A stretch of DNA of 64,000 bases from Prochlorococcus sp. AG-388-A01 (GTDB taxonomy: Bacteria > Cyanobacteriota > Cyanobacteriia > PCC-6307 > Cyanobiaceae), in the NCBI GenBank assembly GCA_003279945.1, contig QCGK01000001.1:1-64000 (forward strand), in the 5' to 3' direction. The notes beneath the pieces are model-generated. The model was given only the letters and a program-made list of their open reading frames with translations, did no database searches and was not told the DNA's origin. Below are positions 1-64,000 of the stretch, one piece after another; the first letter of the stretch is position 1, and every line of letters begins with the position of its first letter. Both the position numbers and the translations under genes were made by a program.

Positions 1-46
1 TGCAAAAAACTTTTTAAAAATTCTCAATTTATTAAGAGAAAAATAT

Positions 47-346
47 CTATATCATCCTTTGGCAAAAAGTATCAACAAGCTCCAATGGAACATCTAACAA
101 AGAAGCTGTCAATTCCTCTCTACTTTCTGCCTGCTCATCAGTTCCAGAAGAATAAAAAGTATAATATCTCGCGCAAATCTCTTTATATCTTAGTAACTTT
201 ACATTTTCATTTAAAATATTTCTATTTTCTTTAAGAGTACTTGAAATAGAATATGAATTGATAGCTACAATAGCCATAAAAATATTTAATGAATATTTTC
301 TTAAAAAGTTTATTGTTTTTGTTTTATAAATATTTAATTTGTTCAT
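47..346 (-). CDS. Small single-span membrane protein, unknown function
   Basis: A 99-residue protein with a basic N-terminus, one hydrophobic segment at about residues 18-38, an Asn/Lys-rich linker and a polar C-terminal part with two cysteines (CARY... and ...FCQRM). The Cys-Ala-Arg-Tyr start and closing cysteine resemble the secreted protein at 36932-37171, so the two may share a small two-cysteine domain. It probably sits in the inner membrane with the cysteine part outside. I do not recognise a named family. It lies on the island side of the tRNA-Thr scar at 2201. Confidence 0.6.
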   Translation of the reverse strand: MNKLNIYKTKTINFLRKYSLNIFMAIVAINSYSISSTLKENRNILNENVKLLRYKEICARYYTFYSSGTDEQAESREELTASLLDVPLELVDTFCQRMI

Positions 347-633
347 ATGAAATCAGCTAAATAAGGCGTCAATATTTAGTCGATAAATTTAAAGTAAGTT
401 ACGAAAATTAAGAGGTAATTAATTTAAAAATAAATTTGTTTAAAGAAAGTCAAGACGCTTAAAAATTTAAAGAAGCTATTAATTTTAAGGTCAATATAAA
501 TTAATAGTTGAAAATATTAAGATTTCTCGATTCGAACGACTTATCAAAATGAGTAAATTTACTAACTGACAAATTAATTTTTTTGCTTATTATTAAAATT
601 AACTTAAGAAAAATTTAAGTAAAGGTTAACATT
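347..633. other. Intergenic region between divergent small genes
   Basis: About 290 AT-rich bases separate two divergently read small membrane protein genes, so promoters for both should lie here. I see no convincing -35/-10 pair, RNA gene or repeat. A short TTCGAA-containing stretch near 528-541 looks at first like a tRNA T-loop but has no supporting stems. Confidence 0.4.
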
Positions 634-873
634 GTGGCAAAATCAAAAGCAAAGAGAAAAAAAGCTATTTTATCTCTAAAAACTCCAACTATTCTGGCAG
701 ATGGAGTTATCCAGTTCAGTACAATAGTAACTTCTATAACACTTGTTTTTTTAACAGTTGGATTTTATTCAGCTTCTAATCAAGCTAATAATTTAAATAA
801 AAACTTAGAAAGAATTACTTCACAAAATTCAGTAAATATGAGTGCTGGAAATTATTGCGATTTAGCTCTTTGA
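634..873 (+). CDS. Small membrane protein, unknown function (GTG start)
   Basis: A 79-residue protein with a strongly basic N-terminus (MAKSKAKRKKA), one hydrophobic span at about residues 28-45, then an Asn-rich stretch likely to be helical. The start is GTG at 634, the only good start before the basic segment. The layout (one membrane segment, then an asparagine-rich helix and a cysteine near the end) resembles the 47-346 protein on the other strand. No family recognised. Confidence 0.5.
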   Translation: MAKSKAKRKKAILSLKTPTILADGVIQFSTIVTSITLVFLTVGFYSASNQANNLNKNLERITSQNSVNMSAGNYCDLAL

Positions 874-986
874 TAATTAAACTTTAGTGCTTAATGCCTT
901 AAAAATTTATATCAAAAAATTTACTTTTGCTATGCCAGAATCAGAGAGATAAAACAATAAAGAAATGCATTAACTCTGCAAGGAAA

Positions 987-1187
987 TTAAAAAAAAGAAA
1001 AAATCATCATTTGTTTATATTTTGAGGAACCAATAACTAAATTTAAACTTGATATCTTATGGAATTTTTTATGCGTAAAATTACAAAATTCATTTTCATC
1101 TGAATAGTTAATTAAATCAACTGAATTAATATTTGAATCAAACCACAGGTCATATTCTATGTAATTTGGCTCTGCAAAATAAGTCAT
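987..1187 (-). CDS. Small acidic protein, paralogue of the 25126-25305 gene
   Basis: A 66-residue protein beginning MTYFAEPNYIEYDLWFD. It aligns over about 50 residues with the product at 25126-25305: both share YFAEPN-IEYD-WFD, a Val-Asp-Leu-Asn-Tyr segment, a KFHKIS motif and a GSS near the end. Similarity is then lost and this copy ends in a hydrophobic tail. Conservation of both copies supports a real gene. Function unknown; no signal peptide or membrane span in the shared part. Confidence 0.6.
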   Translation of the reverse strand: MTYFAEPNYIEYDLWFDSNINSVDLINYSDENEFCNFTHKKFHKISSLNLVIGSSKYKQMMIFSFF

Positions 1188-1519
1188 ACCAAATTTATTT
1201 CAAAAAGAAAAAGCTTCTCTATTTCGTGTGAGGATAATATAGAAGCTAATTTCAGTTTAAAAGATTTAATGAACTCTTCTTTAAGAATTAAATAAGGTAC
1301 GAATAAGAAAAAATAAAATATTTTTTTAATTTAAAAAAAATGATTAGTTTACTTTTGCATACTATAAAAAATTGCATCCAAGGCCACTGCTTTGCTTTAG
1401 AAGAATTGAATGCATAATTAGAATCACATTTTAAAGTTATAAACAAGTTATGAATTGTTTAAAAGAAAAAAAACAAAAAGAAAGGAATTTTTGAAAGTTA
1501 TATTTTTAATAAAAAGTAA
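1188..1519. other. Intergenic region with one doubtful 25-codon ORF
   Basis: Over 300 bases without a clear gene. An ATG at 1340 opens a 25-residue frame on the plus strand (MISLLLHTIKNC...) ending at 1417. It has no visible ribosome-binding site and I cannot confirm it. The rest is AT-rich, with no RNA gene or repeat I can support. Confidence 0.3.
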
Positions 1520-1864
1520 TTATCTAATTTGTGTTTTTGCTTCTAAACCTATTAATTTCATAAGGACTTTTGCATTACTTGCAACTGCAGAATATTGTTT
1601 TTCTTGCATTGCTTTATGCATAGCAGTTTCTAGAGTACATACTAATTTCGCTGTCATTTCAGGGCGATTTAAGTCCCCTTCCTCAATATCATCTTTCAGC
1701 AAAAGATAAGCATTAGAAGTGATCTGTCTGGCTCTTCTTCTTGAGATTCCATATTTTGCGGCAACAAAGGAAGTAATAGATGAATAGGCTTGTCCTTCAG
1801 CAACTAATTCAGCAGCATGTGCAACTCTTAATTCGGTTTCTTGTTTAGTTGCTCTTTTAGTCAT
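1520..1864 (-). CDS. Phage terminase small subunit-like helix-turn-helix protein
   Basis: A 114-residue, mostly helical protein. Residues about 8-50 (RVAHAAELVAEG...ISRRRARQI) fit a helix-turn-helix of the kind used by small terminase subunits and other recognition proteins. The C-terminal half is a charged helical region that could oligomerise. Small terminases recognise phage DNA for packaging, and such genes occur in phage satellites and island elements of marine picocyanobacteria. The position 340 bp from a tRNA-Thr fragment fits that setting. A plain transcriptional regulator is the main alternative. Confidence 0.5.
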   Translation of the reverse strand: MTKRATKQETELRVAHAAELVAEGQAYSSITSFVAAKYGISRRRARQITSNAYLLLKDDIEEGDLNRPEMTAKLVCTLETAMHKAMQEKQYSAVASNAKVLMKLIGLEAKTQIR

Positions 1865-2004
1865 TACTACTTGGTTTGCCTATCCTTGCATCTAGCTCTT
1901 GCTCAAAAACAGACATAAAGTAGGTTTAACTATTGTATTTATAGCATTAAATATTATAGATTTGTAGAATAAATTCAGTTCTAACAAGGGGTTATAGCTT
2001 AGCT

Positions 2005-2061
2005 TACCCTAATCTTAATTAACATTTTATGTTCGTCTGAATGTAATTAAAGATTAGGGTA
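2005..2061. repeat. Long inverted repeat forming a hairpin
   Basis: The arms 2005-2016 (TACCCTAATCTT) and 2050-2061 (AAGATTAGGGTA) are perfect reverse complements. After an imperfect AT stretch a further ACATT/AATGT pair closes the stem. The predicted hairpin is about 57 nt with an apical loop near 2026-2038. It could be a terminator without a strong U-run, a structured RNA, or a recombination site beside the tRNA-Thr fragment 140 bases downstream. Confidence 0.5.
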
Positions 2062-2200
2062 GAACTATTTATACAACTAGAAACTAGCCCTTCCCTTGAG
2101 GGGATTATTCTCTTCGCACTAGTTATCGCACTAATTAGTTAACGCTTAGTAATATTTACCCCTAAACTTCAGTTATACCAATAGTTTTGAAATACTTTTG

Positions 2201-2248
2201 ATTCCCTTGGTAAGGGAGAGGTCTCGGGTTCAAGTCCCGACGAGGGCA
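2201..2248 (+). mobile_element. 3' fragment of tRNA-Thr(GGU), probable attachment-site scar
   Basis: The stretch reads as the anticodon arm (CCCT-TGGTAAG-GGG region, anticodon GGT), variable loop, a perfect T-arm (TCGGG-TTCAAGT-CCCGA) and the acceptor 3' strand CGAGGGC plus discriminator A. The 5' acceptor strand, D-arm and any matching GCCCTCG upstream are absent, so this is a truncated tRNA-Thr(GGU). Partial 3' tRNA copies are the usual scar of tyrosine-recombinase integration into tRNA genes. By the usual geometry the intact tRNA and island lie to the left, beyond the window edge. Confidence 0.8.
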
Positions 2249-2347
2249 CTCGCGGGATAGCTTGGTATCAGTCAGATTACCAATATCGCACGAAGAAATT
2301 ATTCAGAAGTGGACGTCCGTCTTGAATTTATAAGAATATATCTATTT

Positions 2348-2375
2348 CGGAATCAGCAATTTAATTTGGGAACTA
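2348..2375 (+). promoter_or_regulatory. Bipartite GGAATC-N14-GGAACT element, site 1
   Basis: GGAATC at 2349-2354 is followed after 14 bases by GGAACT at 2369-2374, 36 bases before the ATG at 2410. This is the most divergent of seven copies in the 2.3-20 kb region (second box GGAACT instead of AGAACT). See the findings for the comparison. Confidence 0.6.
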
Positions 2376-2409
2376 TATCTGAATGTACCTTTTCATATGG
2401 TTTTAAAAA

Positions 2410-2592
2410 ATGAAAAAAACATTATTTTCTATTTGTCTATTTCTTGGATTATCCCTTCTAGTACCAACTGCAGCAATGGCAGGACGAGGTTATCAAATTG
2501 TTTCCTGGACAAATCCAGATTTATTAAATTGCTATCAGATGGGAACAACGAGGTTAGGTGTACCAGTTTGGCAATGTTTTGATCCTTACTAA
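2410..2592 (+). CDS. Small secreted protein, unknown function
   Basis: A 60-residue precursor. Residues 1-24 form a clear signal peptide (MKK, hydrophobic core, AMA cleavage motif), leaving a mature peptide of about 36 residues with two cysteines and several aromatic residues (YQIVSW, VPVWQCFDPY). The two cysteines could form a disulphide. The ATG at 2410 is preferred over the overlapping frame at 2397, which lacks the signal peptide. It is preceded by the bipartite promoter-like element and lies just after the tRNA-Thr scar. Confidence 0.65.
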   Translation: MKKTLFSICLFLGLSLLVPTAAMAGRGYQIVSWTNPDLLNCYQMGTTRLGVPVWQCFDPY

Positions 2593-2774
2593 GAAGGATT
2601 AAAAACCCTTTGGGGGGAATAAATAGTTGATAAGTCGTATTAAAGGGAGAGAAGAATTTTTACCAAATTAAAACTAATTTAATCAATTGATCTTATCTAT
2701 TATTATAATTTCTTAATTTCTTATAATTCAAAAAATAAAATAACTAATATAAAGAGCAATACTTTGCCTCCTTG

Positions 2775-3533
2775 ATGAAGCTAATTTTAGCAATATTTAT
2801 TTTAATTTTTCCTTATGAAGCAAAAGCTTCCAACATCCCAGATTTAATTGAAAAAACAACAGTTTATTTAATTAAGACATGGAATGATGATGAGAATCTG
2901 AAGAATTGGTTTCCTCCTCAGGTAATTACGGTACCAAGTGGAACGAGATTATATGGTGGAGGATGTAAAGGAACTAATGAGGGTTTTGATGTCGCCGGTT
3001 CGTATTATTGTCCTCCCGATCACACAATAGTTCTTGACCCCGTTCAACTTAAAACTTTTATAAAGGCGTTCGGAAACTCAAGCGTTGCATATGTAGTTGC
3101 CCATGAATTCGCCCATGCCTTGCAAAATGCTCTGGAGATAAGATTACAGGCTCCCAATCATGAACTTCAGGCTGATTGTCTTGCAGGTTATTTTATTCAG
3201 CAAGGAAATAAAGAATTAGAAATCACCCGAGAAAATATTCTGGAAATGTCATCTGTTGCTTATTCAATAGGAGATAAAACTCATGGAACGGGAGCTCAAA
3301 GAACCTATGCACTTTTATCAGGGATGGGGAGAGTTGATGCTGATTGTTCTTACGCTTCCATAGAAAAATTAGTTAAGGGAGATATAGATGATCCTCTTTA
3401 TAAAGCATTCACAAGAACAAGGGGGTCTGGTAAATCAGTCGATCTCGAATCCTCACCATACAAAAAAGATGCTTCGGGACTTTTAGGCATAAATTTAAAA
3501 ACTTCAAAAGTTGATTCAAAGTTCAGATTCTGA
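2775..3533 (+). CDS. Exported neutral zinc metallopeptidase (YpfJ-like)
   Basis: A 252-residue protein from ATG 2775 (a TTG at 2772 adds one residue). A signal peptide covers about residues 1-19. The catalytic motif HEFAH lies near residues 110-114 inside AYVVAHEFAHALQ, and E130 in the following ELQADC is the expected third zinc ligand. This layout matches the putative neutral zinc metallopeptidase family. The exported location suggests periplasmic or surface proteolysis. It is followed after 5 bases by the TPR-CHAT gene at 3539, so the two proteases are probably co-translated and functionally linked. Its substrate is unknown. Confidence 0.8.
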   Translation: MKLILAIFILIFPYEAKASNIPDLIEKTTVYLIKTWNDDENLKNWFPPQVITVPSGTRLYGGGCKGTNEGFDVAGSYYCPPDHTIVLDPVQLKTFIKAFGNSSVAYVVAHEFAHALQNALEIRLQAPNHELQADCLAGYFIQQGNKELEITRENILEMSSVAYSIGDKTHGTGAQRTYALLSGMGRVDADCSYASIEKLVKGDIDDPLYKAFTRTRGSGKSVDLESSPYKKDASGLLGINLKTSKVDSKFRF

Positions 3534-3538
3534 AATAA

Positions 3539-6500
3539 ATGATTAAGTATCTTTTATTATTATTTTTATTCTTTTCCAGTCCTGCAAATATTTTCAGTTT
3601 TAAAGCTCTTGAAGCGGAAACCAAGGAATCTTTTTTTGAAAGCGGCAGAGAAAATATCTCTAAGAAAAAATATTCAGATGCTTTGGATGACTTTAATAAC
3701 TATATAAAATCAAATCCAGATAACTGGAGAGGATATCACAACAGGGCAATAGCTAAAGATTTTCTTGGGGACTTTTTAGGAGCTATTTCAGATTATTCAA
3801 AAGCAATTGAATTAAATCCAAATCCCTGGGAAAAATCTTTTTTATATAGAGGTTATCTTCATGAAAAAAATGAAAATTACGAAAGGGCGATTTCAGATTA
3901 TTCATCTGCAATAAAAATAGATCCCGAATATGAAGAAGCTTATTTCTCAAGAGGATATTTAAGATATATATTGGAAGATTATGAAGGATCTATTGAAGAC
4001 TATTCTAAAGTTATAGAACTTAATCCAAATAATGAAGATGCGTATTCAGGTAGAGGTGTATCTAAAAATCAATTAAAGGATTTTGATTCCGCAATTAAAG
4101 ATTTCACAGAAGCAATTAATATCAATCCAAATAGTTATTTCCTAAATTGGAGAGCCTATTTAAAACTTCAGATAGATGATATAAAAGGATCAATAATGGA
4201 TAATACAAATGCAATAAAGCTTGACCCAACTGATACAAGAAGCTATTTAGACAGAGCGTTCGGTAAATATCAACTTGGAGATTTAAAAGGTGCGATATCA
4301 GATTATGAAGCAATCATAGATTTTGGGGAGCCAGAAGAAATCCTTTTCGCAATAAATTATTTAATAGACACTTATATATCAAATGGTATTTATCAAGAAG
4401 TACTACCTCTAATAAATAAGGGGAAAAGTGTATCGAAGAACGTTAAAGAAAAAAATGAAGATTATTTAGATCTATTTTATAAAGAGGCTATATATTATGG
4501 AACCATTGGGGATAATGATAGAGCTCAACAAAGCCTGAAAAAATGTCTTACTGAATCAAAAAAAATAAAATTAGAAAATTCTCTTAAAACAAAAGATTGT
4601 AAAAAATATCTAGCGGATATTTATATTTTTTCAGACAATAATTATAAGGATGCCAAAAAACTTTTTAAATTCAGATCATTAGAAGGACAATTAATTCGTT
4701 CACAAATAGCATTCAAAGAAAAGAATTTTAATAAAGCCCAAAGGATCTTAAAAAGGCTTTATGATATACAAATTAAAAACAGCAAACAAGACAAGCCTGA
4801 CTTATCTTTATCAGAACAACTTGGCTACGCTTATTGGTGGGACGGAGAAAATAATAAAGCGAAAATCTATCATAATCAGGCATTAAATTTATATGAAGAA
4901 GTCTTTGGGAAAGAAAGCCACTATTTGATACAACCTCTACTAAATGTAGCAATGGTTTATTTTAAGGAAAAAGATTATGAAAAAACTGACTATTATTTGA
5001 GAAGAAGTTTAGCTATCCAATTTAAATATATTCAAGATCAAATTCCATTTTTACCAATCTCAAAAAGGGAACAGTTTATTAAGACATTAGGAATTTCATA
5101 TCAAGCAATTTTTACAGCTACGGATATTCATCCAATAGGTAAGAATCTTGCATTATTTGCAAGATTAAATAGACATGGATTACTGGAGGAGATCGAAAAG
5201 AAGCAAATCACATTAGCGAGCCTAGAAGGTTCTGAAAAAGACCTAATGGAAAAGATTAAAGATTTAACAAATCAGCTCTCTTCAACAAATCAAGGCAATA
5301 AACAATCTATGGATAAATTAAAGTTTCAGAAAGAAAAATTGGAGTTGGAACTATATAAATCACTTCCACAATTAAAATCAAAAATATACAGTTTGAGCGA
5401 TATATCAAAAGAAATACCTGACGATGCAGTACTGATTGAATTTCAAAAATATAGACCTTTTGTAGCTATCGATCCTGATCAGAGTATGGACGAGACTACT
5501 TGGGGAGAGGCTAAGTATCAAGCTCTGATATTATTCCCAAATAATAAGGTAGAAAGCGTAGATTTAGGTAAGGCGGCTGAAATCGATCAGTTAATATCGT
5601 TTGGCTTAGTTTCCTCTGAACAATCTTTAATTGATGCACAAGATCTCTGGCAGGAATTGGGTTCCAAAATTATCAAGCCCCTAGAAAAATATATTAAAAA
5701 TAAAAAAACCTTATTTATTTCCCCTGATAGTGAATTAAATAAGGTGCCTTTTGCAGCAATAGGAAGCTTTAATAAAATAGATTTATTGGGCGATATTTTT
5801 GAACTTAGATTACTAACCACTGGAAGAGAACTATTAACTTTAAATAAAGAAAAGAATTTAAGTAATAAACAATCAATAGTTGTTGCAAATCCAAATTTTA
5901 ACTTTTCAGGTAAAAGCTCTAGTAATGGCAGCAAACAGATATCGTCAATAAACTTGACTGACCAAAAAAGATCATTTGATCAAAAAAATCGAATCTGGCT
6001 TTCCTTACCAGGAACAAAAAAAGAAGCAGATATCATATCAAAAATTACTAATGGCAAACTATTTCTAGAGGAGGAAGCATCTGCTTTAAATATTCAAATA
6101 GAAGAATCTCCAAAGATCCTTCATATTGCGACCCATTCTTTTTACATCGGTGATACTAAAAATGATAATTTATTTTCAGAAAATATATTTTCAAATTCCA
6201 TAACCAACAATAAAATAATCGAAAATCCATTATTAAGAAGTGGAATAGTTTTAGCAGGAGCAAATTATCCTGAAAAAAATTTAGAGGACGACGGATATCT
6301 TACTGCTCTAGAGGTAAGTAAATTAAATTGGAATGGCACAGAATTAGTAGTCGTTTCCGGTTGTGAATCTGGTCAGGGTGATCTGCAATCTGGGGAGGGT
6401 GTTTACGGACTTAAAAGAGCCATTGCCGTTGCTGGCGCAAGATCAAGCTTACTCTCTCTATGGGAAGTGGATGATAAGGCGACTGCAGAATTTATGGAAA

Positions 6501-6655
6501 GTTTTTATTTAAAACTTAAATTAGGAGAGAGCAGATCAAAAGCATTATCTAATACTCAAAAAGAATTTAGAGAGCATCCTATTAAAGCTTGGCAACATCC
6601 AAATGTATGGGCTGCATTTCAATTAAATGGAGACTGGAGACCAATAGATTTTTAA
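3539..6655 (+). CDS. Exported TPR-CHAT protease-like protein (1)
   Basis: A 1038-residue protein: N-terminal signal peptide (about 1-27); six or seven 34-residue TPR repeats (about 32-260, with A-SDYSKAIELNP signatures); a helical middle with further TPR-like units; a coiled coil near 545-605; and a C-terminal CHAT domain (about 690-1035). CHAT domains are caspase-like cysteine proteases. The His-Cys dyad is visible as H866 in HIATHS and C942 in SGCESG. TPRs usually bind the partner or activating peptide. It forms an operon with the metallopeptidase 5 bases upstream. It is paralogous to the 10146-14126 product, and both end HPNVWAAFQL-GDWRPIDF. Export is unusual for CHAT proteins linked to defence and points to an envelope role. 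Substrate unknown. Confidence 0.85.
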   Translation: MIKYLLLLFLFFSSPANIFSFKALEAETKESFFESGRENISKKKYSDALDDFNNYIKSNPDNWRGYHNRAIAKDFLGDFLGAISDYSKAIELNPNPWEKSFLYRGYLHEKNENYERAISDYSSAIKIDPEYEEAYFSRGYLRYILEDYEGSIEDYSKVIELNPNNEDAYSGRGVSKNQLKDFDSAIKDFTEAININPNSYFLNWRAYLKLQIDDIKGSIMDNTNAIKLDPTDTRSYLDRAFGKYQLGDLKGAISDYEAIIDFGEPEEILFAINYLIDTYISNGIYQEVLPLINKGKSVSKNVKEKNEDYLDLFYKEAIYYGTIGDNDRAQQSLKKCLTESKKIKLENSLKTKDCKKYLADIYIFSDNNYKDAKKLFKFRSLEGQLIRSQIAFKEKNFNKAQRILKRLYDIQIKNSKQDKPDLSLSEQLGYAYWWDGENNKAKIYHNQALNLYEEVFGKESHYLIQPLLNVAMVYFKEKDYEKTDYYLRRSLAIQFKYIQDQIPFLPISKREQFIKTLGISYQAIFTATDIHPIGKNLALFARLNRHGLLEEIEKKQITLASLEGSEKDLMEKIKDLTNQLSSTNQGNKQSMDKLKFQKEKLELELYKSLPQLKSKIYSLSDISKEIPDDAVLIEFQKYRPFVAIDPDQSMDETTWGEAKYQALILFPNNKVESVDLGKAAEIDQLISFGLVSSEQSLIDAQDLWQELGSKIIKPLEKYIKNKKTLFISPDSELNKVPFAAIGSFNKIDLLGDIFELRLLTTGRELLTLNKEKNLSNKQSIVVANPNFNFSGKSSSNGSKQISSINLTDQKRSFDQKNRIWLSLPGTKKEADIISKITNGKLFLEEEASALNIQIEESPKILHIATHSFYIGDTKNDNLFSENIFSNSITNNKIIENPLLRSGIVLAGANYPEKNLEDDGYLTALEVSKLNWNGTELVVVSGCESGQGDLQSGEGVYGLKRAIAVAGARSSLLSLWEVDDKATAEFMESFYLKLKLGESRSKALSNTQKEFREHPIKAWQHPNVWAAFQLNGDWRPIDF

Positions 6656-6657
6656 TC

Positions 6658-6685
6658 TGGAATCACTTTAAAAAGTTCAGAACTA
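6658..6685 (+). promoter_or_regulatory. Bipartite GGAATC-N14-AGAACT element, site 2
   Basis: GGAATC at 6659-6664 and AGAACT at 6679-6684, 14 bases apart, end 27 bases before the ATG at 6712. The site lies between the first CHAT gene and the helicase-like gene that opens the operon encoding the sigma-like protein, so it would give that operon its own promoter. Confidence 0.7.
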
Positions 6686-6711
6686 ATACTTTTTAGAGTT
6701 TTACTAAGTCA

Positions 6712-7608
6712 ATGACTAAAGCAAGCAAAATCCTAAATACTGATGAATCAAAAATAGATGTTTTATTAAACAAAGTATTTGAAGAAATTGCATCAAGATC
6801 ACTTGGTAATTCAGAGGCTGGCAAAGCCATGAATTTTTATGATTTAGACGCGATGACTCAAGGACTATCTCCGGGAAATCTTTATATTATTGGAGGGCGT
6901 CCAGCAATGGGTAAGACCTCTTTTGTACTAAATATTGCAAAAAATATAGGTCAATTTCATAATTTACCAGTATGTTTTTTCTCTCTGGAGACAAGCAAAA
7001 AAATGCTTTCTTATAAATTACTTTCAATGGATACTGGAATAGAATCTGGTCGACTTAGAACAGGAAGATTAACTCAAGATGAATGGCCATTTTTAGGAGA
7101 AGCAATAAATTTATATAGTAAGAACCCAATATATCTAATTGATAAATCAACGATACAAGTTTCAGAAATTTACCAATTTTGTGAGGAGGTAAAAAATAAT
7201 CATAAAAAAAATCTCGGTTTAATAGTTATTGATTTTCTTCAACTATTAGAAGATAGGACTTTAGGTCAAAATATTTCTAGAGAAGATGAGCTTTCAAAAA
7301 TCCTGAACGATTTAAAAAATTTATCTATAAATCTTGAAGTACCTGTAATAATTACATCTCAATTAAACAGAGAATTAGAAACAAGACTAAACAAAAGGCC
7401 TATGCTCAGTGATATTCGTGACTCAGAAGTAATTGAAAATAAAGCTGATTTGATAGCTTTTATTTATAGGGATGAATACTATAACCCTGAAACTGAGGAT
7501 AGAGGTATAACAGAAATCATTGTTGCCAAACAGAGTAATGGGCCAGTTGGAACGGTTAAATTATTATTTGAACCTCAATATACAAGATTTAGAAATCTTG
7601 CAATTTAG
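6712..7608 (+). CDS. DnaB-type helicase C-terminal domain protein
   Basis: A 298-residue protein matching only the RecA-like motor of replicative helicase DnaB (normally about 450 or more residues). Walker A is GGRPAMGKTS at about 61-70. The Walker B-like segment is LIVIDFLQLL at about 170-180. SQLNRELETRLNKRP and SDIRDSEVIE follow, and the closing block YRDEYYNPET...GPVGTVKLLFE is typical. The N-terminal domain that contacts DnaG primase is missing. The usual KQRNGP motif reads KQSNGP, losing an arginine often implicated in inter-subunit ATP hydrolysis. It heads an operon with a sigma-like protein, a DUF1822-like protein and a CHAT protease, so a regulatory or sensor ATPase is likelier than replication. 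Confidence 0.85.
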   Translation: MTKASKILNTDESKIDVLLNKVFEEIASRSLGNSEAGKAMNFYDLDAMTQGLSPGNLYIIGGRPAMGKTSFVLNIAKNIGQFHNLPVCFFSLETSKKMLSYKLLSMDTGIESGRLRTGRLTQDEWPFLGEAINLYSKNPIYLIDKSTIQVSEIYQFCEEVKNNHKKNLGLIVIDFLQLLEDRTLGQNISREDELSKILNDLKNLSINLEVPVIITSQLNRELETRLNKRPMLSDIRDSEVIENKADLIAFIYRDEYYNPETEDRGITEIIVAKQSNGPVGTVKLLFEPQYTRFRNLAI

Positions 7609-7639
7609 ATTAAAATATTACCAGTAGTTTAATCTCATT

Positions 7640-8947
7640 TTGTCAAAGGAATACTGCAACATATATTTCCTTGATTCTTTTTCCTCGAAAGTGAAGAGAA
7701 GGGAATTAGCTTTTGATCCAAATTTTGAGAAAGAACATGAACTTTTATCAAAAGAATATTCTGATACTTTTGATAAGAAACTTTTAACAATCACTAAAAA
7801 AGAACCTGATTCAAAAGATCCACTTCTAGCACTGAGATGTAGGGTTAGTTTTCCAATTTATGAAAAAATTAATTTGATATATAAACAGTTCTCAAATGGA
7901 TATGAGATTGATTTAAATGAAATGTTGATAATCTTGCTTGATGATAGTGGAGAAAATTTTCTTCGCTTGCCTTCAGAAGCAGAAAATTCAAGAAAGTTTT
8001 TAAAAAAAGTTTTCTGTTGGAATACAGTAAAGAATATGCAAGAAAGAAAATTTATAAAACCATTCAGTGCTGAAATAATCTCAGAATTCAATCCTAAATT
8101 ATCGAATTTATCAACATGGACTAAAAATAAAGTACAAGGAAATTACGAACTTAAATCTTACTTAAAAAGTTGTGGACTGCTCTTAATTAGTCCCTGGGCA
8201 TTAATTGCAGATAGTTCAAAAACCAGAATAATTAATTCATGGAATAGATGCGGAGAGGGTGAATTAAAATTAAAAGAGGTTGAAAAGATATATGACTCTT
8301 ATATAAAGATATACAAAAAAGAAAAAGAGGATTATAAAAATCGAACAGGAAAAATCTCAGGATGGTATCCAGATGAAAATTTCCTGCTTTCACTAGATCC
8401 CCCCCAAGAAAACATTAAAAATTTACTTCTTATAGATAAGGCCTTAAGGCAATATATTGCTGGTGCTGATAATGCGCGAAATTTTGAGAATAATGAAGAA
8501 TCTCAGTTAGAAAGTTTTCAGGAGAATGATGATGAATTTTCAGGTAAAGAGATTGCAAAAAAAGTTGATCAAATATTAAAGATTTATTCTTCAAAAATAA
8601 TTAAGAATCTTATTGAAAATGATAAAAAGAAATGGGAAAAGGATATTTCAAGAAAAGATGCATGGGAATTATATGGAGAGGGTTATAGTCAAAGAGATAT
8701 AGCAAGCAGATGCGACCATAAACAGGCATGGGTTAGCAAGTTAATTCCTGAAAAGAAAATTTCAGAAGAAATTGCTCAGGATGCTGCATTTGAACTTTTA
8801 AAAATTAATGATTTTTCATCATTAAAAAATGATCCCGATGGAATTGAAAGATTTGTAGATGGATTAAAGAATCATTTATTAAATCAGGAACTACAAGAAG
8901 AGGGGTCTATTCTCAGGAAAATCATTAAGGAGGAAATAAATAAATGA
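7640..8947 (+). CDS. Divergent sigma-70-like regulator of the cyanobacterial CHAT/DUF1822 type
   Basis: A 435-residue protein with a TTG start at 7640. The C-terminal helix-turn-helix at about 341-369 (AWELYGEGYSQRDIASRCDH) looks like sigma region 4. The middle (FNPKLSNLSTWTKNKV...LKSCGLLLISPWALI) resembles, from memory, the cyanobacterial sigma-70-family proteins encoded beside DUF1822 and CHAT genes. The first 130 residues are specific to this protein. The stop overlaps the next ATG by 4 bases. It is the best candidate to recognise the seven GGAATC-N13/14-RGAAC elements nearby, including the one before its own operon. A DNA-binding regulator that is not a sigma factor remains possible. Confidence 0.6.
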   Translation: MSKEYCNIYFLDSFSSKVKRRELAFDPNFEKEHELLSKEYSDTFDKKLLTITKKEPDSKDPLLALRCRVSFPIYEKINLIYKQFSNGYEIDLNEMLIILLDDSGENFLRLPSEAENSRKFLKKVFCWNTVKNMQERKFIKPFSAEIISEFNPKLSNLSTWTKNKVQGNYELKSYLKSCGLLLISPWALIADSSKTRIINSWNRCGEGELKLKEVEKIYDSYIKIYKKEKEDYKNRTGKISGWYPDENFLLSLDPPQENIKNLLLIDKALRQYIAGADNARNFENNEESQLESFQENDDEFSGKEIAKKVDQILKIYSSKIIKNLIENDKKKWEKDISRKDAWELYGEGYSQRDIASRCDHKQAWVSKLIPEKKISEEIAQDAAFELLKINDFSSLKNDPDGIERFVDGLKNHLLNQELQEEGSILRKIIKEEINK

Positions 8948-10137
8948 ATCAATCAAATATGAATAATATTCCACAGGCGCTTCCAATCCCCGAAGACGCA
9001 ATATATTTAGATCAAGAATTAATACTTTCTAATAGAGAGTTAATCATAAAAGGTTTACAAAAAGTTCTTAAAGAAAAAAAATTAGATTTACCTCTGGGAC
9101 CATCATTAGATTTAAATAATTCAGAAAGATCGATTATTCTTAATAAATTTGATATACAGATCGTATCAACAGGAATGATTTCTGAGGAAATATCTATTCC
9201 ATTGAAAAATTCAAGAATTGAGAAAAAAGGTCCACAATTATTTTTAGCAGTACAAGTTGAAGAGGAATTAAATATTGTTCATTTTAAGGGGGTATTAAAG
9301 AGTGACGAATTTATGAAATTAATAAATAACAAAAAAATAAATAATAATGAAATAACTCTTTTAATAGATGATTTCAAAGGTGGTATTGATAGGCTATTTA
9401 GATTTGTGAGACTTTTAAGTTCTGATTCCATTGAGCGAACTTTCATAGAAAAAGAATCATCTTTAATTAATTTCAACACAATTAAAAAAAGACTAAAAAT
9501 TTCTAGTTCCGTTATTACTGGTGCCGTGGTAGTTGCATTATTTGGTCCTCAAATATTCAGACCAAGATTAATTGGAGGAATAGCAACTTTGACTCCTAGT
9601 TCTTATGAAATCACTACATTCACAAGAAGCTTTACTAGCCAAAAAAATAAAGTATGCCTTCTTACACCTATTGCTAAAACAAATACAAATGATCAACTTG
9701 AAGCATTAATCAATATTGATAAACCTCTAATTTATCCATTGAAACCACTCAATGAAATAAATATTTCTGAAAATGGAAATGTTGTTTGGAGTAAGACAGC
9801 ATCATCAAAAAATAAAATCATAGGGCCAATAAATTGGCCTATTAAAGAAATTAATAAAGATAATAATTATCAGATATCAATGAGGCCATCAGGATCTGGA
9901 ATGGGTTCTAATGTAATCATTAATCTAAAAATAGATGATAAAAAAACTTTCTTAAAAACCAGTGAAATAGAAAATAAGCTAGGAAAATCAAAAAGATCCT
10001 GGATTAAGTTTATAGACAAGAATTTAGAGATTAATAGGAATACTTCTCTCTCTTTACTTCTATCAAAAAAGGCGCCAGATTCGAAGGTATTAGATAAAGC
10101 CAAAGAGGAAATTATTGAAAATATAAAATGTGAATAA
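8944..10137 (+). CDS. DUF1822-like protein with one membrane span
   Basis: A 397-residue protein whose ATG overlaps the upstream stop (ATGA). Residues about 1-160 resemble DUF1822 (the ILSNRELIIKGLQKVL helix and LFLAVQVEEELNIVHFKGVL strands). A hydrophobic segment at about 188-205 could cross the membrane. The remainder is a beta-rich region of roughly 190 residues without a recognised fold. DUF1822 genes commonly sit between a sigma-like gene and a CHAT gene in cyanobacteria, exactly as here. A membrane-anchored regulator linking the exported protease to the cytoplasmic sigma-like protein, much as an anti-sigma factor does, is an inference from context. Confidence 0.6.
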   Translation: MNQSNMNNIPQALPIPEDAIYLDQELILSNRELIIKGLQKVLKEKKLDLPLGPSLDLNNSERSIILNKFDIQIVSTGMISEEISIPLKNSRIEKKGPQLFLAVQVEEELNIVHFKGVLKSDEFMKLINNKKINNNEITLLIDDFKGGIDRLFRFVRLLSSDSIERTFIEKESSLINFNTIKKRLKISSSVITGAVVVALFGPQIFRPRLIGGIATLTPSSYEITTFTRSFTSQKNKVCLLTPIAKTNTNDQLEALINIDKPLIYPLKPLNEINISENGNVVWSKTASSKNKIIGPINWPIKEINKDNNYQISMRPSGSGMGSNVIINLKIDDKKTFLKTSEIENKLGKSKRSWIKFIDKNLEINRNTSLSLLLSKKAPDSKVLDKAKEEIIENIKCE

Positions 10138-10145
10138 AGTTTAAT

Positions 10146-13100
10146 TTGAATCAATTTAATAAGAAAATAAGAAATTTAACTTTGGTATTGGTTTTATTAA
10201 TACCAAATTATCCAAATATAGTTTTACTTGGAGAACAAAATGAAGAAATAATTGAAGTTATAAAAAATAAAGAGGAGGCAAAAAAGGCAATTAAAAGATT
10301 GACTAGTATTGCTTCAGAATTTACCGAAAAAGGAATTTTTAAAAAAACAATTTTAACTTTAGAAAAAATACTAAAACTCGAAAAAAAATATTTAGGCCCT
10401 AAGCATCCTGATGTAGGACATACATTATCTTGGATGGGATACATTTATCTAAAAGAGAATAAATTTGAAAAGTCTGAAAAATTTTTATTAGATGGACTAA
10501 ATATTATTGAAATATTTTACGGTGAGAATCATGAAGAATTAAAATCGACATTAAATGATCTTGGTGATCTTTATTTAACAAAACAAGATTATAAAAAAGC
10601 TGAGGATATTTTTAAAAGATTATTATTGATTGATAAAAAAATATATGGAGAGAATTCCTCTGAATATGCAATTACTCTTACATCGCTTGGAGATTTATAT
10701 TTTGAAAAAAATGATTACAAAGATGCAGAAAAAATATTTAATAGAGTTTTAAAAATTGATAAAAAAATATATGGAGAAAATTCCTCTGAATATGCAATTA
10801 CGTTGAATTGGCTAGGTGAAATTTATAAACAACAAGGAAAATATAGTGATGCAGAGGAAAACTTTAAAAGATCTATTTATATTTTTAATAATCTAAAAAG
10901 TGAAGATAATCCTGATATAAGCAAAACACTTTATTATCTAGCTGAACTTTATGATATCCAGGGTAAATCAATAAAGGCAGAAGAAACGTATAATAAGATC
11001 TTACTTATCGATAAGAATATTTATGGTCAAAATTCTATAGAGTATGCTGACACTATTGTAAATATCGGTAAATTATATTTAGAAAGAGATGAATTTGAAA
11101 AATCAGAAAATTATTTAAATAAGTCATTATCGATTTTCAATAAAATTCCTAATATTGAGCCCTATCAAAAATTATATAGTTATCTTTATCTAGCTGAACT
11201 TTATCAGAAACAAGGTAAATATAAAGATGCAGAAAAGTTTTTTTTAAAAGTACTAAATTTAGATAAAAAAAATTTTGGTGAAGATTCTTCTGATTATGCT
11301 ATCACTTTAGATTGGCTAGCCGAACTTTATAAATTACAATCTAAATACGATAAGGCTGAGAAATATTTAAATAAATCAATTTCTATTAAAGAAAAAATAC
11401 ATGGTGAATTCCATGATGAAATTGCCACCTCCTTAATCTTTATTGGTGATCTTTATCACTTGAAAGGAGAATATCAAAAATCAGAAGAGGCTTTTAAAAG
11501 AAGTAAAAATATTTATATAAATTTATTTGGGGAAAATCATCCTGAAGTTGCAAACCTTTTAAATTGGTTAGGAATATTATATGAAGATATAGGAGAATAT
11601 GAAAAGGCAGAACTTTCATTAAAAAAAGCATTAAACATTTATGAAGAATTTTTTGGCAAAACAAATACCGATATAACAATTCCATTAAATTGGCTTGCCT
11701 ACTATTACTTAAACCAAGATAAATTTAGTGAATCAGAAAAATACTTAAATAGAGCAATTTCCATATTAGAAAATTCATTTGGCAAAGATCATCCTAAAAT
11801 TTCAGAACAATTATGGACTAAGAATCAAATCTATATAAGAATTGGTAGATATGATAAGGCAGAGGAAATTTTTTTAAAATCGCTTAAAATTGCAGAAGAA
11901 TTTTACGGTAATGATCACGTTGAAGTAGCAAGAAATTTTAAAGATTTAGGAGAATTATATATACAACAAAATTCCTTTAAAAAGGCAGAGAAATATTTTA
12001 TAAAGGCTTTAAAAATCTATGAAGAAAAGCTAGATCAAAATAGTCCCTATATTTCAGGATTACTGACATTTCTTGCTGATGTTTATTCAAGACAAGAAAA
12101 TTATACTAAATCAGAAGAAATATACTTAAGAGCAATAAAAATAGATCAAAATAATTTTGGACTTAATCACCCCGAGATAGCTATAACTTATCGTTTTCTA
12201 GCAACTGATTACCTAATGGATAGTAAATATGAAAAAGCGGAAGAATTACTTTTAAATTCTTTAATAATAAACGAGAACTATTTTGGTAATAATAATCCCA
12301 TAATTATTCAGGATTTGAATACTCTCGGCGAATTATATTTTCAAAAGGGCGAATATCGAAAAAGTCAGAATTTTTATGAAAGATCTCTTAAAATTGCAAA
12401 AAATTCATATTCTAAAAATAATGTAGTTATTGCAGAAATTCTTAATTATCTTGGGGAGATTTATTTATATAAAAAAGAATATAAAAACTCATATGATGTA
12501 TTTAAAAGATCTGTTGAGATAAGTCTAAATTTATTACAAGAAGAGGTTCCATATCAAAGTTTATCGACCCGTCAGTTTTTCGCTGATTATATTGACGATT
12601 TTACTCCTGAAATAATATATAGCGTTTCAAAAGAAATCCCTTCATTTCATAATCTAGCTTTATTTTTAAGAATAAATAGGCAAGGTCTTTTAGAAGAGAT
12701 TGAAAAAAGGCAATCAAAAATTAATTTATTAGAAGGTTCACAAAAAGATACTTCAAATAAACTAAAATCAATAATTGGAGAATTATCGTCAGTTTATTTA
12801 ACAAAGGAAAAAAGAAAAATTCTAAACTCAAATAAAGAAGAACTTGAAAAAAAACTTTATAGTACTTTACCCAAAATCAAGCCTAGGGTTATTTCTATTA
12901 ATGAATTGGCAAAAAAAATCCCTGAAAATGGAATATTAATTGAATTTCAAAAATACCAAGAACTTAATCAAGATTCAAATCAATATAGCTATTTAGCTAT
13001 GACATTAAAAAATAATCGCCAAGTAAATATAATAGATCTCGGCAAAGCTGATGTTATTGAAAAATTAATAAATAAGGCAATAATTGCTTCTGAGCAAAGT

Positions 13101-14126
13101 TACGCTGATGCTCAATTAATTTGGGATGAAATAAGTGCTAAAATTATCGATCCTCTGTATCCATTTATTAAGGATTCTGAAACTATATATTTATCTCCAG
13201 ATAATCAATTAAATCGAGTATCTTTCGCAGCTTTAAGAAATAAAAAAAATTCTAAATTTTTAAATGAGGAATATAATTTAAGGATTTTAACTACTGGGAG
13301 AGAATTAATTGAAATAAATAACCAAGAACTAGTTAAAAAGAATTCATTAGTTATTGCAAATCCAAATTTTGATAAATTATTAGATCCTAAAAATAAGTTA
13401 GAAACAATTCATTATTCTCAAAATCGTTCAATGGAATTTTCAGAATTGAAGTGGAATCCTCTTCCAGGTACAAAAAAAGAAGGAGAACTAATAGCTAATT
13501 TAATAGGTGCTGAATTATTAACAAAAAATAGTGCAACAACATTAGGCATTAAAAAAAGAAGTAAACCAAAGATATTACATATAGCTTCTCACTCTTACTT
13601 TTTGGAAGATAAGAGACAAGAAACAAAAAAGAAAGCTACATCTTTAGAATTAAAAAGTAAAAACGATATTAATAAAAATATAAAATATATAGAAAATCCC
13701 CTAATAAGAAGTGGAATAGTACTAGCTGGCGCAAATAATCCTGAAGTAGATAAAAATGATGATGGATATCTAACATCTTTGGAAGTTACAAAACTTGATT
13801 GGGAAGGTACTGAAATGGTTGTTATATCTGGATGTGAGTCTGGTCTTGGAGATATAAAATCAGGAGAGGGTGTTTATGGGCTAAAAAGAGCGATCTCAGT
13901 GGCTGGTGCAAAGACAAGTTTACTCTCACTTTGGAAAGTTAATGATTTAGCAACTGTAGAATTTATGAATAGGTTTTACCTAAAACTTAAAAAAGGAGAA
14001 GGAAGATCTAAAGCCTTGTCAAATACCCAAAAAGAATTTAGGAATCATCAAATACTTGGATACAGACATCCTAATGTCTGGGCAGCATTTCAATTAAGTG
14101 GCGACTGGAGACCAATAGATTTCTAA
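10146..14126 (+). CDS. Exported TPR-CHAT protease-like protein (2)
   Basis: A 1326-residue protein starting at TTG 10146, 8 bases after the DUF1822-like gene. A hydrophobic N-terminal segment (about 9-30) suggests export or anchoring. About 17 kinesin-light-chain-type TPR repeats of 42 residues (A-TL-WLGELY---GKY-DAE) fill residues 45-800, more than in the first CHAT protein. The CHAT domain occupies about 960-1326 with H1149 in HIASHS and C1230 in SGCESG. The CHAT half is clearly paralogous to 3539-6655, while the TPR halves are of different type (42 versus 34 residues). Two near-identical repeat units around 10621-10800 show recent internal duplication. Confidence 0.85.
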   Translation: MNQFNKKIRNLTLVLVLLIPNYPNIVLLGEQNEEIIEVIKNKEEAKKAIKRLTSIASEFTEKGIFKKTILTLEKILKLEKKYLGPKHPDVGHTLSWMGYIYLKENKFEKSEKFLLDGLNIIEIFYGENHEELKSTLNDLGDLYLTKQDYKKAEDIFKRLLLIDKKIYGENSSEYAITLTSLGDLYFEKNDYKDAEKIFNRVLKIDKKIYGENSSEYAITLNWLGEIYKQQGKYSDAEENFKRSIYIFNNLKSEDNPDISKTLYYLAELYDIQGKSIKAEETYNKILLIDKNIYGQNSIEYADTIVNIGKLYLERDEFEKSENYLNKSLSIFNKIPNIEPYQKLYSYLYLAELYQKQGKYKDAEKFFLKVLNLDKKNFGEDSSDYAITLDWLAELYKLQSKYDKAEKYLNKSISIKEKIHGEFHDEIATSLIFIGDLYHLKGEYQKSEEAFKRSKNIYINLFGENHPEVANLLNWLGILYEDIGEYEKAELSLKKALNIYEEFFGKTNTDITIPLNWLAYYYLNQDKFSESEKYLNRAISILENSFGKDHPKISEQLWTKNQIYIRIGRYDKAEEIFLKSLKIAEEFYGNDHVEVARNFKDLGELYIQQNSFKKAEKYFIKALKIYEEKLDQNSPYISGLLTFLADVYSRQENYTKSEEIYLRAIKIDQNNFGLNHPEIAITYRFLATDYLMDSKYEKAEELLLNSLIINENYFGNNNPIIIQDLNTLGELYFQKGEYRKSQNFYERSLKIAKNSYSKNNVVIAEILNYLGEIYLYKKEYKNSYDVFKRSVEISLNLLQEEVPYQSLSTRQFFADYIDDFTPEIIYSVSKEIPSFHNLALFLRINRQGLLEEIEKRQSKINLLEGSQKDTSNKLKSIIGELSSVYLTKEKRKILNSNKEELEKKLYSTLPKIKPRVISINELAKKIPENGILIEFQKYQELNQDSNQYSYLAMTLKNNRQVNIIDLGKADVIEKLINKAIIASEQSYADAQLIWDEISAKIIDPLYPFIKDSETIYLSPDNQLNRVSFAALRNKKNSKFLNEEYNLRILTTGRELIEINNQELVKKNSLVIANPNFDKLLDPKNKLETIHYSQNRSMEFSELKWNPLPGTKKEGELIANLIGAELLTKNSATTLGIKKRSKPKILHIASHSYFLEDKRQETKKKATSLELKSKNDINKNIKYIENPLIRSGIVLAGANNPEVDKNDDGYLTSLEVTKLDWEGTEMVVISGCESGLGDIKSGEGVYGLKRAISVAGAKTSLLSLWKVNDLATVEFMNRFYLKLKKGEGRSKALSNTQKEFRNHQILGYRHPNVWAAFQLSGDWRPIDF

Positions 14127-14128
14127 TT

Positions 14129-14157
14129 TGGAATCAGAAAAATTATTCAAGAACTAA
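14129..14157 (+). promoter_or_regulatory. Bipartite GGAATC-N14-AGAACT element, site 3
   Basis: GGAATC at 14130-14135 and AGAACT at 14150-14155, 14 bases apart, just after the stop of the second CHAT gene and 43 bases before the ATG at 14199. The second box carries one extra A in front (TTCAAGAACTAA). Confidence 0.65.
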
Positions 14158-14198
14158 AAATAATTGCACGGAAAATAATCTCCACTATTCAAAAAAAC

Positions 14199-14387
14199 AT
14201 GACAATTCAAAAATTCGGCAGAGGTCTACTAATTTATACAGTTGCCTTTGCTTCTGCATTTACAACTAGATACTTAGTTCGTTCAATTAGAAATTCGACC
14301 ACTTGGTCAACTAGTGAAATTCAGTCAAAAACTCAATTTGAATCGAATATAAATAATAAAAATTTTTCAAAAAATTTTACAATATAA
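14199..14387 (+). CDS. Small membrane protein, unknown function
   Basis: A 62-residue protein with one moderately hydrophobic segment at about residues 8-26, then an Arg/Thr/Ser-rich polar tail. It is bracketed by the bipartite promoter-like element and a strong terminator at 14405-14433, so it appears to be a monocistronic unit of the same putative regulon. No family recognised. Confidence 0.5.
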   Translation: MTIQKFGRGLLIYTVAFASAFTTRYLVRSIRNSTTWSTSEIQSKTQFESNINNKNFSKNFTI

Positions 14388-14404
14388 TTTTAATTTTTTC
14401 GATA

Positions 14405-14433
14405 AAAAAGCCCACTTTTGGTGGGTTTTTTTT
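14405..14433 (+). terminator. Intrinsic terminator
   Basis: CCCAC (14411-14415), loop TTTTG, GTGGG (14421-14425), extended by A/T pairs and followed by eight Ts. It closes the 14199-14387 transcript. The next promoter element starts 11 bases later. Confidence 0.85.
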
Positions 14434-14443
14434 ATGAAGTTTT

Positions 14444-14472
14444 TGGAATCAGTCTAGATAATTCAGAACAAA
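14444..14472 (+). promoter_or_regulatory. Bipartite GGAATC-N14-AGAACA element, site 4
   Basis: GGAATC at 14445-14450 and AGAACA at 14465-14470, 14 bases apart, 28 bases before the ATG at 14498. It lies directly behind a terminator, as expected for an independent promoter. Confidence 0.65.
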
Positions 14473-14497
14473 GCATTAATAGATTAATTTACAAATC

Positions 14498-14962
14498 ATG
14501 CAAAACTTATTTTTCAAAACCAAAACTTCAAATAGCGCTGTTTACAGACCAGACGAAAGATTTAATGTTTACCAAGGCGTAAATCCAGAACGTCTGACTA
14601 AGGCTTTTAATAATATATTTTTGCTTTATTGGGAATGTACACCATTTAAAGATGAGCATAAAGTTCCATCAATGTTAATGAGCATTAATGATGATAAGAC
14701 TGCAAATTTCAGTTATGTTGACGGCGATCCTGATGATCTTGAATCAGTAAAAGGTTGTTCCTGTTGGTACACAGTTGACCATGAGGGATATGCCCATGTT
14801 AAGGAATTTAATGAAGTACTTGATCTTAAGAATGCTGTTCACATAAATGCTATAGCAGCAACAATTATCAGAGATATCTTCGGAAATTTTGATATGGCTG
14901 AAGCAGGACAAATCTTCATTAATAATATGTTGAAGGAATCAAAGAAAAGAAAAGAGAACTAA
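14498..14962 (+). CDS. Conserved-looking cytoplasmic protein, unknown function
   Basis: A 154-residue acidic protein without signal or membrane segment. It has a beta-rich first half (VPSMLMSINDDKTANFSYVDGD), a CSCWY motif near the middle and helical C-terminal residues. It heads a two-gene unit with the secreted TPR gene 32 bases downstream. The size and alternation of strands and helices recall the YbjN/secretion-chaperone fold of the 16117-16545 product, but I cannot align them convincingly. Confidence 0.55.
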   Translation: MQNLFFKTKTSNSAVYRPDERFNVYQGVNPERLTKAFNNIFLLYWECTPFKDEHKVPSMLMSINDDKTANFSYVDGDPDDLESVKGCSCWYTVDHEGYAHVKEFNEVLDLKNAVHINAIAATIIRDIFGNFDMAEAGQIFINNMLKESKKRKEN

Positions 14963-14994
14963 AAGAAAACAGTTCAAATAAAGCGTACAAAATT

Positions 14995-15927
14995 ATGAAA
15001 AAACAACTTCTTATTATCGCTGCAAGTTTATCTTTAATTCCAGTCGGTAATTTATTCGCTCAACAGAATCAGACTTTTATCAAAAATACTGAAACTGTTA
15101 TCGCTAAAAATATCAGCCACAACAACCATGATGAATCTCTTATGGAAAGTGGAGATAAAAAATATTCCTCAAAAGACTATAGAGGAGCGATCACTGATTA
15201 TTCAAAAATTCTTTTAAATAATCCAAATGATTATTATGCACTTTTTCAAAGAGCTCTTTCAAAAAGTTATCTGAATGATCATGAAGGTGCGATTCAGGAC
15301 TATACAAGAGCTATTCAAATAAACCCTGAAAAAGCTTCGGCTTTTTATAATCGTGGATTATCTAAAGATAAATTAAAAGATTCCTATGGTGCAATATCTG
15401 ATTTCAACAAAGTAATTGAAATTGATGATCAGCATCAGAAAGCATATATATATAGAGGCTATGCAAAGTCTGACATTGGTGACCATAAAGGAGCAATTAA
15501 AGATTTAACCTCTGCTATTGAGATTAATCCTAAAGATGCATATACATACAGTGCTAGGGGATATTTAAAAGAAAAAGCAGGGGATTATTATGCAGCTATA
15601 TCAGATTATTCAAAAGCAATAAAAATTAATCCTGAAGATGATTATTCATTCTCTGGGCGAGCATATTCAAAAGGTCAGATCGGAGATAATTATGGGGCAA
15701 TAAATGATTTTACCAAAGCCATTGAAATTAATTCGGATGATGGATTCTTATTCTTTGGGAGAGGTTTCTACAACAATCTCGCAGGAAATTATAATCAGGC
15801 TTGCCAGGACTGGGTAAAGGCTTCTGATCTTGGATATAAAAATGCAAATAAAAAAGCCAATGAATGTAGTAATGCTGGAAATGTTAAAGAGAGCATAAAT
15901 AGTCTTTTATCATCACAAAACTACTAA
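14995..15927 (+). CDS. Exported TPR-repeat protein
   Basis: A 310-residue protein with a signal peptide (about 1-22, ending LFAQQ) and six to seven consecutive 34-residue TPR units from about residue 45 to 290 (GAI-DYTRAIQINPE type). The repeats resemble the N-terminal TPRs of the first CHAT protein at 3539, but no protease domain follows. It may be a soluble periplasmic binding partner or competitor of that protein. It follows the 14498 gene and ends in a terminator at 15963-15993. Confidence 0.8.
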   Translation: MKKQLLIIAASLSLIPVGNLFAQQNQTFIKNTETVIAKNISHNNHDESLMESGDKKYSSKDYRGAITDYSKILLNNPNDYYALFQRALSKSYLNDHEGAIQDYTRAIQINPEKASAFYNRGLSKDKLKDSYGAISDFNKVIEIDDQHQKAYIYRGYAKSDIGDHKGAIKDLTSAIEINPKDAYTYSARGYLKEKAGDYYAAISDYSKAIKINPEDDYSFSGRAYSKGQIGDNYGAINDFTKAIEINSDDGFLFFGRGFYNNLAGNYNQACQDWVKASDLGYKNANKKANECSNAGNVKESINSLLSSQNY

Positions 15928-15962
15928 AAAAATTCAAATTAATTTAACACTTAAAATTAAGA

Positions 15963-15993
15963 GAGGAATCCATATTTTTGGATTCCTTTTTCT
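15963..15993 (+). terminator. Intrinsic terminator
   Basis: AGGAATCC (15964-15971), a short AT loop, GGATTCCT (15980-15987), then a T-rich tract. It closes the 14498-15927 unit. Confidence 0.8.
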
Positions 15994-16046
15994 TTGTTTT
16001 TTTTTATTTGAAATTGAAGATCAGATAAAAATAAAAAATTCAAAAA

Positions 16047-16073
16047 TGGAATCATTTTTTTTAATCAGAACTA
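16047..16073 (+). promoter_or_regulatory. Bipartite GGAATC-N13-AGAACT element, site 5
   Basis: GGAATC at 16048-16053 and AGAACT at 16067-16072, 13 bases apart, 44 bases before the ATG at 16117. The following leader is shared with site 7 (see 16064-16110). Confidence 0.65.
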
Positions 16074-16110
16074 AAAGAATATGTAACGGGGAACGACCCC
16101 ACAATCATTA
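16064..16110 (+). repeat. Shared leader with GGGG/CCCC hairpin (copy A)
   Basis: From the second promoter box to just before the ATG, about 45 bases match the complement of 19901-19947 almost base for base (TCAGAACTAA, ATATGTAACGGGG, ACGACCCCACAATCAT). The likely 5' untranslated region contains GGGG-AACGA-CCCC, a small stable hairpin. Keeping this leader before two unrelated coding sequences suggests a duplicated promoter-plus-leader cassette or post-transcriptional control. Confidence 0.7.
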
Positions 16111-16116
16111 AAAAAA

Positions 16117-16545
16117 ATGGATTTTAAACTTCATCAATTATCTGGTTCAAACCTAACAAGCATCTTTAATAATGCATATATTGAAGCAGAGCAAATAAAG
16201 GAAACAGAATTTTGTGCAGTAAAAGGAGACAGACTAATTCTCATAATTGCTTGCGCAGATCAGAATGTTCTTCAATTTCAAAACTGGGCTTACTTTGCTG
16301 ACGATTTCACAAGAGAAGACGCTAATCGTTTTGCAGCAGCCATTAATAAAGAGATGATTATGCTTAAAGCATATGTAAGTGATCCAGGGGATGAAAAAAT
16401 AACGGTGGCTCTAAAATACAACCATGCAATCCTTGATCATGAATCTATCAGTGCAAAGTCAATAGTTAAATTAACCAGGATGGTTGAAAACCATGTGATG
16501 GCAACTTTTGAAATCTATGATGAGCTGTTTCTAAAAAGAAAATAA
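16117..16545 (+). CDS. YbjN-like protein
   Basis: A 142-residue cytoplasmic protein. The segment from about residue 60 to 135 (WAYFADDFTREDANRFAAAIN...MLKAYVSD...KITVALKYN...VKLTRMVENHVMATFEIYDELF) has the strand-helix pattern of the YbjN/type III secretion chaperone-like fold, whose members are often linked to stress or motility regulation. It is monocistronic behind the bipartite element and shared leader hairpin, and is followed by a structured RNA segment and terminator. The assignment rests on pattern recognition only. Confidence 0.55.
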   Translation: MDFKLHQLSGSNLTSIFNNAYIEAEQIKETEFCAVKGDRLILIIACADQNVLQFQNWAYFADDFTREDANRFAAAINKEMIMLKAYVSDPGDEKITVALKYNHAILDHESISAKSIVKLTRMVENHVMATFEIYDELFLKRK

Positions 16546-16560
16546 TCAGCACAAATCAAA

Positions 16561-16654
16561 TATCGGGGAGCCTGAAACTTTCTAAAGTTGAGAGTTATAA
16601 AATACTCGAAAGAGGAAGACAAGGCGTCTGATTGTGACGATCCATCCCCCGATA
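16561..16654 (+). ncRNA. Candidate structured RNA (unassigned family)
   Basis: An 8-bp outer stem, TATCGGGG (16561-16568) with CCCCGATA (16647-16654), encloses at least three small hairpins: AACTT/AAGTT (16576-16589), GAGT/ACTC (16592-16607) and AGAC/GTCT (16617-16629). The segment is more GC-rich than its surroundings and is followed by a perfect terminator. It could be the 3' region of the YbjN-like transcript, a separate small RNA, or a riboswitch ahead of 16777. I could not match it to 6S, SRP, tmRNA, Yfr1 or a riboswitch consensus I know. Confidence 0.5.
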
Positions 16655-16661
16655 AATGTAT

Positions 16662-16692
16662 ATCTCCTTTTTAATTAAAGGAGATTTTTTTT
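16662..16692 (+). terminator. Intrinsic terminator after the structured RNA
   Basis: ATCTCCTTT (16662-16670), loop TTAATT, AAAGGAGAT (16677-16685), followed by seven Ts. It is a nine-bp perfect stem and one of the clearest terminators in the window. Confidence 0.9.
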
Positions 16693-16722
16693 GCATAACT
16701 ATATTTATAAATCTGGAGGTTT

Positions 16723-16750
16723 TGGAATCACTTAAAAAAAAAAGAACAAA
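16723..16750 (+). promoter_or_regulatory. Bipartite GGAATC-N13-AGAACA element, site 6
   Basis: GGAATC at 16724-16729 and AGAACA at 16743-16748, 13 bases apart, 29 bases before the ATG at 16777 and 30 bases after a strong terminator. Confidence 0.6.
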
Positions 16751-16776
16751 TAGAAAATGTACACAAATTTATTCCA

Positions 16777-17127
16777 ATGAAATTAAAGGCATTTTCTAAA
16801 AGAGCACTTACAATTTTTGCTGCCTCTTTAACTATTTTCACTTCACCATCATTTGCAAAATCAGAATACATGGGTAAAGCTTATGCCATTGGTGCACAAG
16901 CCGGGGCTGAGTGTCATGCTGATAAAGGAATTATTTATAGAAGCGATGTAAATATAATGACCAAACATTTATTAACTAAGAATAATTATGAACATCTTTA
17001 TGCTTGGCTAAAAACATCAAAAGGTAAAAAAGCAGTTTCCATAGCAAAAAATTATTTAAACAATAATTGTTTAATGGACAAAGGTCAGGCATTAAGAGCC
17101 GTTAAAGAATACTATAAATATCTTTAA
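16777..17127 (+). CDS. Small secreted protein, unknown function
   Basis: A 116-residue precursor with a signal peptide (about 1-27, ending SFAKS). The mature part of about 89 residues is helical with two cysteines (AECHADKG and NNNCLMDKG). The pattern, a secreted helical domain with two spaced cysteines and a Tyr-rich end, gives no named family. It is controlled by promoter-like site 6 and followed 55 bases later by the SNase gene. Confidence 0.65.
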   Translation: MKLKAFSKRALTIFAASLTIFTSPSFAKSEYMGKAYAIGAQAGAECHADKGIIYRSDVNIMTKHLLTKNNYEHLYAWLKTSKGKKAVSIAKNYLNNNCLMDKGQALRAVKEYYKYL

Positions 17128-17182
17128 AGTTTTAAATAAGAAATCAATAGATTAAATCTAATCATCAAAGCGAAATTCAAAG

Positions 17183-17563
17183 ATGAATTATTTGCTTATT
17201 ATTTTCTCATTTACCTTTGTAGAAATTCATGCGAAACAAACTCTGTCTTCAGAAATAATTGAAAAATGCTATGACGGAGATACCTGTACTACAAAGAATG
17301 GAGAAAAAATAAGGCTTGCCTGTATAGATGCGCCAGAAATTAAAGGTAAAAATGCTGAACCTATAAAGGCTATAAAATCCAAGGAATTCCTAAACAATTT
17401 GGTTTTAAATAAAAAAGTTTTTATAAAGAGATTTAATACTGATAGATATGGCAGAACTGTTGCGGAACTATTTATAGATGATATTAATATTCAAAAACTT
17501 TTGGTTAATAAGGGATATGCCAAAGTTTATGAACAGTACTCCTATCAATGTGATTGGCCGTAA
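17183..17563 (+). CDS. Exported thermonuclease-family (SNase) nuclease
   Basis: A 126-residue protein with a short signal peptide (about 1-18). The staphylococcal-nuclease fold signature is complete: YDGDTC near residue 31, RLACIDAPE (catalytic Arg and Glu) near 47-55 and DRYGRTVAEL (second Arg) near 92-101. Such enzymes are calcium-dependent phosphodiesterases acting on DNA and RNA. Export suggests nutrient scavenging or breakdown of extracellular DNA. It is compact compared with typical members of about 150 residues. Confidence 0.85.
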   Translation: MNYLLIIFSFTFVEIHAKQTLSSEIIEKCYDGDTCTTKNGEKIRLACIDAPEIKGKNAEPIKAIKSKEFLNNLVLNKKVFIKRFNTDRYGRTVAELFIDDINIQKLLVNKGYAKVYEQYSYQCDWP

Positions 17564-17591
17564 AAAATGGAAAAGGTTTTTGGATAGAAAT

Positions 17592-17750
17592 TTAAGATTT
17601 TTTGGATAAGTTCTGTATTACATAAATATCTTGTGCCTTTGGATATTTTTGCTGAAAAACTTTGATGGCATGATCGGGTGAAATTGCCAAAAGGTTTACT
17701 TTAATTCTGTACTTTTCATCTACCAAACCTGATATAAGAAATTTCTTCAT
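17592..17750 (-). CDS. Short basic protein, unknown function
   Basis: A 52-residue frame starting MKKFLISGLVDEKYRIKVNL and ending QNLSKKS. The frame is uninterrupted, has plausible composition (SPDHAIKVFQQKYPKA) and fills an otherwise empty stretch. It reads like a small alpha/beta domain and resembles the short substrate-processing repeats sometimes annotated only as hypothetical. No family recognised. Confidence 0.5.
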   Translation of the reverse strand: MKKFLISGLVDEKYRIKVNLLAISPDHAIKVFQQKYPKAQDIYVIQNLSKKS

Positions 17751-17864
17751 TTATAAATTCTTTTGTATAAATTCTATCTTCCTGAACATCTCTGCTAGGC
17801 ACTCAATCTACATTTAATAAGAAACTTATATTATAAATTTTCTTAGTAAGAAACCTAATAAATT

Positions 17865-18194
17865 TTATCTAGGCTGCTGGTATATAGATGGCTGACATAA
17901 AATAAATAAAAACCAAATTGCTCCTACGAATGGAATTAGATTTATAAATATCCATGTCCAGCGTTTGCCTGCATCATTAACTCTCCTTATACAGAGGGAA
18001 AGGCCTGGTATTAAAGCTGCAAAAATATAGAGATAATATATGCCCGAAAAGGCTTCTGAAACAAAATAACTTAAAGCTAAAAGCACATAAGAAACTAAAA
18101 GATTAGCAAGTGTTGCCCACCAATAATCATGTCTATTTGATCGACCACGAAAATCAAAAGCTTTTGTCCATAAATTTTTATATGCATTAATCAT
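17865..18194 (-). CDS. DUF805 (YhaH-type) membrane protein
   Basis: A 109-residue protein with the DUF805 signature: an aromatic N-terminus (YKNLWTKAFDFRGRSNRHDYWWATL), three to four hydrophobic segments between about 25 and 100, and the RRVNDAGKRWTW loop followed by PFVGAIW. It is an inner-membrane protein of unknown biochemical function, often present in several copies and linked to stress or mobile regions. Full length for the family. Confidence 0.85.
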   Translation of the reverse strand: MINAYKNLWTKAFDFRGRSNRHDYWWATLANLLVSYVLLALSYFVSEAFSGIYYLYIFAALIPGLSLCIRRVNDAGKRWTWIFINLIPFVGAIWFLFILCQPSIYQQPR

Positions 18195-18410
18195 CTTCTA
18201 TATTAAAAATTTTAAAATATCATACGTTTTAATAAATATTTATGAGTCTTATTATTAAATTGAAAATATTTACTCAAAGTAATAATTGTTTTCAACAGAA
18301 TTAAAATTCAAAAATTGAAAATTGAAATCATATTAATCCTCATGTAAGATATATTCCTCATGTAAGATATATTCCTTATGTAAAATACATATATATTTAA
18401 AATCTAAGAT
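18195..18410. repeat. Intergenic region with three 18-base tandem repeats
   Basis: The unit CCTCATGTAAGATATATT occurs exactly at 18338-18355 and 18356-18373, with a diverged third copy at 18374-18391. The rest is AT-rich without an RNA gene. The repeat sits 20 bases past the stop of the M48 gene, so it would lie in that transcript's 3' end or act as a spacer. Confidence 0.75.
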
Positions 18411-19337
18411 TCAGTTAATTGAAGCACCGCATCCACCACAATATTTATCCTTTAAATCAATACGACTACCGCAATTAGGGCAAAAATCAGATCTTTCAAT
18501 CTTTTCTTGGAATGATCGATTTGTGTTAAGGATTTGATCATAATCCCCACTTTCTTGCCAATTAACAAGTTCAGATGCTCTCATTACTGACCAAGGATGA
18601 GTCATATCTAATGTACTTGCAATTTTAAAAAATTTATTCAAACTATCAAAATCGAGAGCCTCAAAATCTTTGGCTTGTTTTAAAAAAGATTCCTGAAAAG
18701 CTGCATGATTATAGCTTGAAGGAAGGTTTAATTTTATAAAGAAATTAATTGCTGCTTTTTTACTCTGGCATGTTAATAAACCAGCTCTATCGCAAGATAA
18801 TTCAGACATCCTATACCAATGAAGCAAGGCAATTTCAACTCCTGTAGCTGCTACTCCTCCTATCCCAAAAGTTAAATTACCTAATAAATTTGCTACTAGA
18901 GAGAAATTCTGAGCCATTACTGTGTATAGAACATGCCTAGCTTTAATGTGTCCTAATTCATGACCTATCAAGAACATTAATTCATTGTCATCAAGCAAAT
19001 CGATAGCTCCTGATGTTAGAACAATAAAAGGCTTCTCTACACCAGATGTATAGCCATTAATTCTTGGATCAAAACTAATAAATAAGTCTGGAATCTTTTC
19101 GATGTCTAAAATCGCACATGCCTCAGAGTACAGACTATAGACATTTTGCAAATTATCATTATTAATCTTCAAATAGGAGCCAGTGTTTTGCAACCTATCA
19201 ATTCTTTCAAAACTCTTTTCATAAAGTTTCTTGATAATTTTTGGTAAAACTGGAATTGCTTCAAGTTTTTCGAGTGTAGTTTTATCAAAAGGATGCTCAT
19301 ACTCGCGAGAATTTAATTCTCTTATTCGTTTTCTCAT
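18411..19337 (-). CDS. M48-family zinc metalloprotease with C-terminal zinc ribbon
   Basis: A 308-residue protein. HELGH at 126-130 within MFLIGHELGHIKARH is the M48 (HtpX/Ste24) zinc site, and SELSCDRAGLL supplies the third ligand. Hydrophobic stretches around 140-175 may associate with the membrane. The last 24 residues form a zinc ribbon (CPNCGSR...CGGCGASI), an unusual addition for M48 peptidases. It is 13 bases downstream of the zinc-ribbon protein gene at 19351-19893, whose N-terminus has the same kind of ribbon. The pair is probably one operon from promoter site 7. Role: likely membrane-protein quality control; substrate unknown. Confidence 0.85.
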   Translation of the reverse strand: MRKRIRELNSREYEHPFDKTTLEKLEAIPVLPKIIKKLYEKSFERIDRLQNTGSYLKINNDNLQNVYSLYSEACAILDIEKIPDLFISFDPRINGYTSGVEKPFIVLTSGAIDLLDDNELMFLIGHELGHIKARHVLYTVMAQNFSLVANLLGNLTFGIGGVAATGVEIALLHWYRMSELSCDRAGLLTCQSKKAAINFFIKLNLPSSYNHAAFQESFLKQAKDFEALDFDSLNKFFKIASTLDMTHPWSVMRASELVNWQESGDYDQILNTNRSFQEKIERSDFCPNCGSRIDLKDKYCGGCGASIN

Positions 19338-19350
19338 TTTTAATACCTTA

Positions 19351-19893
19351 TTAGTTGCTCAATTTTGAGATGCTTTGTTCAATAAATTCAAAGATTTTCT
19401 TGGGAGCCTTATATTGCTCATAAACTCCATAAGCTGTTGACACAGCCAAAGGCCAAAGGACAAACCAACTAGTTGCTCCAGTAGCTACTTTACCGAGCCA
19501 ATGACCTTGGCCTATTTCAACTTGAAGAGATTCATTTGTTTGTTCAAACTTGATGCTTAATGCCGTAGACATCCCAACGAATCTTCTCCAGTTACCTTTT
19601 TTTCTAATTTGCAGAACTGTGGTTGTTAAATTTTTAATTCTTTGAACTTCAAACTGGTTCTCTGAATTTAACCAATATTCTGTTTTATCAATAAGATTCT
19701 CTGAATCTTCAGAAGAAACTTCATAAATCTTTGATTGAACCGTTTGACCAGAAGAGCTTTCATTAACATTCGAATTTCCAGCTGTATGGCTACCAGATGC
19801 AGCACCACAATGAGTACAAAATCTAGCGCTTTTACTGATTTCATTTCCACAGGATGAACAGAACATTGTATTTTTAGAAATTGTAGTTTCCAT
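19351..19893 (-). CDS. Zinc-ribbon protein, partner of the M48 protease
   Basis: A 180-residue protein whose N-terminus is a zinc ribbon (FCSSCGNEISKS, FCTHCGAASG; residues about 11-33). A Ser/Gly-rich linker follows, then an alpha/beta domain (about 60-140) and a short hydrophobic segment near 137-155 (TSWFVLWPLAVSTAYGVY). It is the first gene of a two-gene operon with the M48 protease and is preceded by the shared leader hairpin and promoter-like site 7. The domain after the ribbon is not recognised. Confidence 0.7.
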   Translation of the reverse strand: METTISKNTMFCSSCGNEISKSARFCTHCGAASGSHTAGNSNVNESSSGQTVQSKIYEVSSEDSENLIDKTEYWLNSENQFEVQRIKNLTTTVLQIRKKGNWRRFVGMSTALSIKFEQTNESLQVEIGQGHWLGKVATGATSWFVLWPLAVSTAYGVYEQYKAPKKIFEFIEQSISKLSN

Positions 19894-19900
19894 TTTTTTT

Positions 19901-19947
19901 TGATGATTGTGGGGTCGTCCCCCGTTACATATTTCTTTAGTTCTGAA
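19901..19947 (-). repeat. Shared leader with GGGG/CCCC hairpin (copy B)
   Basis: Reading leftward this is nearly the same 45-base sequence as 16064-16110, including the promoter second box and the GGGG-GACGA-CCCC hairpin (one base differs in the loop region). It ends just before the start codon of the zinc-ribbon gene. Confidence 0.7.
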
Positions 19948-19965
19948 TAAATTTAAGCGATTCCA
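19938..19965 (-). promoter_or_regulatory. Bipartite GGAATC-N14-AGAACT element, site 7 (minus strand)
   Basis: On the minus strand, GGAATC (complement of 19959-19964) is followed 14 bases later by AGAACT (complement of 19939-19944), 45 bases before the ATG at 19893. This is the only copy facing left, and it still points at its gene. Confidence 0.65.
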
Positions 19966-20318
19966 AAATTATTTCTCAAAGTCTTGATCTCTGCTCACTC
20001 ACCTTATGCATTACTTCACTACTCATCTAACCAATCAGTTTTAAACAATATACTTACCATCACCCTAAAGGTACCTATATACAGTGAGTGCATTATGTTT
20101 TTACACACATACCCTCGTATCAGAAATAAGAAGTTTAGTTGTAGTTGAGAGTGGTTTATTTTCAGTACTTACAATTATGATTTACACACATCCAGTAAGT
20201 AGTTACCACTCAATTTCTTGTCTTTTACCTTTTCTCCCCATGTATTATGATGGGGTTTCGTAATCGATTGCAATAACTGGGATCTGAGATATGATAAAAA
20301 TCCTTATATTTAGAATTC

Positions 20319-20705
20319 ATGCCGATAAAAATCTTTCTAATACCCTTATTATTAGTCTTCTACCAAATACCTCTGAAGGCTAATGATCACACCTTTGAAA
20401 GCTGGAACGCTAAACAGTGGGAAGATTATCCTTTTGAATGTGTAGAGACAGGATCAACACCAGAATATACAAGGTGCTACGCAGAGAAGGCAAATAAAAG
20501 AGACTGGGATTTAAGGGAAGAATTGAATGATGAAAAACTTTGGAAAGACTGGATGAGTGCAAGACGCAGGATATGTCATCACTACAAGTCAAAACATTTT
20601 GGTCAGGGAACAGTTAAACCCCTAATGGTAATTTCATGTGAAATGAGACTAAATACCGAAGCCACCAGATACTGTATCAATGGTGAAGATAAGCAATGCG
20701 GATAA
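20319..20705 (+). CDS. Secreted LprI-like (DUF1311) protein
   Basis: A 128-residue precursor with a signal peptide (about 1-21). The mature part has four to five cysteines in the order expected for the lysozyme-inhibitor LprI-like family: ECVETGSTPEYTRCYAEKANKRD, a W-x4-RR-x-C motif and a C-terminal SCEMRLNTEATRYC. The family includes inhibitors of host lysozyme, though in a free-living cyanobacterium the target is unknown. The match is by pattern, and the C-terminal CINGEDKQC tail is extra. Confidence 0.6.
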   Translation: MPIKIFLIPLLLVFYQIPLKANDHTFESWNAKQWEDYPFECVETGSTPEYTRCYAEKANKRDWDLREELNDEKLWKDWMSARRRICHHYKSKHFGQGTVKPLMVISCEMRLNTEATRYCINGEDKQCG

Positions 20706-20742
20706 AAACAATCTTATAGTTTTAAATAGCTTGTATTAATTA

Positions 20743-20931
20743 ATGTCATTATCGTCATACCGCATGCATAAAATTTATCTTGCAGCAATCATGAATTATG
20801 GTCTTGGTTCTGATGATCCAGAAGAGTTGGCCTATTACAAGAAGCTAAGAAAAGAAATGGATGAGATAGAGAAGGATGCCGTTAAAAAAGGAATACCCCT
20901 TACTTGGGATATTCCTGATGGAATTGATTAA
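20743..20931 (+). CDS. Small charged protein, unknown function
   Basis: A 62-residue, largely helical protein (YYKKLRKEMDEIEKDAVKKG) ending in an acidic tail. It shares the helix-K/E pattern and a terminal tryptophan-proline or tryptophan-asparagine segment with the 21984-22247 product, hinting at a common small family. Its stop overlaps the next ATG (TAATG), which suggests translational coupling. Confidence 0.55.
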   Translation: MSLSSYRMHKIYLAAIMNYGLGSDDPEELAYYKKLRKEMDEIEKDAVKKGIPLTWDIPDGID

Positions 20932-21026
20932 TGAATCTAAATACTTTTTTATTAATTGATGGAAGTTTGATGCTTATTGGTCTGCCTTTGCTGATGATTC
21001 TCAAGGGCAAAAAGAAGACTCCCTAA
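20931..21026 (+). CDS. 31-residue membrane peptide
   Basis: A frame of 31 residues with a hydrophobic core (LMLIGLPLLMILKG) followed by KKKTP, consistent with one membrane span and a basic cytoplasmic tail. The ATG overlaps the stop of the upstream gene, a strong sign of coupled translation. It ends two bases before the stop of the convergent SIMPL-domain gene. Confidence 0.5.
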   Translation: MNLNTFLLIDGSLMLIGLPLLMILKGKKKTP

Positions 21027-21027
21027 G

Positions 21028-21813
21028 TTACTTCTTAACAGCAAAAGTTACTCCCATAACCGCAGTAATGTCTTTCTTGATAGTGGTGGTGTCATAAGAT
21101 CCCCAACTACTTACCTTGGTGGAATTCGGAACTGTTATCTGAAAAACTCCAGTATTCACTCTCTTTAAACCACCTACTTCAGAGCCTGCCTGAAGAGCAA
21201 TAGCTTCAGCCCTAACTCTGGCATCCTTTGCTGCCTTCGCAAGCATATCAACTCGTTTATCAGCCAGCTTTGAATAGGTGAATTCAGGACGGCTTGGTTT
21301 CACCCTTACCCCTTTACCAAGCAATTCTGTTATCTGACTATGAGTCTTCTGGATGTTATAAACATCCCTACTTTCAATCTCAATATTCTGATAAGTAATC
21401 CATTCAGTTCTAATGATTTCATTAGTCTTGGGATTCCTAGTTTTATATTCACTGATACTCGCAGGTCCAAGATAAACATCCTGCTTTACACTATCTTCAA
21501 TTCCATTGGCTTTAAGGAATTCCATTGTCTTATTAATGGACTGCTTATGCTTGGTGAATGAGTCAATCTGAGTTTTACCTGAGGTCTTTACCTGGACTGA
21601 CCATTTTGCAATATCACTCTCAAAACTCTCAGTACTTGCACCCGTAACAGTGATAGTATTCTCAACCGTTCTGAACCCTCTCACAAGGACCTTGGAGGCG
21701 CCTATAAAACCTCCGAGAGATAAGACAGCCATTGCGAAAACAAGTGGCGGGGTGCGGCGTATAACGCCCAGAGAATCGACTGGCAGCGACCTGAGTCTCT
21801 TAATAATTTTCAT
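21028..21813 (-). CDS. SIMPL-domain (DUF541) protein, membrane anchored
   Basis: A 261-residue protein with one membrane segment at about 24-45, then a SIMPL domain from about 50 to the end (ITVTGASTESFESDIAKWSVQVK, RAEAIALQAGSEVGGLKRVN, TAVMGVTFAVKK). Family members occur in the periplasm or outer envelope and have been linked to oxidative stress. The 5' end around 21730-21800 is markedly more GC-rich (GGCGGGGTGCGGCG) than the surrounding DNA, which could reflect transfer from a higher-GC relative such as Synechococcus. Confidence 0.85.
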   Translation of the reverse strand: MKIIKRLRSLPVDSLGVIRRTPPLVFAMAVLSLGGFIGASKVLVRGFRTVENTITVTGASTESFESDIAKWSVQVKTSGKTQIDSFTKHKQSINKTMEFLKANGIEDSVKQDVYLGPASISEYKTRNPKTNEIIRTEWITYQNIEIESRDVYNIQKTHSQITELLGKGVRVKPSRPEFTYSKLADKRVDMLAKAAKDARVRAEAIALQAGSEVGGLKRVNTGVFQITVPNSTKVSSWGSYDTTTIKKDITAVMGVTFAVKK

Positions 21814-21983
21814 TGTCTATCAGTATGTGTGTAGGAGCTTTTTAACAGCTGAACCGAAAGAAAAATATTAGAAAAATCCCTGACTTTTATTCCTTCAGTT
21901 CTATCTGGCCATTAATGGAAACATCTAAGTTGGATGTGCCAATTTAAGAGTCGGTTACTAATATTGCCAAACGAAATAATGAT

Positions 21984-22247
21984 TTGCAAGAAGTATATTT
22001 GTATTATGAGAATAGTTTTTCAGAGCTAAACAAAATATTTAAAATAAATGAACTCGATAAGCTAACTATGGAATTATTTACAAGAGAAACGATTGGGAAC
22101 TATACGAGTGATCCTTACGCAAAGAATGACCATAAATATTCCAAAGAAATGCAAGAAATAAGAAAAGAACTACGCAAACTAGATCAAGAAACTAAAAAAG
22201 ATGGAGGGGTTGTTGACTGGAACCATATGTTGAATGATTTTATGTGA
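21984..22247 (+). CDS. Small charged protein, unknown function
   Basis: An 87-residue helical protein starting at TTG 21984, rich in Lys and Glu (KEMQEIRKELRKLDQETKKDGG) with a final VDWNHMLNDF. The C-terminal 35 residues resemble the 20743-20931 product. Function unknown. The start codon is uncertain; the shared region begins only near residue 50. Confidence 0.45.
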   Translation: MQEVYLYYENSFSELNKIFKINELDKLTMELFTRETIGNYTSDPYAKNDHKYSKEMQEIRKELRKLDQETKKDGGVVDWNHMLNDFM

Positions 22248-22267
22248 TGGTTAAAAAAAATTCTCAT

Positions 22268-22819
22268 CTAATCCCATCCATAAGGAAAGAATTTACTGCA
22301 TCCACCTGAATCAATAAAGAATCCTTCTGTAGCATCAATAATAGTTTTCATTTCTTTTGATAATTTCTGTCTTCCATATTGTCCCTCTTCTGTAAAAGGA
22401 ATTGAGTAGTAATAACTTTGAGAAAGTTGCGGCATCAATGCTCTAAATTTTCCAGATTTTCTATCTTCTTTTGAAGTCGCTCTTGCTAGTTGATTGCCAA
22501 CAAAATTCATAAAATGTCCTGTACCTATTTCTTTTGTATTTTTTGTTCTTTCCTGAAAGGTTTTTTCTTCGTTTAACAATTCAGGTGAATATGATCTTGC
22601 AGTGTAATACTGACCTCCATATCCATTCCAGATACCTACATAGAAACCTAGAGAAGGTTTATTTTTATAATTTAGTGACCCTATCCCACCGGCGGAACCA
22701 GTATATTTCAAAGTTATATTTACATCTGGTTCTACTTCACTTGTAAGAGTACAAATTTCTTTAGCCATTACTGGAGAAATAAAACCCAATAAAAGCGATA
22801 GGAGGAATAAGCGTTTCAT
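22268..22819 (-). CDS. Secreted protein, unknown function
   Basis: A 183-residue precursor with a signal peptide (about 1-19, MKRLFLLSLLLGFISPVMAK). The mature part is beta-rich with two cysteines (EICTLTSEVEPDVNITLKYTG and GGCSKFFPYGWD) and Gly/Tyr-rich loops. It is the last gene of a minus-strand unit 23843-22268 of four closely spaced genes. No family recognised. Confidence 0.6.
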   Translation of the reverse strand: MKRLFLLSLLLGFISPVMAKEICTLTSEVEPDVNITLKYTGSAGGIGSLNYKNKPSLGFYVGIWNGYGGQYYTARSYSPELLNEEKTFQERTKNTKEIGTGHFMNFVGNQLARATSKEDRKSGKFRALMPQLSQSYYYSIPFTEEGQYGRQKLSKEMKTIIDATEGFFIDSGGCSKFFPYGWD

Positions 22820-22828
22820 TTCTATCTC

Positions 22829-23242
22829 TTAAAGGCCTGGATAAATTCCACTCCGTTCAGCCGAATCAGGAGTGGAAACAATACACAAGGAAATACCTGA
22901 TATTTTCCCTTTATCTACAAAAGCATAAGCGACTCCAAGAAGATTAGATTTATCGCCTTGTGCCATGATGAGGCAATCTGTATGACCATAGCCTGGGCAG
23001 ACACCTAATTCGGCATAAACAGAACTTTTAGTTTTTTTTATTGTTTCAAGTTTCGGTCTGATATATTCAATGAATTCATCTTTGGAATTCATATCGGTCA
23101 AGACTTTTTGTGAATAGCATGAGAAATCTTCTGACGAAAACGATTCAAACTCAGATGAATCAAGAGTATGAATCATTTTCGCGTAGATACTCAAAGCGTC
23201 CTTTTCTGTAAGTTGATAAGTTTTGTCCTCCAAGGGTTTCAT
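22829..23242 (-). CDS. Cytoplasmic protein, unknown function
   Basis: A 137-residue protein with a helical N-terminal part and a beta-rich C-terminal part containing three or four cysteines (GVCPGYGHTDC, ISLCIVSTP). The first codons overlap the stop of the upstream gene by 4 bases, so the two are translationally coupled. It lacks a signal peptide although both neighbours have one. No family recognised. Confidence 0.6.
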   Translation of the reverse strand: MKPLEDKTYQLTEKDALSIYAKMIHTLDSSEFESFSSEDFSCYSQKVLTDMNSKDEFIEYIRPKLETIKKTKSSVYAELGVCPGYGHTDCLIMAQGDKSNLLGVAYAFVDKGKISGISLCIVSTPDSAERSGIYPGL

Positions 23243-23556
23243 TTATCCTTTTTTACTTCAGGGAAACAATCTGGAAAGATATCTAGGACTTTCCCAATAG
23301 CATTCATTTGATCTTCTTGTGTGGTTTGTTTATTGCTATGAGCACGTTCATGGAGGTTTAGAGCAAATCCCAGCATATCTATTTTTTGTTTCATAGTTAT
23401 GTGGTTACGATCTACTGCATAGCAGACAGAAAGAACTTGACCAAGGAGTATTTTATTAGTTTTAATATCACTCATTTCAGATGAAACTTTTTCATTGGCA
23501 TGAACAGCATTAGGCAATGCAAGAGCAGCCAGTAGTGGGAGCAGTAGGGGTTTCAA
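23239..23556 (-). CDS. Small exported protein, unknown function
   Basis: A 105-residue precursor with a signal peptide (about 1-20, ending VHANEK). The mature part is helical with two cysteines (LSVCYAVDRNHITMKQK and IFPDCFPEVKK). The stop overlaps the next start by 4 bases and its ATG is 2 bases from the preceding DUF3764-like gene, within a compact operon. Confidence 0.6.
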   Translation of the reverse strand: MKPLLLPLLAALALPNAVHANEKVSSEMSDIKTNKILLGQVLSVCYAVDRNHITMKQKIDMLGFALNLHERAHSNKQTTQEDQMNAIGKVLDIFPDCFPEVKKDK

Positions 23557-23558
23557 AA

Positions 23559-23843
23559 TTATTCAGAAATCCAGCGGTTAATTATTGTCCCTTCATAAAT
23601 ATGACCGGATGCTTCAACTATTGGTTTTGTTTCTGGGTTAACAAAGATGTCATAACAAGTATTTACTGGTCCTTGAAACATAACTGTTGCTCTTTTAGGG
23701 TCTTCTAATGATTTGCCAATATAAAAAGTTTTTACTCCCATATCTTTAAACATGGACTGTTGTTCAGGAGCATTCATATGAGCCTCATATTCTTCAAAAG
23801 TATTACTTAATTTGAAATCTAAAACAGTTGTTTCAATTGACAT
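23559..23843 (-). CDS. DUF3764-like protein (copy 1)
   Basis: A 94-residue protein beginning MSIETTVLDFKLSNTFEEYE and ending VNPETKPIVEASGHIYEGTII. It is a clear paralogue of the product at 24300-24578 (start, EDP/NPE-KP-IE-SGHIY block). This short alpha/beta family of unknown function is common in Prochlorococcus and probably dimeric like other ferredoxin-like folds. Its upstream DNA is also duplicated (23844-23925 with 24579-24660), and a hairpin plus U-run lies directly in front of the start codon. Confidence 0.7.
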   Translation of the reverse strand: MSIETTVLDFKLSNTFEEYEAHMNAPEQQSMFKDMGVKTFYIGKSLEDPKRATVMFQGPVNTCYDIFVNPETKPIVEASGHIYEGTIINRWISE

Positions 23844-23845
23844 AA

Positions 23846-23868
23846 AAAAAGGAGCTAATTGCCCCTTA
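23846..23868 (-). promoter_or_regulatory. Start-proximal hairpin with U-run (copy 1)
   Basis: In the minus-strand transcript AAGGGGC pairs with GCTCCTT (one G-U pair) around an AATTA loop, followed by seven Us directly against the ATG of the 23559-23843 gene. The second copy at 24581-24604 keeps the pairing with a base change, which supports an RNA structure (attenuator or terminator). Confidence 0.55.
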
Positions 23869-23895
23869 TTTTAGATCGACTGTCAATCAATAAAA

Positions 23896-23960
23896 TTATC
23901 CCATAGCAGTAATATCATCTGCAAAAAGTGGATTGAAGATAAATTGCAGCATTCCCTGAA
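23896..23960 (-). pseudogene. Remnant of a DUF3303-like gene 3' end
   Basis: On the minus strand the codons for ADDITAMG plus stop, and the following 60 bases, match the C-terminus (ADAVAAMG, stop) and 3' flank of the intact gene at 24633-24953. Upstream of this the frame is closed (in-frame stop near 23975), so only a tail survives. It shows that a DUF3303/DUF3764 pair was duplicated and one DUF3303 copy then largely lost. Confidence 0.5.
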
Positions 23961-23997
23961 TTAGTAGTTAACTGAAAAAGATTTCTTGAGCAGAGAA

Positions 23998-24255
23998 CTA
24001 ACTCTCTTTTTTTGTCCAAACCTCCTCAATTTTCCTCCATCCTTGGGAGATTAACCTTTCATAAATTTCTCTAGCCAAATCAATATCTACAGAAACTGTA
24101 GTTGTCATTACAGGTGGTTCTTTATCGAACACACCAACTATTTTTCCAGTATCTACAAACATATACTCAAAAACTCCATCTATACTCTTATCATTTTTTA
24201 CAAACCTTTTAACTTCTGTTCTTTTTGAGTTAATCAACCAATGAGATTTAGCCAT
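23998..24255 (-). CDS. DUF1651-family protein
   Basis: An 85-residue protein with the cyanobacterial DUF1651 pattern: an early W (HWLINSKRTEVKRF), Tyr-Met-Phe-Val segment, GVFDKEPP and the C-terminal ARE-YERLISQGWRK. A paralogue lies at 33977-34225. Function unknown; small, soluble. It sits between the two DUF3764 copies, possibly inserted into the duplicated cassette. Confidence 0.75.
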   Translation of the reverse strand: MAKSHWLINSKRTEVKRFVKNDKSIDGVFEYMFVDTGKIVGVFDKEPPVMTTTVSVDIDLAREIYERLISQGWRKIEEVWTKKES

Positions 24256-24299
24256 TAAGTAAAAACTAAAAAGTAAAACTTTCTTTTAGAAATTTTGAT

Positions 24300-24578
24300 T
24301 TAAAAGTAACTTGATATGGTAGTCGAATCATAAATATGACCTGCACTTTCAATTAATGGTTTGACTGCTGGATCCTCAAACATAGCTATTGATTTATCTG
24401 CTTCACCCTGTTCAATAAGAATTACACTGGTTGGATCATCTTTCTTTACACCTTTATATAGGCAAACAATTCCACGTTCTTTATTCATTTGTATATTTTC
24501 TTCGCTGTCATAAACTGCAGCCCATTGTTCATAGGGAACGCTTATTTCGAATGTAAAAACAGTAGTTTCAAGAGACAT
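24300..24578 (-). CDS. DUF3764-like protein (copy 2)
   Basis: A 92-residue paralogue of the 23559-23843 product, beginning MSLETTVFTFEISVPYEQWA and containing the MFEDPAVKPLIESAGHIYD block. The intact DUF3303-like gene lies 54 bases upstream in the same orientation. The hairpin and U-run directly before the ATG are conserved between the two copies. Confidence 0.7.
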   Translation of the reverse strand: MSLETTVFTFEISVPYEQWAAVYDSEENIQMNKERGIVCLYKGVKKDDPTSVILIEQGEADKSIAMFEDPAVKPLIESAGHIYDSTTISSYF

Positions 24579-24580
24579 AA

Positions 24581-24604
24581 AAAAAAAGGAGCTGGTTGCT
24601 CCTT
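24581..24604 (-). promoter_or_regulatory. Start-proximal hairpin with U-run (copy 2)
   Basis: In the minus-strand transcript AAGGAGC pairs with GCTCCTT around an AACCA loop and is followed by nine Us touching the ATG of the 24300-24578 gene. It looks like an intrinsic terminator placed between DUF3303-like and DUF3764-like genes. The AGGAG is also a ribosome-binding-like sequence locked in the stem. Confidence 0.6.
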
Positions 24605-24632
24605 ATTCTACATCGACTGACAATCAATTGAA

Positions 24633-24953
24633 TTATCCCATTGCGGCAACAGCATCAGCAACTTGTTTGTTTCTTTGAATAACCTCATCATCATTTAAAA
24701 CAGCAGTGATATTCCAATCAAGACCAAATTTCGCTCTCCACACTCCAAAATGTTGAGATATTGCTAAGTGATTATCAGCCTTGAAAGTAACAAAAACCTC
24801 TCCAGTTTCAGGCGCATGGAATCTACTTACCAATTCGAATCCATCAAAATTATCCATAGGTGCACCGGAAGCAATATATTGCTCAAACATTTTGTAACCT
24901 TCGGACTGAGAAATTCCGTCTGGAATAAGTCCATGAACGTGATAGTAAGCCAT
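24633..24953 (-). CDS. DUF3303-like protein
   Basis: A 106-residue soluble protein (MAYYHVHGLIPDGISQ...GFELVSRFHAPETGEVFVTFKADN...HFGVWRAKFGLDWNITAVLNDDEV). The strand/helix alternation and the closing WNITAVL-DDE segment fit the small DUF3303 ferredoxin-like family. Role unknown. A decayed second copy is visible at 23896-23960. Confidence 0.6.
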   Translation of the reverse strand: MAYYHVHGLIPDGISQSEGYKMFEQYIASGAPMDNFDGFELVSRFHAPETGEVFVTFKADNHLAISQHFGVWRAKFGLDWNITAVLNDDEVIQRNKQVADAVAAMG

Positions 24954-25125
24954 AAATAAAAATCATGAATGTAATTTCAATTTAAAAACCATAATTTAAA
25001 AAGCATTTAAATTATCTTTAAATTTAGATTTTTAAGTCTTTTTCAATATGAATTAGCGAAATAAAGAATCTTTATTTGGTATCGCATGTACCGTTTATAA
25101 ATTTTTTGTTAGCTATTAATTGGTT

Positions 25126-25305
25126 ATGAGTTATTTTGCTGAACCTAACCATATTGAATATGATGCATGGTTCGATGAAAATATCGATCCTGTAGACTTA
25201 GTGAATTATTTAGATGAAAAGGAGTTCAGTGATTCCGTACACGATAAGTTTCATAAGATTTCAACTAGAAATTTAACAATTGGGTCTTCTGAGAATTTTC
25301 TCTAG
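25126..25305 (+). CDS. Small acidic protein, paralogue of the 987-1187 gene
   Basis: A 59-residue protein starting MSYFAEPNHIEYDAWFDENI (ATG 25126, matching the start of its paralogue; a GTG six bases upstream is possible). Conserved blocks with the 987-1187 product are YFAEPN-IEYD-WFD, VDLVNY-DE-EF, KFHKIS and IGSS. Function unknown. The two copies flank the CHAT region at 1 and 25 kb, one on each strand. Confidence 0.6.
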   Translation: MSYFAEPNHIEYDAWFDENIDPVDLVNYLDEKEFSDSVHDKFHKISTRNLTIGSSENFL

Positions 25306-25343
25306 TAATTAAAAAATTATCATTCCATAGATATTTATGAATC

Positions 25344-25721
25344 TTACGCAGAATATGTTCCATCACTTTCTCTTCCTGCCTTAGCTAATACAATTTCATC
25401 TACAACTTTTTCAATCATAAAAGCACTTTTTTTACCATAACATTTTTCTTTTTTAATGCTCTCAAAATTATTTGGGATTAAATCATTATGTTCACAACAA
25501 TCACATTTAATATCAATTTTCATACCTCTAAAAACCTCCAAAGCCCTTGAAAAAATCCATTGCTGAACTGATATGCTTTCCCAACTATCAAAATTCGACC
25601 ACTTTTTAAAATCTCCATTAAGAATGTCTTTTAACCCATCAACTTGATTTACACATACTAGGTATGAATCTTTTCTTGGTTCATCTTTAATACCAATTGT
25701 TTTGACGGAATTTTGATTCAT
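25344..25721 (-). CDS. Protein of unknown function with a Cys cluster
   Basis: A 125-residue soluble protein with a central KCDCCEHNDL cluster that could bind a metal and a C-terminal helix (SAFMIEKVVDEIVLAKAGRES). The N-terminal half contains WSNFDSWESISVQQWIFSRAL. No family recognised and no obvious operon partner. Confidence 0.55.
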   Translation of the reverse strand: MNQNSVKTIGIKDEPRKDSYLVCVNQVDGLKDILNGDFKKWSNFDSWESISVQQWIFSRALEVFRGMKIDIKCDCCEHNDLIPNNFESIKKEKCYGKKSAFMIEKVVDEIVLAKAGRESDGTYSA

Positions 25722-25791
25722 TCAATATACATTGATTAAGAAGCCCTATAAATCATAAGGAAATTTCTAAAACTATAAACTAAAAAATGTT

Positions 25792-26259
25792 TTAAATAAG
25801 ATCTTTAATTGCTTTATCTAATCTAGAAGTATGATTTGTATTTCTAAGTAATTCAAAATCCTTGAAATCAAATCCAGGACCAACACAACAACTAACCAAA
25901 GTAAATTCTCCTGTACTTTTTGCTGCTTGCCAGTATCCAGATGGGATCATTTCTACTGGATTATTAGAATCTAAAATTAAATTTTTTATTAACTTGTTAT
26001 CATTATCTATGCACCATAAATTCAGAGGATCGCCCCTTAGATAAATCCAAATTTCATCTGCATTTTTTACTCTGTGCCAAGCACTTTTTGCATCTCTCTC
26101 CAAAAGATAATAAATTCCCGTAATAAAGTTTCTACTTTGACCGTCTTCCCTTATTAGAGAATTTTTACTCCTTACTATCTCTCTAAACCATCCACCCTCA
26201 GGATGAGGAGATAAATTAAATTGTTTAATTATTTCTATGTTTTTTTTATTAGGATTCAC
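25792..26259 (-). CDS. Cupin-like DUF985 protein
   Basis: A 155-residue protein with the DUF985/cupin-5 signature: HPEGGWFREIVRS at the start, ITGIYYLLERDAKSAWHRVKNADEIWIYLRGDPLNLW and IPSGYWQAAKSTGEFTLVSCCVGPGFDF. Cupins of this group bind a metal in a beta-barrel and probably act as sugar-like isomerases or dioxygenase-type enzymes; the reaction here is unknown. Full family length. Confidence 0.85.
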   Translation of the reverse strand: MNPNKKNIEIIKQFNLSPHPEGGWFREIVRSKNSLIREDGQSRNFITGIYYLLERDAKSAWHRVKNADEIWIYLRGDPLNLWCIDNDNKLIKNLILDSNNPVEMIPSGYWQAAKSTGEFTLVSCCVGPGFDFKDFELLRNTNHTSRLDKAIKDLI

Positions 26260-26336
26260 ATCACAAAAATATCCTTTATATTTCTCTTATTGTTAAAAGT
26301 TACCTGAAAATAAATCAAAATATATTTTCTAGAAAA

Positions 26337-26480
26337 TTAAGCACAAATAACTGACAAATCTACGAAATTTTTATTTTCATCTGCTAATTCAGTAATGATT
26401 CTATTGAGCCATTCAGAGGTCGTTTCACAATAGCCTACATTTAAAATAGTTTTTTGCTTTGCTGTTTCTTCTTTTTTCAT
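26337..26480 (-). CDS. 47-residue protein, unknown function
   Basis: An open frame MKKEETAKQKTILNVGYCET...SVICA. It has a basic start, two cysteines and an acidic helix (ITELADENKNF). It lies alone between two larger genes in opposite orientation. Plausible but not recognised. Confidence 0.4.
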   Translation of the reverse strand: MKKEETAKQKTILNVGYCETTSEWLNRIITELADENKNFVDLSVICA

Positions 26481-26662
26481 AGTTGGAGTATTTTTATGTA
26501 AATTAGTCTTAAATTAAATCTATGTGAATAAGTCTTAATTACTATCTATTACAAAAAGTTGTTTTTAATACATATTTAAAAACTCCTAGTAAACAAATAA
26601 GATTAAATCGTTGACAAGAAAATCTATACAAGTAAGAGTAGAAAAAATTTATTATTTAACCT

Positions 26663-26848
26663 ATGAATAACATCAAAATTGAGGAATTGATGAAAGTAAG
26701 GTTCGATGGTATCGCTAATAGAATTGGGCAACTAAGCAAAAGGGAAAGTGAGTCTTTATTGCTAGAGCATCTTGAGTGGTTGGAGGGAGGATGGGAGACT
26801 GAAGAAATCTTATTTCTAAAAAAGCCATACAGAAAATGGTGGTTCTAA
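26663..26848 (+). CDS. Small protein, unknown function
   Basis: A 61-residue helical protein (IANRIGQLSKRESESLLLEHLEWLEGGW) ending in aromatic residues (KPYRKWWF). A TTGACA at 26611 may be the -35 of its promoter, though no good -10 follows. The pattern recurs as small conserved proteins in Prochlorococcus, but I cannot name the family. Confidence 0.55.
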   Translation: MNNIKIEELMKVRFDGIANRIGQLSKRESESLLLEHLEWLEGGWETEEILFLKKPYRKWWF

Positions 26849-26866
26849 ATCAACTTCTATAAATAA

Positions 26867-27646
26867 TTAATAATGACCTAAGGGACCAGGGCCAGATCCT
26901 ATTTTGTAAGAATTTTCTAGAGATTTCTCAACAAATAATTTTGCTTTTTGTATGGAATCAAGTAGATCAAAACCTAAAGCTTTGTAGCCACAAATAGCAG
27001 CACTCAAAGTACAGCCACTACCGTGGGTATTTTCTGTATTTATAAAATTATTAAAGATCCACTTTTTTCTACCATTTAAGTCAAGAAAAAAATCCTTCCC
27101 TTTCATATCTTGTAAACCGCCACCTTTTATAAGTACCGCTTTAGCTCCAAGACCAATAATATTTCTTGCAGAATTTTCGAAATCATCTTTACTCCTTATT
27201 TCTAAACCAGAAAGTAGATTTGCTTCATAAATATTAGGAGTTACCAAATCCGCAATTGGTAATAGGAGTTTTTTATAAGCATTAATCGCAGAATCTTCAA
27301 GTAATTTAGAACCAGTTCTTGTGACCATTACTGGGTCAATAATTTTGGTTATTTTATTTGTATTTAATTTTGAAGCAGTATCGTTTATTATCCTTTCATT
27401 TAATAACATTCCAGTTTTTAAGGCATCAATACTAAAATCAGCAAATAAAGTATCTAACTGACTTAATAAAGTATTCTTCTGTACTGGTTCAACGCATGTA
27501 ACTTCTATACTATTTTGTGCAGTAATACACGTAATAACAGAACATCCATGTACTTTAAGGGCCATAAAAGTTCTCAAGTCAGCCTGTATGCCTGCTCCAC
27601 CCCCGGAGTCACTACCGCCTATTGAAAGTACAATTTTAGAATACAT
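26867..27646 (-). CDS. thiD: Hydroxymethylpyrimidine/phosphomethylpyrimidine kinase
   Basis: A 259-residue ribokinase-fold enzyme. It starts with the ThiD signature IGGSDSGGGAGIQADLRTF and ends with the GSGCTLSAAICGY anion-hole/catalytic region. DPVMVTRTGSKLL and TPNIYEANLLSGL fit the substrate and nucleotide sites. It phosphorylates hydroxymethylpyrimidine and its phosphate for thiamine synthesis or salvage. The gene follows tenA by 51 bases on the same strand, so the pair forms a pyrimidine-salvage operon. Confidence 0.95.
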   Translation of the reverse strand: MYSKIVLSIGGSDSGGGAGIQADLRTFMALKVHGCSVITCITAQNSIEVTCVEPVQKNTLLSQLDTLFADFSIDALKTGMLLNERIINDTASKLNTNKITKIIDPVMVTRTGSKLLEDSAINAYKKLLLPIADLVTPNIYEANLLSGLEIRSKDDFENSARNIIGLGAKAVLIKGGGLQDMKGKDFFLDLNGRKKWIFNNFINTENTHGSGCTLSAAICGYKALGFDLLDSIQKAKLFVEKSLENSYKIGSGPGPLGHY

Positions 27647-27697
27647 GGTTAAACAAAGTAGGATTTATAAATATCATAAAAATATTTTAAATTTAAA

Positions 27698-28321
27698 TTA
27701 GAAATCTGAATACGCATTAAAAAAATCTAACTCCAATTCCATAGCTCTTCTGTATAAATATTTTGCCTGATTAATATCATATGTTTCTTTATTGGTCTCA
27801 ATAAGATTTTCAAGTGAATTTGCGAGCTTTTCAAAGCTCGCATCAGAGTAAGTAATTATCCAATCTTTATATTTAATGTCAAAACCCTCCTTATACAAAC
27901 TTTTACCTATCCAAGCATAAAGTCGCATACATGGAGTCATTGCAAACATTATTTCAACGGAGCTAAGTCTTTTGGAAGTATCATCAAGGAAATCTGTATA
28001 GTTTTTAGTAGCTTTTTTTATATAGTTATTAGATAAATCAATATCCCATCCTTTTGCATAAGTTTCATGAAGTATTAACTCCTCTGAAACGCCCATTAAA
28101 AGTGTACTCAACTTCCTTATTGAGTACTTATCTTTTGATTTAGAAACTGCAAGTCCATATGACTTAGCAAAAGTCTCTAAAAAGAAATAATCTTGAGCTA
28201 AATATTCTTGAAATATATTTTTAGGAAGACTTCCATTCTTTAAACCTTGAACAAATTTTGTATTTAAACTTTGTAAAGCAATCTCATAATTATCCTCCCA
28301 AAGTTTTTTTGTTATTTTCAT
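27698..28321 (-). CDS. tenA: TenA/thiaminase II-family protein
   Basis: A 207-residue all-helical protein with TenA features: the N-terminal LWEDNYEIALQSLNTKFVQGL, AQDYFFLETFAKSYGLAVSK, MTPCMRLYAWIGKSLY (conserved Cys and nearby acidic residues) and a C-terminal MELDFFNAYSDF. TenA hydrolyses aminomethyl-pyrimidine derived from degraded thiamine to hydroxymethylpyrimidine, which ThiD (next gene) phosphorylates. Confidence 0.9.
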   Translation of the reverse strand: MKITKKLWEDNYEIALQSLNTKFVQGLKNGSLPKNIFQEYLAQDYFFLETFAKSYGLAVSKSKDKYSIRKLSTLLMGVSEELILHETYAKGWDIDLSNNYIKKATKNYTDFLDDTSKRLSSVEIMFAMTPCMRLYAWIGKSLYKEGFDIKYKDWIITYSDASFEKLANSLENLIETNKETYDINQAKYLYRRAMELELDFFNAYSDF

Positions 28322-28406
28322 TTTTTGATTTTAAGTTATTCTAAAATTTTTTTTATTATTTACCTACAAACTTAATCTTATTTTTCTAGGATTGAAAGAA
28401 AAAATT

Positions 28407-29900
28407 ATGAGAGAAATAAATATCGTATGGTTTAAGAAAGATTTAAGAATTTATGATAACGAAGCTCTTTGCGAGGCTATAAAAGATAATGATATTTTAC
28501 CTATTTACATTATTGAGTTAGATATTTGGACCCAAAATACACATTCCAACAGGCAGTGGCAGTTTTGCAAAGAAAGTTTAATAGATTTAAGAAATGCACT
28601 TGCTGAGATTGGACAACCATTAATTATTAGAACTGGAAATGTTATTAATATTTTTAATGAAATTAGTTCAAAATTTAAAATCAAGGGGATATATAGCCAT
28701 CAAGAAACTGGAGATTGGCTTACTTATAAAAGAGATCAAAAAGTAAGAGAATGGGCTTTAAGCAAAAATATTATTTGGAAGGAATTTATACAATTTTCAG
28801 TTTTTAGGGGGAATATAAACAGGGACGATTGGTCTAAGAAGTGGACAAAAAATACCTCCAGGGGATTAATTAAAGGACCATTAAAAATTAATCCAATTGA
28901 TTTTGATCTTGGGAAAATACCAGACGAAAAAATATTTTCTTTTAAAAAAGATGAATGTAAAGGAAGATTAAAAGGAGGAAGGGAAAAAGGACTTGAAAGG
29001 ATGGGATATTTTTTTAAAGAAAAATTAAATGCATATTCAAAAAATATTTCAAGCCCAGAAAAATCTTTTGATAGCTGCACAAGATTATCTCCTTATATTA
29101 GTTGGGGATGTCTTTCATTGAAAGAAATTTTTTATCAAGTAAATTTATATAAAAATAATAATTCCAGAATGTTGAAGAGTAGATTAACTTGGCATTGTCA
29201 TTTTATTCAGAAACTTGAAAGCGAACCAGAATTAGAATTCCAAGATTTACACCCTTATTTTCAAAATATTAGAACTAGTAAAACTGAATTACTTGTTTTT
29301 TGGAGTCAAGGCAATACTGGTTTTCCTTTTATAGATGCTTGTATGCGTTCATTAAACTTTAATGGATGGATTAACTTTAGAATGCGCGCAATGCTTATGT
29401 CTTTTGCAAGTTATAATTTATGGTTGCCTTGGCAAGATTCAGGGTCAGAATTAGCAAAAAAATTTATAGATTATGAACCCGGAATACATTGGAATCAATG
29501 CCAAATGCAGTCTGGAACAACCTCTATAAATACGAATAGAATTTACAATCCTATTAAGCAGGGAAAAGATCATGACCCTAAGGGTGAATTTATAAAAAAA
29601 TGGATACCAGAATTAAAAAACGTAACTGATACTTTTATTCATGAGCCTTGGTTAATAAGCAAATTTAATAATGAAGAATACTCAAAATTAGAATACGTGA
29701 AACCAATAGTTGATATTTCTAAAACATCAAGAGAAGCTAGGGAAAAAATTCAAGAAATCACACAAAAAAAAGGGTACTGGGATATATCAAAAAAAATCTA
29801 TTTAAAGCATGGCTCTAGGAAAAAAACAGTAATCAATAAAAGACCTAAAAAAAGTAATCACAAAAAACAAATCCAATATGAATTAAATTTAGGGATATAA
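28407..29900 (+). CDS. Cryptochrome/photolyase-family flavoprotein
   Basis: A 497-residue protein from ATG 28407 (a TTG at 28392 adds five residues). The N-terminal alpha/beta photolyase domain begins INIVWFKKDLRIYDN. The FAD-binding helical domain includes TRLSPYISWGCLSLKEI, LTWHCHFIQKLE, NTGFPFIDACMRSLNFNGWINFRMR and IHWNQCQMQSGTTSIN. It is either a cyclobutane-dimer photolyase or a cryptochrome; residue-level assignment is not safe. A basic C-terminal tail is present. It would repair UV damage or sense blue light in surface-dwelling cells. Confidence 0.9.
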   Translation: MREINIVWFKKDLRIYDNEALCEAIKDNDILPIYIIELDIWTQNTHSNRQWQFCKESLIDLRNALAEIGQPLIIRTGNVINIFNEISSKFKIKGIYSHQETGDWLTYKRDQKVREWALSKNIIWKEFIQFSVFRGNINRDDWSKKWTKNTSRGLIKGPLKINPIDFDLGKIPDEKIFSFKKDECKGRLKGGREKGLERMGYFFKEKLNAYSKNISSPEKSFDSCTRLSPYISWGCLSLKEIFYQVNLYKNNNSRMLKSRLTWHCHFIQKLESEPELEFQDLHPYFQNIRTSKTELLVFWSQGNTGFPFIDACMRSLNFNGWINFRMRAMLMSFASYNLWLPWQDSGSELAKKFIDYEPGIHWNQCQMQSGTTSINTNRIYNPIKQGKDHDPKGEFIKKWIPELKNVTDTFIHEPWLISKFNNEEYSKLEYVKPIVDISKTSREAREKIQEITQKKGYWDISKKIYLKHGSRKKTVINKRPKKSNHKKQIQYELNLGI

Positions 29901-30039
29901 ATTTTATTAATTATTTGATTATTCATATAGTATAAAATTCTTCAAAATTAAATAATCAGGTAATAAATTTGGTAAATCCAGTAAAAAAATCCACAGTCTA
30001 GTTATCTAAGCTTTAACGTAAATTTAATAGGATAAGAAC

Positions 30040-30294
30040 ATGCCAAAAACTACTAAAGAGCTAAAGTCAACTCCTTTCACAGAAGTAATAGAACTAGAAA
30101 GGCTCGTTACTCCAGATGAAGAAAAAAGAGTTGATCATATTTTTGTAAGAAGGAAGAAAATTTGTACTCGTCATCCAGAGGGTTTTGCGACAGAAGAAAT
30201 TGCAAGATTTGATGTTGCCTGGCCAGCAGAACCTAAAGAAGAACTAAAAGATTCAACTAAAGTCAATGAAGAGATTAAAATCAGTGTTAATTAG
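30040..30294 (+). CDS. Small conserved cyanobacterial-type protein
   Basis: An 84-residue soluble protein with basic/acidic alternation (VTPDEEKRVDHIFVRRKKICTRHPEGFATEEIARFDVAWP). The middle resembles small conserved hypothetical proteins of cyanobacteria. Function unknown. A 57-residue gene begins three bases after its stop. Confidence 0.6.
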   Translation: MPKTTKELKSTPFTEVIELERLVTPDEEKRVDHIFVRRKKICTRHPEGFATEEIARFDVAWPAEPKEELKDSTKVNEEIKISVN

Positions 30295-30296
30295 CA

Positions 30297-30470
30297 ATGT
30301 CAAATAGATTTGAGTGGGATGATACTAATAGTTCAGGTATATGGTGGAGTACTAATGTAAGTATTAGAGACGAGTGCATCTTGCTTAAAGAAGATACTCA
30401 ATGTGAAGATTCTGATATCGTCGAACTTCTTAGGAGTATTGCACAAAATATTGAAGATAATGGCCTTTAA
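30297..30470 (+). CDS. 57-residue acidic protein
   Basis: A frame MSNRFEWDDTNSSGIWWSTN...LLRSIAQNIEDNGL, with a ligand-like WW and two cysteines. It starts three bases downstream of the previous stop, so it is probably co-translated. No family recognised. Confidence 0.5.
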   Translation: MSNRFEWDDTNSSGIWWSTNVSIRDECILLKEDTQCEDSDIVELLRSIAQNIEDNGL

Positions 30471-30493
30471 TTTTTAAAGGCATATTCTCTTTA

Positions 30494-31444
30494 TTAGAGA
30501 TTTTCAATTCCTTTTACAGCTTTTATTAATTCAATACTAATACCTTTTTCACTCATTGAATGACCAGCATCATTAACAATAATTAATTCAGAATTCTTTA
30601 ATTTCTTATTTAGATCCCAAGCACTCCTAACGGGGCATACAATATCGTACCTCCCTTGAATTATTTTTGTTGGAATCGACTCTATTGTTTTTATATTTTT
30701 CAAAATAAAATCATCTTCTAAGAAAATATTATTAATAAAATAATGACATTCGATCCTTGCAAAGGCATCTGAAAAAGGATTAACTTGGGACTTGTCAAAA
30801 TCGAATTTTTTATTTATTAAATGACTAGTTGAAAGTTCCCATTTTGTCCAAGCTGCAGCTGCTTTTGATCTAAGATTCGCATCTGAAGATGTTAGATAGT
30901 TATAAAAAGAACTTATCAAATCATTTCTTTCTTCTTTTGGTATCACAGAAATATATTCTTCAAATTCATCAGGGAATATCTCACTTGCACCATATTGATA
31001 GAACCATAATAATTCAAACTTTCTACATAAAAATATTCCTCGCAAAGTTAAGCTCATAACTCTTGAGGGATTTTTAATTGCATATATAAGTGAAAGTGTT
31101 GAGCCCCAAGATCCACCAAACAAATGCCAAGTATCTATTTTTAAAAGAATCCTTAATTTCTCAATATCATCAACTAAATGATTAGTCGTATTTTCTTTTA
31201 ATTCGGAGAAAGGTCTTGAAAAACCGCAACCTCTTTGGTCAAATTGAATAATATCGAATTTATCTGGGTCAAAGTATCTTCTATATCTTGGTTGACTTCC
31301 TCCTCCTGGGCCTCCGTGGATAACAAGTATTTTTTTGCCATTTGGATTACCAGATCTCTCCCAATAAATAGTGTGAATATCACTTACTTGTAAAAAACCC
31401 TTTTCACGTACTTCAATTTTCGGAAACAAGACTTGATCTTTCAT
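30494..31444 (-). CDS. pip: Proline iminopeptidase
   Basis: A 316-residue alpha/beta hydrolase with the S33 signature. The oxyanion motif VIHGGPGGG is near 43-51, DQRGCGFSRP near 75, and the nucleophile elbow GGSWGSTLSL contains the active serine. A C-terminal HSMSEKG carries the catalytic His. It cleaves N-terminal proline from peptides. Full length; no signal peptide. Confidence 0.95.
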   Translation of the reverse strand: MKDQVLFPKIEVREKGFLQVSDIHTIYWERSGNPNGKKILVIHGGPGGGSQPRYRRYFDPDKFDIIQFDQRGCGFSRPFSELKENTTNHLVDDIEKLRILLKIDTWHLFGGSWGSTLSLIYAIKNPSRVMSLTLRGIFLCRKFELLWFYQYGASEIFPDEFEEYISVIPKEERNDLISSFYNYLTSSDANLRSKAAAAWTKWELSTSHLINKKFDFDKSQVNPFSDAFARIECHYFINNIFLEDDFILKNIKTIESIPTKIIQGRYDIVCPVRSAWDLNKKLKNSELIIVNDAGHSMSEKGISIELIKAVKGIENL

Positions 31445-31954
31445 TTTGAAATATTTTTAATCACTTTATTAATCCATATTATCCAAAAAGAAGTCCAGTT
31501 TAGAAGTATTTTGTTAAACAAAAAAAAGGACTGCTTATACAGTCCTTTTTGATATTTGATTTCCTTCTTACAGGATATAAAATTACATATTTTAAAGTTT
31601 ATTTACTCATAAACCTAGAATACGTGAAATCGGGGATTTCTCTCGATAATTTAAGTCCCTATTGTCGCTAGTAATTATAAAGCGAAGTCTTATCAGACTA
31701 ATTGATTGAACTTTAATTTTCGAATAATCCCATTCTCAGGAATACGCTTCCTATATTTTGGAATTTGCTAAATTTCAGGCGGACTATCAATCATTTAGAT
31801 TGCCTCCGAACTCAACATTTATAAATTACTCCTTTTTATATTTTCAGTAAATCCGTAAATATGCTGATTTACTTTTTTCTTAATTTGTAAGAGGATTTTA
31901 ATGATCCCTTGTTTTTTATAGATAAATATAAAAATTAAAGTCTATAATCATTAG
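31445..31954. other. 510-base intergenic region with a terminator and unexplained sequence
   Basis: A strong terminator lies at 31525-31550. Beyond it, 31600-31800 contains several short inverted segments, for example GGCGGAC...CCTCC near 31780-31805 around CAATC/GATTG, and a GGGA/TCCC pair near 31637-31668. It has no ORF above 20 codons. A structured RNA is possible, but no known family fits. Confidence 0.35.
31525..31550. terminator. Bidirectional intrinsic terminator
   Basis: AAAGGACTG pairs with CAGTCCTTT around a CTTATA loop, with A-rich and T-rich tracts on the two sides. It could serve the pip gene region on either strand. Confidence 0.75.
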
Positions 31955-32194
31955 CTATTCAGATTCATAGAGCAAAATAGATTCAATTATTCTTTTATCA
32001 CTATCAGAAAGTTTATAACTTCCAAATTTCCACTGAACAAATTTTACACACTCATCAATAGAAGGATTCTTATCCCGGCACTTACGCCACTCTCTAATCC
32101 AATCTACCAAGGCAAAAGTTATTTTTGTAGTAAGCATATTTTCCGTCAGGATAATTAAGATCTCTGCCAATAGGTTCTTAATAAAATTCCCCAT
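31955..32194 (-). CDS. Small protein, unknown function
   Basis: A 79-residue protein: hydrophobic/amphipathic N-terminal half (about 5-30) and a polar second half with two cysteines (WRKCRDKNPSIDECVKF) and WKFGSYKLSDSDKRI. No family recognised. Confidence 0.5.
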   Translation of the reverse strand: MGNFIKNLLAEILIILTENMLTTKITFALVDWIREWRKCRDKNPSIDECVKFVQWKFGSYKLSDSDKRIIESILLYESE

Positions 32195-32341
32195 CTTTTA
32201 TACCTTGATCATATTTTTCAGTAATCTTTTTATAAGATGCTATTGAGGGAAGTAAATCTTATACATATATGGGTTCCACCGTAATTGTTATAATAATTTT
32301 AATTATTTTTACATAAGAAATTAATAGATTTAATGTGCATT

Positions 32342-32437
32342 ATGGATTTCATCAAAAAGAACAAAATCTTAACAATAATGGCTGTAATTGCAGTTTTATC
32401 ATTTGCATTAGAAAAAGTAGGCATAATACACCCTTAA
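32342..32437 (+). CDS. 31-residue membrane peptide
   Basis: MDFIKKNK, then a hydrophobic span (LTIMAVIAVLSFALEKVGII) and HP at the end. This is the classical single-span microprotein layout of Prochlorococcus. The ATG follows a short AT-rich spacer after about 150 noncoding bases. Confidence 0.55.
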   Translation: MDFIKKNKILTIMAVIAVLSFALEKVGIIHP

Positions 32438-32645
32438 ATTAATTAAGTTTATTTGATAAATACTTCCTAATGAAATAAGTAAACAGATACTATTACTGCA
32501 AAAATAAGCAATGGAGATAATAATGTGAAAATTAAAGTTGAAAGATTAATCAGCATAAATTTTAAATAAATACACAAATTTAATAAACATCACTTTTAAG
32601 CATTTGCAATAAGTAAAATTTAAATTATTACGATATGAAAAACAT

Positions 32646-32843
32646 TTGAATAAAGAAAGATATAAAGAAGAATATGAAGAGGGCTCAGACTTACTATGGC
32701 CTAGTGATAAAGAAGATAAAATAACTCGGCAATTTTATAGAGATTTATCTAATCTTTCAAAAAACATAAACTATAGTAAAAAGAAAAAGCTAAAACTTTT
32801 TGAACAAGTAGTTAGAATAATAAAAGGCAAAGGTTGGGGTTAA
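32646..32843 (+). CDS. Small charged protein, unknown function
   Basis: A 65-residue highly charged helical protein (KERYKEEYEEGSDLLWPSDKEDK...KKKKLKLFEQVVRIIKGKG) from a TTG start. It is 17 bases upstream of the CPBP protease gene, so probably co-transcribed. Start uncertain; function unknown. Confidence 0.45.
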   Translation: MNKERYKEEYEEGSDLLWPSDKEDKITRQFYRDLSNLSKNINYSKKKKLKLFEQVVRIIKGKGWG

Positions 32844-32860
32844 TTAATATTTAAACTAAA

Positions 32861-33721
32861 ATGAAAAATGTAATGATATTCATTAAAAGTTTTTTTCTTT
32901 TAAGACCAAGATTTTTATCCACTATATTTTTTATTCCAATTCTTTATGGCATTGGCTGGGCTTTATCGCAGCCACTTTTATTGTTTAATTTTGAAGAAGA
33001 AAATTTATCCTTAATTGGTACTATTATTACTTTTTTACTTTTTATCTTTTTACTCCCATATTGGTTTTATATCAAACGAAACAAATCAAGTGCTTGGATA
33101 CTTCTTGGGATAACTAAAGACAAATTCTTAAAAAACTTTGTCAATTTTTCTAAAGGTATTTTATTTGCTTTAGTTTTAATAATTCTAATTCTGGTACCAC
33201 TATTGCAAAAAAATTATATTTCTTGGATAGGTGAATTCTCGCCAATAATATTGGTAAATTCTATTGTACTGGGATTAGGTGTTGGATTCGCAGAGGAAAT
33301 AATTTTTAGAGGCTGGTTACTAGAAGAATTAAAATTTGAATATGGTACAAAAATATCAATAGCTTTACAAGCTATAGTTTTTAGCTTCGTTCATAATTTA
33401 TCAAATGAGATCTTTTGGAACATTATAGGATTACGTTTAGGATTTATTTTACTTGGGATATTTCTATCATTAGTAAAAATTAGAGATAAAGGTTCTTTAT
33501 GGAATTGCATAGGAATTCATGGAGGACTTGTGGGTATTTGGTTCTTTATAAATAACGGATTAATAGAATTCAAAGAAAATACACCTTCTTTTTTAGCAGG
33601 GCCTTTTACAGAAAATAATCCAAACCCAATCGGAAGCTTTAGTGCAATTTTAATATTATTTTTGTTATGTATTTTTTATGCAGTAAAATCAAAAAAATAT
33701 TTCCCTAAACGTTTTAATTAG
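32861..33721 (+). CDS. CPBP-family intramembrane glutamic protease
   Basis: A 286-residue membrane protein with about eight hydrophobic segments. The CPBP (Rce1-like) motifs are present: FAEEIIFRGWLLEEL (EExxxR, around residue 145), SFVHN (FxxxH) near 187 and an IGIHGGLVG segment near 218. Members process prenylated or bacteriocin-type substrates or act in membrane proteostasis. The substrate here is unknown. All motif residues appear intact. Confidence 0.85.
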   Translation: MKNVMIFIKSFFLLRPRFLSTIFFIPILYGIGWALSQPLLLFNFEEENLSLIGTIITFLLFIFLLPYWFYIKRNKSSAWILLGITKDKFLKNFVNFSKGILFALVLIILILVPLLQKNYISWIGEFSPIILVNSIVLGLGVGFAEEIIFRGWLLEELKFEYGTKISIALQAIVFSFVHNLSNEIFWNIIGLRLGFILLGIFLSLVKIRDKGSLWNCIGIHGGLVGIWFFINNGLIEFKENTPSFLAGPFTENNPNPIGSFSAILILFLLCIFYAVKSKKYFPKRFN

Positions 33722-33783
33722 ATATAAATACCGATTGATTTTTGATTAGTAATTGTCAGATTAAAATAAAGCTTAATATTTAT

Positions 33784-33948
33784 ATGAACTTTGAGGCAGG
33801 AATAAGATTTATTGTCTTTTTAGTAATTTTTGGAGTTACAAACTATCTAATGATGTTGAGAAGATATGAAAACGACATCAACAAAAAGAAATTATTACAA
33901 CATAAAAAAATTTCCAAGCTATATCCTAAAGGTTCATTTATTTTCTGA
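33784..33948 (+). CDS. Small membrane protein
   Basis: A 54-residue protein from ATG 33784 (MNFEAGIRFIVFLVIFGVTN; an upstream TTG at 33742 would add 14 residues). One hydrophobic span lies at about 6-22, followed by a basic tail (KKKLLQHKKIS). Function unknown. Confidence 0.5.
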   Translation: MNFEAGIRFIVFLVIFGVTNYLMMLRRYENDINKKKLLQHKKISKLYPKGSFIF

Positions 33949-33976
33949 AATTAAAAAAATTTATTTTTGAATTTCC

Positions 33977-34225
33977 TCACCATTTTTTACTAGTTTTTTG
34001 CCAACCTTCATTTAACAATTTTTGCCATAATAATCTTGCTTCTTCAATAACAATCTTTTTTCTAGTTTTCTTTAATGGAGGATTTTCCCCATGAATTCCC
34101 ATAATGATCCCTTCTTCAATAAACATATAAGCAGTAGATTTATCAGAATGTTCTTTATCTTTATAGAAACGAATCACCCCTACAAAATTGGAGTCAATCA
34201 ACCAAAAATCATTATTTGAATTCAA
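33977..34225 (-). CDS. DUF1651-family protein (copy 2)
   Basis: An 82-residue paralogue of the 23998-24255 product: W near the start, AYMFIEEGIIMGIHGENPP and a closing ARLLWQKLLNEGWQKT. Unknown function; small cytoplasmic protein widespread in marine picocyanobacteria. Confidence 0.75.
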   Translation of the reverse strand: MNSNNDFWLIDSNFVGVIRFYKDKEHSDKSTAYMFIEEGIIMGIHGENPPLKKTRKKIVIEEARLLWQKLLNEGWQKTSKKW

Positions 34226-34292
34226 TAAACCAAAATGAAATTAAATCAATCATATGCTTTCATTTCAATTTAAGAGGGAAATATTTATTTTC

Positions 34293-34721
34293 TTATACTT
34301 GATATATTTTTTCTTTTTGCCTACTTTTTTTCAATTCGCCACGTTTTTTCTTAAACTCAACTCTTTTCTTTTGCGATGCTTTAGTAGGTTTTGTAGATTT
34401 TCTAAATTTAAATGGTTTATTTAAGCCATCTTTTATAATTGAACTTAATTTCATTAAGGCTAGCTGCCTATTTAGTAATTGATTTCTATGTTCTTGAACC
34501 GCTAAACATAAAATATTTTTTACTAATTTGTTTTTCAAATTAATCTTAAGAATTGCTTTCTGATAATTATCTAGTACTTTTGAATCTTCTAAATTAAAAA
34601 TAATCTCTACTCTGCTTTCAATTTTATTTACATTCTGTCCTCCAGGACCTGAAGATCTGGAAAATCGCCATTTAATTTCTTTGGATGGTATTACTAATGA
34701 TTTAGTAATTTTTAAATCCAT
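34293..34721 (-). CDS. arfB: Peptidyl-tRNA hydrolase ArfB-type ribosome rescue factor
   Basis: A 142-residue protein with the release-factor GGQ motif in FSRSSGPGGQNVNKIESRVE and a strongly basic C-terminal tail (KKRVEFKKKRGELKKSRQKEK) that enters the empty mRNA channel. It hydrolyses peptidyl-tRNA on stalled ribosomes. Length and order fit ArfB/YaeJ rather than a full release factor. Confidence 0.9.
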   Translation of the reverse strand: MDLKITKSLVIPSKEIKWRFSRSSGPGGQNVNKIESRVEIIFNLEDSKVLDNYQKAILKINLKNKLVKNILCLAVQEHRNQLLNRQLALMKLSSIIKDGLNKPFKFRKSTKPTKASQKKRVEFKKKRGELKKSRQKEKIYQV

Positions 34722-34789
34722 TTTTAGTTCTTTTCTTAATTTAGATTTTTGAATTCTCTCTAATACTTTAAAACATACCTTAAAATTTG

Positions 34790-35161
34790 ATGGGTAAATA
34801 CTGTGCGGTTATGTTAGGTAAACCGAAATTCGGTGTATTTGCCGTATCAATATCTTCGGTATTAATCCTTTCATATTTCAAAAAAATATCAGATATTGAA
34901 TTTGTACTAATTCAAAGGTCACTTATGTATTCAATGTTTGATCTTCTTTTTGTAACACCTTCACATCGCCCAGTATATGTTATTTCCGATAGTGAAATGA
35001 AGGAGTTAAAGAAAAGCCAACATCAAGAAGAACTTGATGAAATTACAACACAAAAAGTAAGACTTCAAGATGCTTTTAAAGCTCAACTAAAACATCTTGA
35101 AGAGAGAGAAAAAGAAGTAAAGAAAGAACTTAAAGTACTCTCAGCCTCAAAAAATAAATAA
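34790..35161 (+). CDS. Protein with membrane segment and coiled coil, unknown function
   Basis: A 123-residue protein from ATG 34790. A hydrophobic segment lies at about 13-30, and a long charged coiled-coil helix fills the C-terminal half (ITTQKVRLQDAFKAQLKHLEEREKEVKKEL). No family recognised. A terminator follows at 35187-35215. Confidence 0.55.
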   Translation: MGKYCAVMLGKPKFGVFAVSISSVLILSYFKKISDIEFVLIQRSLMYSMFDLLFVTPSHRPVYVISDSEMKELKKSQHQEELDEITTQKVRLQDAFKAQLKHLEEREKEVKKELKVLSASKNK

Positions 35162-35186
35162 TTTATTTTAAGGAAATTTCTTTTTC

Positions 35187-35215
35187 AAAGACGGTTTTTA
35201 ACCGTCTTTTTTAAT
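35187..35215 (+). terminator. Intrinsic terminator
   Basis: AAAGACGG with CCGTCTTT around a T/A loop, followed by a T-run. It closes the 34790-35161 transcript. Confidence 0.85.
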
Positions 35216-35278
35216 TCTTCTAGTTTTAAAGTATCCATTAAATCCACAGATTTTAAAAATATTTCTCATAATTAGAAA

Positions 35279-35383
35279 ATGAATAATAATAAAGAAAAAA
35301 TAAGAATGTTCTTACCCTTTAGTTGGGTTATTTGTGCAGCAATATCTTTTGCTTATATAAATTCACATTTAATAAGTACCTAA
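35279..35383 (+). CDS. 34-residue membrane peptide
   Basis: MNNNKEKIRM, then a hydrophobic span (FLPFSWVICAAISFAYI). It ends 5 bases before the ATG of the next membrane protein gene, so the two probably form one transcript. Confidence 0.5.
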   Translation: MNNNKEKIRMFLPFSWVICAAISFAYINSHLIST

Positions 35384-35388
35384 CATAA

Positions 35389-35733
35389 ATGTCTTATCCC
35401 TCAAGAGACGAAATACTTGCATCTTCAAAAGGGTGGGTAGCCTCTTTTTTAAATTTTCTTCCTGGTTTAGGATCGGGTTACTTATATCAAAGAAGATGGA
35501 AACCCTACTTTTTTACGATTATTGCTAGTACTGCATGGTTCACTTTAGGGTTTTTTTTACAAGGAGATTCAGAACCTTCTCAAACTGAACAAATAATTGG
35601 AATTTCTGGTCTTTTTTTTATTTCAATAGTTACGGTTATAGAAGCCAACTTGGCTTTCAAAAAAGCAAGTAATAAAAAAAAAGCTGAAAAAGAGAAAATA
35701 ATATCCTCTAACAAAAAAGGATGGTTTAAATAA
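35389..35733 (+). CDS. Small conserved membrane protein
   Basis: A 114-residue protein with two to three hydrophobic segments, a PGLGSGYLYQRRWKPYFF motif and a Lys-rich tail. It resembles small TM2-like proteins (Gly-rich turn, Tyr, Arg-Arg, aromatic span), but family assignment is not secure. Preceded by a 34-residue membrane peptide gene. Confidence 0.6.
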   Translation: MSYPSRDEILASSKGWVASFLNFLPGLGSGYLYQRRWKPYFFTIIASTAWFTLGFFLQGDSEPSQTEQIIGISGLFFISIVTVIEANLAFKKASNKKKAEKEKIISSNKKGWFK

Positions 35734-35840
35734 TCCAAAAAAATTAGATCTAAAAAATACTTATTTAGTTCTCAGTTTCTTAATTTAAGTAAATAATTAC
35801 CATAAATAATTTTTAGGTTAATTAAAAAAAATATATTTTT

Positions 35841-36113
35841 TTAGTTATAAAAAAATAAAATTTCCTTTTCTTTGAGACCTTCCCATCCCGAGTCTATTAA
35901 TAATTGATTCAATGTTTCTTTATCAAAATGCTTAGAACCCGTTTTGACGCATCTATTTCTCATTGATTTTTTAACACCACTCCTTTGTCTTTTATTCTCC
36001 TCATCCATAATTCTGTTATATAGATCTAACATTTTTTGAGGGATTGGAGTACCGTCAAGATCCACTCCATTTTGAATAGCAAGATCAACAGCCTGCATTC
36101 CCATTTTCTTCAT
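35841..36113 (-). CDS. Small protein, unknown function
   Basis: A 90-residue basic protein (MGMQAVDLAIQNGVDLDGTPIPQKMLDLYNRIMDEENKRQ... RCVKTGSKHFDKETLNQLLIDSGWEGL). The QxxMxxLYxxI-like core and terminal DSGW recall small cyanobacterial proteins near light-harvesting genes, but I cannot name it. Confidence 0.55.
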   Translation of the reverse strand: MKKMGMQAVDLAIQNGVDLDGTPIPQKMLDLYNRIMDEENKRQRSGVKKSMRNRCVKTGSKHFDKETLNQLLIDSGWEGLKEKEILFFYN

Positions 36114-36179
36114 ATATTAAAAAAAGCTGAAACTATAATAAGACAAAACTTATTAATCTAAAATTCTTTGAATAATAAT

Positions 36180-36629
36180 TTATTGATTTTGAATTTCCTT
36201 AAGTACTCTAATAGCCTCTTTAATATGTTCAGGACCATTCAATAAATCTCTAAAAATATGCCTAACTGTCCCTTTGCGATCGATAACGTAAGTTACCCTA
36301 CCATCCATAAAACCTAACACTTTAGGAACTTTAAAAGTTTTCCTAAGCGAGTCATTCGTATCGCAAAGTAGTGGATATTGTAATTTATTTTTATTGGCAA
36401 ATGCTAAATGACTTGAGGTACTTCCATTACTTACTCCCCAAACTTGTGCACCTAATACTTTAAATAAGTCATATTTATCTCTAAATCCGCAAACTTCTAT
36501 AGTGCAACCAGGCGTATCATCTTTTGGATAAAAAAACAAAACAAGGGGATTCTTTAATCCCTTATTTGATCTATTAACTCCATTTTGATCCAGTAAAGAA
36601 AATTCTGGAATTTTATCTCCAATCTGCAC
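36180..36629 (-). CDS. bcp: Thiol peroxidase of the BCP/PrxQ family
   Basis: A 149-residue peroxiredoxin. The peroxidatic motif FFYPKDDTPGCTIEVCGFRD holds the catalytic Cys and a nearby resolving Cys five residues on, the PrxQ arrangement. GVSNGS and YPLLCDTNDSLRKTF are also typical. It reduces peroxides using thioredoxin. Full length, cytoplasmic. Confidence 0.95.
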   Translation of the reverse strand: MQIGDKIPEFSLLDQNGVNRSNKGLKNPLVLFFYPKDDTPGCTIEVCGFRDKYDLFKVLGAQVWGVSNGSTSSHLAFANKNKLQYPLLCDTNDSLRKTFKVPKVLGFMDGRVTYVIDRKGTVRHIFRDLLNGPEHIKEAIRVLKEIQNQ

Positions 36630-36780
36630 AATAATTCTTATAAAGCTTCATATTAGAGGTTAATATGTTTTTTTTGTGGCCTTAAAATAAATAAAATGAG
36701 TATTAAAGTCAGTTTTTTTGTTTTAAAAGATACAAAAAAATTATTGAAATAAACTAGGGTGAAATTATTAATTCAATATT

Positions 36781-36915
36781 ATGGAATTAATAATTTATAT
36801 TTTTTTATTTCTTATTCTTTTTTTGGGAGTTATTTTTAACTTAAAAATAACTAATTTTAAAAAAGTTAAAGAAATACGAAACAAAGCTAAAGATTTTTCA
36901 AAAAAGAATAATTAA
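36781..36915 (+). CDS. 44-residue membrane peptide
   Basis: MELIIYIFLFLILFLGVIF forms one span, followed by a basic tail (KITNFKKVKEIRNKAKDF). Typical Prochlorococcus single-span microprotein. Function unknown. Confidence 0.55.
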   Translation: MELIIYIFLFLILFLGVIFNLKITNFKKVKEIRNKAKDFSKKNN

Positions 36916-36931
36916 ATATGTATTACTAAGA

Positions 36932-37171
36932 TTAAAATTCAATTTTTTCATTTGGAGTAAATACTGAGCAATATTTTTTTACTAGGTCCTTTGGCTGATT
37001 GGTGGAAGAGTTCGTAGATTTTAATTTTAGTTTTTCTATAGCCTCATTAGCATTAATCTCACCAAGTCGATATCTTGCACACGTATCCAATACTTTAAAC
37101 ATTTTTGTAGTAACGGCTTCAGCTGGATAAATTAAAAAAGATAGGTAAAAAACAACTAATAAGTACTTCAT
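36932..37171 (-). CDS. Small secreted protein with two cysteines
   Basis: A 79-residue precursor with a signal peptide (about 1-19, ending AEAVT). The mature peptide has CARY and KKYC cysteines about 34 residues apart and Asn/Ser-rich spacing. The CAR-Y ... C pattern is shared with the C-terminal part of the 47-346 product. Confidence 0.55.
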   Translation of the reverse strand: MKYLLVVFYLSFLIYPAEAVTTKMFKVLDTCARYRLGEINANEAIEKLKLKSTNSSTNQPKDLVKKYCSVFTPNEKIEF

Positions 37172-37345
37172 TTTTTAAGATATTAGTTTTTAGCTAATAG
37201 TTTCAATAATTTAGAAAAAAATTAATTTAGAAAAAGATTAAAATTTAATAGAATAATCTACTTTGAGTTGAATCTGAGTTCTCTAAATTAATAATAAAAG
37301 AAATTAAGATAAAATAAGTGTTAGTAGTAAATAATCTCGGAGAAA

Positions 37346-37483
37346 ATGAGAAAATTAATAGATAAACATAAAACTCTCATAAATTGGTACCAAAAAAAAT
37401 TCAAATTGAGTGATTATCAATTACTTTGGTTAGTTTTCTTTAAAGGAGTATTAATAACAATAATATTTTTCAAAATTTTTTAA
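37346..37483 (+). CDS. 45-residue membrane peptide
   Basis: MRKLIDKHKTLINWYQKKF is basic, followed by a hydrophobic span (YQLLWLVFFKGVLITIIFF). Single-span microprotein; not recognised beyond that. Confidence 0.5.
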   Translation: MRKLIDKHKTLINWYQKKFKLSDYQLLWLVFFKGVLITIIFFKIF

Positions 37484-37573
37484 TATTAATAAAGCTTTTC
37501 CAAGAATGAAATTTTCACATGATTTGACTATATTTAATAATAGATTTCCTAATTAGTTTAATAGTTATCTGCT

Positions 37574-37864
37574 ATGAATATTTTTGGTGTAGGTTTGCCT
37601 GAAGTTACTGTAATTCTTATATTAGCTCTTTTAATTTTTGGTCCCAAAAAGCTTCCAGAATTAGGAAAACAACTTGGCAAAACTTTGAAAAGTCTTAAAA
37701 AAGCGTCGAATGAATTTCAAAATGAAATCGATCAAGTTATGAACGAACAAGATAAAGAGGAATCTCCTAAATCTATAGAAAGCAATCAAACAAATGAAAT
37801 TAATCAAGAAAAAATAGATTCAGAAAATAAGAATTTTTCAAATAAAGACAACAGCATCAACTAA
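37574..37864 (+). CDS. tatA: Sec-independent protein translocase TatA/E
   Basis: A 96-residue protein with the TatA layout: a short N-terminal membrane helix (VGLPEVTVILILALLIFGP), the FGPKKLPELGKQLGKTLKSLKKA amphipathic helix, then an acidic tail. It forms the twin-arginine transport pore. The next gene starts at TTG four bases after its stop. Confidence 0.95.
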   Translation: MNIFGVGLPEVTVILILALLIFGPKKLPELGKQLGKTLKSLKKASNEFQNEIDQVMNEQDKEESPKSIESNQTNEINQEKIDSENKNFSNKDNSIN

Positions 37865-37868
37865 TATC

Positions 37869-38261
37869 TTGGAGAGGCCCATAACCCCTTTAGACGAATT
37901 TGAAAGAGCATTAGATAAAGCAGCTCTTACTAAAGAAGAATATGAATTGATAGACTACATACGCTATACAAGTGTTTTTACACAGCCTAGTCTTATTAAA
38001 GATTTAAAAAGGCCATCAAAGCCTCCTCTCTTGTCAGTTCTATGTCAAATTTGCAGAAAAATTGGTTCAGAGATGCCCGATCATTTCAAAAAAGTAATTG
38101 AATGGTCAATTGAAATTAGTGATCACGATACAAAATGGGATGCTCATTTAATTTGCGCAGAAGCATTGAATATAGACAAAATCCCATTAAATCCTATTCA
38201 TGGAACAACTTTATTTGATGTTCTTGTTGTCCACAAAGAATTATTTCTTGGCTTTGATTGA
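37869..38261 (+). CDS. Conserved protein, unknown function (TTG start)
   Basis: A 130-residue soluble protein from TTG 37869: MERPITPLDEFERALDKAALTKEEYEL..., with VLCQICRKIGSEMPDHFKKVIEWSIEISDHDTKWDAHLICAEAL. It appears conserved and co-transcribed with tatA. I cannot name the family. Confidence 0.6.
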   Translation: MERPITPLDEFERALDKAALTKEEYELIDYIRYTSVFTQPSLIKDLKRPSKPPLLSVLCQICRKIGSEMPDHFKKVIEWSIEISDHDTKWDAHLICAEALNIDKIPLNPIHGTTLFDVLVVHKELFLGFD

Positions 38262-38272
38262 ATTAAATTAAA

Positions 38273-38590
38273 TTAATCATCTAAAGGCACAGAATCAGTA
38301 TCTATAACTTCCGAATCATCATACTTATTTATTTTATTTTCTAACCAGTTATTTATATAACTAACTAAAGGCGAGGAACCTCTAAAAATAAAGATAGAGG
38401 TAGGCAAAGCGCTTAATAAACCGACTACAGGACTTTTAAAAAGTAATCTACCAGCTTTAATGTTAAATAAAATAATAAGCGCTGAGGGAACTATAACCTT
38501 AACTACTGTTTTAAGCGCCTCAAGCCAACCAACACGATATGTCCACCATACTAAAATTATGCCAACTAAATAAAGGAATAAGTAAGTCAT
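38273..38590 (-). CDS. Small membrane protein, unknown function
   Basis: A 105-residue protein with three hydrophobic segments (about 3-18, 30-45, 54-70) and an acidic C-terminal tail (YDDSEVIDTDSVPLDD). Convergent with the 37869 gene. No family recognised. Confidence 0.55.
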   Translation of the reverse strand: MTYLFLYLVGIILVWWTYRVGWLEALKTVVKVIVPSALIILFNIKAGRLLFKSPVVGLLSALPTSIFIFRGSSPLVSYINNWLENKINKYDDSEVIDTDSVPLDD

Positions 38591-38677
38591 AGAAATAGTA
38601 TAATAATTATCTATTTATCTTGTTCTTTCTAAGAAAAAGATTTTTATAAATTTTTTAACATCAATCGAATTTTAGTA

Positions 38678-38893
38678 ATGAGTTTTTCTGAGATAAGGAA
38701 ATTTTTAATTAAAATGCAATCTGATGAAGACTTAAAAAAGCAGGTTACGACATCCTCTACAGCAGATGATATAGCCCTAATAGGTCAAAGCTTAGGATAT
38801 AACTTTTCAGGAGATGATCTCTTAAGATTTAATGGACAAAAAGTTGATAAAGTTACTGTAAAGAAGGTAGATCATCCAGGGGAATACCACTAA
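38678..38893 (+). CDS. Nif11-like leader-domain protein
   Basis: A 71-residue protein with the Nif11 leader fold (FLIKMQSDEDLKKQVTTSSTADDIALIGQSLGYNFSGDDLL). It lacks the double-glycine cleavage site and Cys/Ser-rich core that mark prochlorosin precursors, and no lanthipeptide synthetase is visible. It is probably a free-standing Nif11 protein. Confidence 0.85.
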   Translation: MSFSEIRKFLIKMQSDEDLKKQVTTSSTADDIALIGQSLGYNFSGDDLLRFNGQKVDKVTVKKVDHPGEYH

Positions 38894-38894
38894 T

Positions 38895-39380
38895 TTAAGA
38901 CCTAACCCATATTGCAAGCCCTCCACCCCTGCCTCGAGCACATAACCAATTATCTTTAGTGCTAATTCCTACTAGTGAGAAAAAAGGCATTTTTTTATCT
39001 TCAGGTTTTTTTAATTCCTTATTAAATATAGGAAAATTACTAATATTAATTTTCAATTCTTTAAAATAAAAAGTTAATAAAGGTCTAAGCCCCTTTAATT
39101 CTGCGCTGCCTAAAAAGGTAATGTTTAATAATCCAAAATTAATTGAATTTTTTATTTCATAATTTATTTGATCCTCTTTATTTTTACTTTTTAATTCGAG
39201 TCTTGCAGACAATACTTGGAGAATCGAACTAGATATATTTTTGATTTCATCAGACTCCTTTCCCCACACATATTTAAATTTCCATATTCCTAACAAGTCC
39301 TCATGTATTATTCCGCTTCCATTTTTTTGAGAATTTTTTTCTAATATTTTTATCTTCTTGATATCAGGAAAGTCTTTCAT
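38895..39380 (-). CDS. Possible PAP/fibrillin-like protein
   Basis: A 161-residue beta-rich protein (LLGIWKFKYVWGKES..., INYEIKNSINFGLLNITFLGSAELKGLRPLLTFYFKELKI) ending LCARGRGGGLAIWVR. The LGIWKF start and the final R-x-RG-GG-AIWVR block resemble plastid-lipid-associated (fibrillin) proteins, which bind membrane lipids of thylakoids. Weak similarity. Confidence 0.45.
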   Translation of the reverse strand: MKDFPDIKKIKILEKNSQKNGSGIIHEDLLGIWKFKYVWGKESDEIKNISSSILQVLSARLELKSKNKEDQINYEIKNSINFGLLNITFLGSAELKGLRPLLTFYFKELKINISNFPIFNKELKKPEDKKMPFFSLVGISTKDNWLCARGRGGGLAIWVRS

Positions 39381-39549
39381 AATAATTTTTCTAAGAATTA
39401 AATACTAGGATAACTTCATAAAAAATGTTCTTAGTTAAAAAGATCGCCTCAAAAAGATTTCTTTGTTTCAATATATTTCTAAAAAAATATTTTTTTGGCA
39501 CACATAAGGAACAATATCTCGTTAATATTTACATAAAGTAACTAAATTA

Positions 39550-39660
39550 ATGGATTTTATTTCTAAAAGCCAAGGATACATTCCTCTAAAAGCAGTCCCT
39601 TACATATTCTTCTTAGCGGTTGTACTAAGTATTACAACTTCAACTAATACATTTGTCTAA
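39550..39660 (+). CDS. 36-residue membrane peptide
   Basis: MDFISKSQGYIPLKAVPYIF followed by a hydrophobic span (FFLAVVLSITTSTN). It starts 40 bases before the carotenoid-isomerase-like gene. Function unknown. Confidence 0.5.
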   Translation: MDFISKSQGYIPLKAVPYIFFLAVVLSITTSTNTFV

Positions 39661-39699
39661 AACTAATTAGTTTTACGAAAAGAATAAAGTAAATATTTA

Positions 39700-41229
39700 A
39701 TGGGAAAGTACGATGCTGTAATAGTCGGTAGTGGAATAGGGGGATTATGTTGTGGTTCTATTCTCGCTTTATCTGGTAAGAAAGTACTTATGTGTGAAGC
39801 ACATACCCAACCTGGAGGTGTTGCTCACAGTTTCAAAAGAAAAGGTTACACTTTCGAATCAGGTCCTTCATTGTGGAGTGGAATAGGTAAATGGCCAACA
39901 ACTAATCCCTTAGGGCAAATTCTTAAATTACTTGATGAAGAAGTTGAACTATTCCAATACAAAGGTTGGCAAGTAATTGTCCCAGAAGGCAATTTTAATC
40001 TTGATGTGGGGGAAGAACCTTTTAAACAAACAATTAAAACTTTAAGAGGTGAGAAATCTGTTAAAGAATGGGAATCATTTATTTCCGGAATAAAACCTAT
40101 TAGCCAAATAATAAATGAAATACCTTTACTCTCATTTTCTCCCGAATCAATAAATTTCTTAGATCTAATAAATTTAACCTCAAAATTTTTACCTAATATC
40201 AATCAAATACCAAAAATTAATAAAGGCTTTGGGAATTTAGTAAATAATCATCTAGAGGATCCTTTTCTCAGAAATTGGGTTGATTTATTGAGCTTTTTGA
40301 TAAGTGGTATGTCAATGCATGATACAAATACAGCTGCGATGGCTACTTTATTCAACGAATGGTTTGAACCAAATTCATACCTTGAATACCCTAAAGGAGG
40401 TAGTGAATCTATCGTAAAAGCCTTAATTAATGGATTTAAAAAAAATGGAGGAGAATTAACTCTCTCTTCGAGAGTAAAGTCAATTAACTTCAATAAAAAT
40501 TTAGCGACAGGTATAACTCTTAATAATGGTTCTAGTTATAGTTGTGAATCTGTTGTTGTTAATACTGATGTTTGGAATTTAAAAAAGTTAATTCCAAATG
40601 AAATTTTAAAAAGATGGAATACAAAAGTTTTGAACCCTAATAAATGTGATTCTTTCCTTCATATACATCTAGGTTTTGATGCTGATGGTCTTGAAGATTT
40701 GCCAATACATGCGATACATGTTGATGAGTGGGAAAAAGGTATAACCGCAGAAAGAAATATAGCTGTATTTTCAATCCCATCTGTTTTAGATAAAAATATG
40801 GCACCTAAAGGGAAACATGTTCTTCATGGATATACTCCAGCAAATGAACCCTGGGAAATTTGGGAAAACCTAAATCCAAAAGAATTAACCTATAGAAATT
40901 TGAAAGAAGAAAGATGTTCAATATTCCTTAATGCAGTGCGAAAATTCATCCCTGATATAGATGAAAGGATTGATTTAAAGATGCTAGGAACCCCAATCAC
41001 TCATAAAAAATTCACCAATACCTATTGCGGTAGCTACGGCCCTGCATTATCTGCAGCAAAAGGTCTTTTCCCAGGCTGCAAAACTCCAGTGAAAAATTTA
41101 TTTACTTGCGGTGCAAGTACATTTCCAGGTATTGGAATTCCTGCTGTTTCAGCAAGTGGGGCTTACGCAGCTGAAAAAATTATTGGTAAAAAAGAATTTA
41201 AAACTCTTCTTAAAAAAATAAATTTATGA
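39700..41229 (+). CDS. FAD-dependent carotenoid isomerase/desaturase-like oxidoreductase
   Basis: A 509-residue protein with an N-terminal dinucleotide-binding motif (VIVGSGIGGLCCGSILALSGKKVLMCEA), PGGVAHSFKRKGYTFESGPSLWSG and a C-terminal FAD motif (LFTCGASTFPGIGIPAVSASGAYAAEKI). These match the CrtISO/phytoene-desaturase superfamily. It probably acts on carotenoids or related polyenes. The subfamily (CrtISO versus other) cannot be fixed by eye. Confidence 0.85.
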   Translation: MGKYDAVIVGSGIGGLCCGSILALSGKKVLMCEAHTQPGGVAHSFKRKGYTFESGPSLWSGIGKWPTTNPLGQILKLLDEEVELFQYKGWQVIVPEGNFNLDVGEEPFKQTIKTLRGEKSVKEWESFISGIKPISQIINEIPLLSFSPESINFLDLINLTSKFLPNINQIPKINKGFGNLVNNHLEDPFLRNWVDLLSFLISGMSMHDTNTAAMATLFNEWFEPNSYLEYPKGGSESIVKALINGFKKNGGELTLSSRVKSINFNKNLATGITLNNGSSYSCESVVVNTDVWNLKKLIPNEILKRWNTKVLNPNKCDSFLHIHLGFDADGLEDLPIHAIHVDEWEKGITAERNIAVFSIPSVLDKNMAPKGKHVLHGYTPANEPWEIWENLNPKELTYRNLKEERCSIFLNAVRKFIPDIDERIDLKMLGTPITHKKFTNTYCGSYGPALSAAKGLFPGCKTPVKNLFTCGASTFPGIGIPAVSASGAYAAEKIIGKKEFKTLLKKINL

Positions 41230-41346
41230 ATCAAGTTTTTTTTCATAACTCCAAAAATACTTAGTTAAGAAATAAGAATAAAGAAAGCAAAAAAGTTCAA
41301 TAATGATAATCTTGATCTGAACATAAACTCAACTTATAGCTCTTAT

Positions 41347-41550
41347 ATGTTTTTCTTATCAATTCCTCAAGCATGGCATTTAGTTGGCACTTGGTCAGAG
41401 CAACTTCCAAACGAATCAAATCTTATAGGAATGGGCCAAACAGAATTAATGATGACTTTACATTCAATATTTGTTCCTCTCTTACTAGTAATTTCATATT
41501 ATCTATTCAATCGAATTAATAAAAACGAATCTAAGAAAATTAAAGGATGA
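41347..41550 (+). CDS. Small membrane protein, unknown function
   Basis: A 67-residue protein with one strong membrane segment (about 37-55, TLHSIFVPLLLVISYYLF) and a basic tail. The N-terminal MFFLSIPQAWHLVGTWSEQLPNESN could be a partly embedded helix. No family recognised. Confidence 0.5.
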   Translation: MFFLSIPQAWHLVGTWSEQLPNESNLIGMGQTELMMTLHSIFVPLLLVISYYLFNRINKNESKKIKG

Positions 41551-41562
41551 TAGTTTTAAAGT

Positions 41563-41853
41563 TTATTTAGCTGAAGTTCTTCTAACTACTTTTCTTCCTG
41601 TGGAAGTGTCAACACCGCTTGAATCTTTTGTTTGTGAATTAGTTTCAACATTATCAATATCACTCTTATCCATTTCTGCACAAACACCTACTACCATTGC
41701 AGCCTGCATTTGATCTGGCAAATCACCAATAGTCAATAAGGCCTTTAGAACTAATTGAAGTCGGGTTTGCCGATCAACCTCTGGTCTTAATTTTTTTACA
41801 GTATTCCAAAGTTCTTGGGTGACTTCTTTTAAAAGTTCTCGATCTACAGCCAA
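41563..41853 (-). CDS. Conserved small protein, unknown function
   Basis: A 96-residue protein with a helical N-terminal half (LLKEVTQELWNTVKKLRPEVDRQTRLQLVLKALLTIGDLPDQMQAAMVVGVCAEMD) and a disordered basic tail. It looks like a small cyanobacterial conserved family but I cannot name it. Confidence 0.55.
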   Translation of the reverse strand: MAVDRELLKEVTQELWNTVKKLRPEVDRQTRLQLVLKALLTIGDLPDQMQAAMVVGVCAEMDKSDIDNVETNSQTKDSSGVDTSTGRKVVRRTSAK

Positions 41854-41941
41854 ATTAAAACCTTTTGTCTTTCTTCTAATCTAACAAAAAATTGGATCCC
41901 GTAAAATAATATTCAATAAAAAATTGTTAGTTGAAATTTTT

Positions 41942-42148
41942 TTATGCGAATACAAGTTGCATTTGTTGATGCAATTCATTCTTCACAGGCAAAAGTTCAT
42001 CTTTTTCAATCTTTTTTAGAGTAAAAGTTCTATAAATTTTTTTTTGGATCTTTATTGGAGTATTTTCAAACTTTTCATTTTTGCTTACTAGAGAATTCCA
42101 CTCTTTTGAGTTAAAAGGGGCATAAGGAGAAGATGAAATCACTTTCAT
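41942..42148 (-). CDS. Small protein, unknown function
   Basis: A 68-residue soluble protein (APFNSKEWNSLVSKNEKFENTPIKIQKKIYRTFTLKKIEKDELL), rich in Lys. No motif recognised. It is transcribed away from a 50-residue membrane protein gene at 42288. Confidence 0.45.
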   Translation of the reverse strand: MKVISSSPYAPFNSKEWNSLVSKNEKFENTPIKIQKKIYRTFTLKKIEKDELLPVKNELHQQMQLVFA

Positions 42149-42287
42149 ATCTTAATAGTAAATCTGTACTAATAATAGTACAGATTTACTATAATGCAAC
42201 AATCTTGTACTCACATCTTATTTTTTAGCGTCTTTGAAGGTTGATTGATATTTTTTATATAATTTTTAGAAATTATAAGTTTCATAA

Positions 42288-42440
42288 ATGTATCAACGTA
42301 TAATTCATTACTTATTCATCCCTTTTTTTAGTGTCTTAAGACTTTTCTTGCTAAAAACGTTGTTAAATAGCGAATTTGTTGAAATTGATATTGACAAGAT
42401 AATTTTAATAATCCTTCCTATAAAAAGAATAATAAATTAA
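42288..42440 (+). CDS. 50-residue membrane protein
   Basis: MYQRIIHYLFIPFFSVLRLFLLKTLL gives one long hydrophobic stretch, and the second half (EIDIDKIILIILPIKRII) is also hydrophobic. It ends 6 bases before the next ATG, so it is probably co-transcribed with 42447-42755. Confidence 0.5.
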   Translation: MYQRIIHYLFIPFFSVLRLFLLKTLLNSEFVEIDIDKIILIILPIKRIIN

Positions 42441-42446
42441 TTAAAA

Positions 42447-42755
42447 ATGCTTCTTAGTAACCAAAAAAGACTCAAGATCCAAGGAATAATTAAAAGAATT
42501 GCGCAAGATCAATCAATTACATTACAAGAAAGGATATATGTTGAGAAATTTGCACACCACAATTCAACAATTTCTCTTTGGCTGAAGAAAGCTAATAGCT
42601 TTAGAAGGAATGATATAAAAAATGATGGAGGAATTGATAACCTCTTAGAATCATTTGGGATCGATGGACTAAACAAAGAAAATCATTTCAACCCAAATGA
42701 AGATGACATATCCGATTGGTTTGGCGGGGCTCCTGGATGGCTAAGAAGAAGTTAG
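42447..42755 (+). CDS. Small conserved protein, unknown function
   Basis: A 102-residue, mainly helical protein (LQERIYVEKFAHHNSTISLWLKKANSFRRND) with a low-complexity acidic middle and a Trp-Phe-Gly-Gly end (DWFGGAPGWLRRS). The terminal motif suggests a conserved picocyanobacterial family of unknown role. Confidence 0.55.
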   Translation: MLLSNQKRLKIQGIIKRIAQDQSITLQERIYVEKFAHHNSTISLWLKKANSFRRNDIKNDGGIDNLLESFGIDGLNKENHFNPNEDDISDWFGGAPGWLRRS

Positions 42756-43030
42756 ATTCATTACTTATTCAACTCACCCACGCTGTCTTACACAAATATA
42801 TACTCAAAAAAGATACAAATACCCAAAAAAACCATGGCAAAAATTTAATGGGAACTAAGTATTCTTTTGAAAAGGCTTTCATATGATTTTTCTTTTAGAT
42901 TATTTCTTCCTTACCATTTTTGAGAATAGGTTTAATTGCTCTATTTTTAAGTAGAACAATTTTTGAATACTGAAAGATATTAAATCACTAAGAATACATA
43001 AAAAGTTAATCAACCTTAATCATCAATCAT

Positions 43031-43171
43031 CTAAGCAACCTTATTTTTATTTTTCATTGTAAAGTCGACTATTTTTGCTTCATCATACTCCGAATTATTC
43101 CAATATTTTATAAGTCTTTCTAATTCATCAATCCTCTTTTTGGCATTTGCAATTTTTTCAGTAGTTGTCAT
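43031..43171 (-). CDS. 46-residue helical protein
   Basis: An open frame MTTTEKIANAKKRIDELERLIKYWNNSEYDEAKIV..., one amphipathic helix with coiled-coil spacing and a basic end. It fills a gap of about 280 bases. Function unknown. Confidence 0.45.
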   Translation of the reverse strand: MTTTEKIANAKKRIDELERLIKYWNNSEYDEAKIVDFTMKNKNKVA

Positions 43172-43324
43172 ATAAAATTTTTATCTATCCAATTAATGCA
43201 TAAAAAGCAAATATTACAATGGAAGATATATTTATTAGAATATAAATATTAATTTTTGATTAATTATTTAAATAATATAGACCTTTTTAAATTAAGTAAT
43301 TATACTTAAAGAAAAAAGAAATTC

Positions 43325-43834
43325 ATGAAGAAATTAAATTCCTTCATTTTGAATAGTTCTATTAACTTTTTAGACTTCATATACTCTGGTAGAAATTTAC
43401 AAAGATTTTGGGTTTTAGAAGTTATAGCTAGATCACCTTATTTTGCATTTCTTTCAGTTCTGCATTTTAAAGAATCTCTAGGAATTAAAAATGAAAAAAC
43501 AATGATTTTGATGAAAGAACATTTTTATCAAGCTATTAACGAAACTGAACATCTTAAAGAAATGGAAAAAAGAGGAGGAGATAGGTTCTGGATTGATAGA
43601 TTTTTTGCGCGACACCTTGTGCTTGTTTATTACTGGATCATGGTTTTTTATTATTTTTTGTCTCCAGCTAATGCATATGATGTCAACATAAAAATTGAAG
43701 AACATGCATTTAAAACTTATTCCAAATATTTGAAAAATAATCCAAATGACCAAAAAATAAAAGAAATAGCTCAAGATGAATTAAATCATGTACAAGAACT
43801 TAACGAAGCTTTGTCAATGCTTACTGAAGTTTAG
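43325..43834 (+). CDS. PTOX/alternative oxidase-family di-iron quinol oxidase
   Basis: A 169-residue protein with the four di-iron ligand motifs of the alternative oxidase family in order: LEVIARSPYF (Glu), INETEHL (ExxH), IEEHAFKTY (Glu) and DELNHVQ (DExxH). The N-terminal hydrophobic segment FAFLSVLHFKE and the membrane-facing middle are present. It is shorter than plant AOX, as in picocyanobacterial PTOX. It oxidises plastoquinol with oxygen, relieving over-reduction in high light. It overlaps the convergent gene at 43831. Confidence 0.85.
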   Translation: MKKLNSFILNSSINFLDFIYSGRNLQRFWVLEVIARSPYFAFLSVLHFKESLGIKNEKTMILMKEHFYQAINETEHLKEMEKRGGDRFWIDRFFARHLVLVYYWIMVFYYFLSPANAYDVNIKIEEHAFKTYSKYLKNNPNDQKIKEIAQDELNHVQELNEALSMLTEV

Positions 43835-44265
43835 ATTAGTGCTGAAAAATCTATTAGCAATATTGAGAACATCACCGAAGAAGATATCAATCCCAGGTTA
43901 ATCATCAATGAGATATAACCTTTTTTTCTAGGTAATTTATAAAAAGATAATCCAATTACTAATGTCATTATTAATGAGAAAAAAATTATAATTTTTTCAT
44001 TTACTAAATTAAGATGTAAAACTAAATTTGTTTCTTCAAAAAATTTAAGAAATTTCGATAAAGCTAATTCTTCTTCTATTTGCTTGAAAAAGTCAAAGGA
44101 GCTTATAAAAGCAGAACTTAGTAAAGATAAAGCAATAAGTGCAGTTACTGGTTTTGTTAACCTGTTAAGTGTTCTGTTAAAACTTACTAATAAAACAAAA
44201 ATAAATAAAGCCGTAACAAGAGGTATTAAAGGTATAAGAATTGTTGAATTTATGAAATTCCCCAC
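43831..44265 (-). CDS. NdhF-N-terminal-like membrane protein
   Basis: A 144-residue protein with four hydrophobic segments (about 8-30, 40-58, 88-105, 118-140). The opening ILIPLIPLVTALFIFVLL and the VNEKIIIFFSLIMTLVIGLSFY segment resemble the N-terminus of NdhF/antiporter-like subunits, but the rest of that subunit is absent. It may be a remnant or an independent small membrane protein. It overlaps the PTOX stop tail-to-tail by 4 bases. Confidence 0.45.
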   Translation of the reverse strand: MGNFINSTILIPLIPLVTALFIFVLLVSFNRTLNRLTKPVTALIALSLLSSAFISSFDFFKQIEEELALSKFLKFFEETNLVLHLNLVNEKIIIFFSLIMTLVIGLSFYKLPRKKGYISLMINLGLISSSVMFSILLIDFSALI

Positions 44266-44410
44266 GAAAAAAATTGTATCTAATCTTAAATTTTATATTA
44301 TTTTGACGCGTTATTTTATTAAGTAAAATTTTTAAGATCTTAATTGTAATTAGTACCTATTGCGTTCTGTGTAAATTGATACCAAAATTTAAGAAGAATT
44401 GATAAATAAA

Positions 44411-44512
44411 ATGTTAGCTATTTCTGAAATTATTATTGCAAGTGCTATCTTCTTAGGAATTGTATATTGGGAAGTTAAATTCCTATACACCAAAACTTCA
44501 GCAGCAAAATAA
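44411..44512 (+). CDS. 33-residue membrane peptide
   Basis: MLAISEIIIASAIFLGIVYW forms one span, followed by KFLYTKTSAAK. Typical single-span microprotein; function unknown. Confidence 0.5.
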   Translation: MLAISEIIIASAIFLGIVYWEVKFLYTKTSAAK

Positions 44513-44630
44513 CTTTCCCTAAAAACTGGAAAATTAAAACCGTACAAAAATTTAAATAAAATTTAAGAATTTAAGTTGCCAAAAAAAGCTTTAAATATGA
44601 GAGAATAAACACAATTAATAAAGTCTTCTT

Positions 44631-44768
44631 ATGAGCGAAGTCCAAAATCCTAATACTAACTCAACTCAGCAACAACAACAGCAACAACAGCAATCTTATT
44701 CAGACAGCAAAATCAATTCTGCTGAGAGCGAAAGGCTTTATCTTGAGATGAAAGAGGCTTGGCTTTAA
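44631..44768 (+). CDS. 45-residue Gln-rich protein
   Basis: MSEVQNPNTNSTQ, a run of eight glutamines encoded by a (CAA/CAG) tract, then SYSDSKINSAESERLYLEMKEAWL. The C-terminal ERLYLEMKEAWL is a likely helix. The polyglutamine tract could vary in length. Function unknown. Confidence 0.5.
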   Translation: MSEVQNPNTNSTQQQQQQQQQSYSDSKINSAESERLYLEMKEAWL

Positions 44769-44867
44769 ATTTTTTAGTTTTTAAAATAGTATTTCTTTAA
44801 ATTGGTAAAAATTTTTTTTTAATTTTGAAGTATTTAATACTTTTTTATTGTCTATACCCTTTAAATT

Positions 44868-45023
44868 TTGTTTAATCGCGTAAGAAATTTGTTTAGAAAA
44901 CTAAAGCAGTTAGAGAAAATCAACGGAAGACTTGCAATGGGAGGATTAATATATTTAGTTTTCACAAAATTAGTTTCTAATCGTGCCGACATATTAGAAC
45001 AGCTTAAATCTTATTTAATTTAA
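44868..45023 (+). CDS. High-light-inducible (Hli/Scp)-like protein
   Basis: A 51-residue protein (TTG start at 44868; an internal TTG at 44889 is possible) with the Hli core LEKINGRLAMGGLIYLVF, matching ExxNGRxAMxG of the chlorophyll-binding helix. Hli proteins bind chlorophyll and carotenoids and protect photosystems during light stress. Shorter than most members and with GG for the usual IG, so possibly specialised. Confidence 0.8.
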   Translation: MFNRVRNLFRKLKQLEKINGRLAMGGLIYLVFTKLVSNRADILEQLKSYLI

Positions 45024-45040
45024 AAAATGAATTGTAAATC

Positions 45041-45133
45041 TTATCCAGGGATATTTCTCTCTACATAAGCGTCAGTTATAGCTAAAATTAAACCCAATAA
45101 TGTTGACAATACAGCAATTTCAGTTGATTCCAT
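45041..45133 (-). CDS. 30-residue membrane peptide
   Basis: MESTEIAVLSTLLGLILAITDAYVERNIPG: one hydrophobic helix. It is read opposite to the Hli-like gene, 18 bases after its stop. Possibly a photosystem-associated small subunit; not assigned. Confidence 0.45.
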   Translation of the reverse strand: MESTEIAVLSTLLGLILAITDAYVERNIPG

Positions 45134-45230
45134 TTTATTTTTGAATTACCTCTAGTTTGCAATTCAATTCAAATTTCGGCAACAAAACCAATAACCCTAT
45201 ATAGTACACATATACTATTAGCTATTTATT

Positions 45231-45482
45231 TTGAACTCGGCAACTCCTGAATTTCTTTTCGTTAAGCCTGGCGATTATGTAGCGATTGAAAATCAAGAAA
45301 ATTGCAATGATGCCAAAGAAAAGGATAAAAATTATTGGGTCGGTCAAGTTATTAACTGTATTGGAGGAGCTAGAAATCCAAATTCATGGACCTTGTTTCA
45401 AGTAGCCAATATTGATAATGGAGAAATCACTATAATTAATGCCGATATTGTAGAAAAGATTTTGAAACCTTCTGAAAGTTAA
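45231..45482 (+). CDS. DUF3104-family protein
   Basis: An 83-residue protein (TTG start) with the small-barrel DUF3104 pattern: FLFVKPGDYVAIENQ, WVGQVINCIGGARNPNSWTLFQVANID and a final INADIVEKIL. Function unknown; common in marine Synechococcus and Prochlorococcus. An ACACATATACTAT stretch before the start may form part of its promoter. Confidence 0.8.
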   Translation: MNSATPEFLFVKPGDYVAIENQENCNDAKEKDKNYWVGQVINCIGGARNPNSWTLFQVANIDNGEITIINADIVEKILKPSES

Positions 45483-45553
45483 GCTTATGGATAACAAATA
45501 AACTACCTTAATTATTAAAAAGTCAAAAGATAAAAAGGAAATTTTAGAAGAAA

Positions 45554-46444
45554 TTATCCCAGCTCTAAGCAGGCAAGTCCGTATACTTGATTCATCGGGC
45601 AGGGAGGTTGGATGCCTTTATACATTCTGTAAGTTTTTGATATTTCCTCAAATCCCAAACTTGATAAAAGATAATTTGCATAAGGATTAAGATTAGAGCA
45701 ATCCAATAAGACTTGGGAATCTAAATCACCAACAAGCTCCCTTATTAATAGTTCAGCGAGAGGGGGGGTATCAGCCAAAAGAGGTCCGATTCTCCAGCCT
45801 TGTCCATTATCCTCCAAGACACAAGGTCTTATCCTGCCAAATCCATGACACATCCCATTATTATCCACAATTGCGCTGACATTACCATGAGAATTTTTCA
45901 ACCAGTCATTTAGAAAATGTGGCCTGGGACTAGGTTCTCTTTGATCATCATAAATTAAAACTGCTTCAGAAGAAATTTTATTCCCAGGGACAACTTTAAA
46001 AGAATGAAATTGATCTTTATAGAAATTTCTCAATGGCAAGTCTTGAGAACCATTTAATTTCCATCGATTTGTAATGGAAGATTTTCTAAACCCCCACTTT
46101 TCGTAATCATTCAATCTATCTGGGGCAGCCTCTAGACCAATACAATCAATATTTTTTAAATAATTAAGTGCATGTTTCCATAATCTCACTCCATAACCAT
46201 TATTTCGGAATTCTTTTTTAACGATAAATAAACCTATAAAACCATACGAGGAATTGTATTTAATGCAAGCAATAGAACCTATAGGATTATTGTCGAGACA
46301 GGCTACCCATACTCCTTGTTTATCTGTATTTCTATAAATTGATACATCATCCAGTCCAGGAGAAAATCCTTCTAGTCTTGCCCAGTTTGTAACTTCTGGT
46401 ATTTCATTTATAGAAATCAATCTAATTGAAAATTTATCCCTCAT
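45554..46444 (-). CDS. Double GNAT-type acetyltransferase
   Basis: A 296-residue protein with two GNAT-like halves. The first (about 1-130) has FIVKKEFRNNGYGVRLWKHAL, the acetyl-CoA pyrophosphate-binding R-x-x-G-x-G/A signature. The second (about 150-285) is weaker. Substrate unknown; such proteins may acetylate amines or small metabolites. Confidence 0.8.
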   Translation of the reverse strand: MRDKFSIRLISINEIPEVTNWARLEGFSPGLDDVSIYRNTDKQGVWVACLDNNPIGSIACIKYNSSYGFIGLFIVKKEFRNNGYGVRLWKHALNYLKNIDCIGLEAAPDRLNDYEKWGFRKSSITNRWKLNGSQDLPLRNFYKDQFHSFKVVPGNKISSEAVLIYDDQREPSPRPHFLNDWLKNSHGNVSAIVDNNGMCHGFGRIRPCVLEDNGQGWRIGPLLADTPPLAELLIRELVGDLDSQVLLDCSNLNPYANYLLSSLGFEEISKTYRMYKGIQPPCPMNQVYGLACLELG

Positions 46445-46600
46445 AGAAATATATTAACCAAGAAAAATTTGCATTTTTAAAGGCAATATTAATTAATTTG
46501 ATTATTTCTCATAAATAATTCACTTTGGATTAAGCGGGTTAAAACTTTAGTTATTTTCAATTTATCCTCTAATATATTTAATACTATTCATAGAAATAAA

Positions 46601-47992
46601 ATGAAAATTTCTGATAAATTTCATTTTGAAGACATCTATAAATTAAAAAAAACCGTACTTACAGGTAAAACGGAAGATATAAAATGGCGTTTCAAACATA
46701 TCAACATAGTTTCTAAACTTTTGGATGAGAATAAAAAAGAGATCATAAAATCACTTTTTATTGATCTAGGAAAATCTGAAATTGAAGGACTTTCAGAAAT
46801 CCTATTAGTGAAAGAAGAAATTTCACTTATAAAAAAGAAACTCAATTCTTGGATGCGTCCAAAAAAAATTGATACACCTTTTTATCTATTTCCATCATCC
46901 TCCAAAGTTATTTATGAACCTCTTGGATGTGTGTTAATTCTTGGTCCATATAATTATCCATTACTGTACGTTTTAAAGCCATTGGTAAATATTTTCTCAG
47001 CAGGAAATACTGCGGTTATAAAACCTTCAGAGAAATGTCCTGCGACCTCAAAACTTATTAAAAAGCTTACTTCCAAATATTTCAAAAAAGATGTCCTATT
47101 AACATTAGAGGGTGATTATAAACAATCTATAAAATTAATTAAACAAAATTTTGACCACATATTTTTTACAGGAAGTACTGAAACTGGAAAATCCATTATG
47201 AAATTGGCTTCAAAAAATTTAACTCCATTAACTCTTGAATTAAGTGGAACAAATCCTGTAATCATTTTTAAGAATGCAAATTTAGAAATTGCTGCGAAAA
47301 GAATTGTTTGGGGCAAATTTTTTAATTCTGGTCAATCCTGCATGGCTCCAAATCATATCTTTGTAGATAAAGAAATTGAAAAAATTTTTATAGAAAGATT
47401 AAAGCAATGCATAGTAAGTTTTTATGGAGAAGATCCAATTATTTGCGAAAACTTATCTAAATTAGAAAAAAATCAATTCTCATCGACTGTAGAAATTCTC
47501 AAACGATATAAAAAAGAAAAAAGAATTTTATATGGGGGAAATTTTAGTAAGAAAAAGTTAAAAATATCTCCTACAATTTTGACAACTAAATTAGATGAAA
47601 CAGATATTTTGCAAAAAGAACTATTCAGCTCAATACTTCCAGTAATTGGAATAAATGATAAAGAATCTGCTTTAAAACAGATTAATCAAACATCAAAACC
47701 ATTAGCGATCTATTTATTTGGAGGCAATAAAAAAATCCATAATCAAATTTCAAGATTAACAAGCTCAGGATCTATTTGTATTAATGATGTAATGTTACCC
47801 GTCCTCATTCCAAATTTACCTTTTGGAGGTGTTGGACAGAGTGGTATTGGCAAATTTCATGGAGAGGAAGGTTTTCGAAATTTTTCAAATCAAAAATCTA
47901 TTACTTTCAAAGGTTTTTTATTTGATTTAAATCTGCGTTATCCTCCCTACGAAAGAGTGAAGAAAGTTTTAAAAATTATTTTTAAGATTTAA
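46601..47992 (+). CDS. Aldehyde dehydrogenase
   Basis: A 463-residue NAD(P)-dependent dehydrogenase: GPYNYPLLYVLKPLVNIFSAGNTAVIKPSE (cofactor and substrate site), FTGSTETGKSIMK, catalytic Glu in TLELSGTNPVI and catalytic Cys in FFNSGQSCMAPN. It is of the shorter class-3/fatty-aldehyde type and probably oxidises aliphatic aldehydes from lipid metabolism. The C-terminal basic/hydrophobic tail may attach to membranes. Confidence 0.9.
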   Translation: MKISDKFHFEDIYKLKKTVLTGKTEDIKWRFKHINIVSKLLDENKKEIIKSLFIDLGKSEIEGLSEILLVKEEISLIKKKLNSWMRPKKIDTPFYLFPSSSKVIYEPLGCVLILGPYNYPLLYVLKPLVNIFSAGNTAVIKPSEKCPATSKLIKKLTSKYFKKDVLLTLEGDYKQSIKLIKQNFDHIFFTGSTETGKSIMKLASKNLTPLTLELSGTNPVIIFKNANLEIAAKRIVWGKFFNSGQSCMAPNHIFVDKEIEKIFIERLKQCIVSFYGEDPIICENLSKLEKNQFSSTVEILKRYKKEKRILYGGNFSKKKLKISPTILTTKLDETDILQKELFSSILPVIGINDKESALKQINQTSKPLAIYLFGGNKKIHNQISRLTSSGSICINDVMLPVLIPNLPFGGVGQSGIGKFHGEEGFRNFSNQKSITFKGFLFDLNLRYPPYERVKKVLKIIFKI

Positions 47993-48064
47993 TTTACTTA
48001 AATTGTTTTCAAAAACCTAGCGCTTATGAATTATGAGATTATCTTTAAATAAACAGCGAAGTTA

Positions 48065-48826
48065 ATGAAATTAGTATTTTTAGTAATTGCAATCATTATT
48101 AATTTTTTTAATTACTCATTTATAAAAGCAGAAGAAAAGGTTAATCCAGCAATTAATAAAATTGAGAATATACCTGAAAAAGAATCAATTACTGAAGATA
48201 AAGCTGAAATTAGAAAAATACATATAGTAAAAATTGGAGATACAATTTTAAGTATCTCAAAATTATATTCAATAAAAAAAGATTTAATTATTAAATTGAA
48301 TAATTTAAAAGATGAAAATTATATTTTTGTTGGCCAAAATCTTATTATCTCTGAATCTACTGAAAATTTTACAAATCAATCAGATTTAATAAATAATTAT
48401 CATATTGTTCAAATAGGTGAAAATCTTACTGAAATATCAAACAAATATAAGTTAAATTTAGGTTATTTGATAGAAATAAATAATCTCAAGAATCCAGATT
48501 CTATAAAAGTTGGACAAAAGCTCTCCTTAAGCAAAAACAACCCTACTAGTTCAGAAAATTATCAAGTAATTAAACTGAATAAAAATAATGAATTAATTGA
48601 GTTAAGTAAACAAATTTATGGTCCAATAATTATTCAAAGTAAATCTTTTGAAAAGGTTAAGGGTAAAAAAGTTTTAAATGTACTAAATCAAGAAAATAAA
48701 AAACTGATTCTTTCAATCAATTGCGATAAGAATGAATTAGATGTAAGAATCCCAGGCAGAAAATGGAAGGGAGGAAAGCCTGCTATAGAAGAATTCGAAA
48801 AAAATTTAATAAATGATTTTTGTTAA
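48065..48826 (+). CDS. Exported protein with two LysM domains
   Basis: A 253-residue protein with a signal peptide (about 1-22) and two LysM repeats at about 52-98 (HIVKIGDTILSISKLYSI...) and 116-158 (HIVQIGENLTEISNKYKL...). The C-terminal part (about 170-253) is unassigned and contains GRKWKGGKP. LysM domains bind peptidoglycan. No catalytic domain is visible, so it is a wall-binding or scaffold protein. Confidence 0.85.
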   Translation: MKLVFLVIAIIINFFNYSFIKAEEKVNPAINKIENIPEKESITEDKAEIRKIHIVKIGDTILSISKLYSIKKDLIIKLNNLKDENYIFVGQNLIISESTENFTNQSDLINNYHIVQIGENLTEISNKYKLNLGYLIEINNLKNPDSIKVGQKLSLSKNNPTSSENYQVIKLNKNNELIELSKQIYGPIIIQSKSFEKVKGKKVLNVLNQENKKLILSINCDKNELDVRIPGRKWKGGKPAIEEFEKNLINDFC

Positions 48827-48906
48827 AACTTTTAATTAATATGTGTGAATAATTTGTCTAAGAATATTAATGATGGGTTATTCTTTATAAAGTTAAATTT
48901 ACAGTA

Positions 48907-49116
48907 ATGGCAATTTCAAGAGGAGACCTCGTCAGAGTAAAAAGACCAGAATCATATTGGTACAATGAAATAGGTAAAGTTGCTTCAGTTGATACATCAG
49001 GTATTAAATATAACTGTGTAGTTAGATTCGACAAAGTAAATTACGCTGGAATAAGCGGAACAGATGGCGGTGCGAATACAAATAATTTTGCTGAAAGTGA
49101 ACTAGAGAAAGCTTAA
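48907..49116 (+). CDS. psaE: Photosystem I reaction centre subunit IV
   Basis: A 69-residue protein with the complete PsaE SH3-like fold: [45 protein letters not shown] and [11 protein letters not shown]. It sits on the stromal side of photosystem I, supports ferredoxin docking and cyclic electron flow, and is full length. Its stop is 4 bases from the start of mutM. Confidence 0.95.
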
Positions 49117-49120
49117 ATAA

Positions 49121-50002
49121 TTGCCTGAATTACCTGAAGTAGAGACTGTTAGAAGAGGTTTAGAGCAAAAGCTTAATAACTTTATTATTAAAAAAGTAGA
49201 AGTCTGCAGGGATTCAACCGTTGCTTTTCCTTCTAACAAAAAAGAATTTATTGGGGGACTTCATAACTCACTTTTGGACAAATGGGATAGAAGAGGAAAA
49301 TATTTAATAGCTGAATTGAAAAAATTTAGAAATGAGAATATTCAATTTCCTCTAGAAAACTTCTCTACAAACAATGGATTTCTTGTTGTTCATTTGAGAA
49401 TGACTGGATATTTCAAATTTATTAATAACTCCATTCCACCCTGTAAACATACAAGAATAAGATTTTTCGACAAAAACAATAATGAGCTTAGATACGTTGA
49501 CGTAAGAAGTTTTGGCCAAATGTGGTGGATTAAGCAAGGGTTGTCTCCCCATAGAATAATCAAAGGATTATCCTCATTAGGACCAGAACCATTTTCTAAA
49601 GACTTCGATGCAAATTACCTTAAGAAAGTTATTTCCCAAAGGACAAAATCTATAAAATCTATTTTATTAGATCAAACAATAGTGGCAGGTATAGGTAATA
49701 TTTATGCTGATGAAAGTTTATACTTGGCTGGCATCTCACCCTTTAGGCAAGCTCGAACAATAAAGAATAATGAGTTAATTAAGCTCAAAGAATCAATTGT
49801 AACTGTATTAAAAAAAAGTATAGGTTCAGGGGGGACTACATTTAGTGATTTTAGAGACTTGGAAGGTGAGAATGGGAATTTTGGTTTACAGACAAATGTC
49901 TATAGGAGAACTGGTAAAGAATGTCGTAAATGTAGAAATTTAATTGAAAGGCAAAAAATTACTGGAAGAAGTACACATTGGTGTCCTAAATGCCAAAAAT
50001 AA
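49121..50002 (+). CDS. mutM: Formamidopyrimidine-DNA glycosylase
   Basis: A 293-residue base-excision enzyme. The start is TTG at 49121, giving the catalytic Pro2 and Glu3 (MPELPEVE). The C-terminal zinc finger is intact ([11 protein letters not shown]...STHWCPKC). It removes oxidised purines such as 8-oxoguanine and cleaves the backbone. It is transcribed with psaE on the plus strand, convergent to the rRNA operon. Confidence 0.95.
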
Positions 50003-50033
50003 AAAAGGGATTACTCAAAAAGAGTAAACCCTT
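49996..50033 (-). terminator. Terminator of the rRNA operon
   Basis: TTACTC (50011-50016) pairs with GAGTAA (50022-50027) around AAAAA, extended by GGG/CCC with one mismatch. On the minus strand a T-run follows, so it terminates rRNA transcription. It overlaps the end of mutM. Confidence 0.85.
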
Positions 50034-50045
50034 CTAAATATTTTT

Positions 50046-50163
50046 ACCTGGCATTGAGCTATTTTCTCAAGGGGCTACCCCCTAAATATTTTCGCCGCTG
50101 ATGCGTTTCACAACCGAGTTCGAGATGGTTCGGAGTGGTTCCACATCGCCATGAACACCAGGA
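50046..50163 (-). rRNA. rrf: 5S ribosomal RNA
   Basis: About 118 nt. The minus strand runs TCCTGGTGTTCATGGCGATG to ...CAATGCCAGGT, with the characteristic CCGAACCATCTCGAACTCGG core and complementary ends. Last gene of the rRNA operon. Confidence 0.95.
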
Positions 50164-50225
50164 TAATATGAACCTTGAGAACTGCATAGAAAATCATATA
50201 AATTAAAAACAATAAATTAAGTTTA

Positions 50226-53103
<2,878 letters not shown>

Positions 53104-53360
53104 ATAACTTCAAAAATTGAAGCATCAGCTTAATAGAATTGTTATTAATGCATTCGCACAAATAATAAATCTGCATCATTAAAGATGCTAATTGTCTTTA
53201 AAAATAATCTATGCAGTTGTCAAGGTTCTCTGAAAACAATGAAATTAATTCAATGAGTCCAGCATCTTAATGAATTCATTAGGAAGCTAGATTCGTTCAG
53301 AATTTGATCACAACTCAATACACTTCCTTTCTATAAAAATATGGAAGAGGTGGTAATCAG

Positions 53361-53433
53361 TGGAGGTAAGCGGACTCGAACCGCTGACATCCTGCTTGCA
53401 AAGCAGGCGCTCTACCAACTGAGCTATACCCCC
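53361..53433 (-). tRNA. trnA: tRNA-Ala(UGC)
   Basis: 73 nt with intact acceptor stem (GGGGGTA/TACCTCC), D-arm AGCTCAGTTGGTAGAGC, anticodon TGC in TTTGCAA and T-arm GCGGTTCGAGTCCGC. In the 16S-23S spacer. Confidence 0.95.
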
Positions 53434-53445
53434 AACATAGAGATA

Positions 53446-53519
<74 letters not shown>

Positions 53520-53644
53520 AGGAAAAGTAATGGGTGTGACCTAGAAAAAACTTAGGAAATGAAATCCTTAATAAATTAAGAATTTGAGGTACCGATCGAC
53601 CTAAGGTGACAAAATAATAATATTAAACATTTTGTTGTCTCCCT

Positions 53645-55130
<1,486 letters not shown>

Positions 55131-55735
55131 GTTCAACTCCTTTTGTAGATAAATCTACTCAAATTGAATTGCCTTTTCCAAATAAAAAATTTAGTCATTT
55201 TAGATTTGATTTCAGCCTCCTTAATTTTTAAGGATTACATTGAGTGCACATTAAAATATTTCTAAAGTGACTTTCCAAGATCTCAGATCCGTTCGTCACA
55301 ATGCTAAAAGTTAGCAATTGATGACATTTTTATATATTCTTGACGGGACCTCACACCTTTATTGCATGTACATCTTGAAATAACTAAATAAGTTTTAGCT
55401 ATCCTTGACGCAATAAAAGCATCAGTTCCTAAGTTTTTAAATTTTCTAGGTGCAAGGTCAACTTATTAAAAGGAGACCAATTTTGAAGGGATAAACCCTT
55501 CTGCTGGATAAAATTTAAAGTTAAACTCTAAATTTCAAAAAACTCTTTTTGTACCTAAAATTAAAACTTTAGATAGAATTAAAGTAATGCAAAAATTTGT
55601 TTTTTTGCCCAGAAGAAAATACTAAACCATTTGACCGTAATTATGCAACCATTAATACATAATTTTTTTATTAATTTTATTTTTGTTCAATATTAATTTC
55701 TCAGACTAGGCTTTAAATAGAGGGTTTTCGATAAA
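55131..55735 (-). other. rRNA leader and promoter region
   Basis: About 600 AT-rich bases between 16S and the divergent invertase gene. It must hold the rRNA promoter and the invertase promoter. A TTGACC on the minus strand near 55455-55460 could be a -35 box, but I cannot settle the promoters by eye. No ORF or RNA gene found. Confidence 0.45.
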
Positions 55736-57175
55736 ATGGCAGAAAGATTTAGTCAAAAAAATTTAAGAGTTCGGCCAAGTTCTGATGAGGAGCAAATTGT
55801 AACAAATGCAAAAGAGCACTTTGAAAAGACTTTAGTTGAAATATCTGGTGAGATAGTTGGCAGTGTTGCAGCACTAGAACACCCAACAAAAAATAAAAAG
55901 TTAAATTACGGGGAAATATTTTTAAGAGACAACGTTCCCGTAATGATTTATCTCATTACACAAAAAAGGTATGAAATTGTCAAAAGGTTCCTAAGTGTAT
56001 GTCTTGAATTACAAAGTACTAACTATCAAACACGTGGAGTATTCCCAACTAGTTTTGTTGAAGAAAATGGGAAGCTTATTGGAGACTATGGTCAAAGATC
56101 AATTGGGAGGATTACTTCAGCTGATGCAAGTTTATGGTGGCCAATTTTATGTTGGTATTATGTCAATAAAAGTGGTGATTATGCCTTCGGGAAAAGTCAA
56201 AGCGTTCAGAGAGGTATTCAACTTTTACTAGATCTAGTTCTGCATCCAACATTTGAAGGCACACCTGTGCTATTTGTTCCAGATTGCGCATTTATGATTG
56301 ATAGACCTATGGATGTTTGGGGGGCACCTTTGGAAGTTGAAGTTTTACTTCATGGATGTTTAAAAAGTTGTATAAATTTAATGGAACTAAGTCGAGAAGA
56401 TCATGTAAGCAGACTGCTAGATCAAAGACTTATTCTTACAAATCAATGGATTAAGGATTTAGGAAGTTTTCTCTTAAAACACTATTGGGTTACTAGTAAA
56501 ACAATGCAAATCCTAAGAAGAAGGCCAACGGAGCAGTATGGAGATGATCAACATTTCAATGAATTTAATGTTCAACCTCAAGTAGTTCCTTCATGGCTTC
56601 AAGATTGGTTAGAGAATAGAGGTGGATACTTAATAGGGAATATTAGGACAGGCAGACCTGACTTTAGATTTTACAGTTTAGGAAATTCTTTAGCTTGTAT
56701 GTTTGGAGTACTACCCCCAGAAGAACAAAGAGCTTTATTTAGATTAATTTTACATAACAGACAGCATTTAATGGCTCAAATGCCTATGCGAATTTGCCAT
56801 CCTCATATGGATGTAGAAGAATGGCAAAATAAAACCGGATCTGATCCAAAAAATTGGCCTTGGAGTTACCATAACGGTGGTCATTGGCCAAGTTTATTTT
56901 GGTTTTTTGGGGCAGCAGTCCTCTTACATCAAAAAAGATTTCCTTCTGATGATGTGATTCTTATGGAAGAGATGAAATCTCTAATAGAAGAGTCTTATTG
57001 GTGTCAACTTAATCAATTGCCCAAACAAGAATGGGCAGAATACTTTGATGGTCCCACTGGTACCTGGGTTGGGCAACAATCGAGAACTTACCAAACCTGG
57101 ACAATTGTAGGTTTCTTATTAATGCACCACTTCCTGAGAGAAGATAATAATGATATTGAATTACTTAATATTTGA
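55736..57175 (+). CDS. Alkaline/neutral invertase (GH100)
   Basis: A 479-residue cytoplasmic enzyme of glycoside hydrolase family 100: GEIFLRDNVPVMIYLI near residue 62, SIGRITSADASLWWPILCWYY, NWPWSYHNGGHWPSLFWFFG and WAEYFDGPTGTWVGQQSRTYQTWTIVG. It hydrolyses sucrose to glucose and fructose and is probably linked to sucrose or glucosylglycerate osmolyte turnover. Full length. Confidence 0.95.
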   Translation: MAERFSQKNLRVRPSSDEEQIVTNAKEHFEKTLVEISGEIVGSVAALEHPTKNKKLNYGEIFLRDNVPVMIYLITQKRYEIVKRFLSVCLELQSTNYQTRGVFPTSFVEENGKLIGDYGQRSIGRITSADASLWWPILCWYYVNKSGDYAFGKSQSVQRGIQLLLDLVLHPTFEGTPVLFVPDCAFMIDRPMDVWGAPLEVEVLLHGCLKSCINLMELSREDHVSRLLDQRLILTNQWIKDLGSFLLKHYWVTSKTMQILRRRPTEQYGDDQHFNEFNVQPQVVPSWLQDWLENRGGYLIGNIRTGRPDFRFYSLGNSLACMFGVLPPEEQRALFRLILHNRQHLMAQMPMRICHPHMDVEEWQNKTGSDPKNWPWSYHNGGHWPSLFWFFGAAVLLHQKRFPSDDVILMEEMKSLIEESYWCQLNQLPKQEWAEYFDGPTGTWVGQQSRTYQTWTIVGFLLMHHFLREDNNDIELLNI

Positions 57176-57177
57176 GT

Positions 57178-57660
57178 CTAAAATAAACCTAAAGTTAGGG
57201 ATTTATCTATAGGTAAACATGCACCTATACCAAGATATATTGTTATAAAAGTACCAAATAAGAAAGCTGACATTGCTATTGGTCTTCTGAATGGATTAGA
57301 GAATTTATTAACGTTTTCGATAAAGGGTAAAATCATTAATCCGAGAGGAATTAAAGTTTGCAATGCAATCCCTAAAAGTTTATTAGGGACTACTCTAAGT
57401 ATCTGGAAAACTGGGTAGAGATACCATTCTGGCAATATTTCTAAGGGAGTCGCAAATGGATTGGCTTTATCTCCTAACATTGCAGGATCAAGAACAGCTA
57501 ATCCAACGACACAAGCAATAGTACCTAAAATAACTACAGGGAAAATATATAGTAAATCATTTGGCCAAGCTGGTTCACCATAATAATTATGACCCATACC
57601 TTTGGCCAATTTTGCTCTTAATTTTGGATCAGATAAATCTGGTTTTTTTAACGTGGACAT
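57178..57660 (-). CDS. petD: Cytochrome b6-f complex subunit IV
   Basis: A 160-residue protein with three membrane helices (about 35-60, 95-115, 127-150) and the quinol-site PEWY in [17 protein letters not shown]. It forms the second half of the cytochrome b6-f quinol oxidase. It is 32 bases downstream of petB in the same operon. Confidence 0.95.
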
Positions 57661-57692
57661 TTGAATCTGGGAAGTAATTTAATTATAGGATT

Positions 57693-58349
57693 TTATAAAG
57701 GACCTGAAATACCTTGTTTACGAATCATTAGAAAGTGCATCAACATAAATACTGCTAATGACCATGGCAAAACGAAAGTATGAAGACTATAAAATCTTGT
57801 AAGAGTAGATTGTCCAACACTTTCCCCACCTCTAAGAAGTTCAACCATAAAATCGCCAATTACTGGTATTGCTGCAGGCACACCTGAAACTATTTTCACT
57901 GCCCAATATCCTACTTGATCCCAAGGTAAAGAGTAGCCTGTTACACCAAAAGCAACAGTTATGACCGCCATTACAACACCTGTAACCCAAGTAAGCTCTC
58001 TAGGTCTTTTAAAACCTCCTGTCAAATAAACTCTAAAAACATGAAGTATTAACATCAAAACCATCATGGATGCACTCCATCTATGAACGGATCTTATTAA
58101 CCATCCAAAACTTACATCGGTCATCAAATAACTTACGGAACTATAAGCTTGAGTAACTGTTGGCTTATAGTAAAAAGTCATTGCAAAACCTGTTGCAAAT
58201 TGAATTAGGAAGCATACTAAAGTTATGCCTCCTAAACAATAAAAAATATTTACATGAGGGGGAACGTACTTGGAAGTTACGTCGTCAGTTATGTCTTGAA
58301 TTTCAAGCCTTTCTTGAAACCAGTCATAAACGGATGAGGAATTCGCCAT
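57693..58349 (-). CDS. petB: Cytochrome b6
   Basis: A 218-residue protein with four membrane helices. The haem-ligand histidines are in [22 protein letters not shown] and [25 protein letters not shown], and the haem-c-binding Cys is in [10 protein letters not shown]. First gene of the petBD operon, divergent from ctpA with 70 bases between. Confidence 0.98.
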
Positions 58350-58419
58350 CCAAAAAAAATTAGCTTTGATATAAAAAGCTTACTTAAAATTCTTATACTT
58401 GGTGTTAACACTTAACCCA

Positions 58420-59706
58420 ATGAATTCATCTTTTAACAAACTTTTAACATTCAAAACATTGATCACAGCACTAATGATCGTTGTTTTTTTTACCAATTTT
58501 TTATTAATTGAAAAAGTGAATGCTCTCAGTGATAGCAAGCAATTAGTGCTTGACGCCTGGACATTAGTTAATGAGGGATTTTATGACCCAGAAAAGTTTG
58601 ATGAAATACAATGGAAAAAGATTAGACAAAAAACATTACAGAAACAAATTGAAACAACTGAAGAGGCTTATTCTGCAATTGAAGATATGTTAAGACCTCT
58701 TGAAGATCCATATACAAGAATTTTACGCCCGAAAGATTATGAACTCCTTAAATCAAGCAATTTTGGTAGTGAGATTAATGGTGTTGGGCTTCAATTAGGT
58801 GAAGAGGATGAAACTAAAAAAGTTAAAGTTGTCTCTACTCTTGCCGGATCACCAGCCGAAGAAGCTGGAATTGTTAGCGGAGACTTCATCGAGACAGTTA
58901 ATGGGATTTCAACTGAAGAATTAGGCCTTGCAAATACTGCCTCTAAGTTACGAGGGGAATCAGGAACAAAAGTTTTAGTTGAAATCTCTTCTGAATCTGG
59001 AGAAATTAGAGAGGTTGATTTAGAGAGGAGGTCAGTAGATCTCAGACCAGTGAGAACAAAAAGATTAAGAGAAGATTCTCACACAATAGGATACTTAAGA
59101 ATTACTCAATTCAGCGAAAGCGTTCCCAAGAAGGTTGAAGAAGCTCTTCAAGAGTTAAAAGAGAGAGAAGTAGAAGGGTTAATATTAGACCTAAGAAACA
59201 ACTCAGGAGGACTAGTAAGCTCAGGAATAGCAGTTGCAGACACATTATTGAGTGAGAGACCAGTGGTAGAGACAAAAAATAGAAATGGAATCAAAGATGC
59301 AATAATTTCGCAAAAAGCGACATCTTTTGATGGCCCCATGGTAACTTTGGTAAACAAAGGTACTGCGAGTGCTAGTGAAATACTTGCAGGTTCTCTGCAG
59401 GACAACAACAGATCAATTCTCATGGGAGAACAAACTTATGGGAAAGGTTTAATACAATCACTCAAAAGTTTGGGAGAAAACAGTGGAATAGCAATAACAG
59501 TTGCTAGCTATCTAACTCCAAAAGGAAATAATATCCAAGGGCAAGGCATGACTCCTGACAAATTACTAGATCTTCCTGATATTAGTGAATATGGAAGTTC
59601 TGAAGATAAATGGGTCAAAAATGCAGAATTATTTCTGGGTTCAATTCTAGAGAAAGAAGATGTTTTAATTCCAAATATTGAATTAAGTAATGAAGTAAAA
59701 AATTGA
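58420..59706 (+). CDS. ctpA: Carboxyl-terminal processing protease
   Basis: A 428-residue protein from ATG 58420 (a TTG at 58399 is possible). A signal peptide/anchor lies near 10-35, a PDZ domain at about 120-200 (INGVGLQLGEEDETKKVKVV...GDFIETVNG), and the S41 catalytic Ser in GTASASEILAG and Lys in QTYGKGLIQ. CtpA cleaves the D1 C-terminus in the lumen so that photosystem II can assemble its manganese cluster. Confidence 0.95.
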   Translation: MNSSFNKLLTFKTLITALMIVVFFTNFLLIEKVNALSDSKQLVLDAWTLVNEGFYDPEKFDEIQWKKIRQKTLQKQIETTEEAYSAIEDMLRPLEDPYTRILRPKDYELLKSSNFGSEINGVGLQLGEEDETKKVKVVSTLAGSPAEEAGIVSGDFIETVNGISTEELGLANTASKLRGESGTKVLVEISSESGEIREVDLERRSVDLRPVRTKRLREDSHTIGYLRITQFSESVPKKVEEALQELKEREVEGLILDLRNNSGGLVSSGIAVADTLLSERPVVETKNRNGIKDAIISQKATSFDGPMVTLVNKGTASASEILAGSLQDNNRSILMGEQTYGKGLIQSLKSLGENSGIAITVASYLTPKGNNIQGQGMTPDKLLDLPDISEYGSSEDKWVKNAELFLGSILEKEDVLIPNIELSNEVKN

Positions 59707-59727
59707 TAAATAAAAAATCTTAACACT

Positions 59728-60984
59728 ATGGGTATTAAAAGAGTTTTTCATGATCCAATTCACAAAGAAATAGTATTTGACTCAGGCAAACCAGAAGAAT
59801 TAATGATTATGGAATTAATTGATACGATTGCTTTTCAAAGGTTAAGAAGAATAAAACAATTAGGTGCCGCCTCATTACTTTTTCATGGTGCGGAATCGAG
59901 TAGGTTTACTCACTCAATTGGCGTTTTTTGTATCGCAAGAAAAATTTATAAGAGGTTGATTGAAACTAAATCTTCATTTTGTGAAAACAAATTTGTTCTT
60001 TATGGAGCAGCTTTATTACATGATTTAGGTCATGGACCTTTGAGCCATACCAGTGAATCAATATTTGATCATAATCACGAGCAATGGTCTCAAAACTTAG
60101 TTAAAAACTATTCTCCAATAAATTCTATTCTCAAAAAATATGACAAGGAATTGCCTAAGCAAATTGGAGAATTATTTGAATCAAAACAACTATTTTCAAA
60201 ACCTTTAAAAACATTAATTAGTAGTGAGATAGATTGCGACCGTCTCGATTATCTTTTACGCGATAGTTATAACACAGGTACCAAATATGGCTTAGTAGAT
60301 TTAGAAAGAATTATTTCAGCTCTTACTTTTTCACCTGATGGAAATATTGCAATCAAACCAAAAGGAGTTATAGCTATTGAGCATTTTTTGGTACTAAGAA
60401 ACTTGATGTATAGAACTATTTATAACCACAGAATAAACGAAATATCAACCTGGATTCTGGAAAAAATAATATGCACAATCAAAAACAATTTTGAAAAGAA
60501 AATTTGGTTAGATAAATCACTTTATAATTGGATCTTTTGCCCTTCAAAGATTAATTTTGATGACTTCATAAGAAATGATGATATAACTTTTTACTACCAT
60601 TTGATTAGATGGAAAGATGAATCTTTCGAGCCACTTGCTACCCTGTGCAAAATGTTTATTGATAGAGATTTATTAAAGGCATCAGACATAAGTTTTTTAG
60701 GTAAAATAAACAGACTAGAAGTGCTTGGATTTGCAAGAAAATTATGTGAAAAAAATAATTATGATTCAGAAATATTTTGCGGAATTAAGGAAAGATCTTT
60801 TAAAGGTTTTAAATCTAATAACGCATTAAAAATATGGGATGGCACTTATCAAAAGTTATTAGAAAATAGTTCTGAATTAATTAAAACTTTAATGAAATCT
60901 GAGGAAAGCTCCTTTATTATTTACCCAGGTGTTTTTAAAAAAGAAATTAAAGAACAAATTTCACTTTTAAGAGACAATTCCTAA
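59728..60984 (+). CDS. HD-domain phosphohydrolase
   Basis: A 418-residue protein with an HD domain: RFTHSIGVF (first His), ALLHDLGHGPLSHTSE (HD pair) and a later SEIDCDRLDYLLRDSY (Asp). It resembles dGTPase/SAMHD1-like proteins, which hydrolyse dNTPs or related nucleotides. It is followed after 5 bases by minC, so it shares a transcript with the division-site genes; whether the link is functional is unknown. Confidence 0.9.
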   Translation: MGIKRVFHDPIHKEIVFDSGKPEELMIMELIDTIAFQRLRRIKQLGAASLLFHGAESSRFTHSIGVFCIARKIYKRLIETKSSFCENKFVLYGAALLHDLGHGPLSHTSESIFDHNHEQWSQNLVKNYSPINSILKKYDKELPKQIGELFESKQLFSKPLKTLISSEIDCDRLDYLLRDSYNTGTKYGLVDLERIISALTFSPDGNIAIKPKGVIAIEHFLVLRNLMYRTIYNHRINEISTWILEKIICTIKNNFEKKIWLDKSLYNWIFCPSKINFDDFIRNDDITFYYHLIRWKDESFEPLATLCKMFIDRDLLKASDISFLGKINRLEVLGFARKLCEKNNYDSEIFCGIKERSFKGFKSNNALKIWDGTYQKLLENSSELIKTLMKSEESSFIIYPGVFKKEIKEQISLLRDNS

Positions 60985-60989
60985 ATTCA

Positions 60990-61652
60990 ATGAAAATCGT
61001 TATACAAAATCTTAGAAGTAAATATCAAGAAATTATATTTTTCGAAAATTTAGAAAATATAGATGAAACTTTTAAAAAATTTTCTTCTATGAAAGAATCC
61101 CTGGAAGCAAAAATTTTCGCAATCAATGAGTCAATAAGTTCTGATCAATTATTAAAAGTTAAAAATTATTTTGACAAAATTAATATTTGTTCTTTATGCA
61201 TTTATTCAAATAACAGAGAAACAATTTTGACAGGAAAGTCTTTAAAAATAGATTCAACTTTTCTTAAAGAAAAAGAGGCTAAACATAAATTAAATTTTCT
61301 AGATTTAAAAAAGAAAGACGATTTTCTTTACGAAGGAACAGTCAGATCAGGTGACAGAATATCTTCAAATGGAAACCTATGCATTATTGGAGATGTCAAT
61401 CCAGGAGCCATAGTTTCCGCTAAGAAAAATATTTATGTATGGGGCAAATTACTAGGCATCGCCTTCGCAGGTCGGGATGGTAATAATAACGCTTCTATTG
61501 CATCTCTTTATTTAAACCCTTTACAATTAAGAATTGGTGATATTGTTGCTATTGGACCAAAAGATAAGCCCAAAAATTATTATCCTGAAATTGCTGTAAT
61601 AATTAAACAATCAATAATCATCAATCCCTACATAATAGAAACTAAAAATTAA
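60990..61652 (+). CDS. minC: Septum site-determining protein MinC
   Basis: A 220-residue protein. The C-terminal beta-helix domain is clear (YEGTVRSGDRISSNGNLCIIGDVNPGAIVSAKKNIYVWGKLLGIAFAGRDG). The N-terminal domain (about 1-100) is divergent. MinC inhibits FtsZ away from mid-cell together with MinD. 111 bases precede minD. Confidence 0.95.
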   Translation: MKIVIQNLRSKYQEIIFFENLENIDETFKKFSSMKESLEAKIFAINESISSDQLLKVKNYFDKINICSLCIYSNNRETILTGKSLKIDSTFLKEKEAKHKLNFLDLKKKDDFLYEGTVRSGDRISSNGNLCIIGDVNPGAIVSAKKNIYVWGKLLGIAFAGRDGNNNASIASLYLNPLQLRIGDIVAIGPKDKPKNYYPEIAVIIKQSIIINPYIIETKN

Positions 61653-61763
61653 TCAATATATTTGAAATAAATTAATTCAAATTTATAAATTTAATAATTA
61701 CTTAATCTTTAAAATATTTAACTTTTCGGAAGTGGACTTATTATTTGAGAAATTATTAAATTC

Positions 61764-62579
61764 TTGGCGGAAAATACTCGCACAATATTAATTTGTTCAG
61801 GAAAAGGTGGAGTCGGCAAAACCACTTTAACTGCAAACTTAGGCATCGCACTTGCCAACAGTGGAGCAACCACTGCAGTATTAGATGCAGATTTTGGCTT
61901 AAGAAATTTAGACCTTCTTCTTGGATTAGAAAATCGCATAATTTATACTGCCCAAGATGTTTTAGATAAAAATTGTCGTCTTGAACAAGCTTTGGTCAGA
62001 CATAAAAAAGAACCTAATCTTGCTCTTTTACCTGCTGGAGATCCTAGGATGTTGGATTGGATGAAGCCAGAAGATATGAAAAAAATAAGCGAACTACTTA
62101 GTGAAAAATTTGATTTTGTTTTAGTAGATTGTCCTGCTGGGGTAGAGGACGGTTTTAAAAATGCCCTTGCCGCCTGCAAAGAAGCTATTGTTGTTACAAA
62201 CCCAGAGTTATCTGCAGTGCGTGATGCCGACAGAGTAATAGGAATTCTTAATACATCAGATATTGAGCCCATCCAGCTCGTAATTAATAGAGTTCGCCCT
62301 AATATGATGGCTAGTCAAGAAATGTTGTCTATAGAGGATGTTCAAGGGATCCTTTCTTTGCCTTTATTAGGTATTGTTTTGGAAGATGAACAAGTAATAA
62401 TAAGTACAAACAGAGGAGAGCCACTAACTCTCACAGATAGTAGATCTCCTGCAAAAAAATGCTATTTGAATGTTTCCCAAAGACTTACAGGAAAGGATGT
62501 ACCAATTATTGACCCCAAGAATGAAGGTAAGAGCCTCAAAGATAAATTTATTAGATTAATGCAAACAAAGGTTTTTTAA
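61764..62579 (+). CDS. minD: Septum site-determining ATPase MinD
   Basis: A 271-residue deviant-Walker ATPase: [18 protein letters not shown] at about 10-27, [16 protein letters not shown] and a C-terminal amphipathic helix ([16 protein letters not shown]) for membrane binding. The start is TTG at 61764. It recruits MinC to the membrane and is stimulated by MinE. minE begins 1 base after its stop. Confidence 0.97.
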
Positions 62580-62580
62580 A

Positions 62581-62925
62581 ATGATGACTCTCAGAGACCT
62601 TATTAACAAGTTATTGGGCAGAGAAACCGCTAGTGCGAATACAGCTAGAGAAAGACTACAACTTGTACTTGCTCATGACAGAGTTGATATGAGTTCTTTG
62701 ACAACTGATCTTTTGGATAAAATGAGGAAAGAAATTCTTGATGTTGTTGCTAAATATGTTGAGATTGATTTTGAAGAAGTAGCAGTAAGTTTAGAAACTG
62801 AAGACAGAATGACAGCGTTAGTAGCCAACTTACCAATCAAAAGAACACTCTCAGGTGAAATACAGTTTAAAAAAAATAATAAAAATGAAAAAAATGATAA
62901 AAATGATAAAGCTATCAAAAAGTAA
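62581..62925 (+). CDS. minE: Cell division topological specificity factor MinE
   Basis: A 114-residue protein with the MinE pattern: an N-terminal helix ([11 protein letters not shown]), [13 protein letters not shown] and the beta-alpha-beta dimer region ([25 protein letters not shown]). The C-terminal tail is Asn/Lys-rich repeats (NEKNDKNDK). It stimulates MinD and drives Min oscillation. Confidence 0.95.
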
Positions 62926-62988
62926 TAATTTTTAAAAAGCTAAAAAAAACTAATAATTTAACCTTCTTAATTGTAATATATAAATTGT

Positions 62989-63060
62989 GCCGGCTTAGCT
63001 CAGCGGTAGAGCAGCGCTTTTGTAAAGCGAAGGTCATCAGTTCAAATCTGTTAGCCGGCA
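62989..63060 (+). tRNA. trnT: tRNA-Thr(UGU)
   Basis: 72 nt with acceptor GCCGGCT/AGCCGGC, D-arm AGCTCAGCGGTAGAGC, anticodon TGT in TTTGTAA, and T-arm CATCAGTTCAAATCTG. It is a different isoacceptor from the GGU fragment at 2201. Confidence 0.95.
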
Positions 63061-63062
63061 TT

Positions 63063-63239
63063 TTATTTTATTTTTTTATGTTCAATATTTTTTCCAGAAA
63101 ACAACAAAATCAAACCTAACAAAGCAATAATAGGAAAAAATCTTATTTCAAGAAAATACTCTAGGAAAGATGAAAGGGGTTCAAATATCCAATAAGTAAA
63201 AAATTGAATTAACAAAACAAAAAACAACAATAAAAACAT
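63063..63239 (-). CDS. Small membrane protein after tsaC
   Basis: A 58-residue protein with two hydrophobic segments (MFLLLFFVLLIQFFTYWIF, ...RFFPIIALLGLILLF) and a basic end (GKNIEHKKIK). Its ATG overlaps the tsaC stop (TAATG), so it is translationally coupled to tsaC. Function unknown. Confidence 0.55.
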   Translation of the reverse strand: MFLLLFFVLLIQFFTYWIFEPLSSFLEYFLEIRFFPIIALLGLILLFSGKNIEHKKIK

Positions 63240-63820
63240 TAATGTAATTCCGTAACTAAAACTTCTCCTTCTCTAATTAGAATCCAACTGCCACTTTTGA
63301 TCCAAGATATTATGGTACTTGCTTTTCCACTACTTTTTTCCCATGGAATAGGTCCTAGAATTCCTACAGAAGGGAAGTCTAAAGAAATACCTTCAGCAGT
63401 AATTGATCCCGTGAGGCCTGAAATATTCGCACTTGAAGTTAATAATGGCCCTGTTTCCCGCAAAAGGGATTGAGCCATATATGAATTTGGGATTCTTAAG
63501 CCAAGAGTTAGATCCTTACTAGTGAGGATCGCAGTCTGCTTGTCTGAAGAAGGAATAACCATTGTCAGAGCCCCAGGCCAATATTTTGAAGCCATATTTT
63601 CGTAATCTTCTTTAGCTGATTCGTGAACATAATCGATTAATTGTTTATTTTCTGATCCCATAAGAATTAAGGGTTTATTTATATCTCTTTTTTTAAACTC
63701 ATAAATAATTTTTGAAAATTTTGGCAAACATCCAATTGCAGGTAAAGTGTCTGTTGGGAAAATTACGGGTAAGCCATTTTTAAGCGTCTTCAAAGCTGAA
63801 TTGCAGTTTATTAAATTCAT
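63239..63820 (-). CDS. tsaC: L-threonylcarbamoyladenylate synthase-family protein
   Basis: A 193-residue YrdC/Sua5-domain protein: PVIFPTDTLPAIGCLP near the start, KKRDINKPLILMGS, LGLRIPNSYMAQSLL and TGPLLTSSANISGL. It makes threonylcarbamoyl-AMP for t6A modification of tRNA. It lacks the C-terminal Sua5 domain, so it is TsaC-type. It follows prmC on the minus strand, 23 bases from its stop. Confidence 0.9.
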   Translation of the reverse strand: MNLINCNSALKTLKNGLPVIFPTDTLPAIGCLPKFSKIIYEFKKRDINKPLILMGSENKQLIDYVHESAKEDYENMASKYWPGALTMVIPSSDKQTAILTSKDLTLGLRIPNSYMAQSLLRETGPLLTSSANISGLTGSITAEGISLDFPSVGILGPIPWEKSSGKASTIISWIKSGSWILIREGEVLVTELH

Positions 63821-63843
63821 TTAGTTTATTAACAAATAATAAT

Positions 63844-64000
63844 TTATTTATATCTCCCAATAGTAAACCTACCAACACCAGAAAGATCATTCAAAATTTC
63901 TACTGATTTAAATTTATTTTTAATTAGTAGTTGTTTTACTTTTTCACCTTGATCAAAATGATTTTCTAAAACTAGCCATCCTCTCTCTCTTAAATATAAT
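63844..64000 (-). CDS. prmC: PrmC release-factor glutamine methyltransferase (C-terminal part)
   Basis: The frame is open to the window edge. The visible 51 residues (...LRERGWLVLENHFDQGEKVKQLLIK..., LNDLSGVGRFTIGRYK) match the C-terminal end of the PrmC/HemK methyltransferase. It methylates the GGQ glutamine of release factors. Only the end is inside the window. Confidence 0.8.
   Translation of the reverse strand, partial: LYLRERGWLVLENHFDQGEKVKQLLIKNKFKSVEILNDLSGVGRFTIGRYK

Follow-up and report, generated by a model that had tools for sequence, protein, structure and literature searches.

ECF (group 4) sigma factors consist of only the sigma2 and sigma4 domains, measure about 200 aa, use GGAA-type -35 boxes and are co-transcribed with membrane anti-sigma factors, as in RpoE-RseA. 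The window, which is the whole 64-kb stretch of Prochlorococcus DNA analysed here, contains a locus built on a similar plan, with a bipartite promoter-like element whose upstream half is of the GGAA type, an operon preceded by its own site, and a single-TM-type partner directly downstream of a divergent sigma-like protein (SIG; 7640..8947, plus strand). It departs from that plan in that the N-terminal part of SIG aligns to region 1.2, a long helical part separates the sigma2-type domain from the HTH, and the downstream box reads RGAACNA. The group-4/ECF label attached to the system by a sequence-only reading of this DNA is not supported, because SIG has 435 aa with extra helical parts and matches no sigma or ECF profile in Pfam or NCBIfam, so that it does not show the sigma2-plus-sigma4-only architecture with a profile match that marks an ECF factor.

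Three further descriptions come close. Type III-E CRISPR Craspase loci, in the portion of the account considered here, combine a TPR-CHAT protease, a sigma-type factor (CASP-sigma) and a third protein (Csx30) in one locus, as does ours, and likewise hold the sigma factor's sites inside the locus (PMC10028731). The differences are that CASP-sigma is a clear ECF factor by HHpred in that portion (PMC10028731), whereas SIG is unrecognisable by the profiles tried here, that the CHAT proteins in SIG loci have hydrophobic N-termini, and that no Cas family, including the Cas7-11 effector of Craspase loci, was found among the 18 window proteins scanned. The DUF1822-sigma-caspase conflict system, which has an ECF sigma and also an EACC2 or TRADD-N component, shares with our locus a DUF1822 gene next to genes for a sigma-type and a caspase-superfamily protein, but the part of its description considered gives no promoter motif or regulon. 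The neighbourhood of DUF1822 and a sigma-type gene is seen with SIG as well: SIG adjoins a DUF1822-type gene in 8 of 20 distant loci, and all three of the neighbours checked there carry DUF1822 by Pfam, while Pfam DUF1822 matches neither the window copy nor two copies from picocyanobacteria, and their link to the family is solely a profile derived from copies of this kind. Finally, a catalogue of cyanobacterial sigma70 factors treats sigma functions in the same phylum and, in the excerpt considered, relies on Sigma70 domain models and assigns only A.1-family sigma factors to 14 Prochlorococcus (PMC11119718). Because SIG has no match to such models, it would probably escape that catalogue. No published description of the element or of the SIG family was recognised in open-access literature listings.

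SIG is encoded in a plus-strand operon, between a 298-aa DnaB C-terminal-type ATPase (6712..7608; PF03796, E 2.7e-83) and a 397-aa DUF1822-like protein (8944..10137) with one TM-like segment at residues 186-204, followed by a 1326-aa TPR-CHAT (caspase-like) protein with an N-terminal hydrophobic segment (10146..14126). Among DUF1822-like proteins, 9 of 10 low-GC ones score for such a TM-type segment, and 6 of 9 in GC-rich genera lack it. The element GGAATC-N13/14-RGAACW has 8 exact matches in the 64 kb against 0.06 expected (100 shuffles), and a relaxed form (spacer 12-15, W dropped) again has 8 against 0.16 expected. The seven sites already listed in the sequence-only reading are all exact as written there, strand and spacing included. 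On the plus strand, with a spacer of 14, they lie at 2349..2374 (matrix score 22.8), before a likely target of 60 aa with a hydrophobic, secreted-type N-terminus (2410..2592, plus); at 6659..6684 (24.3), before the DnaB_C-SIG-DUF1822-CHAT operon; at 14130..14155 (23.2), before a 62-aa small ORF (14199..14387, plus; likely target); and at 14445..14470 (22.8), before a likely target of 154 aa without a Pfam match (14498..14962, plus). Two plus-strand sites have a spacer of 13, namely 16048..16072 (32.3), before a 142-aa likely target that is weakly YbjN-like (16117..16545, plus; Pfam E 0.024, below the cut-off), and 16724..16748 (30.8), before a likely target of 116 aa with a signal-type N-terminus by eye (16777..17127, plus). 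The minus-strand site at 19939..19964 (spacer 14, 34.1) precedes a 180-aa zinc-ribbon protein (19351..19893, minus; likely target), after which the next gene on the same strand encodes an M48 peptidase with a zinc ribbon (18411..19337, minus).

Although these seven stand, the set was incomplete by two sites. An eighth exact match at 14935..14960 (plus, spacer 14) overlaps the 3' end of the 154-aa ORF, 35 nt before the ATG of a 310-aa secreted-type TPR protein (14995..15927, plus; likely target). A variant with one mismatch, AGAATC-N13-GGAAC, emerged as a ninth site from a matrix whose training set held no site of the window; it lies at 8868..8891 (plus, score 19.8), inside the 3' end of the SIG gene, with the ATG of the DUF1822-like gene (8944) 52 nt further on. 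Eight of the nine, the 8868 site included, score above all 20 shuffles, and the 14935 site is the weakest since its score of 13.6 merely equals the best shuffle; counterparts of the 14445 and 14935 sites are present in two other loci (L075 and L209). The distances of 27-45 bases to the start codon given earlier, which are counted from W, agree with 36, 28, 44, 28, 45, 29 and 46 nt (28-46 nt) when measured between the last base of RGAAC and the likely ATG. The whole assembly (1,546,107 bases, 88% complete) has 9 exact matches against 2 for the reversed controls, 8 of them in the window within 18 kb. Equally good matches outside the gene set, which the sequence-only reading had named as evidence against a regulon, thus come to one (C1:323921), and this itself looks target-like, with a secreted-type ORF of 87 aa beginning 30 nt downstream.

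The element is conserved well beyond the window and goes together with SIG in many picocyanobacteria. Of 18 loci chosen by their SIG homologue, drawn from 26 other SIG-carrying genomes (the 8 left out include weaker or partial matches), 17 carry it, with 63 sites in total; a motif unique to the window is thereby ruled out. Across 365 kb from 22 loci, RGAAC follows GGAATC at 13 nt 31 times and at 14 nt 53 times, whereas no other spacing in the range 0-65 occurs more than 4 times and the reversed control occurs once; these counts include three loci picked for their motif clusters (L069, L093, L094). Shuffles, reversed-pattern controls and this spacing histogram concur in ruling out a chance or AT-rich motif, as the sequence-only reading had held. 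The boxes and their short neighbours are kept between sites and the spacer and flanks vary, in loci that span about 31% to 58% GC. As to direction, 84 of 100 sites (one counted twice, and an ORF-less site in L180 left out) face an ATG 18-70 nt downstream, against 12 of 100 in the backward reading and 7.2% at random, and sites lie 27-56 nt ahead of most chosen start codons. A blind dyad search recovered GGAATC..GAAC in the window and in L093/L094, and found nothing clearly exceeding shuffles in the other loci searched.

The occurrence of the element follows that of SIG. We counted 173 sites against 27 reversed controls in 28 genomes with SIG, and 24 against 35 in 26 genomes without it (20 of the same genus, six from other genera of the family). 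In the 23 SIG genomes for which all sites were listed, 82 of 145 sites lie within 30 kb of SIG. The proposal of one regulon tied to the 7640-8947 protein is in this way supported phyletically and positionally, and also structurally by the predicted region 1.2-2.4 fold described below; in terms of sequence, a cognate bipartite promoter-like set is linked to SIG. Many of the single matches per genome are one conserved coding-type sequence common to SIG-less genomes. An exact site near SIG is missing in 4 of the 23 SIG genomes (G245, G324, G306 and G093), and four GC-rich loci with SIG homologues of 25-27% identity (L223-L226) have no site. Near-misses of the element are present at the SIG locus of G093. 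Autoregulation, which had been suggested from the site before the operon, is supported to the extent that the SIG operon has a site of its putative regulon, and a second genus likewise has a site (9049 in L078) ahead of DnaB_C; the degenerate operon-front site in a 91% relative (G249) speaks against wide autoregulation.

Whether SIG belongs with the sigma factors was addressed with profiles and predicted models. No Sigma70 profile (Pfam, E<=1) matched SIG or its 15 homologues (16-member set A1), no NCBIfam sigma or ECF match was found in SIG, and hhalign of SIG against 18 canonical sigma factors, some of them ORFs with poor start calls, returned nothing (Prob 0.1). The predicted model of SIG residues 1-275 has a pLDDT of 94, and in it residues 7-180 align with region 1.2-2.4 of sigma32 (Z 7.0, 3.4 A over 107), sigmaS (Z 6.5) and sigmaA (Z 5.2 and 5.0), the next unrelated structure reaching 2.9. 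Among 407 chains compared with SIG 1-275, the five with Z>=5 are sigma32, two of sigmaS and two of sigmaA. With the full-length model, the top 45 rows are sigma-factor entries (Z 5.0-7.5), mostly at an rmsd of 15-20 A, and Foldseek alone gave no match at E<=0.001 for the SIG models. Predicted models thus lend moderate support to a sigma2 (region 1.2-2.4) fold, graded so because Z stays below 8, a range that can reflect a common arrangement. The HTH at about residues 337-368 has profile matches both to SigF region 4 (E 0.0021) and to DeoR/LsrR-type regulators (E 0.00014-0.0033).

The site inside the SIG gene is found in the exact GGAATC form at the position corresponding to window 8868 in 13 homologous loci. 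A script that read eight GC-rich SIG genes showed AAT, GAA and either CGA or CAA to be retained at this site despite the low gene-wide shares of these codons; judged by codon choice, the site ahead of the DUF1822-like gene is maintained by rare codons in GC-rich genera. SIG profile matches extend to 52 of 386 genomes of the phylum, some of them to the HTH part only. The 20 distant loci contain just four scattered relaxed matches to the GGAATC motif, and 18 of them have no convincing motif. In the two others, from two lineages (L126 and L139), the upstream half is TGAATA and RGAAC(T/G)A is unchanged. TGAATM-N13/14-RGAACKA has 12 matches in five genomes, 10 of them within 18 kb of SIG, although six of the 12 had been seen beforehand because the pattern was drawn from these two loci; three more genomes, from the same genus as L139, have the TGAATA form too. 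Near SIG homologues of 545-559 aa, two genomes each have a pair of orthologous sites of an RGAAAC form, compared with 0-3 hits in ten others, and these candidate sites are too few for a claim that it is a SIG motif.

Two window leaders contain a GGGG-N5-CCCC stem-loop, at 16088..16100 (plus; -6.8 kcal/mol, z -3.5) and at 19911..19923 (minus; -8.2 kcal/mol, z -3.6), and the two leaders are nearly identical. Leaders of 41-48 nt have a mean z of -1.8 (n=27) with a perfect stem of >=5 in 13, compared with a mean z of 0.24 (n=47) and one such stem for those <=38 nt, a class in which a few start codons are mispicked, and -0.04 (n=20) and three stems for those >48 nt. We count the stem-loop as minor because the consensus fold across 15 leaders yields just 3 pairs.

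We consider it probable (roughly 0.8), on the strength of sequence comparisons and predicted models, that cyanobacteria have in SIG a divergent sigma factor whose promoters are these sites, serving its own operon, the DUF1822-like partner and further targets. GGAATC-N13/14-RGAAC(N)A would then be a -35/-10 promoter read by SIG. Under the control of SIG would stand the operon of the DnaB_C-type ATPase, SIG, the DUF1822-like protein and the TPR-CHAT protein, an additional start within the SIG gene that serves the DUF1822-like gene, and a group of genes for TPR, YbjN-like, zinc-ribbon and small secreted proteins. We infer that SIG binds polymerase and starts transcription at these sites. With less assurance, we suggest that the DUF1822-like protein, with its one membrane-spanning-type segment in this clade, might hold SIG inactive, and that an exported CHAT protease or its signal might free SIG from it; most of the DUF1822-like proteins scored from GC-rich genera, however, lack that segment. 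A variant of the same explanation, and so not exclusive of it, treats the DUF1822-like and CHAT proteins as mere regulon members and has SIG set by expression level, without an anti-sigma/protease cascade; we place it a little short of even odds. It accords with the site before the SIG operon in two genera (the window and L078), but leaves aside that SIG and DUF1822-type genes adjoin in the distant loci too and that the DUF1822-like gene owns a conserved site. For a feedback inhibitor, a promoter of its own is a common arrangement.

Other readings deny SIG the role of sigma factor or the element that of promoter. If SIG were an ordinary DNA-binding activator and the element an operator for it, placed ahead of a conventional promoter, two facts would be accommodated, namely that the HTH matches sigma region 4 and DeoR/LsrR-type regulators to a similar degree and that profiles and hhalign show no sequence-level sigma similarity, but the element is asymmetric, has a single orientation and a two-value spacer, the short distance to most start codons leaves scant room for a downstream -35/-10, and residues 7-180 have the predicted fold of sigma region 1.2-2.4, all of which make this unlikely. 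The genome encodes at least 4 canonical sigma factors, one of which might read the element while SIG helps or merely travels with the island; this is quite improbable, given that the upstream half varies between SIG lineages and that the 26 SIG-less genomes are at control level, even though bacteria generally have canonical sigma factors (Sigma70_r2 matches number 4-12 each in four genomes tested, a set apart from those 26). It is hardly credible that the element has no regulatory role and is a dispersed repeat or the end of a mobile element: clustering in one island and the near identity of a few leaders (16048 and 19964) would fit, yet conservation between sites is confined to the boxes and their short neighbours, with varying spacer and flanks, the SIG-internal site is preserved by codon choice, and the element spans the GC range given above.

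More broadly, it is conceivable, though we hold it distinctly short of an even chance, that a profile-invisible sigma family runs a regulon of secreted proteins and TPR-CHAT in cyanobacteria, with promoters that changed in step (GGAATC, TGAATA and perhaps RGAAAC, with RGAACNA constant), a DUF1822-type inhibitor whose promoter lies concealed within the sigma gene, and a caspase-like protease that is exported and relays an envelope signal to the sigma factor. If this is true, an unannotated protein family would gain a testable function, DUF1822 and the bacterial CHAT proteins of unknown role would acquire a handle, and a ready promoter motif would be supplied together with a list of targets.

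The window holds eight exact matches to the bipartite element GGAATC-N13/14-RGAACW against 0.06 expected; all seven copies reported in the sequence-only reading are exact, and its total is raised to eight by a further copy at 14935. A weight matrix built from 69 sites of other genomes, with the window and its 91% relative left out, gives the eight exact sites and AGAATC-N13-GGAAC at 8868 the nine highest scores in the window; eight of these score above all 20 shuffles, and 14935 ties with the best shuffle. No site with GGAATC-N12-15-RGAAC occurs in window 22001-64000. The genome scan proposed with that reading, carried out on the assembly (1.546 Mb, 38 contigs, 88% complete), gave nine exact matches and two with the reversed pattern used as a control, and the single match beyond the window's eight (C1:323921) precedes a small secreted-type ORF that starts 30 nt further on.

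The element is conserved in loci chosen for a homologue of SIG, the 435-aa sigma-like protein encoded at 7640-8947: 17 of 18 such loci (L075-L092) carry GGAATC-N12-15-RGAAC, with 63 sites. Combined with three motif-chosen loci (L069, L093 and L094) and window 1-22000, these yield 84 sites in 365 kb, in which the spacer is always 13 nt (31 sites) or 14 nt (53 sites), while any other spacing of the two halves from 0 to 65 nt occurs at most four times and the reversed control once. A T immediately 5' of GGAATC (58/84), an A immediately 3' of it (78/84) and an A two bases past RGAAC (83/84) extend the consensus, together with a purine-rich stretch and then a weaker TGT. Nine additional loci, including a close relative of the window (L209), contain 15 sites versus two reversed controls, and the four GC-rich loci among them, with SIG homologues at 25-27%, contain none. 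In 28 loci, 84 of 100 sites are followed by an ORF of 45 aa or more whose first ATG is 18-70 nt downstream, compared with 12 of 100 when the sites are read backwards and 7.2% of random positions; one site is counted double, as L081 overlaps L179, and the only site of L180, which has no ORF behind it, is left out.

The genes behind the sites recur. A DUF1822-like gene is found there in 12 loci (13 including L083), along with genes for TPR proteins, small signal-peptide-type proteins, YbjN-like proteins, a P-loop ATPase (P-loop recognized by eye) and a DnaB_C-type ATPase, the last also in L211 and L212. A small membrane-type protein, MNSGYFFLGLLLATFVWQ, stands behind a site in both L181 (2576) and L082 (7561); its copy in genome G099 is near SIG, and in G249, the relative of the window, it is behind a site on another contig, and therefore the regulon seems to extend past the island. 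At L184 2817 a site precedes a script-read ORF of uncertain start with a double-glycine-type leader, LTEQELAQVAGG, recognized by eye. A short stem-loop with a G-rich and a C-rich arm is common close to the inferred 5' end of target leaders of 41-48 nt and rare in shorter ones (window 16088-16100 and 19911-19923; also L078, L079, L085, L183 and others). After the YbjN-like gene (16117-16545), window 16560-16695 encodes a strongly folded intergenic RNA (-41.2 kcal/mol, z -4.1) without a match in Rfam; it is 79% identical over 92 nt to L082 8140-8227 in another genus, also after a YbjN-like gene, with two compensatory pairs, both outside the terminator hairpin.

The presence of the element follows that of SIG. 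Genomes with a SIG homologue (n = 28) have 173 sites versus 27 reversed controls, whereas those lacking one (n = 26, twenty from the same genus) have 24 versus 35. The 23 SIG-carrying genomes for which every site is listed contain 145 sites, 82 of them no more than 30 kb from SIG. Four of the 23 have no site near SIG; in three (G245, G324 and G306) SIG is partial or divergent, and the locus of the fourth (G093) has near-misses such as GGAATC-N13-TGAAC. An altered element, TGAATM-RG-N11/12-RGAACKA, is found near the SIG homologues of genome G365 and genus g60, with 12 matches in five genomes, ten of these matches no more than 18 kb from SIG, and one reversed control; six of the 12 matches had served to draw the pattern. 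Seven other SIG-carrying genomes have two matches, both away from SIG, and four controls. The element co-varies with the SIG lineage, its upstream half changing and its downstream half remaining constant. Two orthologous sites point to a possible RGAAAC form near a third SIG type.

Sigma70 profiles do not match SIG or 15 of its homologues, and 16 of 18 plasmid records with SIG homologues annotate a hypothetical protein, the two others having no annotation there. With the full SIG model (pLDDT 80), the top 45 VIA-align rows are sigma-factor entries (Z 5.0-7.5), although mostly at large rmsd. With a model of residues 1-275, built from 35 sequences (pLDDT 94), five of 407 chains reach Z of at least 5 and all are sigma factors: sigma32 (Z 7.0, 3.4 A, 107 residues), sigmaS (Z 6.5, two entries) and sigmaA (Z 5.2 and 5.0), the next chain being at 2.9. 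All five matches fall within SIG residues 7-180, and visual comparison places FNPKLSNLSTW of SIG opposite FDPTRGYKFSTYA in the canonical sigma factors of cyanobacteria. Foldseek E-values for the SIG models are not significant and profile comparison with canonical sigma factors gives no match, which leaves SIG as either a very divergent sigma factor or a protein that resembles one. Its promoter set leads us to consider the former far likelier.

An internal site lies about 26-30 codons upstream of the SIG end in 12-13 loci, 28-61 nt before the ATG of the DUF1822-like gene. In eight GC-rich SIG genes (GC3 0.64-0.85; a ninth, L091, has the internal site and was left out of the tally), every gene of the eight uses AAT, GAA and either CGA or CAA at this place, despite gene-wide shares of 0.20-0.67 of Asn for AAT, 0.20-0.48 of Glu for GAA and 0.03-0.14 of Arg for CGA, which argues for selection on the site as a DNA signal. 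In L087, which is among these genes, AAG stands ahead of AAT and the exact box is lacking; the same AAG makes the window site at 8868 a one-mismatch form. The site that would serve the autoregulation proposed earlier stands ahead of the DnaB_C-SIG-DUF1822 operon in both the window and L078. In G249, whose SIG is 91% identical, the operon box (GGAATC..AGAAT, score 7.9) is degenerate and far from the gene, and the proposed operon feedback is therefore not universal.

The operon behind site 6659 comprises the genes for a DnaB C-terminal-type ATPase, SIG, the DUF1822-like protein (8944-10137) and a TPR-CHAT protein; upstream are a second TPR-CHAT gene (3539-6655) and a zinc peptidase gene (2772-3533), and the window also contains the cyanobacterial Yfr8 RNA. 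Among named relatives of SIG, the closest come from single-cell genomes of Prochlorococcus (AG-347-J19 at 98%). Of 300 genomes of the family, 27 have a homologue, the window's own counted, as do 4 of 60 genomes of the genus in a separate draw; the SIG profile matches 52 of 386 genomes of the phylum, some matches covering the HTH part only. Plasmids AP018320, NZ_CP063787 and 16 others, mostly of filamentous cyanobacteria, carry homologues; in Tolypothrix PCC 7712, the adjacent position given in PMC9679502 is that of a DUF1822 gene. A contig from a viral collection (L227) has three sites together with a homologue of SIG and a DUF1822-like ORF. PMC8195603 already describes neighbourhoods of DUF1822, ECF sigma factors and caspases, and PMC10028731 a sigma factor controlled by TPR-CHAT. 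In an open-access literature search we found no promoter motif, regulon or sigma assignment for the SIG family.

Judging from the conserved purine-TGT region, SIG with core polymerase would most likely start transcription about 7-9 nt past RGAAC. The operon site would give positive feedback on SIG, and the internal site would supply additional DUF1822-like protein. A single TM-type segment is scored in nine of ten low-GC copies of this protein (L075 is just under the cut-off) and is absent from six of nine GC-rich copies. By analogy with the anti-sigma factor RseA and with Csx30 (PMC10028731), the DUF1822-like protein could be the one that holds SIG, and it may itself be acted on by the TPR-CHAT proteins, whose N-termini are hydrophobic.
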